From positions 122,641,121 through 122,705,120 of the forward strand of contig NC_091125.1 of the NCBI RefSeq assembly GCF_040183065.1: DNA of 64,000 nt, read 5' to 3'. Below the pieces are notes generated by a model. It was not told where the DNA came from, did not search any database, and worked only from the letters and a program-made list of their open reading frames with translations. How positions within the stretch are numbered: position 1 is the stretch's first letter; each line of letters opens with the position of its first letter. The DNA is from Periplaneta americana (Eukaryota > Arthropoda > Insecta > Blattodea > Blattidae). The translations under genes were made by a program, and so were the position numbers. Positions 1 through 64,000 of the stretch are shown one piece after another.

Positions 1-2
1 TT

Positions 3-260
3 TTTTCACAATTTCCTGATTATATCATTACGGAATATTTTCGTAGAAATGTCATTAATCTGGTAGATAAATTTAGAGCAACAGAGTGTACAGAAAGGAA
101 GAAAAGTCTAAGATGGCCAACAAAGGTGACAAAAGATGCTGTAGAAGATGCTAGAGAAAGGATGCAGCGAGGTCCTAATAAGTCGGTCAAGAAGTTAGCT
201 GTAGAAATTGGGGTTTCTTACGGAAGAGCTCACAAAATTCTCAGGAATAAATTAGGTTAG
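3..260 (+). pseudogene. transposase N-terminal fragment (helix-turn-helix, Tc1/mariner type)
   Basis: An open frame without an initiator runs from the window edge to TAG at 258-260. It includes VDKFRATECTERK, then VKKLAVEIGVSYGRAHKIL, a helix-turn-helix like those in insect Tc1/mariner-class transposases. No catalytic domain follows. It is a relic, possibly continuing upstream of the window. Confidence 0.5.
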
Positions 261-381
261 TAACATGCTGAATAAAGTAGACATTACATAATGTATATAA
301 CCGCCTGAAGACTTGAGTTTGTGAAAAAAAAATTGTTACTATTCTACTGTTTTTTTTTATAAAATATTGTAAAGTAATGAC

Positions 382-512
382 ATGAGCAAATGCTGGGTAA
401 TTTTCGGTGCTGGACCCCGGACTCATTTCACCGGCATTATCACTTTCATTTCATTCAGACGCTAAATAACCTAGATGCTGATACAGCGTCGTAAAATAAC
501 CCAATAAAAAAA
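382..512 (+). mobile_element. SINE family 1, headless copy
   Basis: Matches the 3' part of the full SINE at 4474-4723, from ATGAGCAAATGCTGGG to the A-rich tail. Flanked by 11-bp direct repeats AAAGTAATGAC (371-381 and 513-523). It lacks the tRNA-like head. Confidence 0.75.
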
Positions 513-555
513 AAAGTAATGACCAAACTGAAAATCGTAATACTATATTTCCCTG

Positions 556-728
556 TAACATAAATGGATACACTACTTTTCTCTCCTCCTATAGCTAGCA
601 AAATGATTTGTTTACATATTGCACTAGCAACTCCAAACTCCTGTAATGGAAGGGGGGTAACAGTCCGAGTATAGCCAAGTTAATGTTAAAAATGTTAGTA
701 AAAATAAAGTGATGTCCCTGTACTTTAC
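556..728 (+). repeat. dispersed repeat D1, copy 1
   Basis: Closely matches 18478-18655 on the same strand, from AAATGGAT through AAGTTAATGTTAAAAATG to TGATGTCCCTGTAC. Part of the same sequence appears reversed near 17505-17575. No coding potential seen. Confidence 0.65.
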
Positions 729-1216
729 TTCTGATTGAGGTTCTGGCTGATACATACATCATTATCATTGAAGGTAGGAATTTATACGACAACATGAGGA
801 TATTAGGTTAGTTGTGCTTAGACTGTCGTTACGTCATGAATGACGTGAAGCGTGAGGTATGGCCAGGTTACAACTGAAATGTGTTGTGTATCACAGCAAT
901 TGAATGGGATATGTTTCTCGTGCGTACAACGAACACTCTATGCATACCTAACCTTGTAGTCTCTGTGGGTAAATTTCTATCTTTAATTATGAGGCAGTAC
1001 ATCTCACTTGATGATGATTTGTGTGAGAGAAAGAACAATTGTTTGCACCCTATACGTCTGAAGTCTGACTGAAGTATGTTACTAGTCAGCGATGTATGCA
1101 ATGGAGGGGGAAAGAAACTGGCCACCCTACTCCATTATCTTCTGGCTTAGTTTTCTCATGAGTGATGCCTTATTGGTGTCACTTATAAGGTTCCAAGCAG
1201 TCCGTACATACATAAA

Positions 1217-1335
1217 TTCATACATACATACATACATACATACATACATACATACATACATACATACATACATACGTACGTACATACATTACATACATAC
1301 TACAACTACAACCACCACCACCACCACCACCACTA
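1217..1335 (+). repeat. (CATA)n followed by ACC-rich microsatellite
   Basis: Uninterrupted CATA units to about 1275, then degenerate units and an ACC triplet run to about 1335. The predicted Tyr/His/Thr-rich peptide here is a repeat artefact. Confidence 0.9.
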
Positions 1336-1685
1336 CCATTACCAGCATTATTCGAGGGAGAAGTATAACTAAATACTTCGTTAGACTGCAAAAGAAGTTT
1401 AACATGCCGGAAGAACTATGAAATATTGTATAACACATTTGACAGTAGTCAATATGCTTCGTCAAGCTTCTGAGAATGCATTTGTACTTGAGGCAATGAG
1501 ATAAGATAATAAAATAATCAGGACGTATCATGTACTGTACATATTCCCGAGCACCTGATTCATGTACATTTGAAGCAATTTATAATTTCATTTATAGAAT
1601 TAGTGTACATAAAAAGAAAGCAAAGGAACTTTAAAACAGGTCCATTCTTGATATAATTAACAAATCAAAGCAAAATTTGAAGTAT

Positions 1686-1758
1686 GTTGAGTGAGTGAGT
1701 GAGTGAGTGAGTGAGTGAGTGAGTGAGTGAGTGAGTGAGTGAGTGAGTGAGTGAGTGA
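1686..1758 (+). repeat. (GTGA)n microsatellite
   Basis: About 18 tandem GTGA units directly upstream of a LINE 3' fragment. Confidence 0.92.
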
Positions 1759-1761
1759 ACC

Positions 1762-1978
1762 CATTATGCAGTTCATCAGCAAATATCAACTTCAGTGGAA
1801 GGGTCATCTCGAACGAATGAATCGATGCAGAATTCCAAAAGCACTGTTTCATTACCATCCGTATGGCAAAAGATCTCTAGGCCGTCCAAAGAAGAGATGG
1901 ACTGAAAATTCTAGTTTGAGACCGTAACAGGCCACTTGGCCTAATACTTGTTAGGAAGACGACGACGATAATTAATTA
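1762..1978 (+). mobile_element. LINE 3'-end fragment
   Basis: The + frame from 1772 reads FISKYQLQWKGHLERMN and then KRSLGRPKKRW, the conserved C-terminal stretch of insect non-LTR reverse transcriptases (W-G-H-R-M then GRP-RRW). It is truncated upstream by the microsatellite. Confidence 0.6.
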
Positions 1979-3093
1979 TACAAGATGGATGTGTTTTGTG
2001 ACTAGCAAAATTTGAATCTGTGACTTTAAAAATCAGCTACAAGGGTCGTCCGGTTTTTTTGCCACTACTGTACTTAATTATTCCATTTTATGGGGTTCAA
2101 ATATTATAAGAAAGACTAAATGTTAATATGTAATACAATGGCAAAACATCCAGCTTTATGGTGCTGGCGTAGAGTAAAACGATTTCGAGTTCGAATTTAG
2201 TATTACTGTAATAAGCGTCTTAATTTAAAGCTATGATTCTTCTACAGCCAAACAACATTATCTGCGACAGAACCAAAAATATTACGTTTTAATTTAACAG
2301 GGATTATATTGCCACATATTAATCCATTATATATTATATATGTTATATAACAACCAGAAGAGCAGACATTATAGCCATCGATCGCCGGAATCAAAGAAGC
2401 CTCATTCTTGACCCCACTGTCCGTTTTGAGAAGGATGATCAACAAGCCAATAACGTTAACGATGGAAAGAAGTCTATTTACAACCCATGTTTTCCTCACT
2501 TCAGTGAGAGATACAAAATGAATATTAATACATGGGAAGTGAAAGGACTTTTTTTTGGCGCTAGGGGAACTTCATTTAAGTTAACCAAAACCATTCTCCT
2601 TTCTCTTAAATTTTCTAATGAGAACATTAACAAAATTTGTCTAATGGTATTGAGAGATTCATTATCCATTTTACACAATCACTTGTATAATACTATGTAA
2701 TTTTTTTTTTACTTCATTTCATTACTCTTCAATGTACTAGTATTTTCATCTCATGTTTCTCCGAAATCAAATTGTACTTTATTTTTAAATTTATCATTGT
2801 TACGTATTCCCTCCGCAATCGTATTGTATTTTTAATTTAACCTCTGCTTTGTATTCTGGATCCTAGTGATCAGCAGTAGATTTCGGCCAGATGTCCCAAA
2901 TTGTGGAATTTGTGTTGCGGCACACATTAAAAAAGTATCTTATCTCTATTGCATTCAAATAAATTGCTCTGGATCAAACACATAAGCACTTTTGTTTCCG
3001 ATTATTTGGTGTAGGGTGCATGCATTCTTTTTTGGTAATCAGGTGAAGATGTATAATATTTGCGATACAAATTCAACAAATAGGCTAACTTGT

Positions 3094-3172
<79 letters not shown>

Positions 3173-3189
3173 TTCATTCATTCATTCAT

Positions 3190-3248
<59 letters not shown>

Positions 3249-3850
3249 TTTCCTTGCAAATTTTGATAATTTTACTGGCCTGCATTAAATATATTTTTAT
3301 TATTTTTGTAGTAAATGGAGTGGAAACCTTGGACGGCAAGTTTTGTTCCTGAAAGTCTGACAGGTGTGCACACAAAACTTCAGACAAACTTTTTGAAATT
3401 TGCGGGAACAGTAGCGACTTTTCAAAATGATATTTATATTGAAAAAAGTGCCAATAATTCATAGATGTCTTAATCAAATTTGACGCCATATTGCACACAG
3501 ACTACTTATATGTAGCATGATAACTGGCCAGAGGACAGTAACGTCTGCTTTAATTAACCTTATGTCGTAAGGTTGTATACAAAATTAATCAAGTATTTTC
3601 TAAACGCTAGTATTCCGTTCGCCATTTTGATACACACACACACACACTCACACAGATAATCTAAATCTTCATATTCTTCTGGAATTAGTTTGCATACTCG
3701 TATCCTTGTGGGATTCAATTACGATAAAGATAAAAATATATTTTTTTCAATAGAAATGTTGATTTTCAATAGTAAAGACGCAATTTGTATTAATCGACAT
3801 TTAGTCTATTCCTAGTAAACCTGGATACACTACCGCAAGATTACGAGTTA
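1979..3850. other. intergenic sequence upstream of SPH-A
   Basis: AT-rich, no gene recognised. Contains the (TTTA)n array at 3093-3252 and a short CA run near 3634. Open frames at 2242-2700 are short, overlap on both strands and match nothing I know. Confidence 0.5.
3093..3252 (+). repeat. (TTTA)n microsatellite
   Basis: About 160 bp of TTTA units with a short TTCA interruption near 3172-3188. The predicted Leu/Phe/Ile/Tyr peptide is an artefact. Confidence 0.95.
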
Positions 3851-4081
3851 AAGTGACGTACTGTAGGCTATATCTTCCTGGAAGAATATGTATCCCACGT
3901 ATATGGCACAGCACATGAACTAAAACGTAGCTATCTCAAATAAACATCAGTGCCAGATAAGAGAATGAAGTCGCTTCGACTGTTCTCTGACGTTAGAAAA
4001 AGCGTCAGAGGTTTTGCTTCATATAAGTTTAAAATAAAGATCAGTGTACAATACAGTCCATTTGTCTGTCCAAGAGGCATA
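3851..4081 (+). promoter_or_regulatory. SPH-A upstream promoter region
   Basis: Alignable by eye with the region before SPH-B. Shared blocks in the same order: AAGTGACGTAC (3851-3861, CRE-like), ATATGGCACA, GCTATCTCAA (a reverse GATA-type motif), CAGATAAGA (3954-3962, GATA type) and ACAATACAGT close to the ATG. A TATAA at 4022-4026 and an Inr-like TCAGTG at 4041 are candidate core elements, but their 21-bp spacing is shorter than usual. AGATAA motifs commonly drive insect gut genes, so gut expression is a reasonable inference. Confidence 0.5.
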
Positions 4082-4133
4082 ATGAAGTTTCAAATTATTC
4101 TTCTGCTTGCTACAATTGTGTGCAGTTGCCTCG
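4082..4133 (+). CDS. SPH-A exon 1 (signal peptide)
   Basis: Encodes MKFQIILLLATIVCSCL plus the first base of a Gly codon. A hydrophobic core ends in small residues, typical of a signal peptide. The donor GTAAG begins at 4134 (phase 1). It aligns with SPH-B exon 1. Confidence 0.88.
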
Positions 4134-7100
4134 GTAAGTCCACAAATTACGTTTCTTGATAATTAATTATCTGCAGCTTAAGTCACAATGAACAGTGCTA
4201 TTCCTGATTTGATTCCCCGATCTGGAAGGAAATTTATCTCCATTCCACGGGAATGGGTGTTTGTTCGTTGTATTGTGCTTGTTCTGTGACGTCTCCGCGG
4301 TGGCTCTACATCATGCTAACAACAGGATCAGGGAAGATTTCAATGTGAAATCTAAGGGTCGTAATCAAGAACATCACTTCAACTTTATATAAATGATTTG
4401 TTATTTTTAGATGCTAACATTACTAAAGATAATATTTATTCCTTTGCAGACTATATCATTATCATATTTACTGTCCACACCTGTGCAGTAACGGTTAGCG
4501 CGTCTGGCCGCGAAACCAGGTGGCCCGGGTTCGATTCCCGGCCGGGGCAAGTTACCTGGTTGAGGTTTTTCCTGGGTTTTCCCTCAACTCAATATGAGCA
4601 AATGCTGGGTAACTTTCGGGTTGGACCCCGGACTCATCTCACCGGCATTATCACCTTCATCTCATTCAGACGCTAAATAACCTTAGATGTTGATAAAGAG
4701 TCGTAAAATAACCTACTAAAAAAATATTTACTGGATGCTGCTGGGAACATGTTTTAAAAAAGGCTAATATTGGCTTAAATTCGATTAACATACGGTTAGA
4801 TTTTAATCTGCTAGCACTCAACATAGATAAAACAACTTTCATTCCCTTGGTTTTAAACAAAACAGGCCTCCCTGCAGTGGAAAGCAACTATAATTTAAAA
4901 ATTCACAGCAATAATTGTACAAATACCTATAATAATTGCAATTGTCCTAAACTACGCCCATCAACCCATGTGAAATATTTAGGTATTTTCATCGGCCTCG
5001 GTAGCGTAGTCGGTATAGCGCTGGCCTTTTATGCTCGAAGTTGCGGGTTCGATGCCGGCCCAGGTCGAAGGCATTTAAGTGTGTTTAAATGCGACAGGCT
5101 CATATCAGTAGATTTACTGGCATGTAAAAGAACTCCCGCGGGACAAAATTCCGGCACACCGGCGACGCTGATAATATAACCTCTGCAGTTGCGAGCGATG
5201 TTAATTAAACCATAATTTAAATTTTTCATCGATCAAAACTTAAAATGGAATTTTTATATTAACTACTTATGTCTTAAATTACGTAAAACTCTGTAAAAGT
5301 TGCTCAACTACGTCGCTTTATGCCAGTAAAACTATTGAGAACAATATTTTTAGCCCTGGTTCAGTCTATAATACAGTATAGGATGGAGTGGATTATCACA
5401 GAGTACCATTCGGCCATTAATATTACTACATAAAATAATTATTATCCAGAGGTTTGAGATGGGCAGGGCATGTAGCACGTATGGGTGAATCCAGAAATGC
5501 GTATAGCGTGTTAGTTTGCCCGAGGGAAAAAAGCTTCGGGGAGGCCCAGACGTAGATGGAAGGATAATATTAAAATGGATTTGAGGGAGGTGGGATATGA
5601 TGCTACGGACTGGTTTAATCTTGCTTAGGATAGAGACCGATGGCGGACTTGAGAGCGGCTGTTCTCTATAAGCTATTTGTAAGTAAGTATATTTAAGGAC
5701 GCTGTATCAACTATTAGATAATTTCGCATCAATGCAGTTGATGATAGCGACATGACATTGGCGATTTGAAGCCGAAGATTGGCTATATTATTATTCGACA
5801 TTTGCCTAACAGTTGCTAGAAGCTTTCTTATAAAGCATTTTCTCATCACCAATCTCAAATAATCAAACTAACTGATCAGAGTGATTTATTTTACTTCAGT
5901 TTAGAGTTGTAAGTCAATTAATTATTATTGTTACAGGTGCGCACATAGATCTAGCGAAATCTGATGATGTTGACTCACAAATCATTGGAGACATCTTTAC
6001 TGAAGATGATCTACATGGTGTAGTATGTTTCACTTACTATTACTTGCCTAATAACTTATAATAAAAGCCCACAAATAAAAATCTGTGTTACTATCGTACT
6101 CGATAGTAGTATATATGCTTTGCAGGACTTTGTGAATATAATTTTTATGCTGAAAAGTACAAGTTCTTCTCTAAAGTTAGTAAAAAGGAAATTATTTCAT
6201 GAAAAGTTGTAGAGATAAAGTGCGTCAAATTGGCACCCAAGTAAACATTTTGAAGCATAAGTGTCTATAAAGGACAGAACTGCTAATAAAGCGGTTCTTC
6301 GATTTGATCTTCGTTTTATGCTTCGATTTACCAAACTTAAGTTATTTCACTGTCGCAAATGTTTCTTTTTATCCAATAGCAAGCGAGTATCCGACTTTTC
6401 ATCATTTACCCAAGCGTCTCCATGTAAGAGCGATGCGCCGAAGCTGTAGTGTTTTTCGCAGCCATAGGCGCTACCCTCGTTGCACTTCGCAAGGCGAACT
6501 ACAGTCCGCATTTCACGAGAAGATCCGAGCAAGGAATGCGAGTTTTTCCCCACTCTTATAACCTATCCCGACACGGAACCGGCCGACCATTGATTGAACC
6601 TTGTTTGTCCCAGTCGGCCAATGACACCACTCCTATCCACCTGCTCCTTCAAGAACGCTGAGTTACTGGCTCACTCTCTCCTCTTACCCCGCGAGAACCA
6701 TGCGCCCCTCTCAGGGATCCTTTCGTGAAATTTGGAAAGTACATAACACTGCATGATGATGACTAATGGAGCAAAGGCGAAGTGGTGGGGAAAATCTACC
6801 ACCAAACACCGTCTTTGTCCGCCACAAATTCAATTCGGACCCACTAGGATTCGAGCCACAGTTACCAGCGTAGAAAGCCGATGCTCTAGTCCAGGGGTCG
6901 TCAGCACAGATCACCCTGGGGCTAGCGTCTCTTACCCGCGGAAAACGCAGTGCACCATGGTGCACTCGTGCTGCTAGCGGGTATGCTCTCTATCTCTTTC
7001 TGCTGCACGACGATGCACACGGGACGGCAACGCTTACCCTTTGCACATTTCAGCGAGTGCTGACGACCACTGCTCTAGTCGATCGCTTGTTCTGTCAAAT

Positions 7101-10100
7101 GTCGAGTTTGAAATCTTTCAATTCACTTTTGATAAAAAAATAATTCAAACTGTATACCGGTACCATAATCATAAAGAATATATCAACCACTATGAAGCAG
7201 GAATGTAGACCGACCACGATAAAGCTGGAGGAATCAGACACACCTTCAAGATCAAGGAATAGGTCACGAGGACCTAATATCACTATGATAATGAAGAATA
7301 TAAATGCAAGTTTTTTTTTAATAATTATAGTCAAAAAAATGTAAATTTGAGATATTAAGCATGTGGTGAGCGTATTGTAGCGACCATCTACTGAATTAGT
7401 TGGTAGTGGAAAAAAGCACCATAGCCATATGTTGGAAATTTTCAATCATTTCCACAAAACAACCACAGTCCAAAAACTTTTTTTTTTTTTTGAAAACAGA
7501 CATTGTCTAAGACGATGGTAGATTTTACAAATATCCCATTCATATCATTTTGAAACGTTTATCCATACAATTTTAAACTGTAGTAGATTGGCAATACTGC
7601 TTCTTATGTATGCAGCAAAAGCTACTTCAGAGAAAAATACTTTAGCACGTGAATTGTATTATTTATGGAGTCATCTTTACATGCAGAAGCAACACCATGG
7701 AAGAAACGTAAGCAACGAAAGGAGAAGAAACAGCATATAATAAAGAAAAATATATCAAAGGAGAGACACACTTCAGCCACGACAGAGTACTTTTTCTTAA
7801 AACAACCATTGTCCATAGTTACCTACCTTTACACATGTATTTCTATGAGGCAATTTAAGTTATAGCCTAAATAGGCTCCGTATTTCAGCTACCTATAAAC
7901 TTGAATTAATTTTCCTGATTCGAAGTATATGTGACGTCACAGCGCAGCTACAGGTACGTTGTTTCGAAGTATATGTGACGTCACAGAGTAGCTACAGGTA
8001 CGTTGTTTCGAAGTATATGTGACGTCACAGCGCAGGTACAGATACGTTAGTATACAAAATAGTTACGCATCCTCTGTCCTCTTCCTCTAGAAAGTCAAAA
8101 TCGGGACGCAGTCACAGTGAGTAGTATTATCGATCACTGCTCTTACTAGTCGTATTATTTAAATAACTACATCTTTGTGTCTTATTGAAGGTTCATTGCA
8201 GAGGTAAAATGACTTAGGTAAGACGCTCAAGCGTGTAATATTGCAGGGCATAGATGAGAATATTTGAACTAATATTTTCAACAATATTACATATAAATTG
8301 TGTAAAATAAACGTAAAAGTGATAAAAAAACAATGCTGTGAAAAACATTGCAATAGCAAAAGGCACAAAAAGTGTGTTGAACGTAATCAAAAAGAACAAG
8401 TGCCATCAAGATCTGAAAACTTTGAACATATTAACTCGACGTTTAGCGTGGATTTGTGTAGCCTATCATGATGCTCAGTGCCAACAACCCAATTAATAAA
8501 TTAAATAATGTACATTTTAGGGAATTTCTGGAAAAGTACAAAAAAATTAGTGGGTTTTTAGTAATGAGCGACATGCAACATCCTAATGAAACACGAAAAA
8601 ATATCAGACAATAGGAATATCTTGTAATACATCATGCACCAATAACGTCATGTGCTATTGAAGTGACATCCACATATGTTCAAGTTCCGTAACTTACGAA
8701 TGCACGTTACTATTCACTGCAACGATCACGATGAAAATGAACATCACGACTCAAGCATGTGTTCACTAGTAGACTATAGCTTCAGAATGTCGGAAGTTGA
8801 CTGTACTCCACGAACACGCAGCGACGACTTGTTTGTTTACATCCTTATCCTTTTCATTATCTGTGTTCAGCGTACTATATACCCAATGTGCCTTTAACTT
8901 CCGTCTGTAAGTAGCTGGAATATGGAGCCTAGTTATAAATGTACTACTTCAGTTTCCTAAGTTTCTACAACACCCTAAGAAATGGTATGATGAATTTCGT
9001 ATTTGATTTATCAACAACATCCATGTCAGATACCTTTTTCTTCCTGAAAATTTATGTTTCTGAACTATGGTTGTTTTTCCAAAAAAACACTTCAACTATA
9101 GACTATTTAGAAATATTATCAACTGTTCCAAAATGTAATCAAGTCTAAAGAAGTCTATAAGTTGCTTATAAAGTCGACGCGAATAACGACAATTTAAGGG
9201 ATCTATCACTGTAAAAATAAAAACCTCGATCAGTTAGTTCTATTGTAAAACTTACAATAAAATTCTTCAACGATTATTTTTTGTCCTGTATTTATGGCAC
9301 CAAACAGTCAATTCTTTACCATAAATCCCACAAGACACTACGAATATTGAGTTTCAGAAGTGTTAGTTAACTGCGGGGATTTTCTCAACCGGTGTAAAAG
9401 CTGAGGAACGTAGATCATGGATAAATATATAATAGGATGCGAAACTGCGGTCAGCACTATCTGGCGGCAGGGGGCTCAAATAAGATGATCAGCGTCAAAT
9501 GTCGTAGGTGGTGAACATTAGAACTACGTGTTGGGTACATTACCCAGAGTTCTCTATTTACCCGTTCGAGATGTTGATCGAGAAGACAAGATGGCAGACA
9601 GAAACTTGCTAATAAGTGAACATAAAGTGATACTACGTGTGTGTATAAACAGTGATGTTTATGGACGTTGTAAAAATTGTGTTGTTGAATGTATTGTAAA
9701 GTAATAGTAATATAATAAATTGAACTATCTAAGTAGTTTTTGCAGACTTTTCCATTGCGCTGTACAATAAATACCCAAAGAATAAAATCCCAATTAACTA
9801 ACTTTTTGCTTTATTTTTTGTCTCTGTCTGGTTATATTTTAATTGGGTAGTGTAAAATAGATCGTCTCTTTTATCTTCCTGTTGGCTCCGGTAAGAATTT
9901 TCAGTAGAAGATGCTGTGAAGAATAAAAATGTAAATGTTTTATTTTAAATTGGGTTAGTTTTGAATATCGATGAGGGTGGGAGGGAATACTTTCTGCACA
10001 GTTTAACATTTTCGTCACCAGGTGCGCTGCTAAATGCATGGAGTAATTAGTTTTTATTTTCGCTACTTGGTGCACTGCTAGATGTAATAAGTTCGCCTAC

Positions 10101-13100
10101 TCCCAACAGGTGGCAGAAAGATCAATTTCTACATTAGCGCCTCTAGCATGTGTTACGGGAAACTCAGTAAGTTTCGCGTCCTATTATATATTTATCCATG
10201 ACGTAGATGATGAGGCAGTACAAATTGTGTTTCCAGATATATGTGATGAAGGGCAAGCCGGGGACACCAAACACTACCCAATGTGTGGGTACGCTTATAA
10301 ATCCAGTCTTTGTTCTCACCACTGCTACATGCATATCTGGGTAAGCTTATATTTTTAAAATCCAAATTCAAAGGAACAGATTAATTTATTTTTGTTGTAT
10401 TTCCTTTTAATTTTTTTATGTACAGGGTTATTCAACGACAGGAAGGATTAGGATTTTATTTTCAAAGAAACTTCTGTTTCATTTGTTTCACTATTGTTGT
10501 TACGGCAAATGAAATAAATAAACAGCAATTCAAGCTATTCTCGAGTGAGTTAATGTGTATTTTCTTGCAAATTCATACCACAACGTAATGATTTTGCCCT
10601 GACAAACACAAACTGGCTTTATTCAGTATTAGTGATTGCTCCAGTGCACTGAAAAGATTCAGAACTTTAAATTGATTGAGGTACAGCCTCTGTAATTTGT
10701 TGTCATTATGGAATCTTGTAAAATTTTGAAGATATTCCAAGATATTTTCTTCTGAATGCTATTCATTCCGTAGAAGAGAGGCTACTAATGATAGAGAAAA
10801 ATAATTGCGACCATATCTGAATATATGGTTTACACCTGAATAACCCCATTCTTCTATGAACAGAATTTTATTTTTATTTCTATACAAAGTTAGAGCACTT
10901 TCAAATCTTTCTTGGCTTTTGAGTAACCCTATAGTTTAATTTAAGTAGATCTGAGCTAATTATAATAGTATAAGTATACATTATTATAAAGCAATAATGT
11001 TTCTACATTCATATTGTTGTGTTTCATTCCTAATTATCGCCTTCTTCTTGCACTAATAAGGTTTAGGTCGCATACTCTGTTACGTTTTCAATGCAGATCA
11101 TCTTCGAACCATACTTGAATTCCTGTAATATCTTTGACTCTTTCTTATTGATAAGACTGGTCAACAAATTTAAACATTTTGTCTGTTCAAGAAATGATTG
11201 ATTCATGGATTTTTTCGCCCTGATTTCAATTTTTTTCCACAACCCAAAAATTTAAGAACTCGTGAATTTTTGAAAGTATAATTAAATTATTAATATTGCT
11301 TTATTAATATCTGTGCTGATTTAACTTCATGTATATTCAAATATACAGTATATTACGGTTTTATTTTCATAGGCTTCTTCGCGCAGATTTCAAATCCATC
11401 TACAAAACGTTTCTCTATTAGCAGGAGTTTTCAATTAACCATGAATTTTACATTTAATTAAGACAAAAATTATATCTATGTAGATTTATCTTTTCGCACA
11501 CTAAAAGAGTAGGAATACTTCATTTTTATAAACATTTTCCTGCTCATTTAAAATCTGTTCATCAAATTATTATATCGTCCAGGGACTTTTAGCTACCGCA
11601 GAGTTATTTCGAGCCTCAGCACTAATATTCTTGATTCAGAGTGAACCTACTTGATGGAGTAAGTACTATAGGAAGCTGTGATGCGTGAGGTACCGATCTA
11701 ATTACTGACAACAGAGAGAGTATGTTCAGATCTTGAAATTATTCTAGATATACACCGTGCCCGGGCTAGAGGTATCAATAAATAATTGTTCACCACTTAT
11801 TAACAGAAGGATATTTTATAATAATGTTTGGCATAGGATGCAGAAGCTCTCCAAAATTTTAATTTCATAACAACAATGCTAGAAACCTAAATAAAAAGCA
11901 AGAAAATTGAAGATAAGAAAAAAGATAAGATATATCGTTGTGATTTATGTCACGAATTACTAACAGTCAACATTAATCATTCTAATTGAACGTAAAATGT
12001 GGACATCACATCAAAAAGGCAAGTGCGTGCTTTGGTTTTCTGAATTCAAATCTATTATCAGAGTTCGACGCCGATTTTGTCTTGAATTCAACATGGATCC
12101 ACCTACGTATGTTGAAATCAATTTTGCAGTGGAATAAAACTCTTAAAGAGACAGGATCCTTGATTCCACAAACAGGCAAAAATCCCAAGAAAAAAATAAC
12201 CGAAGAAACTGTCGATGTATACGAACTGCATTCAACTGGAGCCCAAGGATATTTGCCTGTTTGTGGAATCAATTCATACCATTTATTGAAAAATATGAAA
12301 ATATAATTCTGTCGATTCTGTTTTTGCAGAGGTAAGCCTTCTGATTACAGTGTCATAGCTGAACAACCTTTCTATAACAATGGTCTTCTCCACAAAGTTG
12401 TAGAAATAATTCTTCATGATGACTTTGAGGATAACGCTTTGAAATATTGGCCTCACGACATTGGTCTTCTCCGGGTATGTAAACCATCAGTAATGATCAG
12501 TAATGGTCCGAACAAATGTAACTTTTCGTTCTGAAAACAAATTTCAAAATGTTACATTTATTCGGATCAAATTTCTTTATATTTAAAGGACAAAACTAAA
12601 ATTCTTTCGAATATTTATTACCATAATACATTGTTCTCTTAAATTGAGTGTGGATATTGGGAATTAAATCAATGGCTTTCCCAAAACATGCTATGAAATG
12701 TTTTATATAAAACTATTTGTATCTCGGAAAGAAATAAAAGACGATGAAAATTGCATTAAACTTTTTTGTTTGAAATATCTCAAAGAATAATCCCCTGAAA
12801 TTAATGGCATTACTTACGGTTCACTCTGTAGCTACAAGTGTTAAAAGCCGTTAATATATTGGTATCCCTTATAAATTTGAAATACATTGGCATGATATTT
12901 ACTATAAAAATATGTCCGTAACTTTAGTAATACTCATCTGAATACGAGATACTTTGCACGAAATATAAGCCTTTAGGGTGAATGGTAACCTCTGCATCAA
13001 AATGAAACTGGTAATTGATCATGAGGAGAGATTTGAAAAATCTAAAAAAATCTTTTCTCTAACATTCACCGTTTTAGAGGAAATCGTTGTGTTTCTATTA

Positions 13101-13731
13101 AACATTTGGCAACATCACGGCTGCTGCAATAACTCTAAGCAAGCCCGACCTGCACTCCTTACCTTCCCCTCCCCCTCTGCTGTACTCGGTCGGTAATACG
13201 CGACATACGCTGCGTTGCAAGAATTATTTCAACGATTTTCGCTATTGTTCAGTTTAAATTAATGGCTAAACAGTTTAATTTGCAATTAACTGTTCAAGTC
13301 ATTTTTACCTATCTGCTTGTATAGTAATCAGTCATTTCTCTCGGGTCATTATCGCAATAGAGCATTGCAAACATTGGGAAAAAACTATTTCTTTCCTGCT
13401 TAACGGTGCTTCATCGAAGTTTTGTTATATTTAACATATAGAACCACCTCTTAAATTTTGGTTCAGAGGTTACCATCCATCCTGTATAACTTTATAGTAA
13501 AATAGTTTTAAAATATACAGTCACTTCAAATTAAGTCATGTTATTCAGTGATTTATTGTATGTCTACATTATTTATGTTAATGTGTCAACAGCTGGATGT
13601 ACAAGTTAACATAATCAATACAGGTATCTCAGCGCTTCCTAAGAGAGGCCACATACGTCCTAATACTGGCAGCGTGTACGGCTGGGGAGCTAATTGTGTA
13701 AGTTATATATCACAGTATCAGCTATCATTAG

Positions 13732-13785
<54 letters not shown>

Positions 13786-16700
13786 CTTTGTCTCACATGT
13801 AAATCCTGTACGACATCTGGTTGAAACTTTCATCGAACGTTTTCACACGGGCAAATAGTAATTTACGAAAATGAGCCGCCAATATAAAGTGAAAGATATA
13901 AATACTGGTTTAAAAATATCATACAAAGTTAAATTGTTCTAGTATTTCAGTAACCTTTTCACTTGATGTTTGCGAGGACACATCTTATGTTACATACAGA
14001 AAGGTCAATTTAATTAGATCAGTAACTACTGAGTGAACAATTTATCTCCCGTCCGGAAAAAGGCAATTCTGATAATCGGCGAACCGCGCTTTCACTCGCT
14101 GGTTACGGGATCAACGCCGTGTGGGCGATCCGGTGACATACATATTAGGAATGTGTGGCCCCCTTTATCCGACTGAATGACTTTTATCCTTGGGGAAATT
14201 GTATATTGACTATATAAAAAATTATTCTCAAATAATCCTCAAACCCTGGAAAACTTATAAATACCATCCGAGAAAACATCGTTTCGCATTTCTTAACAAA
14301 AGCAATAGCGAGTGATGCATCACTTAATTATAGCTACGTGCAACAGGCCTATTATTATTGTGAAAAGGAATGCTTGAAGTATCATGCACGAAGACGACTA
14401 TGCTGATTCGGTGGATAAAATACTTCCCTTACTTAACAGTGGGTTGGGAAATTGTTCCGTATGTTTTAATAATTATAAAAAGTCATGAAATGAACATGCA
14501 CTGCTCATGAATTTATTTAAAATAAATGAACAGCACGAGTGGTATTAGTTTAGACTATTTCACGAATATATTAATATAAATAACATTAATAAGTTAAACA
14601 ATGGTCTGCCATTGGTTTGCTGTTTGGCAGTAAAGGTTCTGTTACAAAATTCACATGGAATTATCTTAAGGAACTTCACATGCCTTTTGATTATGTAATG
14701 TCTATTCTTATAAATATTATCAAGGATTATCTTCAAATATTAGATATCATCATCTCTATTTCAATTAATCCACTTATATTATTTGCCTTTAACAATTAAC
14801 TTTCTTTTTTCTTTAATATTTCAAATCACATTATACTGATGTATTTAATGAATAATGTATAATCGTTTAAAACATCCATTTTTTTTTCCAAAGCTAGTTC
14901 AATATCACCGTACTAAAATGCTTGGGGTTTATTCGTATTCGTATAACGCCATACACCGCCATCTGTAAACAGATTTAATAACCTAGCTCACTATTTTGTC
15001 GTTATCCAAGAGTTAAAACAGCACTAGCCACCGGAGTGGCTCAATCGGTTAAGGCGCTTACCTGCCGGTCTGAAGTTGCGTTCGGGCGCGGGTTCGATCC
15101 CCGCTTGGGCTGACTACCTGGTTGGGTTTTTCCCGAGGTTTTCCCCAACCGTAATGTGAATGCAAGGTAATCTATGGCGAATCCTCGGCCTCATCTCGCC
15201 AAATACCATCTCGCTATCACCAATCTCATCGACGCTAAATAACCTAGTAGTTGATACAGCGTCGTTAAATAACCAACTAAAAAAACAGCACTTCCGCAAG
15301 CTGTTTACCATTAAATCATGATATCGAAGGTATTTAGATGCTAAATATTCCGTAGATCCTAACAATGCGATTAATTTGTCACGATATGGGCTTACGAATT
15401 GCAGCCGACCTTGAAACCTTAGCAAAAACTCACCTACCTTATATAAAAATTAATACATTATTTTGTATTACGTAGTAATGATACATTTAAATTATGAACA
15501 TAATATAAAGAAGCTATTGAAACACAACTGCAGGAAAATAAATCATTCATAAATAAGCTACAAACCATTAAAAAGACTTTGCGCTTGTAATTATATTTTC
15601 GATATATCTTCTAGATCGGTATATCATGCTTGGATTGTAAGTCACAGCAATTTGAAGCGTGTTATCAATGATTTCACAAAAAAAGAAAACGAAGCCGATT
15701 AAGTGCAATAATAATTTACATAGGTACGAAAATATTGCGTTGTTCTACACGGCTCTGTTTGATTTAAAATCGACGGATTCTTATACATCCTTGGTGAATG
15801 ACCGCTTGAGTGAAAGAGTAGTTACTTAATTTAAATTTTACTGTACCGTATTGATATCTCAGATGTTCGACCAAGTAATTTGCAAAATAATTATGAAAAT
15901 AATTTTCTTCTTTCAATATGTGTAGAAACGTCTTAAGTCTTGTTTCCTACCTTAGTTAAGCTTCAAGGTGAACACCATTAGCAGCCCTGCAGACATCAAG
16001 AAGATAGTCGATTTTCCTCCAAGTTTGCTGAATGATGTTAGACGTAATAGTTGGTTGCTATCGCTTCGATGAAGCAGGTTACGGATTATTTCTCAGTAAA
16101 CAGCGTACATATCATAAAAATTAGCTTGAATTCCATACACTACACTCACTGAATTTCCTGTTACATAGTTGCCATCTCACCAACCAGCAATCAAATCTGA
16201 AAAACAGAATGAACTAATTACAAATTGTCGGGATAATTTTAAAAGTAATTTATTTTATGAAAAATTACTTATTTTCTGAAATATAATTTTTTTTTAATAC
16301 CACATCATTCATTAGAGACCTGATGAATTCCTACAAAATCACATCAGGTAATAATTTTAGTAGGTGATTTTACGACGCCTTATCAACATCTTAGGTTATT
16401 TAGCGTCTGAATGAGATGAAGGTGATAATGCCGGTGAAATGAGTCCGAGGTCCAGCACCGAAAGTTACGCAGCATTTGCTCATATTGGGTTGAGGGAAAA
16501 CCCCGGAAAAACCTCAACCAGGTAACTTGCCCCAACCTGGAATCGAACCCAGGCCACCTGGTTTCGCGGTCAGACGCGCTAACCGTTACTCCACAGGTGT
16601 GGACGTATCAGGTAATAGGATTTGAAACTTGGGTACATGTAAATTCTCACAAACCCCTCAGGTTTATGGATTGTCATTGATCCGGGAGTGGTAAGTGAAT

Positions 16701-19700
16701 GCTTTGTTGACGATCTGATGTCTGTGAAGTCTGAAGACGAACAATTAGGCAGATTTTTTGTTTACATCGTAGACACGAATGTCGGTAAAGACTATCTTCC
16801 TTCCTTCTCTTCACACTTCCTTTTCACGACAAACGCCTGAGAAACTTTCCACGCAGAGCCAATTTTTACCATCACCACCCTCATCTATTTACATTTTTAG
16901 AAGTCTTAAAAGCTATGCAGATCAACACTTACGTAAAACTTCGTAATGCAGTGAATAGAATTTCATCTAAAAAAAAAGAAAAAGGCATTGAAGAAAGGAG
17001 TTTTTACAACAGGTTATCGTATCCATTTACAGTATTTGCTGTCGTGTACTCTTTATGGAGAATGACGTCTCTTCCCTTATGAAGCATTGAACACCATGAT
17101 TCAAATTCCCTTTCTCGTAATTCTTGCAGTAAATGCCGAACATTAACCTTTTTATCAATATACGATTGCTACGCAAGCCTTCAACCCTTTCGTAATAGCC
17201 ACTGACCTTGATAAGACCACGCTAGGTGAACCTCCCTCTCTACGACTGCAGCGTTGCCATCTGTTTTGCATCGTTCAGTAGCTTGAAATTAGTAGTCTTT
17301 AAATTAAATTTACACGAAAACCATCAATGCTATGAAAATTCTCCAGAAGAATAAATATTATTCTTTATTAGATTTTCTATCGATTTGAACAAAAATTACG
17401 ATCCTACACGCAATAGTTAACGAATAATAGAGTATTAAACATTTGGTGAAAAAAATTCTCATAAAACTATGAACTTTCCACCAATATGATATTATACTTT
17501 TTTATACAAGGACATCATTTTATTTTTACTTCAATTTTTATTGTACCTGAGTTTTTGAATGTACTTCACTCCCACCCCTTCAACCGTCTTCCACACAAAT
17601 CCAAGACCGCATATACACTCATAGTAGCCACAGTACGTTCCAAAAATATGTTCACATTTTCCAGTGACGAAAGAGCTTTCAATATTGAATCATTTTCGCA
17701 CAGGTACTGTCGTCCATTTGCCTACGTCGTATCCCGGTTTCCCCAACCAGCTTTTATTCGCCAGCTAGTGGCTGGGCTGTCTTAGCTCTTTTCTGAGAAC
17801 ATTAATTTATGTTAGGAATTGGACGTCTACGTAATATTATACAACGTTTAAAATAACTTAAACAAAAGGGCCTCGTTAAGTAATTAACTGTCACGTGATT
17901 TCCCTCCTTTCTACGACCCTACGGACAGTAGATAGTATGTCTGAGTAATTTTATCTTTTCTGGCAGAAGTGAAGATTGAATTTACAGTACGTAAGGTACT
18001 CTTTTATAGAGTAGGTACAGAATTATTTCAACATGAGTTACTAGTACGAAGAACTGGTTTTTTTTATTTTTATTTGATTATTTAACGATGCTGTATCAAC
18101 TACGAGGTTATTTAGCGTCGATGGAATTGGTGATAGCGAGATGATATTTGGCGAAATGAGGCCGAGGATTACGAAGAACTGGTAATTGAAATTAAGTACA
18201 ATATGCTATAGTGCGATAATATGCACATTAGTACTGAAGCCTGTATCGAAATGTGTTTAAATATTCATATTGTGATTATTTTTCAATTTAACTTCATTCT
18301 CTATATTGTACGCTAATGTGTTGTAGACAGTATAATATACAATGCATAATGAATACGTCCACATGGACAGCTCAGTTCGTGAGTAAAAACACTCATTGTT
18401 AATACTGTACTGTATTTTGATTAAACAAAAACCTAATGAAAATGATTAAACTCAAAAGCGCAATATTTCCTAGTTTACGTAAATGGATGAACTACTTTTC
18501 TTTCCTCCTATACCTAGTAAAGTGATTTGTTTGTATATTACGTCAGTATCATCGAACTCAAGTCGTGGAAGGGGATAGCAAACGGCGTTGATCCAGAGGT
18601 ATAGGCAAGTTAATATTAAAAATGTTAGTCAAAATAAAATGATGTCCCTGTACATACAACATGAGCTATTCGCTCTGAAAATCTGCAGGGTTATTTCACT
18701 TTCACCTTGTATAGTTGCTAGTAGTCACAGTTCGATAGGTTCATAACATAATAAGAGAACACAATTCATTATTAGTTTCAATTCACCAGTTTTATAACAA
18801 GGAGAACATACGTTACTAATTTGAGTTCAATACGTTTTATGAGAATATAGTTCCTTAATAATTTCGGTTCAATAGGTTGGGAATCATCAAACTGGTTTAA
18901 CGCGTAACAGATCGAATATTGATCAGATTTTTTTTTGTATTCGACAGATAAATTAAGAAAAAATGGGAGTATAAGGGCATAGTACATCAGTTATTCATAG
19001 ATGTCAAAAAGGCATATGACTCGGTTAAGAGAGAAGTTTTATAATATAATAATATTCTTATTGAATTTGGTATTCCTAAAAAACTAGTTCGATTAATTAA
19101 AATGTATCTCAGTGAAACTTATAGCAGAGTCCGTATAGGCCAGTTTCTGTCTGATGCTTTTCCAATTCACTGCGGGCTAAAACAGGGAGATGCACTATCA
19201 CCTTTACTTTTTAACTTTGCTCTAGAATATGTTATTACTTTATTATTACTAGGAAAGTCCAGGATAAAAAAGAGGGTGTGGAATTGAACGGGTTACATCA
19301 GCTTCTTCTCTATGCGGTTCACAAACTACAATTAGATAAAACACGGGAATTTTACTTGATGCAAGTAAAGAGATAGGTTTGGAAGTAAATCCCGAAAAAA
19401 AAAAAAAAACAAAACAAAACAAAGTATATAATTAAGTCTCGTGACGAGAATATTGTACGAAATGGAACTATAAAAACTGAAAATTCATCGTTTGAAAAGG
19501 TGAAAAAATTCAAATATCTTGGGGCAACAATAACAGATATAAATGACATTAGGGAGAAAATTAAACTCAGAATAAATATGGGAAATGCATGTTATTATTC
19601 GGCTCAGAAGCTTTTGTCATCTAGTCTGCTGTCAAAAAATCTGAAAGTTAGAATTTATAAAACAGTTATATTACCGGTTGTTCTGTATGGTTGTGAAACT

Positions 19701-22700
19701 TAGACTCTCATTTTGAGAGCGCTACAGAGGCTAAGAGTGCTTGAGAATAAGGTGCTTAGGAAAAATGTTATGGGCTAAGAGGGATGAACTTACAGGAGAA
19801 TGAAGAAAGTTACATAACGCACTGTATTCTTCACCTGACATAATTATGAACTTTAAATCCAGACGTTTGAGATGGGCAGGGCATGTAGCACGTATGGGCG
19901 AATCCAGAAATGAATATAGAGTGTTAGTTGGGAGGCCGGAGGGGAAAAAGACCTTTGGGAAGGCCGAGACGCAGATGGGAGGATAATATTAAAATAGATT
20001 TGAGGGAGGTGGGATATGATGGTAGGGACTGGATTAATCTTGCTCAGGATAGGGTCCGATGGCGGGCTTATATGAGGGCGGCAATGAACCTCCGGGTTAT
20101 CTAAAAGCCATAAGTAAGTAAGTAAGGCTCATATATTAGTTTCAGTTCAATAAGTTTAGAAAAAAAATAATTTTAAGAGATTATAGATTATAATTCGTTA
20201 CTAGTTTCAGTTCAATAGGTTTGTAAATTATTTTATAAGGATGTCGTTACAAGTTACAGTTTATAAGACTTTGTGGTTTTTATACACAATAGTTATGTAA
20301 TGAATTTAAACTTATTTTGTCCTAAACTCTGTCATCCTACACACAGATTTGTTCATTATTCGTAAATATTACACTACAGGTACTTCTTGTCTGTGGAGTA
20401 TGGTAAAGTTAAATAAAATAAATGATCAAGAAAGGTACTGCAAGAATAAAAAAAAATCAATTAGGATTATTCCTCTTGAAATTCACTCACCTTCGTCAGC
20501 TTTTGACTTCACAAGTCTCTGATCTAAAAACAAGCATTTGTAACCAATTGGCCATCAAATATGGTATATAAATCGAGTTATTTGTGTAAATTCTTCCTTC
20601 CAGTAATACTCGTATTTTAGTTTTATTTCATTAACAAAGCTCTATTGCTAAATGAATGTGTTGGACACTATAAAAGATTTTATGTTATTCCAGGGATTTT
20701 GCGGACCATCTTCTTACCTGAAGGTCTTAAACGATGCATTCATTTCTAATAGCGACGACTGCTCCTCACTCTTTTACGATGGAAAAGGACCTGCGGATTC
20801 GTCCATCTGTGCTGGCAGTCTAACGGGCTTTTATGGAGTTTGCGATGTAAGTATCAAACTGCTCACTTTCTTTGCAGTAATAAAAAAAAACAACTGTACG
20901 TATTTTATATTGTTGTTGTTTAGTCAAGTGTCCGAAGACAGGTTTGAACCTCAGAAGTAGAGCTAGGAAGTTGGTACCAAAACAGTTAAGTATGTGTGAG
21001 CTTGGACTATATCTCTATCGAAAGACAAATAATAGCGCATCTCTCAATGTCAGTGAACCAGAACGGCAAACATGTACAAAAGGGTGGTAGCCAAACATGT
21101 GCTCCAATCGTTCACAGTCTTAGAACAAGAAAATAATAAACGAATAATAACAATAATTTGTAATATTATAAACTTCGTAACTCCCAAACTAAAATAATTT
21201 TCCCATACATACAAAAATAACATACAAAGCATACAATTATGATTCTAGTCTCATTATAACAAATAACAATGAACATTTTCATTTTATTAAAAGAAATACT
21301 CCTTTTGTGTTCAGGAAAAAAAAAAAATAATACTTTTACTCTGAAAATATTCGTTCTACGTCACAAGATCTTAATGGAGCAAATCTGAAATATGATACAG
21401 TATATCTTACTATCATCAGGTGAACAACTACTTTGTGAATTTAATAGTGTATCTCGTATGGTCACATAATATTAAACCCATAATTGTTCTCAAGAAAATG
21501 TTTCATTTCTATTGTAATGACAGCTAGGAGGTTCGTATCGTAATTCTGATGTTGAACTTCAACTGTAACGCAACTGAATGCATAGCAGCACGAGACGCCA
21601 ATATTTAACAAAGAATAATCCGTAAAAAAATAAACGCGTTACACACTCCTATTTGCATAATCATTTAACAATAGATGAGTATATTTTTTAATCATACATA
21701 ATATTTACATTAAGTAAATAATCTGCATGACTAACCCGTTTTCTTTTTCATTATCAGCAGGCAAAGCTACACTTCTTCCACATAATTCACTGTTGCTTTC
21801 TTCTCATTTAGATCAATTTAAAATTATGTTCAAAGTATGTCAGGTTTTGAAAGATTTGAAATGTCGGCCGATATTTTATAATAGGGGCATTCATAAACCA
21901 ATCTGGATGGAATCAGAATCACTCAATTGAAGATTTAAAAAAAACATAGTCCAAAAAATACAAATTTGACATATTAAGCATGTAATGAGTGTATTGTAGC
22001 GGACATCTACTGAATTAGTTTTTAGTAAAAAAAAAAAACAATAGTCCTATGTTATAGGAGTGGAAATATATAATAAAAGTATGAGTGCACACGAAAGTGC
22101 ATTGGTTTTGAATTGTTACGGTTCTTTACTGTATTCTGTCACTGTTTTGGTTCTCTTTTTGCAACGCTGTATATGGTAGCGTTCACACTTTTCTCCGCAC
22201 AGAGAGTAATATATAAGAAAAGTAAATTTTAAAAAGCAACACATTTATTAAAGTAATGACTTATGATAATGCAAAGTACAGAGAGTTGTTTCCGATCTCT
22301 GGAAACGAATTTTGAATGACATTATGTGCGTCAGGAATCACACGACAGCTGAACTGTGGTGCAGGTGGCAGACCAGTAGTGAGTGATCTCATAGTCAGAG
22401 TGCACGGTATTCCATAGCGGCAATGTCTAAGAAAATCGAGCCTTTTTGGGAGGGGTACTTTACGACCCTTTCCGATGCCAAGTACAGTTAAGTGAAAATA
22501 ATAGAAGCCTACAAAGAACGTGGTTTCGTTATTTCCAAGAAAGTCATCTTCTGTGTACTTAATAAAACAGGTAAAGCTCGGATGGGATTAATTTGTATCA
22601 TTTCGGGTGGTGCCGCTTATGGCGGGGGTGGATTTGCTGGCTTCTTCCCCTCTGGAATTAATTCCATCCGAGCTTTGCCAGTCTTATTAAGTACACAAAA

Positions 22701-24282
22701 GATTTCTTTCTTGGAAATAACGAAACCACGTTTTCTGCACGCTGCTATGATTTTCACGTAACTGTACTTGGCATCGGAAAGGGTCGTAATGTACCCCTCG
22801 CAAAAAGGCTCGATTTTCTTGGGCATTGCCACTGTAAGACACCGTGCACTCTGACAATGAAATCACTCACTACTGGTCTGTCACTTTTCGCCGCAGTTCA
22901 GCTGTCGTGTGACTCCTGACGCACATGACGTCATTCAATATTCGGTTCCAGAGATCGGAAAGAACCTTCCGTAACCATCATCATTTCTGGCTCTACAGCC
23001 CGATGTGGATCCTGGTCTTCCTCAGGACCTCTATTTACTGCTAGCATTTTCCCATTCTTTATCTCCAGGTTTTACAGTCACTTTCAATTCCTTTCTCCCA
23101 TCTTGGCTATGGCTTTCCTATTCTTCTCGTTCCATCCGACTTTATCATTAACAACCTCCTTGTTAGGCGATCCTCCATTCTCACGAGATGACCGGCCTAT
23201 CTTTATCTGTTGGTTTTATTGCATGTTACTATGTCTAGTTCATTATAAAGACTAGTTTTCTTGATTGTAGCTTCGTCTTCACAGCCCCTTTTCATGTGCT
23301 GCTCCGAAGATGCACCTGAGAATTCTTCTTTTAAACAATCCTATTGAGTCTGTGTCTGCTTTTCTCAGTGTTCAGGTAGCAGTAACTTGGATTTCCTTGA
23401 GATAAGGTTTGATTTCATATACTTTTTTAAGCCGTGATAACATTTATTCGCAGAGACAATTCTTTTACGGATCTCATTGCTGATGTTATTCTGGCAGTTG
23501 ATTTCAGATCCTGAGAATGTAGAACTACACACTCTTCAAAAGTATAACCACTTATCTAAATCTTTTCAGGGTTGTTCCTGCAGCCATTTTTTAACACAGA
23601 TATAAATTTTGTTTTATTTTCATTAATTATCAGCTGCATCTTCCTTGCTGCATTCTCTATTTTATGAAAGCTTCTTTCATAGTTACTTTCGTCCGTCCCA
23701 CAAAGATTGTATAGCATGTGCCAGTATTTGAACTGATTTACAAAATATGTAACCTGTTGCATTAATGTTTGCATCTTTTATAACTTTTCCTGAGGCTGTA
23801 TTAAACCATAAACAGGAGAGGGCATCATTCTGCCGAACACAATTTTTCACACTAAAAGTTTCAGACAACATTCCTTGAAGATGAAAGTAATAGTCTGTAT
23901 TATTAATAAGAATATGTTTCTAGTGCTTTGGCAATATATCGAGTTCACTCACATATGTAAACCATTATATCACCGTAATGAGTGATCGTGGAGTACTGAT
24001 TTTTATAGCCTACTTAAATTAATCGGTATTATGTCGTACATCTATAGTGCTATCGTTGAATGACATTATCCTAACATTCTGTACGTAAACAAATAATTAA
24101 CATGGACATTTTCTTTTCAGGGTGACAGTGGTGCTCCAATAGTGTCCAAAGGAACAATATACGGTGTTGCATCTTGGTTGAATTATCCCTGTGGATCAGT
24201 GCCTGCAGTTTTTACTAATGTTCAGAGTCACGTAGAATGGATCGTTCGTAAAATGTCCGCAACTCCTCTCGTCCCACTTTAA
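4082..24282 (+). CDS. SPH-A: secreted S1-family serine protease homologue (probable pseudoprotease), 7 exons
   Basis: Spliced CDS: 4082-4133, 5937-6022, 10237-10340, 12330-12474, 13593-13697, 20694-20846, 24121-24282, giving 268 residues. Every intron is GT-AG. Residues 1-18 are a hydrophobic signal peptide; a short pro-segment follows to Gln32, then the mature-type start IIGD. Landmarks: LTTATC at 73-78 (normally LTAAHC, so His57 is Thr77), HDIGLL with Asp124 as catalytic Asp102, YGWG in exon 5, and GDSGAP with Ser218 as catalytic Ser195. Cysteines for the 42-58, 168-182 and 191-220 bridges are present. The S1-pocket position 189 is Gly. With His gone, ordinary catalysis is not expected; members of this class usually act as regulators, binding proteins or decoys. 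Its partner is unknown. The activation Arg is replaced by Gln. The start at 4082 is chosen over an in-frame upstream Met at 3950 because it begins the signal peptide and is conserved in SPH-B. No clip domain is seen. Confidence 0.9.
4474..4723 (+). mobile_element. SINE family 1, full length (tRNA-derived)
   Basis: The tRNA-like head has an A-box-like GGTTAGCGCGTCTGG and a B-box GGTTCGATTCC. The tail ends in A-rich sequence. Flanked by a perfect 10-bp duplication ATATTTACTG (4464-4473 and 4724-4733) that lies in the LINE reading frame. Confidence 0.85.
4995..5222 (+). mobile_element. SINE family 3 (tRNA-derived)
   Basis: Head with GGTATAGCGCTGG and B-box GGTTCGATGCC, body with GGGACAAAATTCCGGCAC, tail related to GCGTCGTTAAATAA. 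Flanked by TTTTCATCG (4986-4994 and 5223-5231). Further copies at 32910-33120 and 47579-47817. Confidence 0.82.
5446..5692 (+). mobile_element. LINE family alpha, 3' end
   Basis: Matches the 3' ends at 19860-20118 and 55160-55390. It encodes degraded RRLRWAGHVARMGESRN and LREVGYD motifs and ends in an AAGT-type tail. Several stops and indels. Confidence 0.72.
5694..5782 (-). mobile_element. SINE family 2, headless copy
   Basis: Reverse match to the 3' half of the SINE at 15026-15281. It begins at the same internal base as the copy at 18079-18171. Diverged. Confidence 0.55.
5937..6022 (+). CDS. SPH-A exon 2 (pro-segment and activation site)
   Basis: 86 bp between TTACAG and GTATGT. Encodes the acidic pro-segment ending DSQ, then IIGD. 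The residue before IIGD is Gln (codon CAA) where SPH-B has Arg (CGA), a single-base difference that removes the trypsin-type activation site. Confidence 0.9.
6772..7092 (-). mobile_element. tRNA-derived SINE interrupted by a hAT MITE
   Basis: On the - strand it reads AGAGCATCGGCTTTC, then a B-box GGCTCGAATCC, consistent with a tRNA-derived head. The element at 6892-7072 is inserted in the A-box region. The 3' end near 6772 is uncertain. Confidence 0.5.
6892..7072. mobile_element. hAT-type MITE, copy 1
   Basis: 181 bp with imperfect TIRs beginning CAGGGGTCGTCAGCAC and CAGTGGTCGTCAGCAC. Flanked by a perfect 8-bp duplication CTCTAGTC (6884-6891 and 7073-7080), as expected for hAT. A second copy lies at 61737-61918. 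Confidence 0.82.
7300..8060 (+). repeat. dispersed repeat R, copy 1, with three CRE palindromes
   Basis: Matches the reverse complement of about 31430-32290. It contains ATATTAAGCATGTG, ACCATCTACTGAATTAG and repeated ACCATAGTCCA-like motifs. Its 3' end is three tandem 44-bp units (about 7918-8049), each with TATGTGACGTCACAG around the perfect palindrome TGACGTCA. Confidence 0.72.
10237..10340 (+). CDS. SPH-A exon 3 (catalytic His region, His replaced by Thr)
   Basis: 104 bp after TTCCAG, ending at the donor GTAAG (phase 2). Encodes QCVGTLINPVFVLTTATC; Cys62 and Cys78 correspond to the Cys42-Cys58 bridge. The catalytic His between Ala76 and Cys78 is Thr77 (ACA). A longer open frame over the same bases (10110-10358) is in another frame and is a shadow. 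Confidence 0.88.
10341..12329 (+). other. SPH-A intron 3
   Basis: Holds a candidate short TIR element at 10425-10850 (ends GGTTATTCA and TGAATAACC) and an inverted repeat at 12160-12272. The rest is AT-rich with nothing recognised. Confidence 0.7.
12160..12272. repeat. 24-bp inverted repeat in SPH-A intron 3
   Basis: TTGATTCCACAAACAGGC at 12160 recurs inverted as GCCTGTTTGTGGAATCAA at 12255-12272, with about 60 bp between. It lies in a 106-codon open frame (11986-12306) whose ETGSL motif vaguely recalls a transposase HTH; coding is not supported. Confidence 0.6.
12330..12474 (+). CDS. SPH-A exon 4 (catalytic Asp region)
   Basis: 145 bp after TTTGCAG, ending at GTATGT (phase 0). Encodes residues 82-129, ending YWPHDIGLLR. 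Asp124 corresponds to catalytic Asp102 of chymotrypsin numbering. Same length as SPH-B exon 4. Confidence 0.9.
12590..12700 (+). repeat. dispersed repeat D2, copy 1
   Basis: Matches 27090-27200 on the same strand (TTTAAAGGACAAAA through ATATTGGGAATT). It lies in SPH-A intron 4. Confidence 0.55.
12976..13484. mobile_element. TIR element of mariner-MITE type
   Basis: 509 bp with inverted ends: GGATGGTAACCTCTG-like sequence at both sides, TA at both borders and a CCTG right end. It holds a C-rich stretch near 13145-13200 and no transposase. Confidence 0.5.
13593..13697 (+). CDS. SPH-A exon 5 (GWG region)
   Basis: 105 bp after CAACAG, ending at GTAAGT (phase 0). Encodes LDVQVN to GSVYGWGANC. 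YGWG matches the conserved SGWG strand of S1 proteases. One codon shorter than SPH-B exon 5. Confidence 0.9.
13733..13783 (+). repeat. (TA)n microsatellite
   Basis: About 25 TA units just inside the donor end of SPH-A intron 5. Confidence 0.93.
15026..15281 (+). mobile_element. SINE family 2, full length (tRNA-derived)
   Basis: tRNA-like head with A-box GTGGCTCAATCGG and B-box GGTTCGATCCC. The body contains TCCTCGGCCTCATCTCGCC and the tail GCGTCGTTAAATAACC. Perfect 11-bp duplication AAAACAGCACT (15015-15025 and 15282-15292). Confidence 0.87.
16354..16606 (-). mobile_element. SINE family 1, full length
   Basis: Reverse complement of the 4474 copy, with tRNA-like head near 16600 and tail near 16360. 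Flanked by ATCAGGTAATA (16343-16353 and 16607-16617). Confidence 0.87.
18079..18171 (-). mobile_element. SINE family 2, headless copy
   Basis: Only the 3' half of family 2, starting AATCCTCGGCCTCAT on the - strand. The flanking duplication ACGAAGAACTGGT (near 18045 and 18172) shows this is an insertion boundary, not later decay. Confidence 0.7.
18478..18655 (+). repeat. dispersed repeat D1, copy 2
   Basis: Pairs with 556-728; see that entry for the shared blocks. Confidence 0.65.
18985..20118 (+). mobile_element. LINE family alpha, 3' half, reverse transcriptase without YADD
   Basis: Non-LTR retrotransposon in the sense orientation in SPH-A intron 5. It encodes DVKKAYDSVKREV (RT), GLKQGDALSPLLFNF (RT), a deletion exactly where YADD should follow GLHQLLLYA, then FKYLGATI, LPVVLYGCET and the C-terminal WAGHVARMGES and WINLAQDR motifs. 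Ends in an AAGT tail. Several stops; dead. The 5' half is absent. Confidence 0.85.
20694..20846 (+). CDS. SPH-A exon 6 (C168-C182 loop, S1 pocket base)
   Basis: 153 bp after TTCCAG, ending at GTAAG (phase 0). Encodes GFCGPSS to GFYGVCD. SSICAG matches the conserved MxCAG strand. The exon ends directly before GDSG. Pocket-base position 189 is Gly212. Confidence 0.9.
21735..22060 (+). repeat. dispersed repeat R, fragment
   Basis: Matches the reverse complement of about 32180-32500, including AATGTCGGCCGATATTTTAT and ATATTAAGCATGTAATGAG. It extends the repeat-R consensus beyond copy 1. Confidence 0.6.
22286..22971. mobile_element. foldback built from a transposase N-terminus
   Basis: Two arms of about 305 bp (22286-22590 and 22660-22971), inverted, with a spacer of about 66 bp. 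Each arm encodes, toward the centre, PKKIEPFCEGYITTLSDAK and RGFVISKKEIF, which looks like a transposase helix-turn-helix start; this is best preserved on the - strand copy. No catalytic domain present. Confidence 0.7.
22985..23880 (-). mobile_element. decayed LINE reverse transcriptase
   Basis: On the - strand it encodes VRQNDALSCLWFNTASGKVI (compare the RT motif QGD-LS-LLFN) and MQLIINENKTKF (compare L-INE-KTK). Many frameshifts. It differs from LINE alpha. Confidence 0.65.
24121..24282 (+). CDS. SPH-A exon 7 (catalytic Ser to stop)
   Basis: 162 bp after TTTTCAG. Starts GDSGAP with Ser218 retained, continues GVASWLNYPCGS and VEWIVRKM, and ends at TAA 24280-24282. By eye 44 of 53 residues match SPH-B exon 7. 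Position 216 is Leu (normally Gly) and 226 is Ala, so the substrate pocket is probably narrowed. Confidence 0.93.
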   Translation, partial: GDSGAPIVSKGTIYGVASWLNYPCGSVPAVFTNVQSHVEWIVRKMSATPLVPL

Positions 24283-24369
24283 TTTCTGCACAAAAGATAG
24301 TGTGAGTCATCTGTTATTCATTATATACCAGACTTTTATTTCAAAACTTCTCAGTCTAAATAACTATTT

Positions 24370-24375
24370 ATTAAA
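24370..24375 (+). promoter_or_regulatory. candidate poly(A) signal of SPH-A (ATTAAA)
   Basis: ATTAAA lies 88 bp after the stop. No AATAAA is seen nearer. The site sits inside the long-TIR element that starts at 24328, so the transcript end may be supplied by that element. Confidence 0.35.
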
Positions 24376-24866
24376 AAAAATAATTGAAACAAAAACACGT
24401 CAATTTAAATATTGAGGGAGACGTTTAAATATCAGGATTAATTGTATTTTAGGCTTCACCCCTTATCCTCCCCACTCCCCTTTTTAAATTTCAAATGGCA
24501 CCCATATGTTATGTTTGTTTGAATTTTGTAAGAGTATTCAATTGTTTAGACATCCCATTCACTTGTTCTCACATATGTATTTTGTTTTCTATCGTCGCCT
24601 GGCAACCTGGGTTGTTATTATCAGTTGGTTGTAGGATGAAGACAGTTTATTTTGAGTAATTTCCTAAATTAAATTAATTAAATTTACTAAATTAATGTTC
24701 AAAATGTGCTCCACTGTTGGCTAGACAGTAATAAAGTCTATTTCGGAACTCTTCTACATAGCATTGCTATAGTATCAAAACCATACATAAATAACATAAA
24801 TGCAAACTTTGACTTTTATTATCCTTTATCCTATTTCAATTTTTTAACGAGTAGATTTTATAATAT

Positions 24867-25627
24867 TGTGAATTTTATTTACACTCAACAATAGGATTTT
24901 ATTCTTCCAACAATAATTCCTTTCTACAATTCGCCTTAAACGCTCTTGTCAACAATTGGATTTTCACTCAACACATTATTCGTTATAGCACTCCACCGAC
25001 GACAATGACAATTTACTTGGACTATTACGAACAACAATGAACTGTTAATCTTAACTAATATTTACAAAGCACTATTTACAAATCAGAACTATCAGTTCTC
25101 AGTTCACAGTTCTTCTAGCTCAGTCACTCGAGTTCACAGTATCTCGAACCACAGACCTTCAGAGACGGTTCACTGTACTCGAACTCAAGTCCCTCCAACT
25201 GCGGTCCACTGCACTCGAACTCAGGTCCCTCCAACTGCGGTCCACTGCACTCGAACTCAGGCCTTCGGATGCTGATACAGTTGCGGACGCACACTCGAGT
25301 CGAACTCCGGTACACAAGACTGGCTTGCTTGCTCTGGCTTTCTCACTGACTGGCTGACTAATCAACTGAAAAACTGCTGTCGTTTCTTCGCGACCGTAAT
25401 TTATAACCACAGCGACGTAGCCTCGAAAGTTCGAATTCGCGAGTCTTCCACTTCGACGGATTTCTCGGCCTCTCTAGGCAAGCAGAAGATGCGCGCGCAA
25501 ACTCCCTCTCCACTCTCTCGCCGCGTAGGTCCTTTCCCCTTACTTTTCTCCGCCGCGCGCCGTCCCCGCGCGATCTGCTTTCTTGCGGGACGCTGGTCGT
25601 GAGTTCGAATCTCACGTCGCTGTCACA
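24867..25627 (-). mobile_element. probable solo LTR nested in the long-TIR element
   Basis: On the - strand it starts TGTGACAGCG and ends TTCACA (TG...CA, perfect 5-bp terminal inversion TGTGA/TCACA), with 4-bp flanks ATAT on both sides. It is GC-rich at its start and has AATAAA near its end. A T-arm-like GTGAGATTCGAACTCAC lies at its start. It holds 36-bp tandem units (about 25188-25260). No internal gag or pol found. Confidence 0.55.
25188..25260 (+). repeat. 36-bp tandem repeat
   Basis: About two full copies of a unit containing CCCTCCAACTGCGGTCCACT, plus a diverged third part upstream. Overlapping short open frames on the - strand come from this repetition. Confidence 0.75.
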
Positions 25628-26107
25628 ATATACAAACTTAATATTCCTTAATATTAGTTTGTGGTACTACCTGAAATAATCTGTAATGAACTAAATTCTT
25701 TGTAGTTTTATTCTCTTCAGCTCTAATCAATAACAACAAGAATCCAGGTTTTCAGGAGACGATAGGGAACAAAAGATATGAGAACAAAATAATGAATTAG
25801 ATGTATAAACAATTAAATACTCTTTCAAATTTAAGTATTAAAATATAGGGGTGTCATTTGAAATTTCAAAAGAAAGTGAGAGAAGATGAGGGATGGAACC
25901 TGGAATGCAATTGACACTGACTTTAAAATTTCCCTCAATACCTAAATTGACGTGTTTTTGTTTTTAATTATATTCAATTGGAACGAATATATATTTAAAC
26001 TGGGAAGTTTTGAAATTAAAGTCCTGTAAATTAATTTAATACAGATGTCATATGAAATCACATTTACTTATGTCGACATTCTGAACCCTCCTCATATCAG
26101 ATATGGA

Positions 26108-26163
26108 AGTAGTACATCATATCATGTCATATATCATATCATATCATATCATATCATGTCATG
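26108..26163 (+). repeat. (TCATA)n microsatellite
   Basis: About ten 5-bp units with a few TCATG variants. Confidence 0.85.
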
Positions 26164-26999
26164 TATAGTAAATTTTCTGAAAAATTTATTATTTTATTAT
26201 GTTGTTGATTTATACACGTCCGTGGTCCAAGCAACACAGGGATTAGCGACATCTATGAGCCCGCTCGCAGAGATGGGGGGTCAATAACTGCAAGTTAAGG
26301 GCCCTACAAAATACATATTGTTTATATATTGAATGTAATTATTTCGTCGTAAAAAGAACTGTTTGTTATATGTATTTACTTTCAATTACACAGTAAGGAC
26401 GAATAATATAAAATATATATTTCCCTATGATTATATCTGGCACAACTTGCACCACAACTGTAAATTCTTGAAATATTTTATTGTATTGTGTTATAAATTT
26501 AATGGCTACAATACTGTGAAAGTACCTACACAGTAATTAAAAACACGATGTAAGTTGTAGTCACATTCACTGGCAAAATTTTCCAGTTAAAAAATTTGAT
26601 GTCCACTGATTGTATGAATATTACTTGACGTACATAATTAAACATGTTGTGTAAGTATACATAAATGTAATATTTATTTTCTCAACTATATAGTATTAAG
26701 ATATTTTTTCCTTGATCATAAACACTTCGTAATATCACACTCTTCTATTGTATATGTGAATAAACCTGAGATACACAAAAATAATATAAATTATTCGCCG
26801 TGTCAATCAGATGTAAATGTATTATTTTAAATATACGCAATAAAATTACTAAGTTTGTACATTCTGACATAAAATGACTTTCTTTTCATTACTAATCACA
26901 AGAAATTTCAACATAAATTTCACTGCTGTAAATGGGCTTTGTTGTTTTGATAAAAAGTAGCTAAGTTCTTTGGAGCACTTTTGCACACTGATCATGAAA

Positions 27000-27205
27000 A
27001 TGAAATTGGTTTTGGCATGTCACATCGTGATTTTGCACAACATTGTAACATTAAAAAATTTCTTCGCAAAACAAATCATATTTATGCACATTTAAAGGAC
27101 AAAATAAATTCTTTCAATCATTTAATTATCGTAATACACTGCTCTCTTCAATTGACTGAGCATATTGGGAATTTAATCAATGGCTTAAAATCTATGTTTG
27201 TTATG
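27000..27205 (+). repeat. dispersed repeat D2, copy 2
   Basis: Its 3' part (27090-27200) matches 12590-12700 in SPH-A intron 4. Function unknown. Confidence 0.5.
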
Positions 27206-27780
27206 GAGAGTGGTTGGATTTTAATTGTAGGTGAGGTGGGCGCAACGTACTAAATGAGGCAAAACACGTACGGTCAAAAGACCCGTGCACTAGATTTAAG
27301 AGTAAATACTGGAAGTGTAATATGTATGTGTAAATTTTGAATAAATAAACATTTAACTCGTGATTGCAGAAAATGAAAATATGTTACAGAAGTCACATAC
27401 CAAATTTAGAAAATAATTACATTTTAAAATTAAATTATTTCGGCTGAAAGAAACAGAGATTATGACATTTTAGGCAAAAATTAAGTAAGATCTAAGATTT
27501 GTATTGGAGGATAAAATATGTGACAAGTAAAATATTTCAATTATATCGGATGCAAAATAACTCATACTTATGAGAAATATATAAAAATGCAGTGAAAAAA
27601 GTTTAAAACGAGCATGGAACAATAAAACTAATTCTAAAAACAGAGAAGAAAATAAAAAATGTTTGAAGTTCTATAAAACAGTGGCGGTGCCTGTTTCAGC
27701 GTACATCTTAGAACATTGAACAATAAAAATAGATTCGACGGAAGAATGATAAAAACAACTAAATTAAAGATCCTGATATA

Positions 27781-29258
27781 CAGAGTGTTTAAAAAATATG
27801 GGACATAACTTCAGGTATGTATTTCCCACATGTAGACAATCAAAATATTTCATTACAACATGTGTCCGGAAATGCTTTATTTCCGAGTTATGGCCTTCAC
27901 AACATTGAAATTCACCGGAACGTTTTTCTTTCCGCAGGTCGTTGCCGTCAAAGGAAACATTAAGAGGGCACTCTGACAGTTCATTCCGAGGCGAAGGTTA
28001 CATTCAGTGTTGTGTAGGCGTTAGACTGTGCGACATGTATTCAAATCAAGAGCTGGCAGAGATACACTTCATGTACGGTAAGGCGGACGGCAATGCTGCG
28101 CTGACTCGTCGTTTGTACCAGGAGAGGTACCCACAGCGACAATGTCCAGATCGGAAGACATTTATACGTCTCCATTACCGTCTGTGCGAGTATGGAAAAT
28201 TTAACTCTCCTGGTTTGGGAAGGGGACGACCAAGATCTACAACTCCAGAAGTACAGGAGGAGATTCTGGAGGCTGTGAACATGACTCCTTCTATCAGCAC
28301 ACGAAGGGTAGCGTTGCAAGTCAATGTTCCTCATACGACTGTCTGGAGACTGTTGAAAGAGTAGCCTATCAATTGTATCCTTATCATTTGCAACGTGTAC
28401 AGGCCCTGTCACCAGCAGATTACCCTGCACGAGTTAGGTTCTGTCAGTGGTTCTTGCAGCAGTGTGGTGTAAATCCGAACTTTCCTGCCTTAGTATTATT
28501 TACAGATGAAGCACAGTTCACACGAGATGGCATAACAAATTTCCACAATCAGCATGTATGGGCGTATGAAAACCCACGTGCAACTGTTCCATCTCATCAC
28601 CAGGTGCGGTTCTCCCTCAACATGTGGGCCGGTATCATTGGTGATCGATTAGTTGGACCCCATGTACTTGTAAACAGACTTACGGGGCAGGCGTACACAA
28701 ACTTCCTGGAAAACACCATACCTCATGTTTTAGTAGACACTCCACTGACCAATCGTCAACATATTCACTTCTTGCATGATGGCGCTCCTGCACACTTCAG
28801 TCGTACGGCTCGCCGGTACTTGGATCGTAGGTTTCCTGATCGATGGATAGGTAGAGGCCTCCACGCTCACCTGATCTGAACCCTCTCGATTTCTACTTGT
28901 GGGGTCATTTAAAATCATTGGTTTGTTCGTCTCCGGTGCTTGATTTGGAATCCCTTCGGAATCGAATTGTGGCATGTTCTGAGGACATACGCAATACTCC
29001 TGGAGTTTGGGATCGTGTTCGCAGGTCAATGAGACATCGATGTGAAGTCTGTATTCAAGCAGGAGGTGGACATTTTGAACATCTTCTGTAATGACAACGA
29101 CCTGCTGAAAGAAAAACGTTCCGGTGAATTTCAATGTTGTGAAGGCCATAACTCGGAAATGAAGCATTTCCGGACACATGTTGTAATGAACTATTTTGAT
29201 TGTCTACATGTGGGAAATACATATCTGAAATTATGCCCCGTATTTTTGAAACACCCTG
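27781..29258 (+). mobile_element. mariner-like transposon with about 170-bp TIRs
   Basis: 1478 bp, nearly complete. Ends CAGAGTGTTT and CAGGGTGTTT; the long inverted arms (27781-27950 and 29093-29258) share TTTCCCACATGTAGACAATC and GAAATTCACCGGAACG. TA is duplicated at both borders. It encodes a broken transposase (28035-29091). Confidence 0.92.
28035..29091 (+). pseudogene. broken mariner-like transposase (DUF4817-type HTH plus DDE domain)
   Basis: Three frames in sequence. Frame one from ATG 28035 gives the HTH part (MYSNQELAEIHFMYGKADGN to TTVWRLLKE), ending at TAG 28362-28364. Frame two (28373-28879) gives YPYHLQRVQALSPADYP, LFTDEAQF with the first Asp, and FLHDGAPAHF with the second Asp. 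A small deletion near 28855 moves to frame three, with PPRSPDLNPLDFYLWG and its third acidic site, ending GGGHFEHLL and TAA at 29091. Two frame breaks make it non-functional, but all three catalytic motifs remain. It cut and pasted the element in the past; it is not a host gene. Confidence 0.9.
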
Positions 29259-29336
29259 TATATGTAGTTGGAAGTACACGGTATGATCACATAAGAAACG
29301 ATATTACAAAACAACAGCTCAATATTTTCAGCTTAA

Positions 29337-30111
29337 GGATATATGTACGTGAATGACCATAAATATTATCAGAAAATGCAGGCTCTAAATTTCTAAAAAT
29401 TTATAAGGAAATGAACTCACAATTGGACAAAAATTACAAGGTACCACAAAAAGACTTATTAGAACTTCAGTATCTGATAAAAGTATAAAAAAGGTTGCTA
29501 ACAATATTTTTCAAACCAGTTTTATCAAAGTATGAAAAAAAAAAAACAAAAAAACAAAAAAATTCTGCAGTTACATCATTTGGTAACCATAACATTGTTA
29601 TGGTTTCTCTGACATCTTTAATATTTTTCCTGCATGTAATAAACACTGATTTCTGAAAAGTATACTATTCTCAGACATGTAGAGTTGTTTATTTTAATAC
29701 AATTAATTTTTTATTTGTCCTATATAAAATATATTAAAATTTACACATTGTTTTGTGACCTAATTTTTCTATTTTCAAAGAAATGGGCATTATTGTAGTC
29801 TACCTTTTGCATAAATGCATGTTAAATCAGTGTACAAAATTTCAGAATTCTATCGCTAACGGTTGTGGAATTATGAAATAATATGTGTGAAAATGTTCAA
29901 ATTTTGGAAAATTTAATTTAAAATAAAAATTGAATTCTAAAAAATATTATTAGTAACCTTTTTTATACTTTTATCAGATATTTAAGTTCTAATAAGTCTT
30001 GTGGTATCTTGTGATTTTTGACCAAATGTGAGTTCATTTCCTTATAAAATTTTAGAAATTTAGAGCCTGCATTTTCTGATAATATTTATGGTCGTTCATG
30101 TATATATACCT
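29337..30111. mobile_element. TIR element flanked by TTAA
   Basis: About 175-bp inverted arms (29337-29515 and 29932-30111) share AATATTATCAGAAAATGCAG and TATCTGATAAAAGTATAAAA. TTAA sits at both borders (29333-29336, 30112-30115), the target of piggyBac-type elements, but the termini are not the usual CCC. No transposase inside. Confidence 0.6.
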
Positions 30112-30115
30112 TTAA

Positions 30116-31285
30116 ATGATAAAATAACGAAGTGTAAGAGTACAACTTCCTACTTCTGATACATAGACAAAAGATATAAACCACAAGAAGACGAGACATC
30201 GATGGACCATGACAACAAAGGCAAGATGACTTCTGAGTAGGAACAGGCTAGAAGGCCTACCACACAGAAAATGATGAAGTAAGTATATGTCATTCATTTT
30301 ACAAACGGCTTGGATACCTTGTCTAGCGAGGATAGCGATGCACCGTTCACCACTCGCTTTGAGCAGACTCGACTCTGCCTGCTACTGTTCAGCTCTTTGC
30401 CGGTCGTGCTTTGCAACGATTTCCCCATTATGTGATAGTCATTACGTCAAGTCCATTTTCATCTTTTTATCTTTCAAAATTATCTAAGTTCCTTCAACAA
30501 AATGGTGAAAACGAAATGAGGTAAGTGGCCAAACGTCTTAGAGCTCACATAGATTTTTCCTCACAGCCCCAATTTATCCCGCAAGGACGCTCGATCGAGT
30601 ATATTTCAATTGCTTTTCCTCCTATTTCCTCCTCATTCATTGCATTCATTTGGGTCATCTAGCTTCCCATTTACGAACATCAGGATTAAAAGATTATATG
30701 AATGTTAAAATACATCAGACCTTGCTTCTACTATTCACTCACGAGTAGGAAATGAATTTACAATAAGGGACTGATAAACTCTACTTTTAACAATAAAGTG
30801 TTCTCCACTATAGGTTTGAGGCCGAAGGGACTAAGTCTTGTACTAATTTTGCAACGAAAAATTTCTGTGCGTGATAATTAATTTCTTTTAGAAAAATGTT
30901 TTATCATTTGATACTACCTTAACCGTCTCTTTTGTCATTTTTCATGCATCATATAAGAACCAGGAAGAAATCATCTGATGATTCCTGAAGTAGACAGCCA
31001 TAGTACTCGTGTATTCATAATTTCAAATGAAGACTCGCTAATTAATTTATTCGCTAAAATTGTTATATTTCAATGCATTATTACCGGTTATATTGAAAGG
31101 TTTTTGGCAAAATAACTATAGTTCAAAAACATACATTTTTAGGAGGAACAAAAGACTATCTGGTATGGATTTTGTTGACACTTCAAGTACGAAATACATA
31201 ATGCAATTTCTTAAAGTGTTGTAGAAACTTGGGAAAACTGAAGTATACACTTATAGGCTAACTTAAATTGTCTAAAAGAAACACA
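30116..31285. other. intergenic stretch with nothing recognised
   Basis: AT-rich apart from a GC-richer patch at about 30300-30430. No gene, TIR or tandem array seen. Confidence 0.5.
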
Positions 31286-31292
31286 TGTGTAA

Positions 31293-31421
31293 TTTTTAGT
31301 AGGTTATTTTACGACGCTGTATCAACATCTCAGGTTATTTAGGTCTAAATGAAATGAAGGTGATAATGCCGGTGGAATGAGTCTGGGGTCCAGCACGAAT
31401 AGTTGCCCGGCATTTGCTCAT
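31293..31421 (-). mobile_element. SINE family 1, headless copy inside repeat R
   Basis: Reverse match to the tail part of SINE family 1. It begins on the - strand at ATGAGCAAATGCC, the same internal base as the copy at 382. Flanked by TGTGTAA (31286-31292 and 31422-31428), and it interrupts repeat R. Confidence 0.72.
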
Positions 31422-31429
31422 TGTGTAAA

Positions 31430-32500
31430 TGTAGGTAACTGTGGACAATGATTGTTTTAAGAAAAATACTCTGTTGTGGTTGAAGTGTGCCTCTCCTTTA
31501 ATCTTCTTTTCTTTATTATATGCTGTTTCTTCTCCTTTCGTTGCTTACGTTTCTTTCATGGTGTTACTTCTGCACCTAAATATGATTCTATAACCAATGC
31601 AACAATTTTATCTGAGATGGCTTTTACCGCATATACTTCGAAACGTACCTGTAGCTGCGCTGTGACGTCACATATACTTCGAATCAAGAAACTGAATTCC
31701 AATTTATAGGTAGCTGAAATACGGTGTCTATAACTTAAATTGCCTCATAGAAATACATGTGTAAATGTAGGTAACTGTGAAAATGGTTGTTTTAAGAAAA
31801 AATACTTTGTTGTGGCTGAAATGTGCCTCTCCTTTAATCTTCTTTTCCTTTATTATATCCTGCTTCTTCTCTTTCGCTGCTTACGTTTCTTGCATGGGGT
31901 TACTTCTGCATCTAAAGAGACTCCATAACTAATACAACAATTCACGTGCTGAAGTATTTTTCTCTGAGGTGGCTTTTACCGCTTACATAAGAAGCAGTAT
32001 TGCCAATCTACTACACATTAAAATTATACGGATAAATGTGTCAAGATGATATGAATGAGATATTTGTAAATGCTACCATCGTCCTGGACAATGGCTGTTT
32101 TCACAAAAAAAAAAAGTCTTTGGACTATGGTTGTTTTGTGAAAACCACTGAAAACGTCACTTCTATAACATAGGACTACGGTTTTTTTTTCCGCTAACAA
32201 CTAACTCAGTAGATGGCCGCTACAATACGCTTATCACATGCTTAATATCTCAAATTTGCATTTTTTGGACTATGGTTCTTTTTTTTTAATCTTAAATTGA
32301 ATAGTTCTGATTCCATACAGATTGGCTTCTCAACTATTATAAAATATCGGCCGGCATTTCAAATCTTTCAAAAACTGACATACTTTGAATATAATTTTAA
32401 ATTGATCTAAATAAGGAGAAAGCAACAGTGAATTGTGCAGAAGAAGTGTAACTTTGACTTTTTCCCTTGATGGTAATGAAAGAGAAAACGGATCAGCCAA
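31430..32500 (-). repeat. dispersed repeat R, longest copy, internally duplicated
   Basis: Inverted relative to 7300-8060 and 21735-22060. An internal tandem duplication is visible: TGTAAATGTAGGTAACTGTG recurs at about 31424 and 31761, each followed by the same TGCCTCTCC and TCGTTGCTTACG-like block. One CRE palindrome TGACGTCA lies near 31662. Confidence 0.7.
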
Positions 32501-32909
32501 GTAGATTTAGCTGCGTATAAAGACTTTACCAAGCAGGAACCCCTCCTCGAAAAATTTTTTGTGCTCCTGAAGATGAATATAGAGCCAATCGTCTAAACAT
32601 TGTGATTTCCTTTTTCGTTACCAGCAATGAAAATGTCTATACCTCTTACAAAGAAGTCACAAACTGTACAGAACGGGTAAACTAGCTATATATTTTCGCC
32701 AGGTTTTAGCGATTTTTCCGGTCTTGGTATCCATATTATACACAATCTAAATCTTTACATTAATTTGCATATAAATCTGTAACCCATCTAAATATGTCAA
32801 ATTTCTTCCATCGACATATCCATTTACAGCAAAAGGAATGTAATTTGTGTCCATCGACATGTGATCAAGTCCTAATAAAACTGAAATAATAAAAATGTCA
32901 GAAATAAAA

Positions 32910-33120
32910 TTCAAATTATGGTTTTATTTAACGACGCTCGCAACTGCCGAGGTTATATCAGCATCACCGGTGTGCCGGAATTTTGTCCCGCCAGTAAATC
33001 TACTGACATGAGCCTGTCGCATTTAAGTACACTTAAATTCCATCGACCTGGGCCGGGATAGAACCCGCAACCTCCAGCAAAGAAGGCCAGCGCTATACCG
33101 CCTACGCTACCCAGGCCGAA
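32910..33120 (-). mobile_element. SINE family 3
   Basis: Reverse of the 4995 copy. Flanked by GTCAGAAATAAAA (32897-32909) and a near-identical GTCAGAAAGAAAA (33121-33133). Confidence 0.8.
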
Positions 33121-33181
33121 GTCAGAAAGAAAATGAGACATAAAATTAACATGCTGTAATATAGTAGTTTGATGATGAAAT

Positions 33182-33369
33182 CACAGTCTAGTATATACAG
33201 TCACGAAGCTCAATACGTAGTAAATATGCATCCATAGATTGTTGCTAACCACTAGGATCGCTAATATCGCCTCATTACAGACAATGCGAAATACTCGTAG
33301 TACCGGCACAGTCCTTTGTTCCTAGCACCCTCACAACTCAAGCTTCGTGACTGTATATACTAGACTGTG
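33182..33369. mobile_element. MITE family M, copy 1
   Basis: About 190 bp with near-perfect 29-bp TIRs starting CACAGTCTAGTATATACAG. Other copies at 47345-47526 and 58246-58433. No coding content. Confidence 0.88.
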
Positions 33370-33370
33370 A

Positions 33371-34181
33371 TGTAATGTTGATAAATAGTATGATGAAGGT
33401 GTGTTTAGGAGAACTTGGATATAGAGATCAGTTAGGAAATTAAAAAATTGAAATGGATGAGGAGAAATTTAAAACAGTGTCTAGTTAATTAAGTTTATGG
33501 TAAAGAAGTAAATCTTAGAAAAAGACGTAGGGAAGTTTTGAAAGACAATATTATTGAGAGTAGTTATAATTTTTAGATAGCTTATTATGAGTGTTGCTTG
33601 AGGTTAAGGAATGAATGATCAAAATGAAATGAACTTGAAACTCATGTAAAGATTTAGCAAGATTTTTAAAGTGATGTGTATTAGGAAGAAGAGGATCCCA
33701 GTGAGTAAAACCGTGTGAGGTGTTAACTGTTAAATAGGAATAGCAATTTTTCTTTTTTGTAATTGGGGCGGAGGAGTTATAAAAATGTTAGTGTGGTGAT
33801 TTTAATTAGGAAAGACAATTCAAATTTAAGAACGTTATTTTGAAAGAGTAACAATGATCAATATAATACATTGTATGAAAAATAGTAGAGCTGTTGCAAT
33901 GACTTGAATGTCAGAGGCTAAAGTAGGACGATGGGATGTAGAAAGACCATAATTATTTATAAACTTATGTTAGTAAGAATAGAATGCAGGAAGGAACGTG
34001 AGTGGAGTGTGATCTGACAGTAGTGATAACAGATGGTGGATATTAAGATCAATACGGAGAAATAGACTATTTGGAGTTAAGTTAGTAGTATTATTAGTTA
34101 AACACACTGTCGGGATGTCAGATTAATTGCAGGAAAATGTAACAGAAAGTTATGATGGAAATCGTATACAGAAATTTGCTG
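33371..34181. other. intergenic stretch with nothing recognised
   Basis: Purine-rich on the + strand. No convincing frame, repeat or element. Confidence 0.5.
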
Positions 34182-35273
34182 GTAAGGTCCCTGAGCCAAA
34201 TAACGCCATGTATATTTTTAACGCCACCCCATTAAAATTTGTTAACGACACAAGTTTTCGGTAGTGCACTACTGTAGCCTGCATTCGCTTGCAATCTAGT
34301 GATGAAATGAGTTACTAGCTGTCCGCTGACATTTACGAGTGACATTATATTCTATCATTTTCCTGTTGTGTGTTGATAGTGAATGTCTGTTCTTATATCA
34401 AGGTAAGAGGCAATATTTTATTTTGTGTGTTGAGCAAATAATAACTATATTAAACTATACATTTTCGTGATCCTTAAACATTCTTCTATGTATAGAAAGT
34501 ATTTGCTATCTATAAAATTTGAAAATGTTAGAGAAACAGGCATGTCATGTTATCAAGTACTCAGTAGCGCTTTAACGCCATGTGGCGTTAAAGGTCTACA
34601 GACAAAATTTTAGGTTATGTTAGTACTAAGGCTGACAGTACAGCATCAGTGTGAAAACATCAGGAAAATCACTAAGCTTTCAACTTACAAATGTTCAGAA
34701 TGTGCAGTGATGATATTGGTTCAATTGCTTATCGAACTCTTAATTTTTTTTATTTTACATAACTTAATTTTTTTGTTTTACTTATTCGAAAACATTCATA
34801 TTAAACTAAGGTAAATGATTTTGTGTTTAATAACTTTCTACTGAGTTACATTGTCTCTTTTTTTTAAAGTAAGGAGTCACTGGAAAACATATTTTCCTAA
34901 TCCATTTGGTGTTTCAGTTTCAGATCAAGAATCTTTCATTAGTATTGAGTGATTTTGTATCTTTTATTAACAGAAACTCAAATTTAGTCGCTTAGTTCAA
35001 TTTTTGTTGCTTAGGAAAAATAATTCACTAACAATTATAAGTGTACAGGTTACTAGAAAATAGGTGGCGTTAATTGGACAACCTGTTCCTAATAACGCCA
35101 GTTTACAAAGTTCTAATTCTTGTTCGGTATATAATATATCCATTTTCATTGTGCTATTTTGTAAAGATAAGATTACAGTTTCTATTTCATAATTTTCCTG
35201 TTTGTACATAACTTATTTCCAGAGCAAAAGTGACTGAAGTGTTAAGGTGGCGTTATTTGTATGTGTACCTTAC
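34182..35273. mobile_element. probable TIR element with iterated TAACGCCA motif
   Basis: Ends GTAAGGT (34182) and ACCTTAC (35273) are inverted, and AAATAACGCCA lies 16-19 bp inside each end in inverted orientation. TAACGCCA or its complement occurs seven times: 34201, 34219, 34573, 34583, 35065, 35093, 35248. No transposase recognised. The target duplication is unclear. Confidence 0.5.
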
Positions 35274-35353
35274 ACCATAACTGGTATAGATGTTGATGAC
35301 AAATATTATATTATCATTAGCTTAAAAATGAAATACCGTAAGATAAAGAGATT

Positions 35354-35605
35354 AAGTGACGTACGTAATATCTTGTAGGAATAATCTTTCGTGGACACAT
35401 ATGGCACAAAATATGTGCGACGAGGCGGCTATCTCAATTAAACAAACAAATATCTTTATCAGATAAGAAAATGATATATCTAACTTTGTACCGTGTACCG
35501 CAGTGAACTTCGACGGTTGTGTGACTTCAGCTCAAGCGTAAAAGTTTTGTTTCATAAAATAATAATTAGTGAACAATACAGTAAAATTGTGTGTCCAAAA
35601 CCATC
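35354..35605 (+). promoter_or_regulatory. SPH-B upstream promoter region
   Basis: Carries the same ordered blocks as SPH-A: AAGTGACGTAC (35354-35364), ATATGGCACA, GCTATCTCAA, CAGATAAGA (35460-35468) and ACAATACAGT. The core is weaker, with only a CATAAAATAA stretch where SPH-A has TATAA. The shared blocks suggest that the duplication carried the promoter and that it stayed under constraint. Confidence 0.5.
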
Positions 35606-35654
35606 ATGAAGTTTCAAATTGTTTTATTCGCTACAATAGTAACCAGTTGTCTAG
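35606..35654 (+). CDS. SPH-B exon 1 (signal peptide)
   Basis: Encodes MKFQIVLFATIVTSCL plus the first base of an Ala codon. The donor GTAAG begins at 35655 (phase 1). One codon shorter than SPH-A exon 1. Confidence 0.88.
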
Positions 35655-38600
35655 GTAAGTTCACCATGTTAATATTGCGTGTTTAATATTATCTACAACG
35701 ACAAAGTGATTGCAACCATAATATGATCAAGTATATAATTATTCACTCAGTGCTATAGAATTGGCCATATTGCAAGATCCTCCAATATTGCTGATAAACA
35801 TAAGAATTGCTAATAATTTAACACAAGTTACACACATTTTTAAAAACATACTTAAAATTAACTCTTATAATCGGACTTTCTGATAACATACTCAACATCA
35901 TAGTTTCTACATTAAAATGAAAAAATGATGAAATGATTGGAGGCGAATAATTTGATATTAGTGTAAGCTTTTCATAAAACTTGTAATATTGTACCGATAC
36001 AACATAAACTTAACAGATAACGAACGAATTAATTAATTAAATTAACGAATGATGTGTAAATGCGTGTATAAATGAAACAATTAATGGACGAATGAACGAA
36101 TCGATTAAATGGAAAACGGATGAATCAATTTAGTGAACTGACGAATTAATTAAATGGAAGAACTAATTGAAGATTGAAAGAATGAATAGATGAATGAAAG
36201 AATGAATTTAAGAATGTGAGAATGAGATTCATGAATTTGTGAATGAAAGAATGACTCAGAGAATGGGTGAGTGAATTTCTTAATTTATGAATGAATCAGT
36301 GAATGGAAGAATAAATTGGTGAATAGAAAATAAAATAGTAAATGGAAGAATTATGAATTCATGTATGGAAAAATGATGAATTGGTGAATTGAATAACGAC
36401 GAATTGATGATTGGAAGAATTGGGATTTGGTTAATGGAAAAAGGACGAATTGGTGAATAGAAGGATAACGAATTGGTGAATAGAATGATGATGAATTGGT
36501 GAATAGAAGAATGACAATTGGCGAATAGAAGGATGGTAAATTGGTGAATGGAAGAATGATGGACTTGTGAGTAGAAGATTGACGAATTGGTGAATAGAAG
36601 GATAACGAATTGGTGAATAGAAGGATGACGAATTGGTGAATAGAAGGATGATGAATTGGTAAATAGAAGGATGACAATTCATGAATAGAAGGAAGATGAA
36701 TTGGTGAATGGAAGAATGATGAATTTGTGAATAGAAGGATGACGAATTTGTGAATAGAAGGATGACGAATTGGTGAATAGAAGGACGACGAATTGGTGAA
36801 TAGAAGGATGATGAATTGGTGAATAGAATGATGACGAATTAGTGAATAGAAGAATGACGAATTGGTGAATAGAAGGATGACGAACTGGTGAATAGAAGGA
36901 TAATGAATTGGTGAATGGAAGAATGATGAATTGGTGAATGGAAGAATGATAAATTGGTGAATAGAAGAATGATGAATTGGTGAATGGAAGAACGATGAAT
37001 TTGTGAATGAAAGACTTACGACTTAGTGAATGCAAAAATTACGAATTGGTCAATAAAAGGAAGAGGGAATTAATTGCTGCATTAAAGAAATGAATAAGGG
37101 AATGGAAGAATGCATTAATGAATGAATGGACAAATGAATTAATGAATGTGAGAACGAATGGGTGCTTGGAAGAATGAATTGAAGAATAGAAGAATGAACT
37201 GGAGAATAGACGAAAGAACTGGAGAATAGAAGAATGAATTGGAGAATAGAAGAATGAACTGAGAATAGAAGAATGAACTGGAGAATAGAAGAATGAACTG
37301 CAGAATAGAAGAATGAACTGGAGAATAGAAGAATGAACTGGAGAATAGAAGAATGAACTGGAGAATAGAAGAATGAACTGAGAATAGAAGAATGAACTGA
37401 AGAATAGAAGAATGAACTGGAGAATAGAAGAATGAACTGGAGAATAGAAGAATGAACTGGAGAATAGAAGAATGAACTGCAGAATAGAAGAATGAACTGA
37501 GAATAGAAGTATGAACTGGAGAATAGAAGAATGAACTGGAGAATAGAAGAATGAACTGGAGAATAGAAGAATGAACTGGAGAATAGAAGAATGAACTGCA
37601 GAATAGAAGAATGAACTGGAGAATAGAAGAATGAACTGGAGAATAGAAGAATGAACTGTAGAATAGAAGAATGAACTGGAGAATAGAAGAATGAACTCGA
37701 GAATAGAAGAATGAACTGGAGAATAGAAGAATGAACTGGAGAATAGAAGAATGAACTGGAGAATAGAAGAATGAACTGGAGTATAGAAGAATGAACTGGA
37801 GAATAGAAGAATGAACTGGAGAATAGAAGAATGAACTGGAGAATAGAAGAATGAACTGGAGAATAGAAGAATGAACTGGAGAATAGAAGAATGAACTGAG
37901 AATAGAAGAATGAACTGGAGAATAGAAGAATGAACTGGAGAATAGAAGAATGAACTGGAGAATAGAAGAATGAACTGGAGAAAAGAAGAATGAACTGGAG
38001 AATAGAAGAATGAACTGGAGAATAGAAGAATGAACTGGAGAATAGAAGAATGAACTGCAGAATAGAAGAATGAACTGGAGAATAGAAGAATGAACTGGAG
38101 AATAGAAGAATGAACTGGAGAATAGAAGAATGAACTGGAGAATAGAAGAATGAACTGAGAATAGAAGAATGAACTGAAGAATAGAAGAATGAACTGGAGA
38201 ATAGAAGAATGAACTGGAGAATAGAAGAATGAACTGGAGAATAGAAGAATGAACTGGAGAATAGAAGAATGAACTGGAGAATAGAAGAATGAACTGGAGA
38301 ATAGAAGAATGAACTGGAGAATAGAAGAATGAACTGGAGAACAGAAGAATGAACTGGAGAACAGAAGAATGAACTGGAGAATAGAAATATGAACTGGAGA
38401 ATAGAAGAATGAACTGGAGAATAGAAGAATGAACTGGAGAATAGAAGAATAAACTGGAGAATAGAAGAATGAACTGGAGAATAGAAGAATGAACTGGAGA
38501 ATAGAAGAATGAACTGGAGAATAGAAGAATGAACTGGAGAATAGAAGAATGAACTGGAGAATAGAAGAATGAACTGGAGAACAGAAGAATGAACTGGAGA

Positions 38601-41600
38601 ATAGAAGAATAAACTGGAGAATAGAAGAATAAACTGGAGAATAGAAGAATGAACTGGAGAATAGAAGAATGAACTGGAGAATAGAAGAATGAACTGAGAA
38701 TAGAAGAATGAACTGGAGAATAGAAGAATGAACTGGAGAATAGAAGAATGAACTGGAGAATAGAATAATGAACTGGAGAATAGAAGAATGAACTGGAGAA
38801 TAGAAGAATGAACTGGAGAATAGAAGAATGAACTGGAGAATAGAAGAATGAACTGGAGAATAGAAGAATGAACTGGAGAATAGAATAATGAACTGGAGAA
38901 TAGAAGAATGAACTGGAGAATAGAAGAATGAACTGGAGAATAGAAGAATGAACTGGAGAATAGAAGAATAAACTGGAGAATAGAAGAATGAACTGGAGAA
39001 TAGAAGAATGAACTGAGAATAGAAGAATGAACTGGAGAATAGAAGAATGAACTGGAGAATAGAAGAATGAACTGGAGAATAGAAGAATGAACTGGAGAAT
39101 AGAAGAATGAACTGGAGAATAGAAGAATGAACTGAGAATAGAAGAATGAACTGGAGAATAGAAGAATGAACTGGAGAATAGAAGAATGAACTGGAGAATA
39201 GATGAATGAACTGGAGAATAGAAGAATGAACTGGAGAATAGAAGAATGAACTGGAGAATAGAAGAATGAACTGGAGAATAGAAGAATGAACTGGAGAATA
39301 GAAGAATGAACTGGAGAATAGAAGAATAAACTGGAGAATAGAAGAATGAACTGGAGAATAGAAGAATGAACTGAGAATAGAAGAATGAACTGGAAAATAG
39401 AAGAATGAACTGGAGAATAGAAGAATGAACTGGAGAATAGAAGAATGAACTGGAGAATAGAAGAATGAACTGGAGAATAGAAGAATGAACTGAGAATAGA
39501 AGAATGGACTGGAGAATAGAAGAATGAACTAGAGAATAGAAGAATGAACTGGAGAATAGAAGAATGAACTGGAGAATAGAAGAATGAACTGGAGAATAGA
39601 AGAATGAACTAGAGAATAGAAGAATGAACTGGAGAATAGAAGAATGAACTGGAGAATAGAAGAATGAACTGGAGAATAGAAGAATGAACTGGAGAATATA
39701 AGAATGAACTGGAGAATAGGAGAATGAACTGGAGAATAGAAGAATGAACTGGAGAATAGAAGAATGAACTGGAGAATAGAAGAATGAACTGAGAATAGAA
39801 GAATGAACTGAAGAATAGAAGAATGAACTAGAGAATAGAAGAATGAACTGGAGAATAGAAGAATGAACTGGAGAATAGAAGAATGAACTGGAGAATAGAA
39901 GAATGAACTGGAGAATAGAATAATACATTGGAGAATAGAAGAATTAATTAGCGATGGAAGACAGAGTAAATTAGTGAATGGTGATTAAACGAGTATTGAA
40001 TAGGAAGATTGGAGAATAGTAGGTTTGCAGTGAAAGACTTGCCCTTGCGCATGAACGAATGAATTGATTAATGAATGGAGACTGAATAAATGAATAGACG
40101 ATCAAATAAAATATTGAATGAACGAATTAACGAACTAATGAATATAAGAATGGTTCGTGACTTGACTAATTAATTAATTATTTACAGTACAAATGGACAA
40201 ATGAATTAATTATTAATCAATAAATGAATGGATAAATGAGTGAGCAAGTGAATGAACGAATTAATTGTAAATGTTCCGCGAATGAATGAGTAAAGGAATA
40301 GGCTAGTATTTTGTAAACATTCGCACTTCTTAACAATCAAATAATTCTATTATTTATTCCCTAAAAGGAGTGATGAGTGATGACCAACTCTTGTTCTTTG
40401 TGCAAGAGCACTCTCCGTTACACACGAGCAGTATGCAAGAGCAGATCCAAACACATTGGAGAGATAGATAGGCTACCGTCGCTAAACGTTGAAGCACCTC
40501 TGTCGCCACTCCTTCCTCCCCAACTACTAACAGGCTACAAGGCTACACACTCTCTATTCTGTACTGCGTGAGAATGCTATTTACGTTATATATTTACTAA
40601 AATGTATTAGTAGTAGAAAAAAATACTATGAAACATAAAATTACACATATGGAATACTTATATGTTTTAATTAATTAAGAAACACTTGAGACATGTAATT
40701 ATGAATCTTGATTGCAGATAATAATGTATAGGCTATGGCATAATTTTAATTGCATACCCGGTCTCGTTACCTCGAGTATACTCTTCGCGGACTCAGAATG
40801 ACATGGTTCTATCTGACATTTTTAGCAAAATTGAGATTTTTGTTGCATTGAATTCTGCTACTTCACAGCTAGGCCTATCTACCATAAAAATTACATGTCG
40901 ATTCTCAATTATTGTTCGTGTTAAAGTTAGTTTGAAAAGGTTCTGATCTGCATTGATTTTATTAACAACCAAACTTTTAAAATGCTCTTCTATAAAATTT
41001 ACGAAACACTAGATCAGAGGTCTCCAAAACGCGTATAGTCATTCGTGATCCCGATGCTAACCGCCGAACACAGTGTGCTGTAGAGAAGGGGGAGAGACTC
41101 GTACCTCAACAGATGGGAGCGGTCAGTGAGGGATTGCGGCAACGATCTCCCTTATGTTTCCAAATAATAACATCGAAAGGATAAGAAATATCATATGTTT
41201 GTATATTATTTTGACATACTAGGAAGCTTCTACTTTTGATTGGGGAATATTCTATAATGGAATAATTCATTTCGCATTACTTCTAGAAGACATTCTGTAT
41301 GCACGATTTTACAAATGCTCATTCTGTAAAGGGTTTCATTGATTTTCCAATATTCCAAGTTAGAACATAGCTAGCAAGAAGTTTTTTTGTTTAGACTGAG
41401 GATACGTGTGTGATTTGTGTTTGTATTTTCTTGTTTCAAATTTATCAAAATATTCGTATGTATTTCACCTAAAATGAAACGAAAACTGTAAGTATATCTT
41501 GCGAAACTGAGTGTAAACGTATTGTAATATACTTATTATTATTATGTATAACCAACAGTTATATAGACGTCCCAAAATAAATTATTTTCACATGTTGAAT

Positions 41601-42392
41601 TTCAACACACTCTTAAGATTTTTCGAACAAATTAAATATTTCATATTCTCCCCACTAACACGAAAATATATTTCTCTTCCCTTTCATCCTTGAATGTACT
41701 ACGTCCATGATTAGAAGACATTGTGAAACGGTCGAACACTCCGGCCAACACAATGATAATGGCAGTCCACCACTGCTCCTCGTTTGCGCATAATCATTGA
41801 GTACAGTACACTTGGAGACGGGTGAGGCGGAGCGCGCGCATTACGTACTGGCTTCGGTTCCGTTCAGGGGCTTACTCGCGAGTACGCTTTTGGAGACGTC
41901 TGCACTAGATAGAACCTTGTCATTCTGAATCCTCGTCTTACTAAATAATTTTGCATTGAACGTTAACAAGTTTTAATAGAGTATCTCTACAATAAAATGT
42001 TCAATACACTATAAATTCTCAAAATTTCACCTGAGTTTTTTCTATTAAAGATTTAGGATTAATCTTTACATATCAAGATACTCAGAAAAGATCGGTTACA
42101 CATTAACTTTCCCCATCACAAATCTCAAAGAATATATTTCGAATCGAACCAAGTTTCTTCTAGTACAACGTCATTAACTGACTGAACTGCAATTGAACAT
42201 AGATCTAGTGTTTTTTTTTTACCACTTGATGTCACACTTGTAAATCAATTAATTATTGTTACAGCTGCGGACGTAGATCTGGAATCATATGATGATATTG
42301 ACTCACGAATCATTGGAGATATTTATGCTGAAGATGATCTACCTAGTGTGGTATGTTTAACTTACTATTACTTGCGTAATAGCTCGTATATA

Positions 42393-42426
<34 letters not shown>

Positions 42427-45400
42427 TGTTGTCCTCAAACTGAATTCTGAAAATCAAAAATACACAAATTTATGTTGACGATGTGTAGGTTCTTCTCTAA
42501 AGTTACCAAAAAGGAAATTATTTCATGAGAAGATATAGAGAGAAAGAAGAGGTCAGAATGTAACAGAAAAGGAAATATCATACCAGGACGGAATAGAAGA
42601 TATCAGAACAGAATAGAGAACATTTCATAGCAAAACAGACTAGAAAATATCAGAACGTACCAAAATAAAGAGATCATAACAACAGTATAGAACAGGCCTG
42701 CACAAACAGCGCTCGCCGAAACGGAGAGGAAGATACGTCAGAATGACATAGACTTGCTATAGGTAGAGGAGAAGGAAACGACCACTCAGTTACCTAGTGG
42801 AGTGCAGTGTGTAGGCCTATTCTCAGTAACTGTTTCACGTTGCTTACCTACTGCTACAATACAGTATGGAGGAATCTAAAAGACGGAACATAACATTTAA
42901 CGATTTACAGCTCGAACTTATTGATCTTCAATGCGACCTAAGGGCTAAAGATCGTTTGAATAATACTACTAGCCTGGTTGAGTTTTACAAGACTAAACAT
43001 TAGCAATAATATCCACGACTACACAGGCTGGCCGTGAAAGTGATTGCTATGTTTGGCTCAACATTTATATTTGTGTGCAACTGTTTTCTATAATCAACTT
43101 TAATAAAGGTATACATCGAACATCTGTAACTGATGTTTCATTATGATCAGTAGGCTACTGTTCCTTTCAGCTGCCATCAGCATAAAACCTCGTTTTGATG
43201 TAGTGATAAATAAAAATATAACAAAATGATATTGTACATTTAAGTAGCTATATAATTTATATTATTTCTATAAAATAAATATTTCTATAATAATTAATAA
43301 TAGTCCAAGATAGTTTTGCAAACACTGAACATGAATTCATTTCATAAGCACTCGTAATAGTACTTCCTTTTGTGTTTATTTTGTACGAGATCACCCCTTC
43401 TTCCAGTCCACCCTTATACAGACCGCAGCTAATATCTGCATTCCGCTCACGAGCTGTGAGACGGCTCGGAGAGCGCAAACCTTGTGCGGGCCTGGTATAG
43501 AAGGTGGTGTTGGTAGTGACGTAGTGAAGGCTATGGTGATACTGATCACAAACGGAATAAAAAAGATCAGAATAGGACGGAATAGAAGATAGGCCTATAA
43601 CAGAATAGATGGAGAGATTAGAAAAGAATTTGAAGTGTCACAACACAACAGAAGATACCAAAGCTTAACAGAATAGACCAGGATGGAAAAATACAACAGA
43701 TCAGAACAGAATAGATCACTTGATTGTAATAGAACTGAATTGAAAATGATAGGAATAGGATGAAAAAATGCAGTACAAAAATGTTAGAAAGAAAATTAAT
43801 GGAATAGAGAAACCCAAATAGATCCATTCATGTCATCTGTAATGGGCCCGCTTATCATAAAAAGCGAGCCCTTCCTTTCCGGGACTGAATCACGACACTC
43901 CAATAAAAATGTAATTAATCATTAAAAAGGCACCTTTTCAAGTACAGAAGCCACTAAAGGCAATGAGATTATATAGAAGTAATGACGATGTTGTTTCTGC
44001 ATTAGAAACCCACGTGAGTTCCAAAATTGTTACTTGACTAAGCTAAAATTCACTCATTCAGTATGAAAGTTGAAAAAATTTATGTTAATGCAGTGATCAA
44101 TATTGATTCCAGGTGTACATCACGAAAGGCAAGTCTGGAGAAACAGCAACCACTATCCAATGTGTGGGTACGCTTATAAATCCTGTCTTTGTCCTCACTA
44201 GCGCTTCATGCATAGTTGGGTAAGAATATTCTAAGTTTACTGATAAACAGTTCATATTCTTAAAATTCAATTCAATTTAACAAGGGTTAAAATGAAGTTA
44301 TTACCATAATTCAATGGAAACATATAGCAAGTAATATAAAGTATACACATTCAAACTAAATGATATGTCAACCTTCATTAAACTATGGTATTCACTTAAC
44401 TTCAACCCTTGTTTTCTCCGTTTTTTATAAATGGCGCTTGACCCACTATGGCCCTGAACCCTTCAATTAATGCATGTATGGGCAAAATGTGATGACTCCC
44501 GAAAATAAAGGGGCTGACTACTGAAAATTTTTAGTTTTATCTAACATTGGTAAAAATTGTCTTTTATTGCATATAAGCTGTCTTTAAATAAATACTTCGT
44601 TATTATTGTTATCAAATCCAAGTGGCATTTTGTACATGAGTACTATTGCTGTTGTACACCGACTTACATACACACGTACACGAATAAATATATGTAAAGA
44701 CGAAGCATACGAGGAGAGATCGCAGCGTGAAGTGTTGACTCGCAACTTGCTCTCCATACGAAGCGAAGCTATATAATATGATCGACGTAAACCTAACTTA
44801 TATTCAAAGTAATCAAACGCAGGACTCTAATTATGAGTTTGTTACCCAAACAGTAATTGATAGATGGTAATACCTGGTTAAATACTTGAAAATTGTGTAA
44901 TGTTTTAGTACTTTCTACATGAAATGAAGGCACTATACAGACGCGATATGTGAATGACACATAACATGCAATTATGATAGTTCACTATAGTAATACTTAA
45001 CCACTGTTTAAACAAATTTCCGTACATTTCCTCATGATAATATTCTGTGGGTTTTTATTTAAGGAAAAATACTGTATTGGGGACAAATCCAGTAGATGTT
45101 CCAGAATGTAAAGTAATAAATCTTAAAACCTTTCCTAATGATAAACTCAAAAGATGTTCTGCTTCTAAAAACTGGTAAACCCAGATTTTTCTTTCTAATT
45201 ATTAACATTTTAACAAAGTTTCATCTAGATAAATAATTGGTCGCCCAGTTTGTCTTAAATGTTTCATTATTCTCAAAAATCTAAATCTTTTCACCACGAC
45301 GTCGGGATTGTGCATTAGAAATTTGCGTCCCATAATATTATTTACGTAATGAAAATCCAAGCCCCTCATTATCTCAGGCAAATCCCATCTACTTCCATTT

Positions 45401-48400
45401 ACTTTCACCTTGCAATATAATTATGAAAGGCAAAAGGGCACTTAGGCAGAGAATTATTAAGTCGTCGGTTTCAGCATGTTTATCAAAGGTTGCCTTTATA
45501 TGTCAGTCAATTTCAATGTATTGTTTCCACCTCTTTCTGCCCTGTATTCCTAAGTCCCGGATCATGATTTTTCCGGTGACTTCGTCCATTTTCGATATTA
45601 CAATGAGTGGAGGGCAGACAAATATTAAAACAATAAACATGTCGAACAGAGAATACAACATCGGAAGAAGGGAGTTGTGTATGATATATGATTCAGGTAA
45701 AGCGAAAGGGTAATTGAACGTCCTGTGCGCTCGAACACTGTGCGCTCAAAATTAATCAACTGGTTCAATCATTGGTTCAATGACGTTCGTATGACTTTAG
45801 ACAACGTGTCCCCTGGCCGTTGGATTTGTAGGGAAGGAGCGATCGCTTGGCCCCCCGAGATCTCCGGATTTAACGCCGCTCGATTTCTTTGTCTGGGGCT
45901 ACGTCAAAGATGTCAGAGAACTTCGTGATCTTCGGGAGCGCATCATAGAGGCTATTGAGAGCATTCCAGAAGACATGCTCCAACGTGCTTGGCAAGAAAT
46001 CGTTCATCGCCTCGATATCGTCACAGTGACAGCTGGAGCTCACGTAGAGATATATCGAAACTTGTTGAGTTTTCCTTTCATATAAACGTTACTGTAGGTT
46101 TCTATCTTCAACCGTTTACCAGTCACATACAATTGAAATTAGGTACATTCGAGCGGTCCATCCTGTATAATGAATAGAATAGAACGAAGAGAAATATAAA
46201 TATAAAATAATGTAACAAAACTGAACGAGACAGAATATAATAAAATGAATAAAACAGGAAATTAAATGGTGAAATTTTATATGAAACTTTAGGGGAAAGA
46301 TAATCTTTAATATTTCACCACAGAAAATATTTTGTTCATTTCAGAGATGTAAGTTTTTGGCATCTTAAGTGTATTTTCTGAAAGCGGACATGTCAGGTTA
46401 TGGAAGTTTGAAATTAGCGTTGTTGTTTATTGGAATTCCCATGTTCATACATTTTTTCTTCCAAATTTCTAAACTTTTCTCTGCTAAAATTTTAAACAGT
46501 GTGGGTGACAAGCAACATTCTTAGTAACATATAATAATAATAATAGTAATAATAATAATAATAATGATAATAACAATAATAATAAAATATTTCGCGAACA
46601 AACGGTGTGAAAAAAAATATATTAATTTGTTACTCCAAACACTTGAGTTTTAGGCGTAATATTAACTGTCACATGTTAACTCAAATGTAATTCCTTCAAG
46701 CTCCACCAGAAGAAAATATTTCTTTTAATTTCTTCCAAGTAAAAGTAGGTCTATTATTATAAGTTTACTCAAAGGAATACAAAGATACCTTTCCAGGCCA
46801 TCATGAGAAAGTGCAATTCATACCATTTCGTGGAAAATATAAGAATATGAGTCTTGTAATTCATGTTCTTACAGAGGTCTACCTGAAGATTTCCATGTAG
46901 TAGCTGAAGCGGCAGACTTCAACGAAGGTGTTACATACACAGTTGTAGACGTGATAATCCATGAAAACTATGAAGATAACTATGAAAAATATTGGCCTCA
47001 TGACATTGGTCTTCTCCAGGTATGTAAATCTCTGTACTACGAGTTCACGAATTTGTGCCAAATTATGTTCATTTTACACATTTAAACATATACACGGTGG
47101 ACCAAAAAATGTGAAATTTTAAACCTTTCCTTATTTCGGCTAAGCCGAGTTGAGTTAGGCTGCGAACATATTTGTTGTGTTTAAGAATGTATATCATTTA
47201 GTCCTTAACAAAGAACATGGCCTGATTTAATGTTGACATAGCAACAACGTAACATAAACCTCCAGCATTTTAAAGTTTGTTATCAACGTTATATTTAATC
47301 AGAGTAAAGAGAGGATGGAAAATTGGAGTGGCATAAAATTACGTCACAGTCTAGTATATACAGTCACGAAGCTTGAGTTGTGAGGGTGCTAGGATCAATA
47401 GACTGTGCAGGTACTATTTCGCATTGTCTGTAATGAGGCAATAGTAGCGATCCTAGTGGTTAGCAACTATCTATGGATGCATATCTACTACGTATTGAGC
47501 TTCGTGACTGTATATACTAAACTGTGATTACGTTACTAACAATAGTCATCTTCGCCTGCATTTGAGATAACTGCTCAGGTCGACCTGGTTGGCGAGTTGG
47601 TATAGCGCTGGCCTTCTATGCCCAAGGTTGCGGGTTCGATCCCGGGCCAGGTCGATGGCATTTAAGTGTGCTTAAATGCGACACTTAAATGCGACAGGCT
47701 CATGTCAGTAGATTTACTGGCATGTAAAAGAACTCCTGCGGGACAAAATTCCGGCACATCCGGCGACGCTGATATAACCTCTGCAGTTGCGAGCGTCGTT
47801 AAATAAAACATAACATTTAACTGCTCAGCATGAAATATTAATTTTATGAAGAAATAATACATAATTTTAGAATATATAATCTCACAACATCCAATTAAGT
47901 TATATTATTCAGTAATTTATTTTATATAATACATTCTTAATGTTTGATGTGTTAATAGTTGGATGTACAAGAACTTAATGGAACCATAAGAAATATCGCA
48001 GACATTCCTAAGAGAGATCACGAACTTCCTGATACTGGCAGTGTGTACGGCTGGGGAGCTACTTGTGTAAGTTTTTACAATTTTGAGTATCTATTACTAG
48101 ATCACGTAGTTTTATATAAAAATTACTATTTTGACCGACATGTAAACCTTCCGAAATATGAGGTCGAATCACCCCCCTCAAATATCTGCACACGGGTAAA
48201 CAGTGACGTACATACTGGAAAGATTATACCAAATACCTTACTATAATAATACCGGACAGCTGTATATAGCAGTATTGACGTGAGTGCAGAATTTCGCGGA
48301 CCTGACATCTAGCGGAGCGGCGTGGAATTACACAAATACAAATATTAACATAGCGGAAATCGGACTATTGTTTAAAACATGAGGTACTAATGTGGAATAA

Positions 48401-51400
48401 TATATGAGAGACGTAAGAAATGTTATAGTATTTAATGTAACATTATTTTATATCAAAACTGTATATTATGAGAAATATTGCTTTATATACGCATTGCTGA
48501 CAACTGCAAAGATAAAATAGGTAGTAATCCGTTGCTTGTAATAATTAGTAAAGGCATGTGGACAACAATAAAACTTAATTTGATAAAACCTTAAAATTTC
48601 CAATACATTTTAACTTCTATTCATTTATTACGCCTAAATAAAAAAGCTAATTTTTATTGTTCTATCATCACAAAGACAAAGGCATTAGGCCTAATAAAGA
48701 ATTTTGTTGACTCACGTTTTATGATCCCTCGGAAATCGAAAGTATGATTTGGAGCAATTTGTAATGCTGTAATTGTAGCAATTACAAACAGCACATAATA
48801 CCCTGACATTTTAACACAGTACTAATCTACACTAATAATAAATCTGTAGCCGAAATTTTTCTGGTACTTTTCGCTTTTCAAAAAATAATTGGTCCTAACA
48901 TGTATAATTAACCATCTTGAAACCAAAAATCGCTCTTTTGAAAATTTTGTTTGTATGTCTGTCTGTCTGGATGTTTGTTACCTTTTCACGCGATAATGGC
49001 TGAACCGATTTATATTAAAATTGGAATATAAATTAAGTTCGTTGTAACTTAGATTTTAGGCTATATGGCATTCAAAATACTTTATTTAAAAGAGGGTTAT
49101 AAGGGGGCTTGAATTAAATAAATCGAAATATCTTCCTTATTATTGATTTTCGTGAAAAATGTTACCTAACAAAAGTGTCTTTAAAAATGATTTCCGATAA
49201 GTTTTATTGTAAGAAAAATTTTGATAGGACTGATATTTAATGAGATAAATGAGTTTTAAAATTAAAATAACGATGCCACCTATTGGCCTGTAATGAAATG
49301 GAAACAAATTACTTCATCTATAAGGGGCCTTGGACAACAATCGAAAGCTATTAAACGTAGCCTACAGAGAATGTTTCTGTGTTTGTATGAAGTAATATTG
49401 AAAGCTAATTATATACAAGACTTTTAAAATAACAATACATTTTCACCGCCACCTCAGATTATAGCGTTGTTGTTCCTGCAATAACTCCTTTGTGCAAAAT
49501 ATAAAATTTTTTGAGTAGGAAGAAAAAACACATTTATTCATTCCATGACAATGATACATAGAAGATCGAAAGAAAGAAATAAAATTATATATCACTATAA
49601 TATATGCTATATCACTATTTAAATTATTTGAAGGGTTCAGAACCATATGGGCTAAGCGCCATTTACTGAAGACGTAAAAAACAAGGGTTAAAATTAAGTT
49701 ACCATAATTCAATGGAAACATATAGCAAGTAATATAAAGTATACACATTAAAACTAAATGATATGTCAATCTTCATTAAACTATGGTTGCATGTAATAAC
49801 AAAATAAGAAACATGTTAAAGGAATTGTCATTGCACCAAATGAATGGTTTCTGGATCAAAATGATCGCATTTTAATTTTTTTAAATACAATTTAAATAAA
49901 GTAACATATTAAACGATTTATCCTTCTATCAAACACTGATGTTCCCTGGATCAAATGTGCTATTTTAATTATGTAATTAATTTATATTTATTTTTAATAA
50001 TAAAACTATTAACTAGCCCAGCAACAATATAGGCTACATTGCAGTCGATCACAGCTTGTTTCGCGAGTATCGCCACATCGGCCGACTAGGTAGGAGCACC
50101 AGCGTCGTTCGCGCGCATAACTGCTAGCTGTCCGTTGTTATTATTATAGTAAGGTATTTGGCTATACCTAAGCCAGACAATCGCAGATGGGAAGGCACTT
50201 CCTTCCGCCCGTAGCTAGAGAGATGATATCATGGTTTACTGCGCATACCAATGCTTGACCAGACCTCAGCCAAACAAGATAAGAGAGTCATCCTCGTAAT
50301 GACCAGCTTGTAAGTGATTTCGATAGAAATTTCTCACCTTCTCTTTCAAGTGTGCAAACCATCTCACGGATATTGTTTTCAGTCATTATTTTCTTTGCAT
50401 TCATGTGTGTTCTTATGTCAACATAATATTTTATCTTGTAATAGTAAGTTGTAGACTTTTTCGTAATATGTACAGTCACCTCTATCGATTCTACTTTACA
50501 TTTTTTCATTATTTGAAAATAGTGTAACATTCCCCACCGTAAATCATCTTGCTTTGGATGATAGTTAAAGACTATAATGATAGATTTTTTGCCTTTAAGG
50601 AGACACTATAGTGAAATAATTATGAAAAATTAAGAAAATCCACTTTTTTTTTTGTTTCTATGATTGTAATTATATTTGAACCTTCTGTTTTCTTAATATG
50701 GTTTCATTTCCTATTTGAGAGCCCTTCAAAGTGTGTCCCGTAACTTTTGCATGTTACAATAGAGAAAAAATAAATTGCAAAAAAATTACAAAATTATCCT
50801 TGTGGCTATATAGATGAACACTGTTCTAACCCAAAACCTTAATCATCCTAAGGTATCATCCCATATAATTAAATGTAGCAAAACTTACGTTGCGTGAGTG
50901 AATTGAGAAAAATGTTTTTAATGCTGTTTTCTCGATTTTAAATTTTTAAGCAGTTTCTTGAATAAATAAAGTTCTTTGCACAACAGTTATTGTTAATTTG
51001 GTCTGAAATTATTACAGAGATCAATTAAACGTTGAAAAATAAAATTTAATTAGCATTTGTTTGAAATATTAATATTAAGTTCCTTCGAGGTGTATTCATA
51101 TTTAAATTAAATTATAATATGCTGTAATGTAAATTCTTGAAACTTAAAAATCCAATGTGAGAGACTATTTAGGCTGAGCTCAAAAAACTAATTAATTTTT
51201 ATTCTCATAACTATTTTCATGCTTTTGAGTAAATATGAACCAAAACTTTGAAAATTTACAATTCATTTTATATATCAATATGCCTGGTAAATTATTAAAT
51301 AAGTATATAATGAATTTCAATCTTAAGACATATCAACTTGCAAATGTTTATTTACTATGTAATAACAATATGAACGTTTTCGCCGTTTAGGGCATCTTCA

Positions 51401-54400
51401 GATATAACAAAAAAACATATAATCTGGACCTATAACAGTAAATTATGCAAATGACAAAGAATAGAAAACAATATATGTAATACATAAGATTCATAAGCTA
51501 TATGTAAATATGACATAATGCAGGATGAATATAGAGATAATCTTTGGATTTTAAAATTAGACTAGACAAATATTTTATACATATAGCTCATGTTACAATT
51601 AAATATACAATGGTTAAAATTTGTCAATGATGTTAAAATTTAAAATTTATAATGATGATAATAAAATATTTTAGAGTAATCATAGCTGAGAATTACAATA
51701 TTGATTTTCTCTACTTAAATTTCAGTGTATCATTAAAATTCATACCTAACTTATGATTTATCTATTACGAAATACTCGTACATTCCACTACACTCATAAT
51801 CAATGAGCATTTATTCAAATATCTCAACAAATCTAATTACACCTAACAGCAATTCTTTAACATAAACAACATTAGTTCATTAATAAATGTTTTTAGTAAG
51901 TAATCTTATAATAATAATTATCTGCGTCTCTATATAATAACTCGTTTATATTTTTTCATTTATTATTATTTCTCCATTTCAATTTTCAGATGAAACAATT
52001 ACAAAATACACGAACATCAGCTACGCAAACTATCTTGTAACTCACGACAATTCTCAGCTATGATTACTCTAAAATATTTTATTATCATCATTATAAATTT
52101 TAAATTTTAACATCATTGACAAATTTTAACCATTGTATATTTAATTGTAACATGAGCTATATGTATAAAATATTTGTCTAGTCTAATTTTAAAATCCAAA
52201 GATTATCTCTATATTCATCCTGCATTATGTCATATTTACATATAGCTCATGAATCTTATGTATTACATATATTATTTTCTATTCTTTGTCATTTGCATAA
52301 TTTACTGTTATAGGTCCAGATTATATGTTTTTTGTTATATCTGAAGATACCCTAAACGGCGAAAACGTTCATATTGTTATTACATAGCAAATAAACATTT
52401 GCAAGTTGATATGTCTTAAGATTGAAATTTATTATATACTTATTTAATAAAACTTTCAAAACTTTTGTCGCAATTAACTTTTTAGTGACGTCAATAAAAA
52501 ATATATTTAAAAAATATAATTTCAAAACTATTAATCCCAAAGAAACCTTATTTTATATACATAATAGTATTATAGGAATATCTTTGTAGTTTAAAATTCA
52601 TAAATTTCGAATGAAAATTGTAAAAGTTTTTAAAATCACCTTTAAGGTTAGATCTTTATCCCAAAAGACACTGTGAAATGATTTTACTGCGAATCTTGTA
52701 CCTATGTCAAATGTTCTGTTTCTGGTGTACCACTATTATCTAATATATCGTTTTATGAATTATCATATACGGTAACTACTGCACTGTCAGCCACCAACAC
52801 CAAGACAACGCGGTAGAAGCCCCGAAGCTTATCCACAGACCAACTACTGTACAACTTTGAACAGTTTTGACACTGACTGCACTATGTAAATCGAATATTA
52901 GAAATGTACGATTATTAGAAATATAGTATTTCGCGAGAATTATTTCTCGAACAGTTACCAAATTGCAACGTAAACCTATTTTCATCTAATCCACAATTTG
53001 CCAATCTTCTTCCAGATGGGATTGTGTGAATGTAGAAATACATTACATTATTGTGATAATGCAATGCCTAAAGTATGAAGTAGGAAAACATTTTTTTATA
53101 TAAAATGACTGAGTAGAATGCTTCCCATACTTAAGACTGATAGAAAAATAAGTTCTTTGTAAAGTTTATAATTTATAAATTATGCACATAATTTGTTGAC
53201 TACTTCATTATAAAAATATACAATCAAACACGTTTCAAACCATTTTCAGAGAATAGGCCTACGTTTCCCGAAAGTACTTTTAACAACTTAAATATCTTCA
53301 TTGTGTTAAATATTGAAACAATGAGGTTCTTTACCTAAGTGACTAGTTTCGGACCGAGACTGTAAATCTCAGGCCTAAGGGCAAGCATTCCACAAAGATG
53401 GAACACATATTGAATTGTGAATGTAAGGTGAAAATATTTTCTTCCTTTCAGTGATTTCGAATATTCATCTCACTTCACTAACAAACTTCAATTTTTGGTT
53501 TTGTTATTGCAGGGATTTTGCGGGCCGACTTCCGGGTTGAAGGTGATTAATCTACAAGTTTATAATCGTCAAGATTGCACTTCAACATATTATGATGGAA
53601 AAGCTCCTGCAGACTCATCCTTCTGTGCAGGCAATATAGAAAATAAAATACTTGGAGTTTGCGATGTAAGTATAAAACTAATCACGCCACGCGCGGCCGC
53701 ACTCTCGTGGATGAACGTCGATTTGAAGGCTCTATATATCCTATTACATTTTTACATAGAATATTCCTCAATATTGAGCTTTCTTTCAGACCGTATAATG
53801 CATCTTCGGAATTAAATCGAAGTTTTCCATAGAGAATATTTAAAAAAATTTGGACTCAGACTAAATCCAGACAAATCACAAGCTATAATAATGGGCCACC
53901 AACGAGCATTAAACAAAATAGATTTAGCCACTGTATCAAATACAAAAATAAATAATACAGTACTACAATTACATATAGTAAGACAGTAAAAATGTAGGGT
54001 ATATTTAGATTCAAATTTAAATTTTCAAAGTCAAGTGACCTATATACGTAAGAAAACTTTTTCCATAATTCATTCCCTCAAACACTTAACCAACGTTTTA
54101 CCTCTCAGCCTTAAAAAGAATCTGATCCAAACTTTAGTGATGCCCCATTTCGATTATTGCGATTCTCTATTCACGAATCTAAATACTGATCTTGCCCATA
54201 GACTACAGCGTGTTCACAATATCTGCGTTCGTTTCGTTTGTAACATTAGAAAATTCGATCATGTAACACCGTCACTAGAATTGTTGTCTTGGAGTCCACT
54301 TAAAGAAAGAAGATTCTTCAACTCTCTCTTATTACTATTTAAAATCATCCACACCTCCATACCCTCTTACCTAGCATCTCGTTTTGTTTACCTTTCACTA

Positions 54401-54730
54401 CCTCGAACCCGGAACATGTACCTTCTCTCTATTCCTCTGCACAGAACATCCTTCTACTCATCATCTTTCAGCATATCTATTCCACGACTCTGGAATTCTC
54501 TCCCTGACCATGTCAAAGACTGTCGGACAATATCAAAATTCAAATTTAAATTAAAAAATCACATTCTAGTTCGTGGAATTGCTTGTTGAACACATGTCAG
54601 GTTCCGCAACTTCACCTTAACCATGACATATAGTAAATATTGTAACTATGCTGTTGTAAAATTGAAAATTAATAAGTAATGTATTTATTATTATTATTAT
54701 TATTATTACTACTACTACTACTATTATTAC

Positions 54731-54784
<54 letters not shown>

Positions 54785-57700
54785 CAGTTATCAATATCAT
54801 CATTGCTATCTCTGTTTTCTTTCTTTTTTTTCTTGTATTAGTTCGATGAGAGCTCTATAGTGTTCTTTTGACTCTGTTGACCCTCTATAGGGCTTTAACT
54901 TAATTTGTATTATTTTCATCAGTGTTTGTATTTCTTTTTTGTATTTATATGTGCTATCTGGTAGGATGGAAGAGAAGGCCTTATGGCCTTAATCCTGTCA
55001 GATTAAATAAATTATTATTAAATTATTAATATTGCTCGCAAGAAGTTCTGTGACCACTCCGACCATCGACATCGATTTCCAATTTTTCAATGATCGGCAA
55101 CTTGCGCACTACATTTTAAGAATCAGTACAGCAGAAGGGAACAGTATTTTACTATAATACTTACTTACAAATGGCTTTTAAGGAACCCGAAGGTTCATTG
55201 CCGCCCTCACATAAGCCCGCCATCGGTCCCTATCCTGTGCAAGATTAATCCACTCTTTATCATCATATCCCACCTCCCTCAAATCCATTCTAATATTATC
55301 CTCCCATCTACGTCTCGGCCTCCCCAAAGGTCTTTTTCCCTCTAGTCTCCCAACTAACACTCTAGGATGTATTTCTGGATTCGCCCATGCAATTGATAAC
55401 TACAATATCGCACCATCTACACGTAAGTACTAAATATGATAACCTGTCACTGATAAATTCTACCTTTTTTACTGCTGATTTTATTCTTTTATGAACAAAG
55501 AATCCTGTTCCTAATAATTGGTGATTATTGTTTCCTCCCCCATAACACAACAAGTAATCTCCTATTTGTGATATGCCATTCCCATCTAACCTAAGCTCTT
55601 GTACTCCCAGGAAGTCTATTCTATATCTAGCTAGTTCTTTTGCTACTAATGTTACCCCTCGTGGTCTATAAAAACTAGTTACGTTCCAAGTGCCAAATCT
55701 CATAACCTTATTCCTTTGCTGTGGTCCAATTCCGAGGCTTAATGTAGGGATTCGTAACAAGCTGTTTTTACGGTGATGGGTTGTTAGCCCTTCGCCCAAC
55801 CCCCAAGCTGAAGGACCACCTCTTATCGACTGTCCATGACTGCTTATTCAATATATTCGCAGCTACCTTCCATATCTGGAGGCCGTCTCCTCTATCCGCA
55901 ACCTGAGGACGCGCCATGCCGTAGTGATAGGATTTTACTATAATACAATAACAAATTAAGAATATGCATGCGATGTGCTGAAAGTTAATAGGTAGTTTAA
56001 ACCTTGTAAAACTCACAATACTGAAACATTTGCATTACAAATCCTAAAAATGCCGCACTTCGAATATTGTGACATTATGTTAAGCGACCTAAGTTCTGAA
56101 CTGTCAGACAAGCTACAGCGTGTTCAAAATATGTTCAGATACGTATGAAGCATATCCGGCGATATGATCACACATCACCGTCCTTCTCAATTCTTTCGTG
56201 GCTCCGACCCAAGGAACGTAAACTTGACACTCTCTATATTTACTGTTTCGAATTCTGCACACCCCATCGCCAAATTACCTTCCATTTTATTTATCTTATT
56301 TATCCTCCAACCACGATCTAAATACGAGGCGGTCCAGAAAGTAAGATTACCTGGGGCCGTTTACAGAAATAAAACAAATTTCATGGAAAGATTTATTGAA
56401 ACGGATAAAGCAATATTACACATCAGTGGTACGCCAAGTATACCCTTCACAGAACATTCAGTTACTCTTCGGTTTTTACGGTCTCCACTTCCACTGAATT
56501 CCTGATTATAAAGTACTGCATTAGGGGCTGCAAGACAATAAACAGTTTTAAGAATAGAATAAATGATAGCCTTATTAGTAATTCAATCTAATGGTCATTG
56601 ATTACCTATATGGTAAGTTATATAATTTATTTTTCTTACATAGACTATTCATTCTGATCATCTCAAATGATACTAAATTGTTGTCATTGTTATTTCTTTC
56701 TGTTATCTAGCATTATTTTAAATATATTGACCTTATGTATATAGAATGATAAAACAAAGTATCCAATACTTTAGGAGGCGATAGTATGTATCAAAACAAG
56801 AAAATAATGTCTAATAAATATGGATCCTACAACACATACTTTCTGAGATGTGAACACTTGTTCGTAGGAGGTGCACAATGTGACGTCCATTTATGGCAAT
56901 CCATTTTTCTGTCTTACAATACAGCAGACTACCAGATAATCAAACCGCAGGTGACACCCCTGGCATGAAATACTGATACGTCGCAAGGAATACTGAAAAC
57001 AAAAGTCTGGTTGCGAATATGAGTGGGGTTTAGCAGAGATGGTGTTGTGAATTTTCGTAATCAGAATGTGTGAGCTGATGAAAATCCCCATGCAGCTGAA
57101 GAAACAAGGCATCAGCACCGATTCCCTATCAACGTATGGGCAGGCGTTCTTGACGATAGATTAACAGGACCATACGTGCTACCACAGAGATTAACTGGGG
57201 CTCGTTATCAGGACTTTCTTATTAACGTATTACCTGCCTTGCTGGAGTATGTGCCATGTCAGCAAAAACTACAGATGTGATTCATGCACGATGGCACATC
57301 AGCACATTTTCTCTGCAATGTGCGTGAACATCTGACGCTGACATTTCAGGACCGCTGAACTGAACGGGGAAGCCCCACACATTGGCCTGCTCGTTCCCCA
57401 AACATAAATCCCCTAGACTTTTGGTTATGGTAAATTCCAAAGAGTGCGTGATTCCTTACGCCGAAGGACAGAGGAATGCATTGCCATGAATGGAAATCAC
57501 ATTGAGCACCTCCTATGAACAAGTGTTCAGATCTCAGAAAGTATGTGTTGTAGGACCCATGTTTATTAGATATTATTTTCTTGTTTTGATGCACACTAGC
57601 ACCTCCTAAAATATTGAATATTTTTTTAACATCCTGTATTAGTTTAAACTGCCACTCAGTTTGGATTGCATTAATTCATAAATCATAACTCATGAATACC

Positions 57701-57831
57701 TATATGTAATTCTCATCGAATTCAATTTTTGTAACTGTTTTAATTTAATCCTTATTAAGTTTGCATACTTTCTGCTTGTTGACTGGAAGAGAAGGCTGTA
57801 TGACCTTACCTCTGTCAGCTAAAATAAATAA

Positions 57832-57879
<48 letters not shown>

Positions 57880-58225
57880 GTTGTTGTTGTTGTTGTTGTT
57901 ATTGTTGTTGTTTATGATTGTGAATGCACTTTATTCAATGTTACTATCATCGTAATGAAATACAGAATAGTAAAGTACTGTGACATCCATGTCATCTTGG
58001 TTGATAAACGCATTTGTGAAAGTTCTGTCTGCAATATGGACATTTTCTTTACAGGGTGACAGTGGTGCACCACTTCTGTACAACGGAACAATATACGGTG
58101 TTGCATCTTGGATGTCGTATCCCTGTGGATCAGTACCTGCAGTTTTCACTGATGTTCAGAGTCACGTAGAATGGATTGTTCGTAAAATGTCTACTACTCC
58201 TCTCACTCCACTAGTTTCTGCATGA
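35606..58225 (+). CDS. SPH-B: secreted S1-family serine protease homologue (probable pseudoprotease), 7 exons
   Basis: Spliced CDS: 35606-35654, 42265-42350, 44113-44219, 46875-47019, 47959-48066, 53513-53665, 58055-58225, giving 272 residues with GT-AG introns. Residues 1-17 form a signal peptide. The pro-segment ends DSR31 before IIGD, so the trypsin-type activation site is intact. Landmarks: LTSASC at 73-78 (His57 replaced by Ser77), HDIGLL with Asp124, YGWG, SSFCAG, and GDSGAP with Ser219. Pocket positions 189, 216 and 226 are Gly, Met and Ala. It is a tandem paralogue of SPH-A with the same exon plan. Thr codon ACA in A and Ser codon TCA in B differ by one base, while either needs at least two changes from a His codon, so the His was probably lost before duplication. 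Likely secreted, zymogen-like and cleavable, but not a conventional protease. Confidence 0.91.
36170..37139 (+). repeat. degenerate 23-bp minisatellite
   Basis: Best seen at 36380-37010 as GAATTGGTGAATAGAAGGAT plus three variable bases (GAC or GAT). Outside this it fades into GAAT/GAAC-rich sequence. Related to the 20-bp array that follows. Confidence 0.88.
37170..39950 (+). repeat. 20-bp minisatellite, about 140 copies
   Basis: Unit GAACTGGAGAATAGAAGAAT, highly homogeneous. 19-bp variants (one G lost) recur, several 119 bp apart (near 37260, 37379, 37498; 39014, 39133; 39373, 39492), a higher-order period of five 20-mers plus one 19-mer. The complement has no stop in any frame, which creates an apparent 929-codon frame. 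Confidence 0.97.
39951..40290 (+). repeat. degenerate GAAT-rich flank of the minisatellite
   Basis: Irregular GAATGAA/GAACGAA motifs with ATTAATTAATTA patches, probably the decayed ancestral simple repeat. Confidence 0.6.
41015..41902. mobile_element. non-autonomous hAT element in SPH-B intron 1
   Basis: 888 bp. TIRs CAGAGGTCTCCAAAACGCGT and CAGACGTCTCCAAAAGCGTA. Perfect 8-bp duplication CACTAGAT (41007-41014, 41903-41910). No transposase reading frame seen. Confidence 0.85.
42265..42350 (+). CDS. SPH-B exon 2 (pro-segment and activation site)
   Basis: 86 bp after TTACAG, ending at GTATGT. Encodes an acidic pro-segment ending DSR, then IIGDIYAEDDL. Arg31-Ile32 is a canonical trypsin-like cleavage site, unlike SPH-A. 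Confidence 0.9.
42388..42426 (+). repeat. (AAT)n microsatellite
   Basis: About 13 units near the start of SPH-B intron 2. Confidence 0.9.
42693..43494 (+). mobile_element. hAT element with transposase C-terminal relic
   Basis: 802 bp. TIRs CAGGCCTGCACAAACAGCG and CAGGCCCGCACAAGGTTTGC. Perfect 8-bp duplication GTATAGAA (42685-42692, 43495-43502). It carries the tail of a hAT transposase (see 42866). Confidence 0.9.
42866..43127 (+). pseudogene. hAT transposase C-terminal (dimerisation) relic
   Basis: The + frame reads LQLELIDLQCDLRAKDRLNN and LVEFYKTKH, then after two in-frame stops YPRLHRLAVKVIAMFGST. This is the order seen in the C-terminus of hAT transposases of the ZBED/Buster type (ELIDLQ, then FPxL, then FGSTYxCE). 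The CE part is altered. N-terminal and catalytic regions are missing. Confidence 0.75.
44113..44219 (+). CDS. SPH-B exon 3 (catalytic His region, His replaced by Ser)
   Basis: 107 bp after TTCCAG, ending before GTAAG (phase 2). Encodes VYITKGKSGETATT, then QCVGTLINPVFVLTSASC. Ser77 (TCA) occupies the His57 position between Ala76 and Cys78. One codon longer than SPH-A exon 3. Confidence 0.9.
44282..44460 (+). repeat. dispersed repeat D3, copy 1
   Basis: AATTCAATGGAAACATATAG through AAACTATGG matches 49690-49786 in SPH-B intron 5. It carries an inverted end (ACTTCAACCCTTGTTTTC) equivalent to the left end of copy 2. Probably a small TIR element. Confidence 0.55.
45206..45420 (-). pseudogene. 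transposase fragment (DDE_3-like, first Asp region)
   Basis: The - strand frame reads GSRWDLPEIMRGLDF, then VVKRFRFLRIMKHLRQTG, then RPIIYLDET. The pattern (RFRFLR, RLR, GRPIIYxDET) is that of insect Tc1-like DDE_3 transposases. The remaining catalytic part is not found nearby. Confidence 0.55.
45750..46085 (+). pseudogene. Tc1/mariner transposase C-terminal fragment
   Basis: Reads SPGRWICREGAIAWPP, then after a one-base shift PDLTPLDFFVWGYVKDV and LRERIIEAIESIPEDMLQRA, the third acidic motif and tail of a Tc1/mariner transposase. A TIR-like end CCATCCTGTATA follows near 46160. The upstream domain is missing. Confidence 0.75.
46530..46585 (+). repeat. (AAT)n microsatellite
   Basis: Imperfect AAT/AAC units in SPH-B intron 3. 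Confidence 0.85.
46875..47019 (+). CDS. SPH-B exon 4 (catalytic Asp region)
   Basis: 145 bp after CTTACAG, ending at GTATGT. Encodes GLPEDFHVVAEAADF to YWPHDIGLLQ. Asp124 corresponds to catalytic Asp102. Confidence 0.9.
47345..47526. mobile_element. MITE family M, copy 2
   Basis: TIRs as in copy 1 (CACAGTCTAGTATATACAG). Flanked by ATTACGT on both sides (7 bp). In SPH-B intron 4. Confidence 0.85.
47579..47817 (+). mobile_element. SINE family 3
   Basis: Intact tRNA-like head with B-box GGTTCGATCCC. Perfect 11-bp duplication TAACTGCTCAG (47568-47578, 47818-47828). An internal duplication of ACTTAAATGCGAC near 47675-47695. In SPH-B intron 4. Confidence 0.87.
47959..48066 (+). CDS. SPH-B exon 5 (GWG region)
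   Basis: 108 bp after TTAATAG, ending at GTAAGT. Encodes LDVQELNG to TGSVYGWGATC. Confidence 0.9.
48828..49080 (+). mobile_element. Helitron-like 5' end
   Basis: Starts TCTACACTAATAATAAATC and continues with TGTATGTCTGTCTGTCTGG and GGCTGAACCGATTTATAT, a pattern common at the 5' ends of insect Helitrons and their derivatives. The 3' end (CTRR with hairpin) was not located. Confidence 0.45.
49635..49786 (+). repeat. dispersed repeat D3, copy 2
   Basis: Pairs with 44282-44460; the left end GGGTTCAGAACCATATGGGC is inverted relative to copy 1's right end. Confidence 0.55.
51294..52448. mobile_element. 1.15-kb foldback with two 400-bp near-identical arms
   Basis: Arms 51294-51694 and 52049-52448 are inverted with only scattered differences; the spacer is 354 bp. 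Shared blocks include ATGAACGTTTTCGCCGTTTA and TAAATTATGCAAATGACAAA. Both outer ends include a TTAA. No coding content. It lies in SPH-B intron 5, so the pre-mRNA could form a long hairpin. Confidence 0.93.
53513..53665 (+). CDS. SPH-B exon 6 (C168-C182 loop, S1 pocket base)
   Basis: 153 bp after TTGCAG, ending at GTAAG. Encodes GFCGPTS to KILGVCD and includes SSFCAG. Identical in length to SPH-A exon 6. Position 189 is Gly213. Confidence 0.9.
53815..55030 (+). mobile_element. LINE family beta (CR1/L2-like), 3' end
   Basis: Begins FGLRLNPDKSQAIIMG, then a 184-codon frame (54035-54589) with VMPHFDYCDSLFT, LAHRLQRVHNICVRF, HVTPSLELLSW and IPRLWNSLPDHV, typical of the C-terminus of CR1/L2/jockey-type RTs. 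The 3' UTR has an ATT array and ends AATAAATTATTATTA. Located 150 bp after SPH-B exon 6. Confidence 0.85.
54683..54784 (+). repeat. (ATT)n microsatellite in the LINE 3' UTR
   Basis: ATT units with a short ACT interruption near 54708-54722. Confidence 0.93.
55160..55925 (-). mobile_element. LINE family alpha copy: endonuclease joined to 3' end by a deletion
   Basis: On the - strand the 5' part encodes MRFGTWNVTSFYR, LARYRIDFLGVQELRLDGNG and GTGFFVHKRIKSAVKKVEF, an AP-type endonuclease of a LINE. At about 55390 it jumps directly to MGESRN and GRPRRRWEDN, the 3' end. The reverse transcriptase is absent. It ends in an ACTT-type tail at 55160. Confidence 0.85.
56015..56330 (+). mobile_element. 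LINE family beta fragment, decayed
   Basis: Reads LKMPHFEYCDIMLSDLSSEL and KLQRVQNMF, then DHTSPSFSILSWLRPKERK with stops between, parallel to the 54035 copy. Later elements split it from a possible tail at 57700-57850. Confidence 0.65.
56743..57636 (+). mobile_element. mariner-like relic, internally deleted
   Basis: About 894 bp between inverted arms of about 150 bp that share AACACATACTTTCTGAGAT and CAAAACAAGAAAATAAT. The right border is CCTG then TA. It encodes only the catalytic part of a transposase (57015-57440). Confidence 0.78.
57015..57440 (+). pseudogene. mariner-like transposase relic (DDE part only)
   Basis: Frames with several stops give SRDGVVNFRNQ, HRFPINVWAGVLDDRLTGPY, FMHDGTSAHF (second Asp) and PARSPNINPLDFWLW (third acidic motif). 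Same family as 28035-29091 but from a different, more decayed subfamily. No HTH region. Confidence 0.75.
57700..57912 (+). repeat. LINE-like 3' tail with (ATT)n and (GTT)n
   Basis: GACTGGAAGAGAAGGCTGTA to AAATAAATTATTATT parallels the 3' end of LINE beta near 54965-55020. An ATT array (57833-57880) and a GTT array (57880-57912) follow. Confidence 0.75.
58055..58225 (+). CDS. SPH-B exon 7 (catalytic Ser to stop)
   Basis: 171 bp after TTTACAG. Starts GDSGAP (Ser219), continues GVASWMSYPCGS and VEWIVRKM, and ends at TGA 58223-58225. Three codons longer at the C-terminus than SPH-A. Confidence 0.93.
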   Translation, partial: GDSGAPLLYNGTIYGVASWMSYPCGSVPAVFTDVQSHVEWIVRKMSTTPLTPLVSA

Positions 58226-58245
58226 AAAGATAGTGTGGTTCATAT

Positions 58246-58433
58246 CACAGTCTAGTATATACAGTCACGAAGCTCAATACGTAGTAAATATGCATCCAAA
58301 GATAGTTGCTAACCACTAGGATTACTATTATCGCCTCATCACAGATAATGCGAAAGGGTATCTGCACAGTCTATTGTTTCTAGTACCCTCAACAACTGGA
58401 GCTTCGTGACTGTATATACTAGACTGTAGTTCA
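58246..58433. mobile_element. MITE family M, copy 3, in the SPH-B 3' UTR
   Basis: TIRs as in copies 1 and 2. Flanked by an 8-bp duplication GTTCATAT. It begins 20 bp after the SPH-B stop. SPH-A at the matching place (GATAGTGTGAGTCATCTGTT) has no insertion. Confidence 0.9.
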
Positions 58434-58472
58434 TATGTTATGTTTTATACACTTAGTAGGCTTACATATTTC

Positions 58473-58478
58473 AATAAA
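58473..58478 (+). promoter_or_regulatory. candidate poly(A) signal of SPH-B (AATAAA)
   Basis: AATAAA about 250 bp after the stop. A MITE lies between the stop and this signal, so it would be part of the 3' UTR. Confidence 0.45.
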
Positions 58479-58479
58479 T

Positions 58480-59930
58480 GGAAGTACACTAAATCATAGT
58501 TTCTTTTGCATTTTGAAGCCATATTAACATCTCCGTATCAGATAATATGAAAGTAATATAATATCGTGTCATTTTCTGGAATTAAATCTTTTGTATATTT
58601 TTCAAATATTGTATGTAATTCTGTCGCAAAAAGAAAGGTTTGTTAACTTTAAATATAGAGTCAAGACCGAGAAAACATGGATACATTATTATCCTATAAT
58701 TTATATTTGAAGCATATTATTAAACTACTATCAATTCTAATGGCTACTGTTATACACTGTAAGTAGGTCTACTCATAATCAGAACAAATATATTATGATA
58801 CATTCACTGCTCTATGTTCAAAGCTAAACTGCTTTGATCCAAACTACAAATATCCACTTCCCTTTATCCAATAATATAAATCCTTTTAGTTTACACAGAG
58901 TATCCCCAAAATTCGCTACATAGTATGAATACTAGATGAAACGAGACAAAAATGTTGCGACAAAATTTCGCCCAAATATTTTTAATTTCACAATTGGGCA
59001 ACACTTCACAACAAACTAGTACATTATGCAACGAGCCTATAATGATAGTAATTAAGACGCAAGTATGGATGTTTATGAAACGAGCGCAAGCGAGTTTCAT
59101 AATATTCATACGAGCGTCTTAATTACCATTATAGGCAAGTTTCATACGACTTTTTATGCTCGACCATATTTCTAACTTGAAATGATTCAGATGTATACAT
59201 TTTATTTGTATCTGACAAGATCGGAAGTGACCTTGTTCTAGGTCGTGAATTGTGAGATGTGCGCAGACGCGAAAGTATTGATTTTTTCCGAGGAACAATA
59301 ATGTCATTGACCTTGATGTAATCCCGTTAAACTTGATGTAAGTTTGATTATTGAATTCGACATTGAAAAACTAGATGACAAGTTGAATTTATTTGAATAT
59401 TATTTAGCCCACAATTAACGCTAATTATTATAGTAACAGAACATAACCTTCTGCGACAGTATTGGATTTCCAGCCTCCGTGACTTTTCGCTAATTCTCTT
59501 TCGATTGCATATCCGAGAATAATCGATACTTGCGGTTTTATAACGGTACAAAGCTGACTTGTCATTGGCTGAACACCTGTACTTTAATGAGTAGGTGTAC
59601 TTTAATGGCATGCATTAAAGGACTGCTACCAGGTGTATAATTACTACATTTCGGCATGGTCGAGCATAAAATACTATAGTGGTCTACTGTAATGTAATTT
59701 CGTTCCGTTTATCATTGTAACTAATAATCAACAAAATGATAAGAAATAGATAAACAATTTATTCTTCATTCTTGTATACACTCTTTTATTACTTATATAA
59801 TCACTAATTAACTGTTAGGTTATTTAAATTAAGTTATGAAGGAACACAATGTAAAACAGAAAGAATTCATGTATTATGAAAGATAATTGGAATAAAGAAA
59901 ATAAAATACAAAGTAGAAAAAAACGAGGAA
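58480..59930. other. downstream intergenic stretch
   Basis: AT-rich. Contains a 102-bp hairpin (59035-59136) and an inverted pair TTTTATGCTCGACCAT near 59153 and 59655 that may bound an element of about 520 bp. No gene recognised. Confidence 0.55.
59035..59136. repeat. 102-bp imperfect hairpin
   Basis: GCCTATAATG at the left pairs with CATTATAGGC at the right; the inner stem TAATTAAGACGC pairs with GCGTCTTAATTA, and TTATGAAAC pairs with GTTTCATAA. The loop is about 10 bases, GAGCGCAAGC. Only a few mismatches. Confidence 0.8.
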
Positions 59931-59936
59931 GATGGT

Positions 59937-60364
59937 TTCAATCAAAGATAGTCCAAAGGATTCAAGTCAGGAGATAGTGCTGGCCATGCCACAGAACCGC
60001 ATCTCCCAATCCATCGCCCAGGGAAGAGTAGATTGGCTGTATCACGTGCCACCGAAGAGAAATGAGCTGGGCAACCATCCTGCTGAAGTCATATTACTAA
60101 TCGTGTTGCCAGTGGTACGTCCTCCAAAAGTTGGCTAACACTATTCAGAGCACCTTCAAAGAAATAAGGTCCAATAATTCGGTGTCCGAAGATGCCACAC
60201 CAGACATTGACACTCCACCTATGCTGGTTATCCACTTCTCTCAGCCAGAGAGGACTGAATTGAGACCAGTAGTGAGCATTATGGATATTGACATCGCCAT
60301 TGCTCTTGAATGTCGCTTCATCTGTGCAAAGAATACAGCGACGAAACCGACGGATTTTACCTGA
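59937..60364 (-). pseudogene. mariner-like transposase core, inverted relative to its tail
   Basis: The - strand frame reads ILCTDEATFKSNGDVNIHN (first Asp), HRWSVNVWCGIFGHRIIGPY, and after frame breaks LFPGRWIGRCGS and SPDLNPLDYL (third motif). It stops at about 59937 where the protein should continue with WGTIKN. Confidence 0.82.
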
Positions 60365-60376
60365 CAATTAATTTTA

Positions 60377-60562
60377 TTTTTGGGAACGATTAAAAACATC
60401 GTTTATCAAGATTGTCCCACAACAAGAGATGACATAAAACACCGAATCCGGGAGACCTATCAGTCACTTGATCACGCCGAAGTGTTAGGAGTCCCTGACA
60501 GTGTTAGAAGAAGAGTACGGGTGTGTGCTGCTCAGAACGGCAGACAGTTTGAACATTTATAA
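60377..60562 (+). pseudogene. mariner-like transposase C-terminus (opposite strand to its core)
   Basis: Reads WERLKNI/GTIKNIVYQDC, TTRDDIKHRIRETYQSL and VRVCAAQNGRQFEHL then TAA, the tail expected directly after NPLDYL of the adjacent - strand core. A TIR-like end CACCCTG before TATA lies near 60942-60950. Confidence 0.8.
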
Positions 60563-60957
60563 AAATTAATAGAATTGTCCAGTCTTTCAGTAAAATGTAC
60601 ACATTAATTGTCTTGTTTACATTTTCGTATTGTAACATTTCTCAATACTGATGGAATTGACTTTTTGTACGTTTTCTCATTGAAAGAGTGGAAATTGGTA
60701 AAAACGTTTCCTATGAAAGTTGTTTGTTTTGAAGAGCTCTATCAAATGGTACCCTATTTGACCCCGAATCCCATTTGAAATTTTAAAGTGATACGCCACT
60801 GACCATACTTCCTGTTAGAGCTGATTGATGAAATCAAGCTCAAGTCAAAGTTAACATGTGGTTTAGCATAAATATTTTTTTCTCGAAAATTGTAATGCAC
60901 TAGTTTCCGAAATAAATTACTGTTACGTGTGATCTGAATCACCCTGTATATTATGCA

Positions 60958-61736
60958 AAGCTCCCTGTAAAGCAGATTTTCTTCAGGCCTCCCAACTAAC
61001 ACTCTATACGCATTTCTGGATTCACCCATGCCCGTGCTACATGCCCTTCTCATCTCAAACGTCTGGATTAATGTTCTTAATTATGTCAGGTAAAGAATAC
61101 AATGCAGTTCTGCATTGTGTAACGTTCTCCATTCTCCTGTAACTTCGTCTCTCTCAGCTCCAAATATTTTCCTAAGCACCTTATTCTCGAACGCCCTTAA
61201 TCTCTGCTCCTCTCTCAAAGTGAGAGTTCAACCATACAGAATAGCCGGTAATATAACTTACTGTTTTATAAATTATAACTTGCAGTTATTTTTTAGAGCA
61301 GACTAGATGAAAAAAGATTCTCAATCGAATAATAAGAGGCATGTCTCATTATTTATTCTGTGTTTAATTTCCCCTCAATAGCCATTTATATTTACTACTG
61401 TTGATCCAAGATATTTGAATTTTTCCTCCTCTTCAAAGGATAAATTTCCAAATTTTATATTCCTATGTAGTACTATGTGCTGGTCACGAGACATAATCAT
61501 ATACTTTGTCTTTTCGGGATTTACTTCCAAACCTAACTCATTGGTTATTATATGTTCCAAGTAAAATTCTCGTGTTTTCCCTAATAGTTTGTGGGTTTCC
61601 TCCTAACATACTCATGTCATCCGCATAGACAAGCAGCTGATGTAACCCGTTCAAATCCAAACCTTTCCTGTTTTCCTGAACTTTCCTAATAGCATATTCT
61701 AGAGCGAAGTTAAAAAGTGAAGGTGATAGTGTAGTA
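60958..61736 (-). mobile_element. LINE family alpha, RT fragment with YADD
   Basis: The - strand encodes [28 protein letters not shown] (catalytic YADD kept), LGLEVNPEKTKYMIMSRD and EEKFKYLGSTVV, then degraded C-terminal motifs including WAGHVARMGES-like text near 61020. The 5' end is cut at 61736 by the hAT MITE. Confidence 0.85.
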
Positions 61737-61918
61737 CAGTGGTCGTCAGAACTCGCTGAAATGGGTAACGGGTAAGGAGTGTATCTGAATATACACCGTC
61801 GTGCAGAAGGGAGAGGGAGGAAGCATACCCGCCAGCAGCCACGGATGCACCCTAGTGCAATGTCTTATCCGAGGGTAAGAGACACTAGCCCGAGGGTGCA
61901 CTGTTCTGACGACCGCTG
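61737..61918. mobile_element. hAT-type MITE, copy 2
   Basis: 182 bp, ends CAGTGGTCGTCAG and CTGACGACCGCTG. Aligns with the reverse complement of 6892-7072. It joins a LINE on the left to a 51-bp satellite on the right; no clear target duplication. Confidence 0.75.
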
Positions 61919-61924
61919 ATATAT

Positions 61925-63228
61925 TAAATCTCTATACACAGTTAGAAACCCAATTGTCCAACACATCGAAGATATTAAACCTTGATACACGGCTACAAAT
62001 TCAATTGTCCGACACATCGAAGATATTAAATCCAGATACACGGTTAGAAACCCAATTGTCCGACACATCGAAGATATTAAATCTCGATATAAGGTTAGAA
62101 ACCCAACTGTCAGACACATCGAAGATATTAAATCTCGATACAAGGTTAGAAACCCAACTGTCAGACACATCGAAGATATTAAATCTTGATACAAGGTTAG
62201 AAACCCAACTGTCAGAAACATCGAAGATATTAAATCTCGATACAAAGTTAGAAACCCAACTGTCAGACACATCGAATATATTAAATCTCGATAAAAGGTT
62301 AGAAACTAAATTGTCCGACACATCGAAGAAATTAAATCCAGATACAAGGTTAGAAACCCAACTGTCAGACACATCGAAGATATTAAATCTCGATACAAGG
62401 TTAGAAACCTAACTGTCAGACACATCGAAGATACTAAATCTCGATACACGGTTAGAAACTCAATTGTCCGACACATCGAAGAAATTAAATCTTGATACAC
62501 GATTAGAAACCCAATTGTCCGACACATCGAAGATATTAAATTCAGATACTCGGTTAGAAACCCAATTGTCCAACACATCGAAGATATTAAATCCAGATAC
62601 ACGGTCAGAAACCTGTCAGACACATCGAAGATATTAAATCTTAATACACGGTTAGAAACCCAATTGTCAGACACATCGAAGATATTAAATCCATATACTC
62701 GGTTAGAAACCCAACTGTCTGACACATCGAAGATATTGAATCTCGATTCACGGTTAGAAACCCAACTGTCAGACACATCGAAGATATTAAATCTCGATAC
62801 ACGGTTAGAAACTCAATTGTCCGACACATCGAAGAAATTAAATCTTGATACACGATTAGAAACCCAATTGTCCGACACATCGAAGATATTAAATTCAGAT
62901 ACTCGGTTAGAAACCCAATTGTCCAACACATCGAAGATATTAAATCCAGATACACGGTCAGAAACCTGTCAGACACATCGAAGATATTAAATCTTAATAC
63001 ACGGTTAGAAACCCAATTGTCAGACACATCGAAGATATTAAATCCATATACTCGGTTAGAAACCCAACTGTCTGACACATCGAAGATATTGAATCTCGAT
63101 TCACGGTTAGAAACCCAACTGTCAGACACATCGAAGATATTAAATCTCGATACACGGTTAGAAACTCAAATGTCCGACACATCGAAGAAATTAAATCTCG
63201 ATACACGGTTAGAAACCCAATTGAAGAC
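61925..63228 (+). repeat. 51-bp satellite array, about 25 copies
   Basis: The unit contains GTTAGAAACCCAACTGTCAG, ACACATCGAAGATATTAAAT and CTCGATACAAG. Because 51 is a multiple of 3, a 17-residue peptide repeat is read on each strand with few stops. A block of about 353 bp (including one 47-bp unit) is duplicated almost exactly (about 62420-62770 and 62773-63125). Confidence 0.95.
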
Positions 63229-63440
63229 CTAACATTCTAATTGTGCTAAGTTCCATTTTATTCAATCTAAGGGAGTATTACCCCTGTGAAAATATTACAT
63301 TAAATTGTCTTTGTCGTAGCTCAACTATAAGCGACTCATTCGTGCGCCAAAAGAAGGTATTGTAAGTATCTCAATATGCAATTCGCAGTGTTTTTTTCAT
63401 CAATATCCCAGAAAGTTGCTCCTGGCACTTAGGACATTTA
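63229..63440. other. interruption between satellite blocks
   Basis: About 210 bp without satellite units or recognised content. Confidence 0.5.
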
Positions 63441-63565
63441 GAATGTTGGGACCTCAGTTGTCCGACACATCGAACATATTAAGCCTCGATACACGGTTAT
63501 AAATCCAACTGTCCGGCACATCGAAGATAATATTAAATCTCGATATAAGGTTAGAAATCCCACTT
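63441..63565 (+). repeat. outlying 51-bp satellite units
   Basis: About two and a half diverged units (TTGTCCGACACATCGAACAT and ATCGAAGATAATATTAAATC). Confidence 0.8.
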
Positions 63566-64000
63566 TTTTCTGAACTCTTGAAACCCTTCAGACTAATTTC
63601 TCCTTTGACATTTCTTTTCAGATGAGTGTAATAAAAGAGCGAACACAATAATTCAAATGATTTTACTTCTTTTGGTAACAATATTTAATTAAATGAATTA
63701 TGCATAAATTTGAAACAAATATCTAACGAATATTTCTGTTTTCACAAAAGAAATATGTGTCAATTTTAACATAATTAGTTATTCAATTTTTAAAAATACG
63801 TTGGAAGGTTATACTTTAAAATTAAAATATTAAAAAAAACTTCACACTGCACTGTGGTTACTGTTTTTTTTTTAAGATATAGAATGTTCAAAAGTCACTA
63901 AGTCAACAAAATTTTAATTTCTTACTTTCAATGGAAAATTCATGTAATATAATATGTTACATTCACAATATAATATGCTACACGCAAAATAATGAATTTG
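63566..64000. other. AT-rich end of the window
   Basis: No gene, repeat or element recognised. Confidence 0.5.

Follow-up and report, generated by a model that had tools for sequence, protein, structure and literature searches.

A tandem pair of non-clip serine protease homologues with a replaced catalytic histidine in Periplaneta americana

Serine protease homologues in insects and other animals

A serine protease homologue (SPH) is an S1 protein in which one or more residues of the catalytic triad are replaced (PMC10036332, PMC1761132; these and the sources below are cited from partial texts). In insect surveys, SPHs account for 13 of the 57 serine protease (SP)-related genes in the honeybee (PMC1761132), 25 of 90 in Nilaparvata, where tandem arrays occur (PMC4085338), 43 of 177 in Ostrinia, where 71 of the 177 SP and SPH genes are distributed in tandem (PMC10036332), and 101 of 221 in Plutella (PMC4676143). 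Pseudoproteases with the S1 fold are described as receptor ligands, cofactors, decoys or scaffolds (PMC13194640), and in Drosophila, Toll activation is supported by the SPH Spheroide, which lacks a catalytic serine (PMC5718610).

The window analyzed here is a 64,000-nucleotide stretch of the Periplaneta americana genome (NC_091125.1, positions 122,641,121 to 122,705,120), which contains two genes, termed A and B, that resemble the non-clip SPHs of insects in having one S1 domain, fewer than 300 amino acids, at least one replaced triad residue and, as is often the case, a tandem arrangement (PMC10036332, PMC4085338, PMC4676143). Honeybee SPH56 (TTASC) has Ser at position 57, as does B. On the other hand, honeybee SPH50, 51 and 53-56, for which the available part of the survey prints a non-His version of the TAAHC motif, also have a changed GDSGGP, unlike A and B, which keep the triad Ser and in both of which His57 is the sole triad loss (PMC1761132).

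Among other animals, inactive SPHs of snake venom similarly have the catalytic His of an S1 homologue replaced (His43 to Arg), although they come from another lineage and tissue and, in the excerpt cited, carry Arg or other residues instead of Thr or Ser (PMC3840601). The inactivated protease paralogues of the scabies mite (SMIPP-S) are likewise S1 proteins with mutated triads in a duplicated family, although they belong to a parasite and in some cases inhibit host complement (PMC4930577, in part), and nothing here points to a parasite. The listed matches by sequence and by fold include Der p 3, which ties with many proteases. In the human neutrophil SPH azurocidin, Ser stands in place of His57 and Ser195 is lost as well, whereas A and B retain Ser195. 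Azurocidin, encoded in a cluster of protease genes, is an S1 homologue without activity (PMC7914634), as A and B most likely are.

The sequence-only reading had ranked the pair as the best candidate for an undescribed system. This is not supported, as insect surveys show non-clip SPHs to be standard and often in tandem, and as losses of His alone have precedents. Among the matches listed from the open-licence PMC literature on cockroach SPHs there was no such pair, which is not evidence of novelty. Because SPHs are common in insects, the pair is ordinary, though well preserved, and the best reading of A and B is as new examples of known insect non-clip SPHs.

Structure and surroundings of the two genes

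Gene A (4082-24282) and gene B (35606-58225) lie head to tail on the + strand (Table 1). Exons rebuilt from the DNA gave two complete genes of seven exons each, in agreement with the earlier description of a seven-exon pair with matching phases, and the span of 4082 to 58225 was recovered exactly. The 12 introns all have GT-AG borders, and their phases (1,0,2,0,0,0) are the same in both genes. Exon lengths of 52/86/104/145/105/153/162 in A and 49/86/107/145/108/153/171 in B differ by 0, 3 or 9 bases, and both frames are unbroken.

Table 1. Coordinates of the features of genes A and B within the window.
Feature	Positions	Strand	Evidence
A upstream, putative promoter and 5' UTR	3831..4081	+	blastn/alignment, resembles B upstream
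A exon 1, signal-like N-terminus	4082..4133	+	start codon ATG, hydrophobic stretch, gtaagt at the donor site
A exon 2, acidic propeptide, Gln preceding IIGD, N-terminus	5937..6022	+	
A exon 3, His57 region VLTTATC, Thr57 codon ACA	10237..10340	+	alignment to proteases
A exon 4, Asp102 in WPHDIGLL	12330..12474	+	
A exon 5, GWG motif and first Cys of CGFC	13593..13697	+	
A exon 6, S1-site segment, Gly189, Asp192	20694..20846	+	
A exon 7, Ser195 in GDSGAP, Leu216, stop TAA	24121..24282	+	
B upstream, putative promoter and 5' UTR	35334..35605	+	blastn/alignment
B exon 1, signal-like N-terminus	35606..35654	+	
B exon 2, propeptide, Arg preceding IIGD	42265..42350	+	
B exon 3, His57 region VLTSASC, Ser57 codon TCA	44113..44219	+	alignment to proteases
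B exon 4, Asp102 in WPHDIGLL	46875..47019	+	
B exon 5, GWG motif and first Cys of CGFC	47959..48066	+	
B exon 6, S1-site segment, Gly189, Asp192	53513..53665	+	
B exon 7, Ser195 in GDSGAP, Met216, C-terminal helix (model), stop TGA	58055..58225	+	

The products have 268 (A) and 272 (B) amino acids. Each opens with a hydrophobic segment that by eye resembles a signal peptide (MKFQI...), followed by a 14-residue acidic propeptide and then IIGD, the counterpart of the usual mature N-terminus IVGG. Residue 15, before IIGD, is Gln in A and Arg in B. After the assumed signal peptide, both are small, single-domain, acidic proteins with pI values of 4.9 and 4.2, respectively.

Trypsin (PF00089) is the only Pfam domain in either protein, one S1 domain each, with E values far beyond chance (2.1e-26 for A and 8.4e-31 for B) and scores of 93.5 and 107.9 bits against a curated cut-off of 20.6; an NCBIfam search returned no family for A or B. 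The six-cysteine N-terminal clip that defines clip-domain SPHs is absent from both proteins, and the 14 residues from the assumed signal peptide to IIGD contain no Cys. Both proteins combine an S1 domain with a replaced triad residue, His57, and so belong to the SPHs, and neither has the His57-Asp102-Ser195 triad of an active S1 protease. In each protein, six cysteines correspond to the usual S1 disulfides. A further pair, CGFC, lies where exons 5 and 6 join (Table 1) in both, and its two cysteines may, by elimination, be bonded to each other.

The AlphaFold (AF2) model of B predicts a chymotrypsin-like double beta-barrel (pLDDT 86.7, TM ~0.8 to S1 proteases) with a weak N-terminal block (pLDDT 63). 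Bacterial relatives were added to the alignment because the two-sequence alignment of A and B yielded a pLDDT of 29.1. As 66 of the 68 sequences used for B were trypsin-like proteins of bacteria in which the triad is intact, and as the N-terminal block is weak, the model says nothing on whether the cleft is open or closed.

Searches of both strands of the window by tblastn with A and B (E up to 50), read by eye, revealed no third gene copy and no alternative exon 3 bearing His. The motif [TS]A[AG]xC, sought in all six frames, occurred at two sites only, which lie in the ends of one transposon. In viral contigs, 149 stretches fitted a search pattern, none of which encoded a relative.

Several repeats lie within and around the genes. 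Intron 1 of B harbors a 3.7-kb minisatellite (36231-39961) with units of 20, 40 and 60 bp and 96% matches over 37169-39944. Its strand asymmetry is strong (GC skew of 0.70 over 36001-40000), and on the - strand three of its frames run for 829-934 codons without a stop. Between A and B is a 1.5-kb DNA transposon (27776-29263), which we take to be Tc1/mariner-like, with 178-nt inverted ends that are 93% complementary and a match to the DUF4817 helix-turn-helix. A repeat common to intron 1 of A (4993-5160) and intron 4 of B (about 47596-47760) is probably a tRNA-derived SINE, given the tRNA-Lys-like sequence that overlaps the copy in A. A tRNA-Arg-like sequence on the - strand (33043-33118), either a gene or the head of a SINE, scores at the Rfam gathering threshold (printed as 29 of 29 bits). 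Past gene B, a 51-bp tandem repeat of about 26 copies (61921-63223) has open frames on both strands.

Residues of the catalytic site and pocket

VLTTATC in A and VLTSASC in B align on VLTAAHC of solved proteases, so that His57 is replaced by Thr and Ser, respectively, whereas Asp102 and Ser195 are retained in both. The alignments to solved and to bacterial proteases thus uphold the earlier observation that the Asp and Ser of the triad were kept and the His lost. The bacterial control set comprised 80 S1 loci, 66 of which were aligned with A and B. Position 57 is His in 66/66 of these. By a simple motif, His was found in 75 of the 80 loci with no match in the other 5, and those 5 sit in the 66-sequence alignment.

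The bacterial loci were picked by patterns at positions 41-50 and 190-198, from which positions 57, 189, 216 and 226 were absent. Within the patterned positions, where conservation is partly selected, position 43 is Gly in 66/66 bacterial sequences and Val in A and B, position 197 is Gly in 66/66 and Ala in A and B, and position 192 is Gln in 58/66 and Asp in A and B. Elsewhere, position 216 is Gly in 65/66, Leu in A and Met in B; position 226 is Gly in 63/66 and Ala in both; and position 189 is Asp in 64/66 and Gly in both. Residues invariant across A, B and 66/66 bacterial relatives, some of them at the patterned positions, are Cys42, Thr54, Cys58, Asp102, Cys191, Gly193, Asp194, Ser195, Gly196, Pro198 and Ser214, and Cys220 is present in A, B and 64/66. 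The oxyanion-hole residues, Asp194 and the core cysteines are intact in both proteins. The changes G43V, G197A, G216M/L and G226A probably reshape the cleft too; they are judged against distant bacterial proteins only, and some of these states may be usual in insect S1 proteins.

With His57 replaced, A and B most likely bind rather than cut. A pure scaffold would have no need of Ser195, Asp102 and the oxyanion hole, yet all of these are intact, and some chemistry is therefore conceivable. A histidine or other base from a bound substrate or a nearby side chain could activate Ser195, for which Ser195, Asp102, Gly193, Asp194 and Ser214 would all be in place, although the four glycine changes probably alter the cleft and we know of no natural S1 enzyme that operates like this. 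Substrate-assisted catalysis has rescued a His-to-Ala subtilisin (PMC12018205, in part), but for A and B catalysis with a base from either source is very unlikely. It is also highly improbable that the two are His-less S1 hydrolases that retain Ser195 and the oxyanion hole for chemistry and to which the ligand or substrate brings the base, acting on one partner only and under different zymogen control (cleavable Arg15 in B, Gln15 in A).

Duplication, retention and possible roles

A and B are identical at 175/266 amino acids, and the earlier value of 44/53 for exon 7 was reproduced. Pairwise comparison (NG86) gave a dS of 0.50, a dN of 0.23 and a dN/dS of 0.46 (bootstrap 0.33-0.66), a measure that cannot tell whether the two copies are equally constrained. 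The pair overall is under purifying selection. The reading of A and B as decaying, non-functional duplicates finds a point in its favor in exon 5, which has the highest of the per-exon dN/dS values (0.07 to 1.1) on 35 noisy codons. This reading is nonetheless most improbable, as all 14 exons are open, every splice site is intact and the overall dN/dS is 0.46. Moreover, at 0.25 substitutions per site, neutrality would leave the frame open with a probability of 0.003 in A and 0.0025 in B; at 0.1 the values are 0.08 and 0.06, respectively, and at 0.05 they are 0.26 and 0.20. Open frames together with low neutral survival suggest that A and B were both most likely retained, in line with the claim that both copies were kept under selection.

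That claim had also relied on a contrast between the conserved exon 7 and unrelated introns, which fails. At 7 of the 12 intron edges, at most one of 300 random intron pairs aligns as well as the copies of A and B do, so the introns are related remnants there; the remaining 5 edges do not reach this level. A blastn search of 3801-4140 against the window matched 3831-4139 (A) to 35334-35660 (B) over 345 columns at 65% (E 4.9e-29), including exon 1 and about 250 bp of upstream sequence. Gene conversion of exon 7 was also considered and is not shown, with synonymous differences of 10/40 compared to 58/146 in exons 1-6 (rounded; Fisher p 0.098).

In our judgement, His57 was very probably lost before the duplication, which is the most parsimonious history of the two sequences. 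By hand count, ACA and TCA are each three changes from CAY, so that a shared loss (CAY to xCA once, plus one change) takes 4 changes and two independent losses take 6; the common states of A and B at positions 43, 197 and 226 agree with a shared loss. The earlier note had proposed the same order on the ground that ACA and TCA are one base apart. The order stands as the most parsimonious one, but this argument is weak, because 6 of the 24 Thr/Ser codon pairs (hand count) are one base apart anyway.

Taken together, we consider it likely that A and B arose by tandem duplication and are single-domain, non-clip SPHs of a secreted type that serve as non-catalytic binding proteins, either as cofactor or as decoy. 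The two proteins would leave peptide bonds uncut, and the folded S1 domain would work as a binding module whose partners touch the altered cleft and surface loops. Most likely, they would thereby regulate active proteases or the inhibitors of these. B could be clipped at Arg15 like a classical zymogen by a trypsin-like enzyme, whereas A, with Gln15, would probably stay uncut as a single chain. Divergence between the copies may thus extend beyond their loops to activation.

As a narrower form of the binding-protein reading, it can be tentatively suggested that the pair are decoys whose retained inhibitor-binding face captures inhibitors from the diet or from pathogens, or serpins of the host, so that active proteases of digestion or immunity are spared. 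The triad lacks the general base only, with Ser195, Gly193 and the core cysteines remaining, and the proteins are small, single-domain and acidic, all of which is consistent with a decoy; however, Gly216 and Gly226 of the S1 pocket are filled in both, and the P1 residue of a standard inhibitor may not fit. Plutella SP and SPH genes, as far as the available text describes them, are mostly highly expressed in the larval midgut (PMC4676143), which is in keeping with a decoy.

The other narrower form, likewise possible but doubtful, is a cofactor in an immune or developmental protease cascade, comparable to prophenoloxidase or Toll activation. Known cofactors of prophenoloxidase have clip domains, and the lack of one in A and B counts against this role. 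In Drosophila, on the other hand, Spheroide, with a signal peptide and a trypsin fold, is required for full Toll activation (PMC5718610, in part).

Whether as cofactors or decoys, the non-catalytic binding proteins proposed here provide a clean case of a pseudoprotease that lost only its general base, was then duplicated and is still under selection. Through this case one could explore what the protease fold does without catalysis, and why Ser195 and the oxyanion hole stay.
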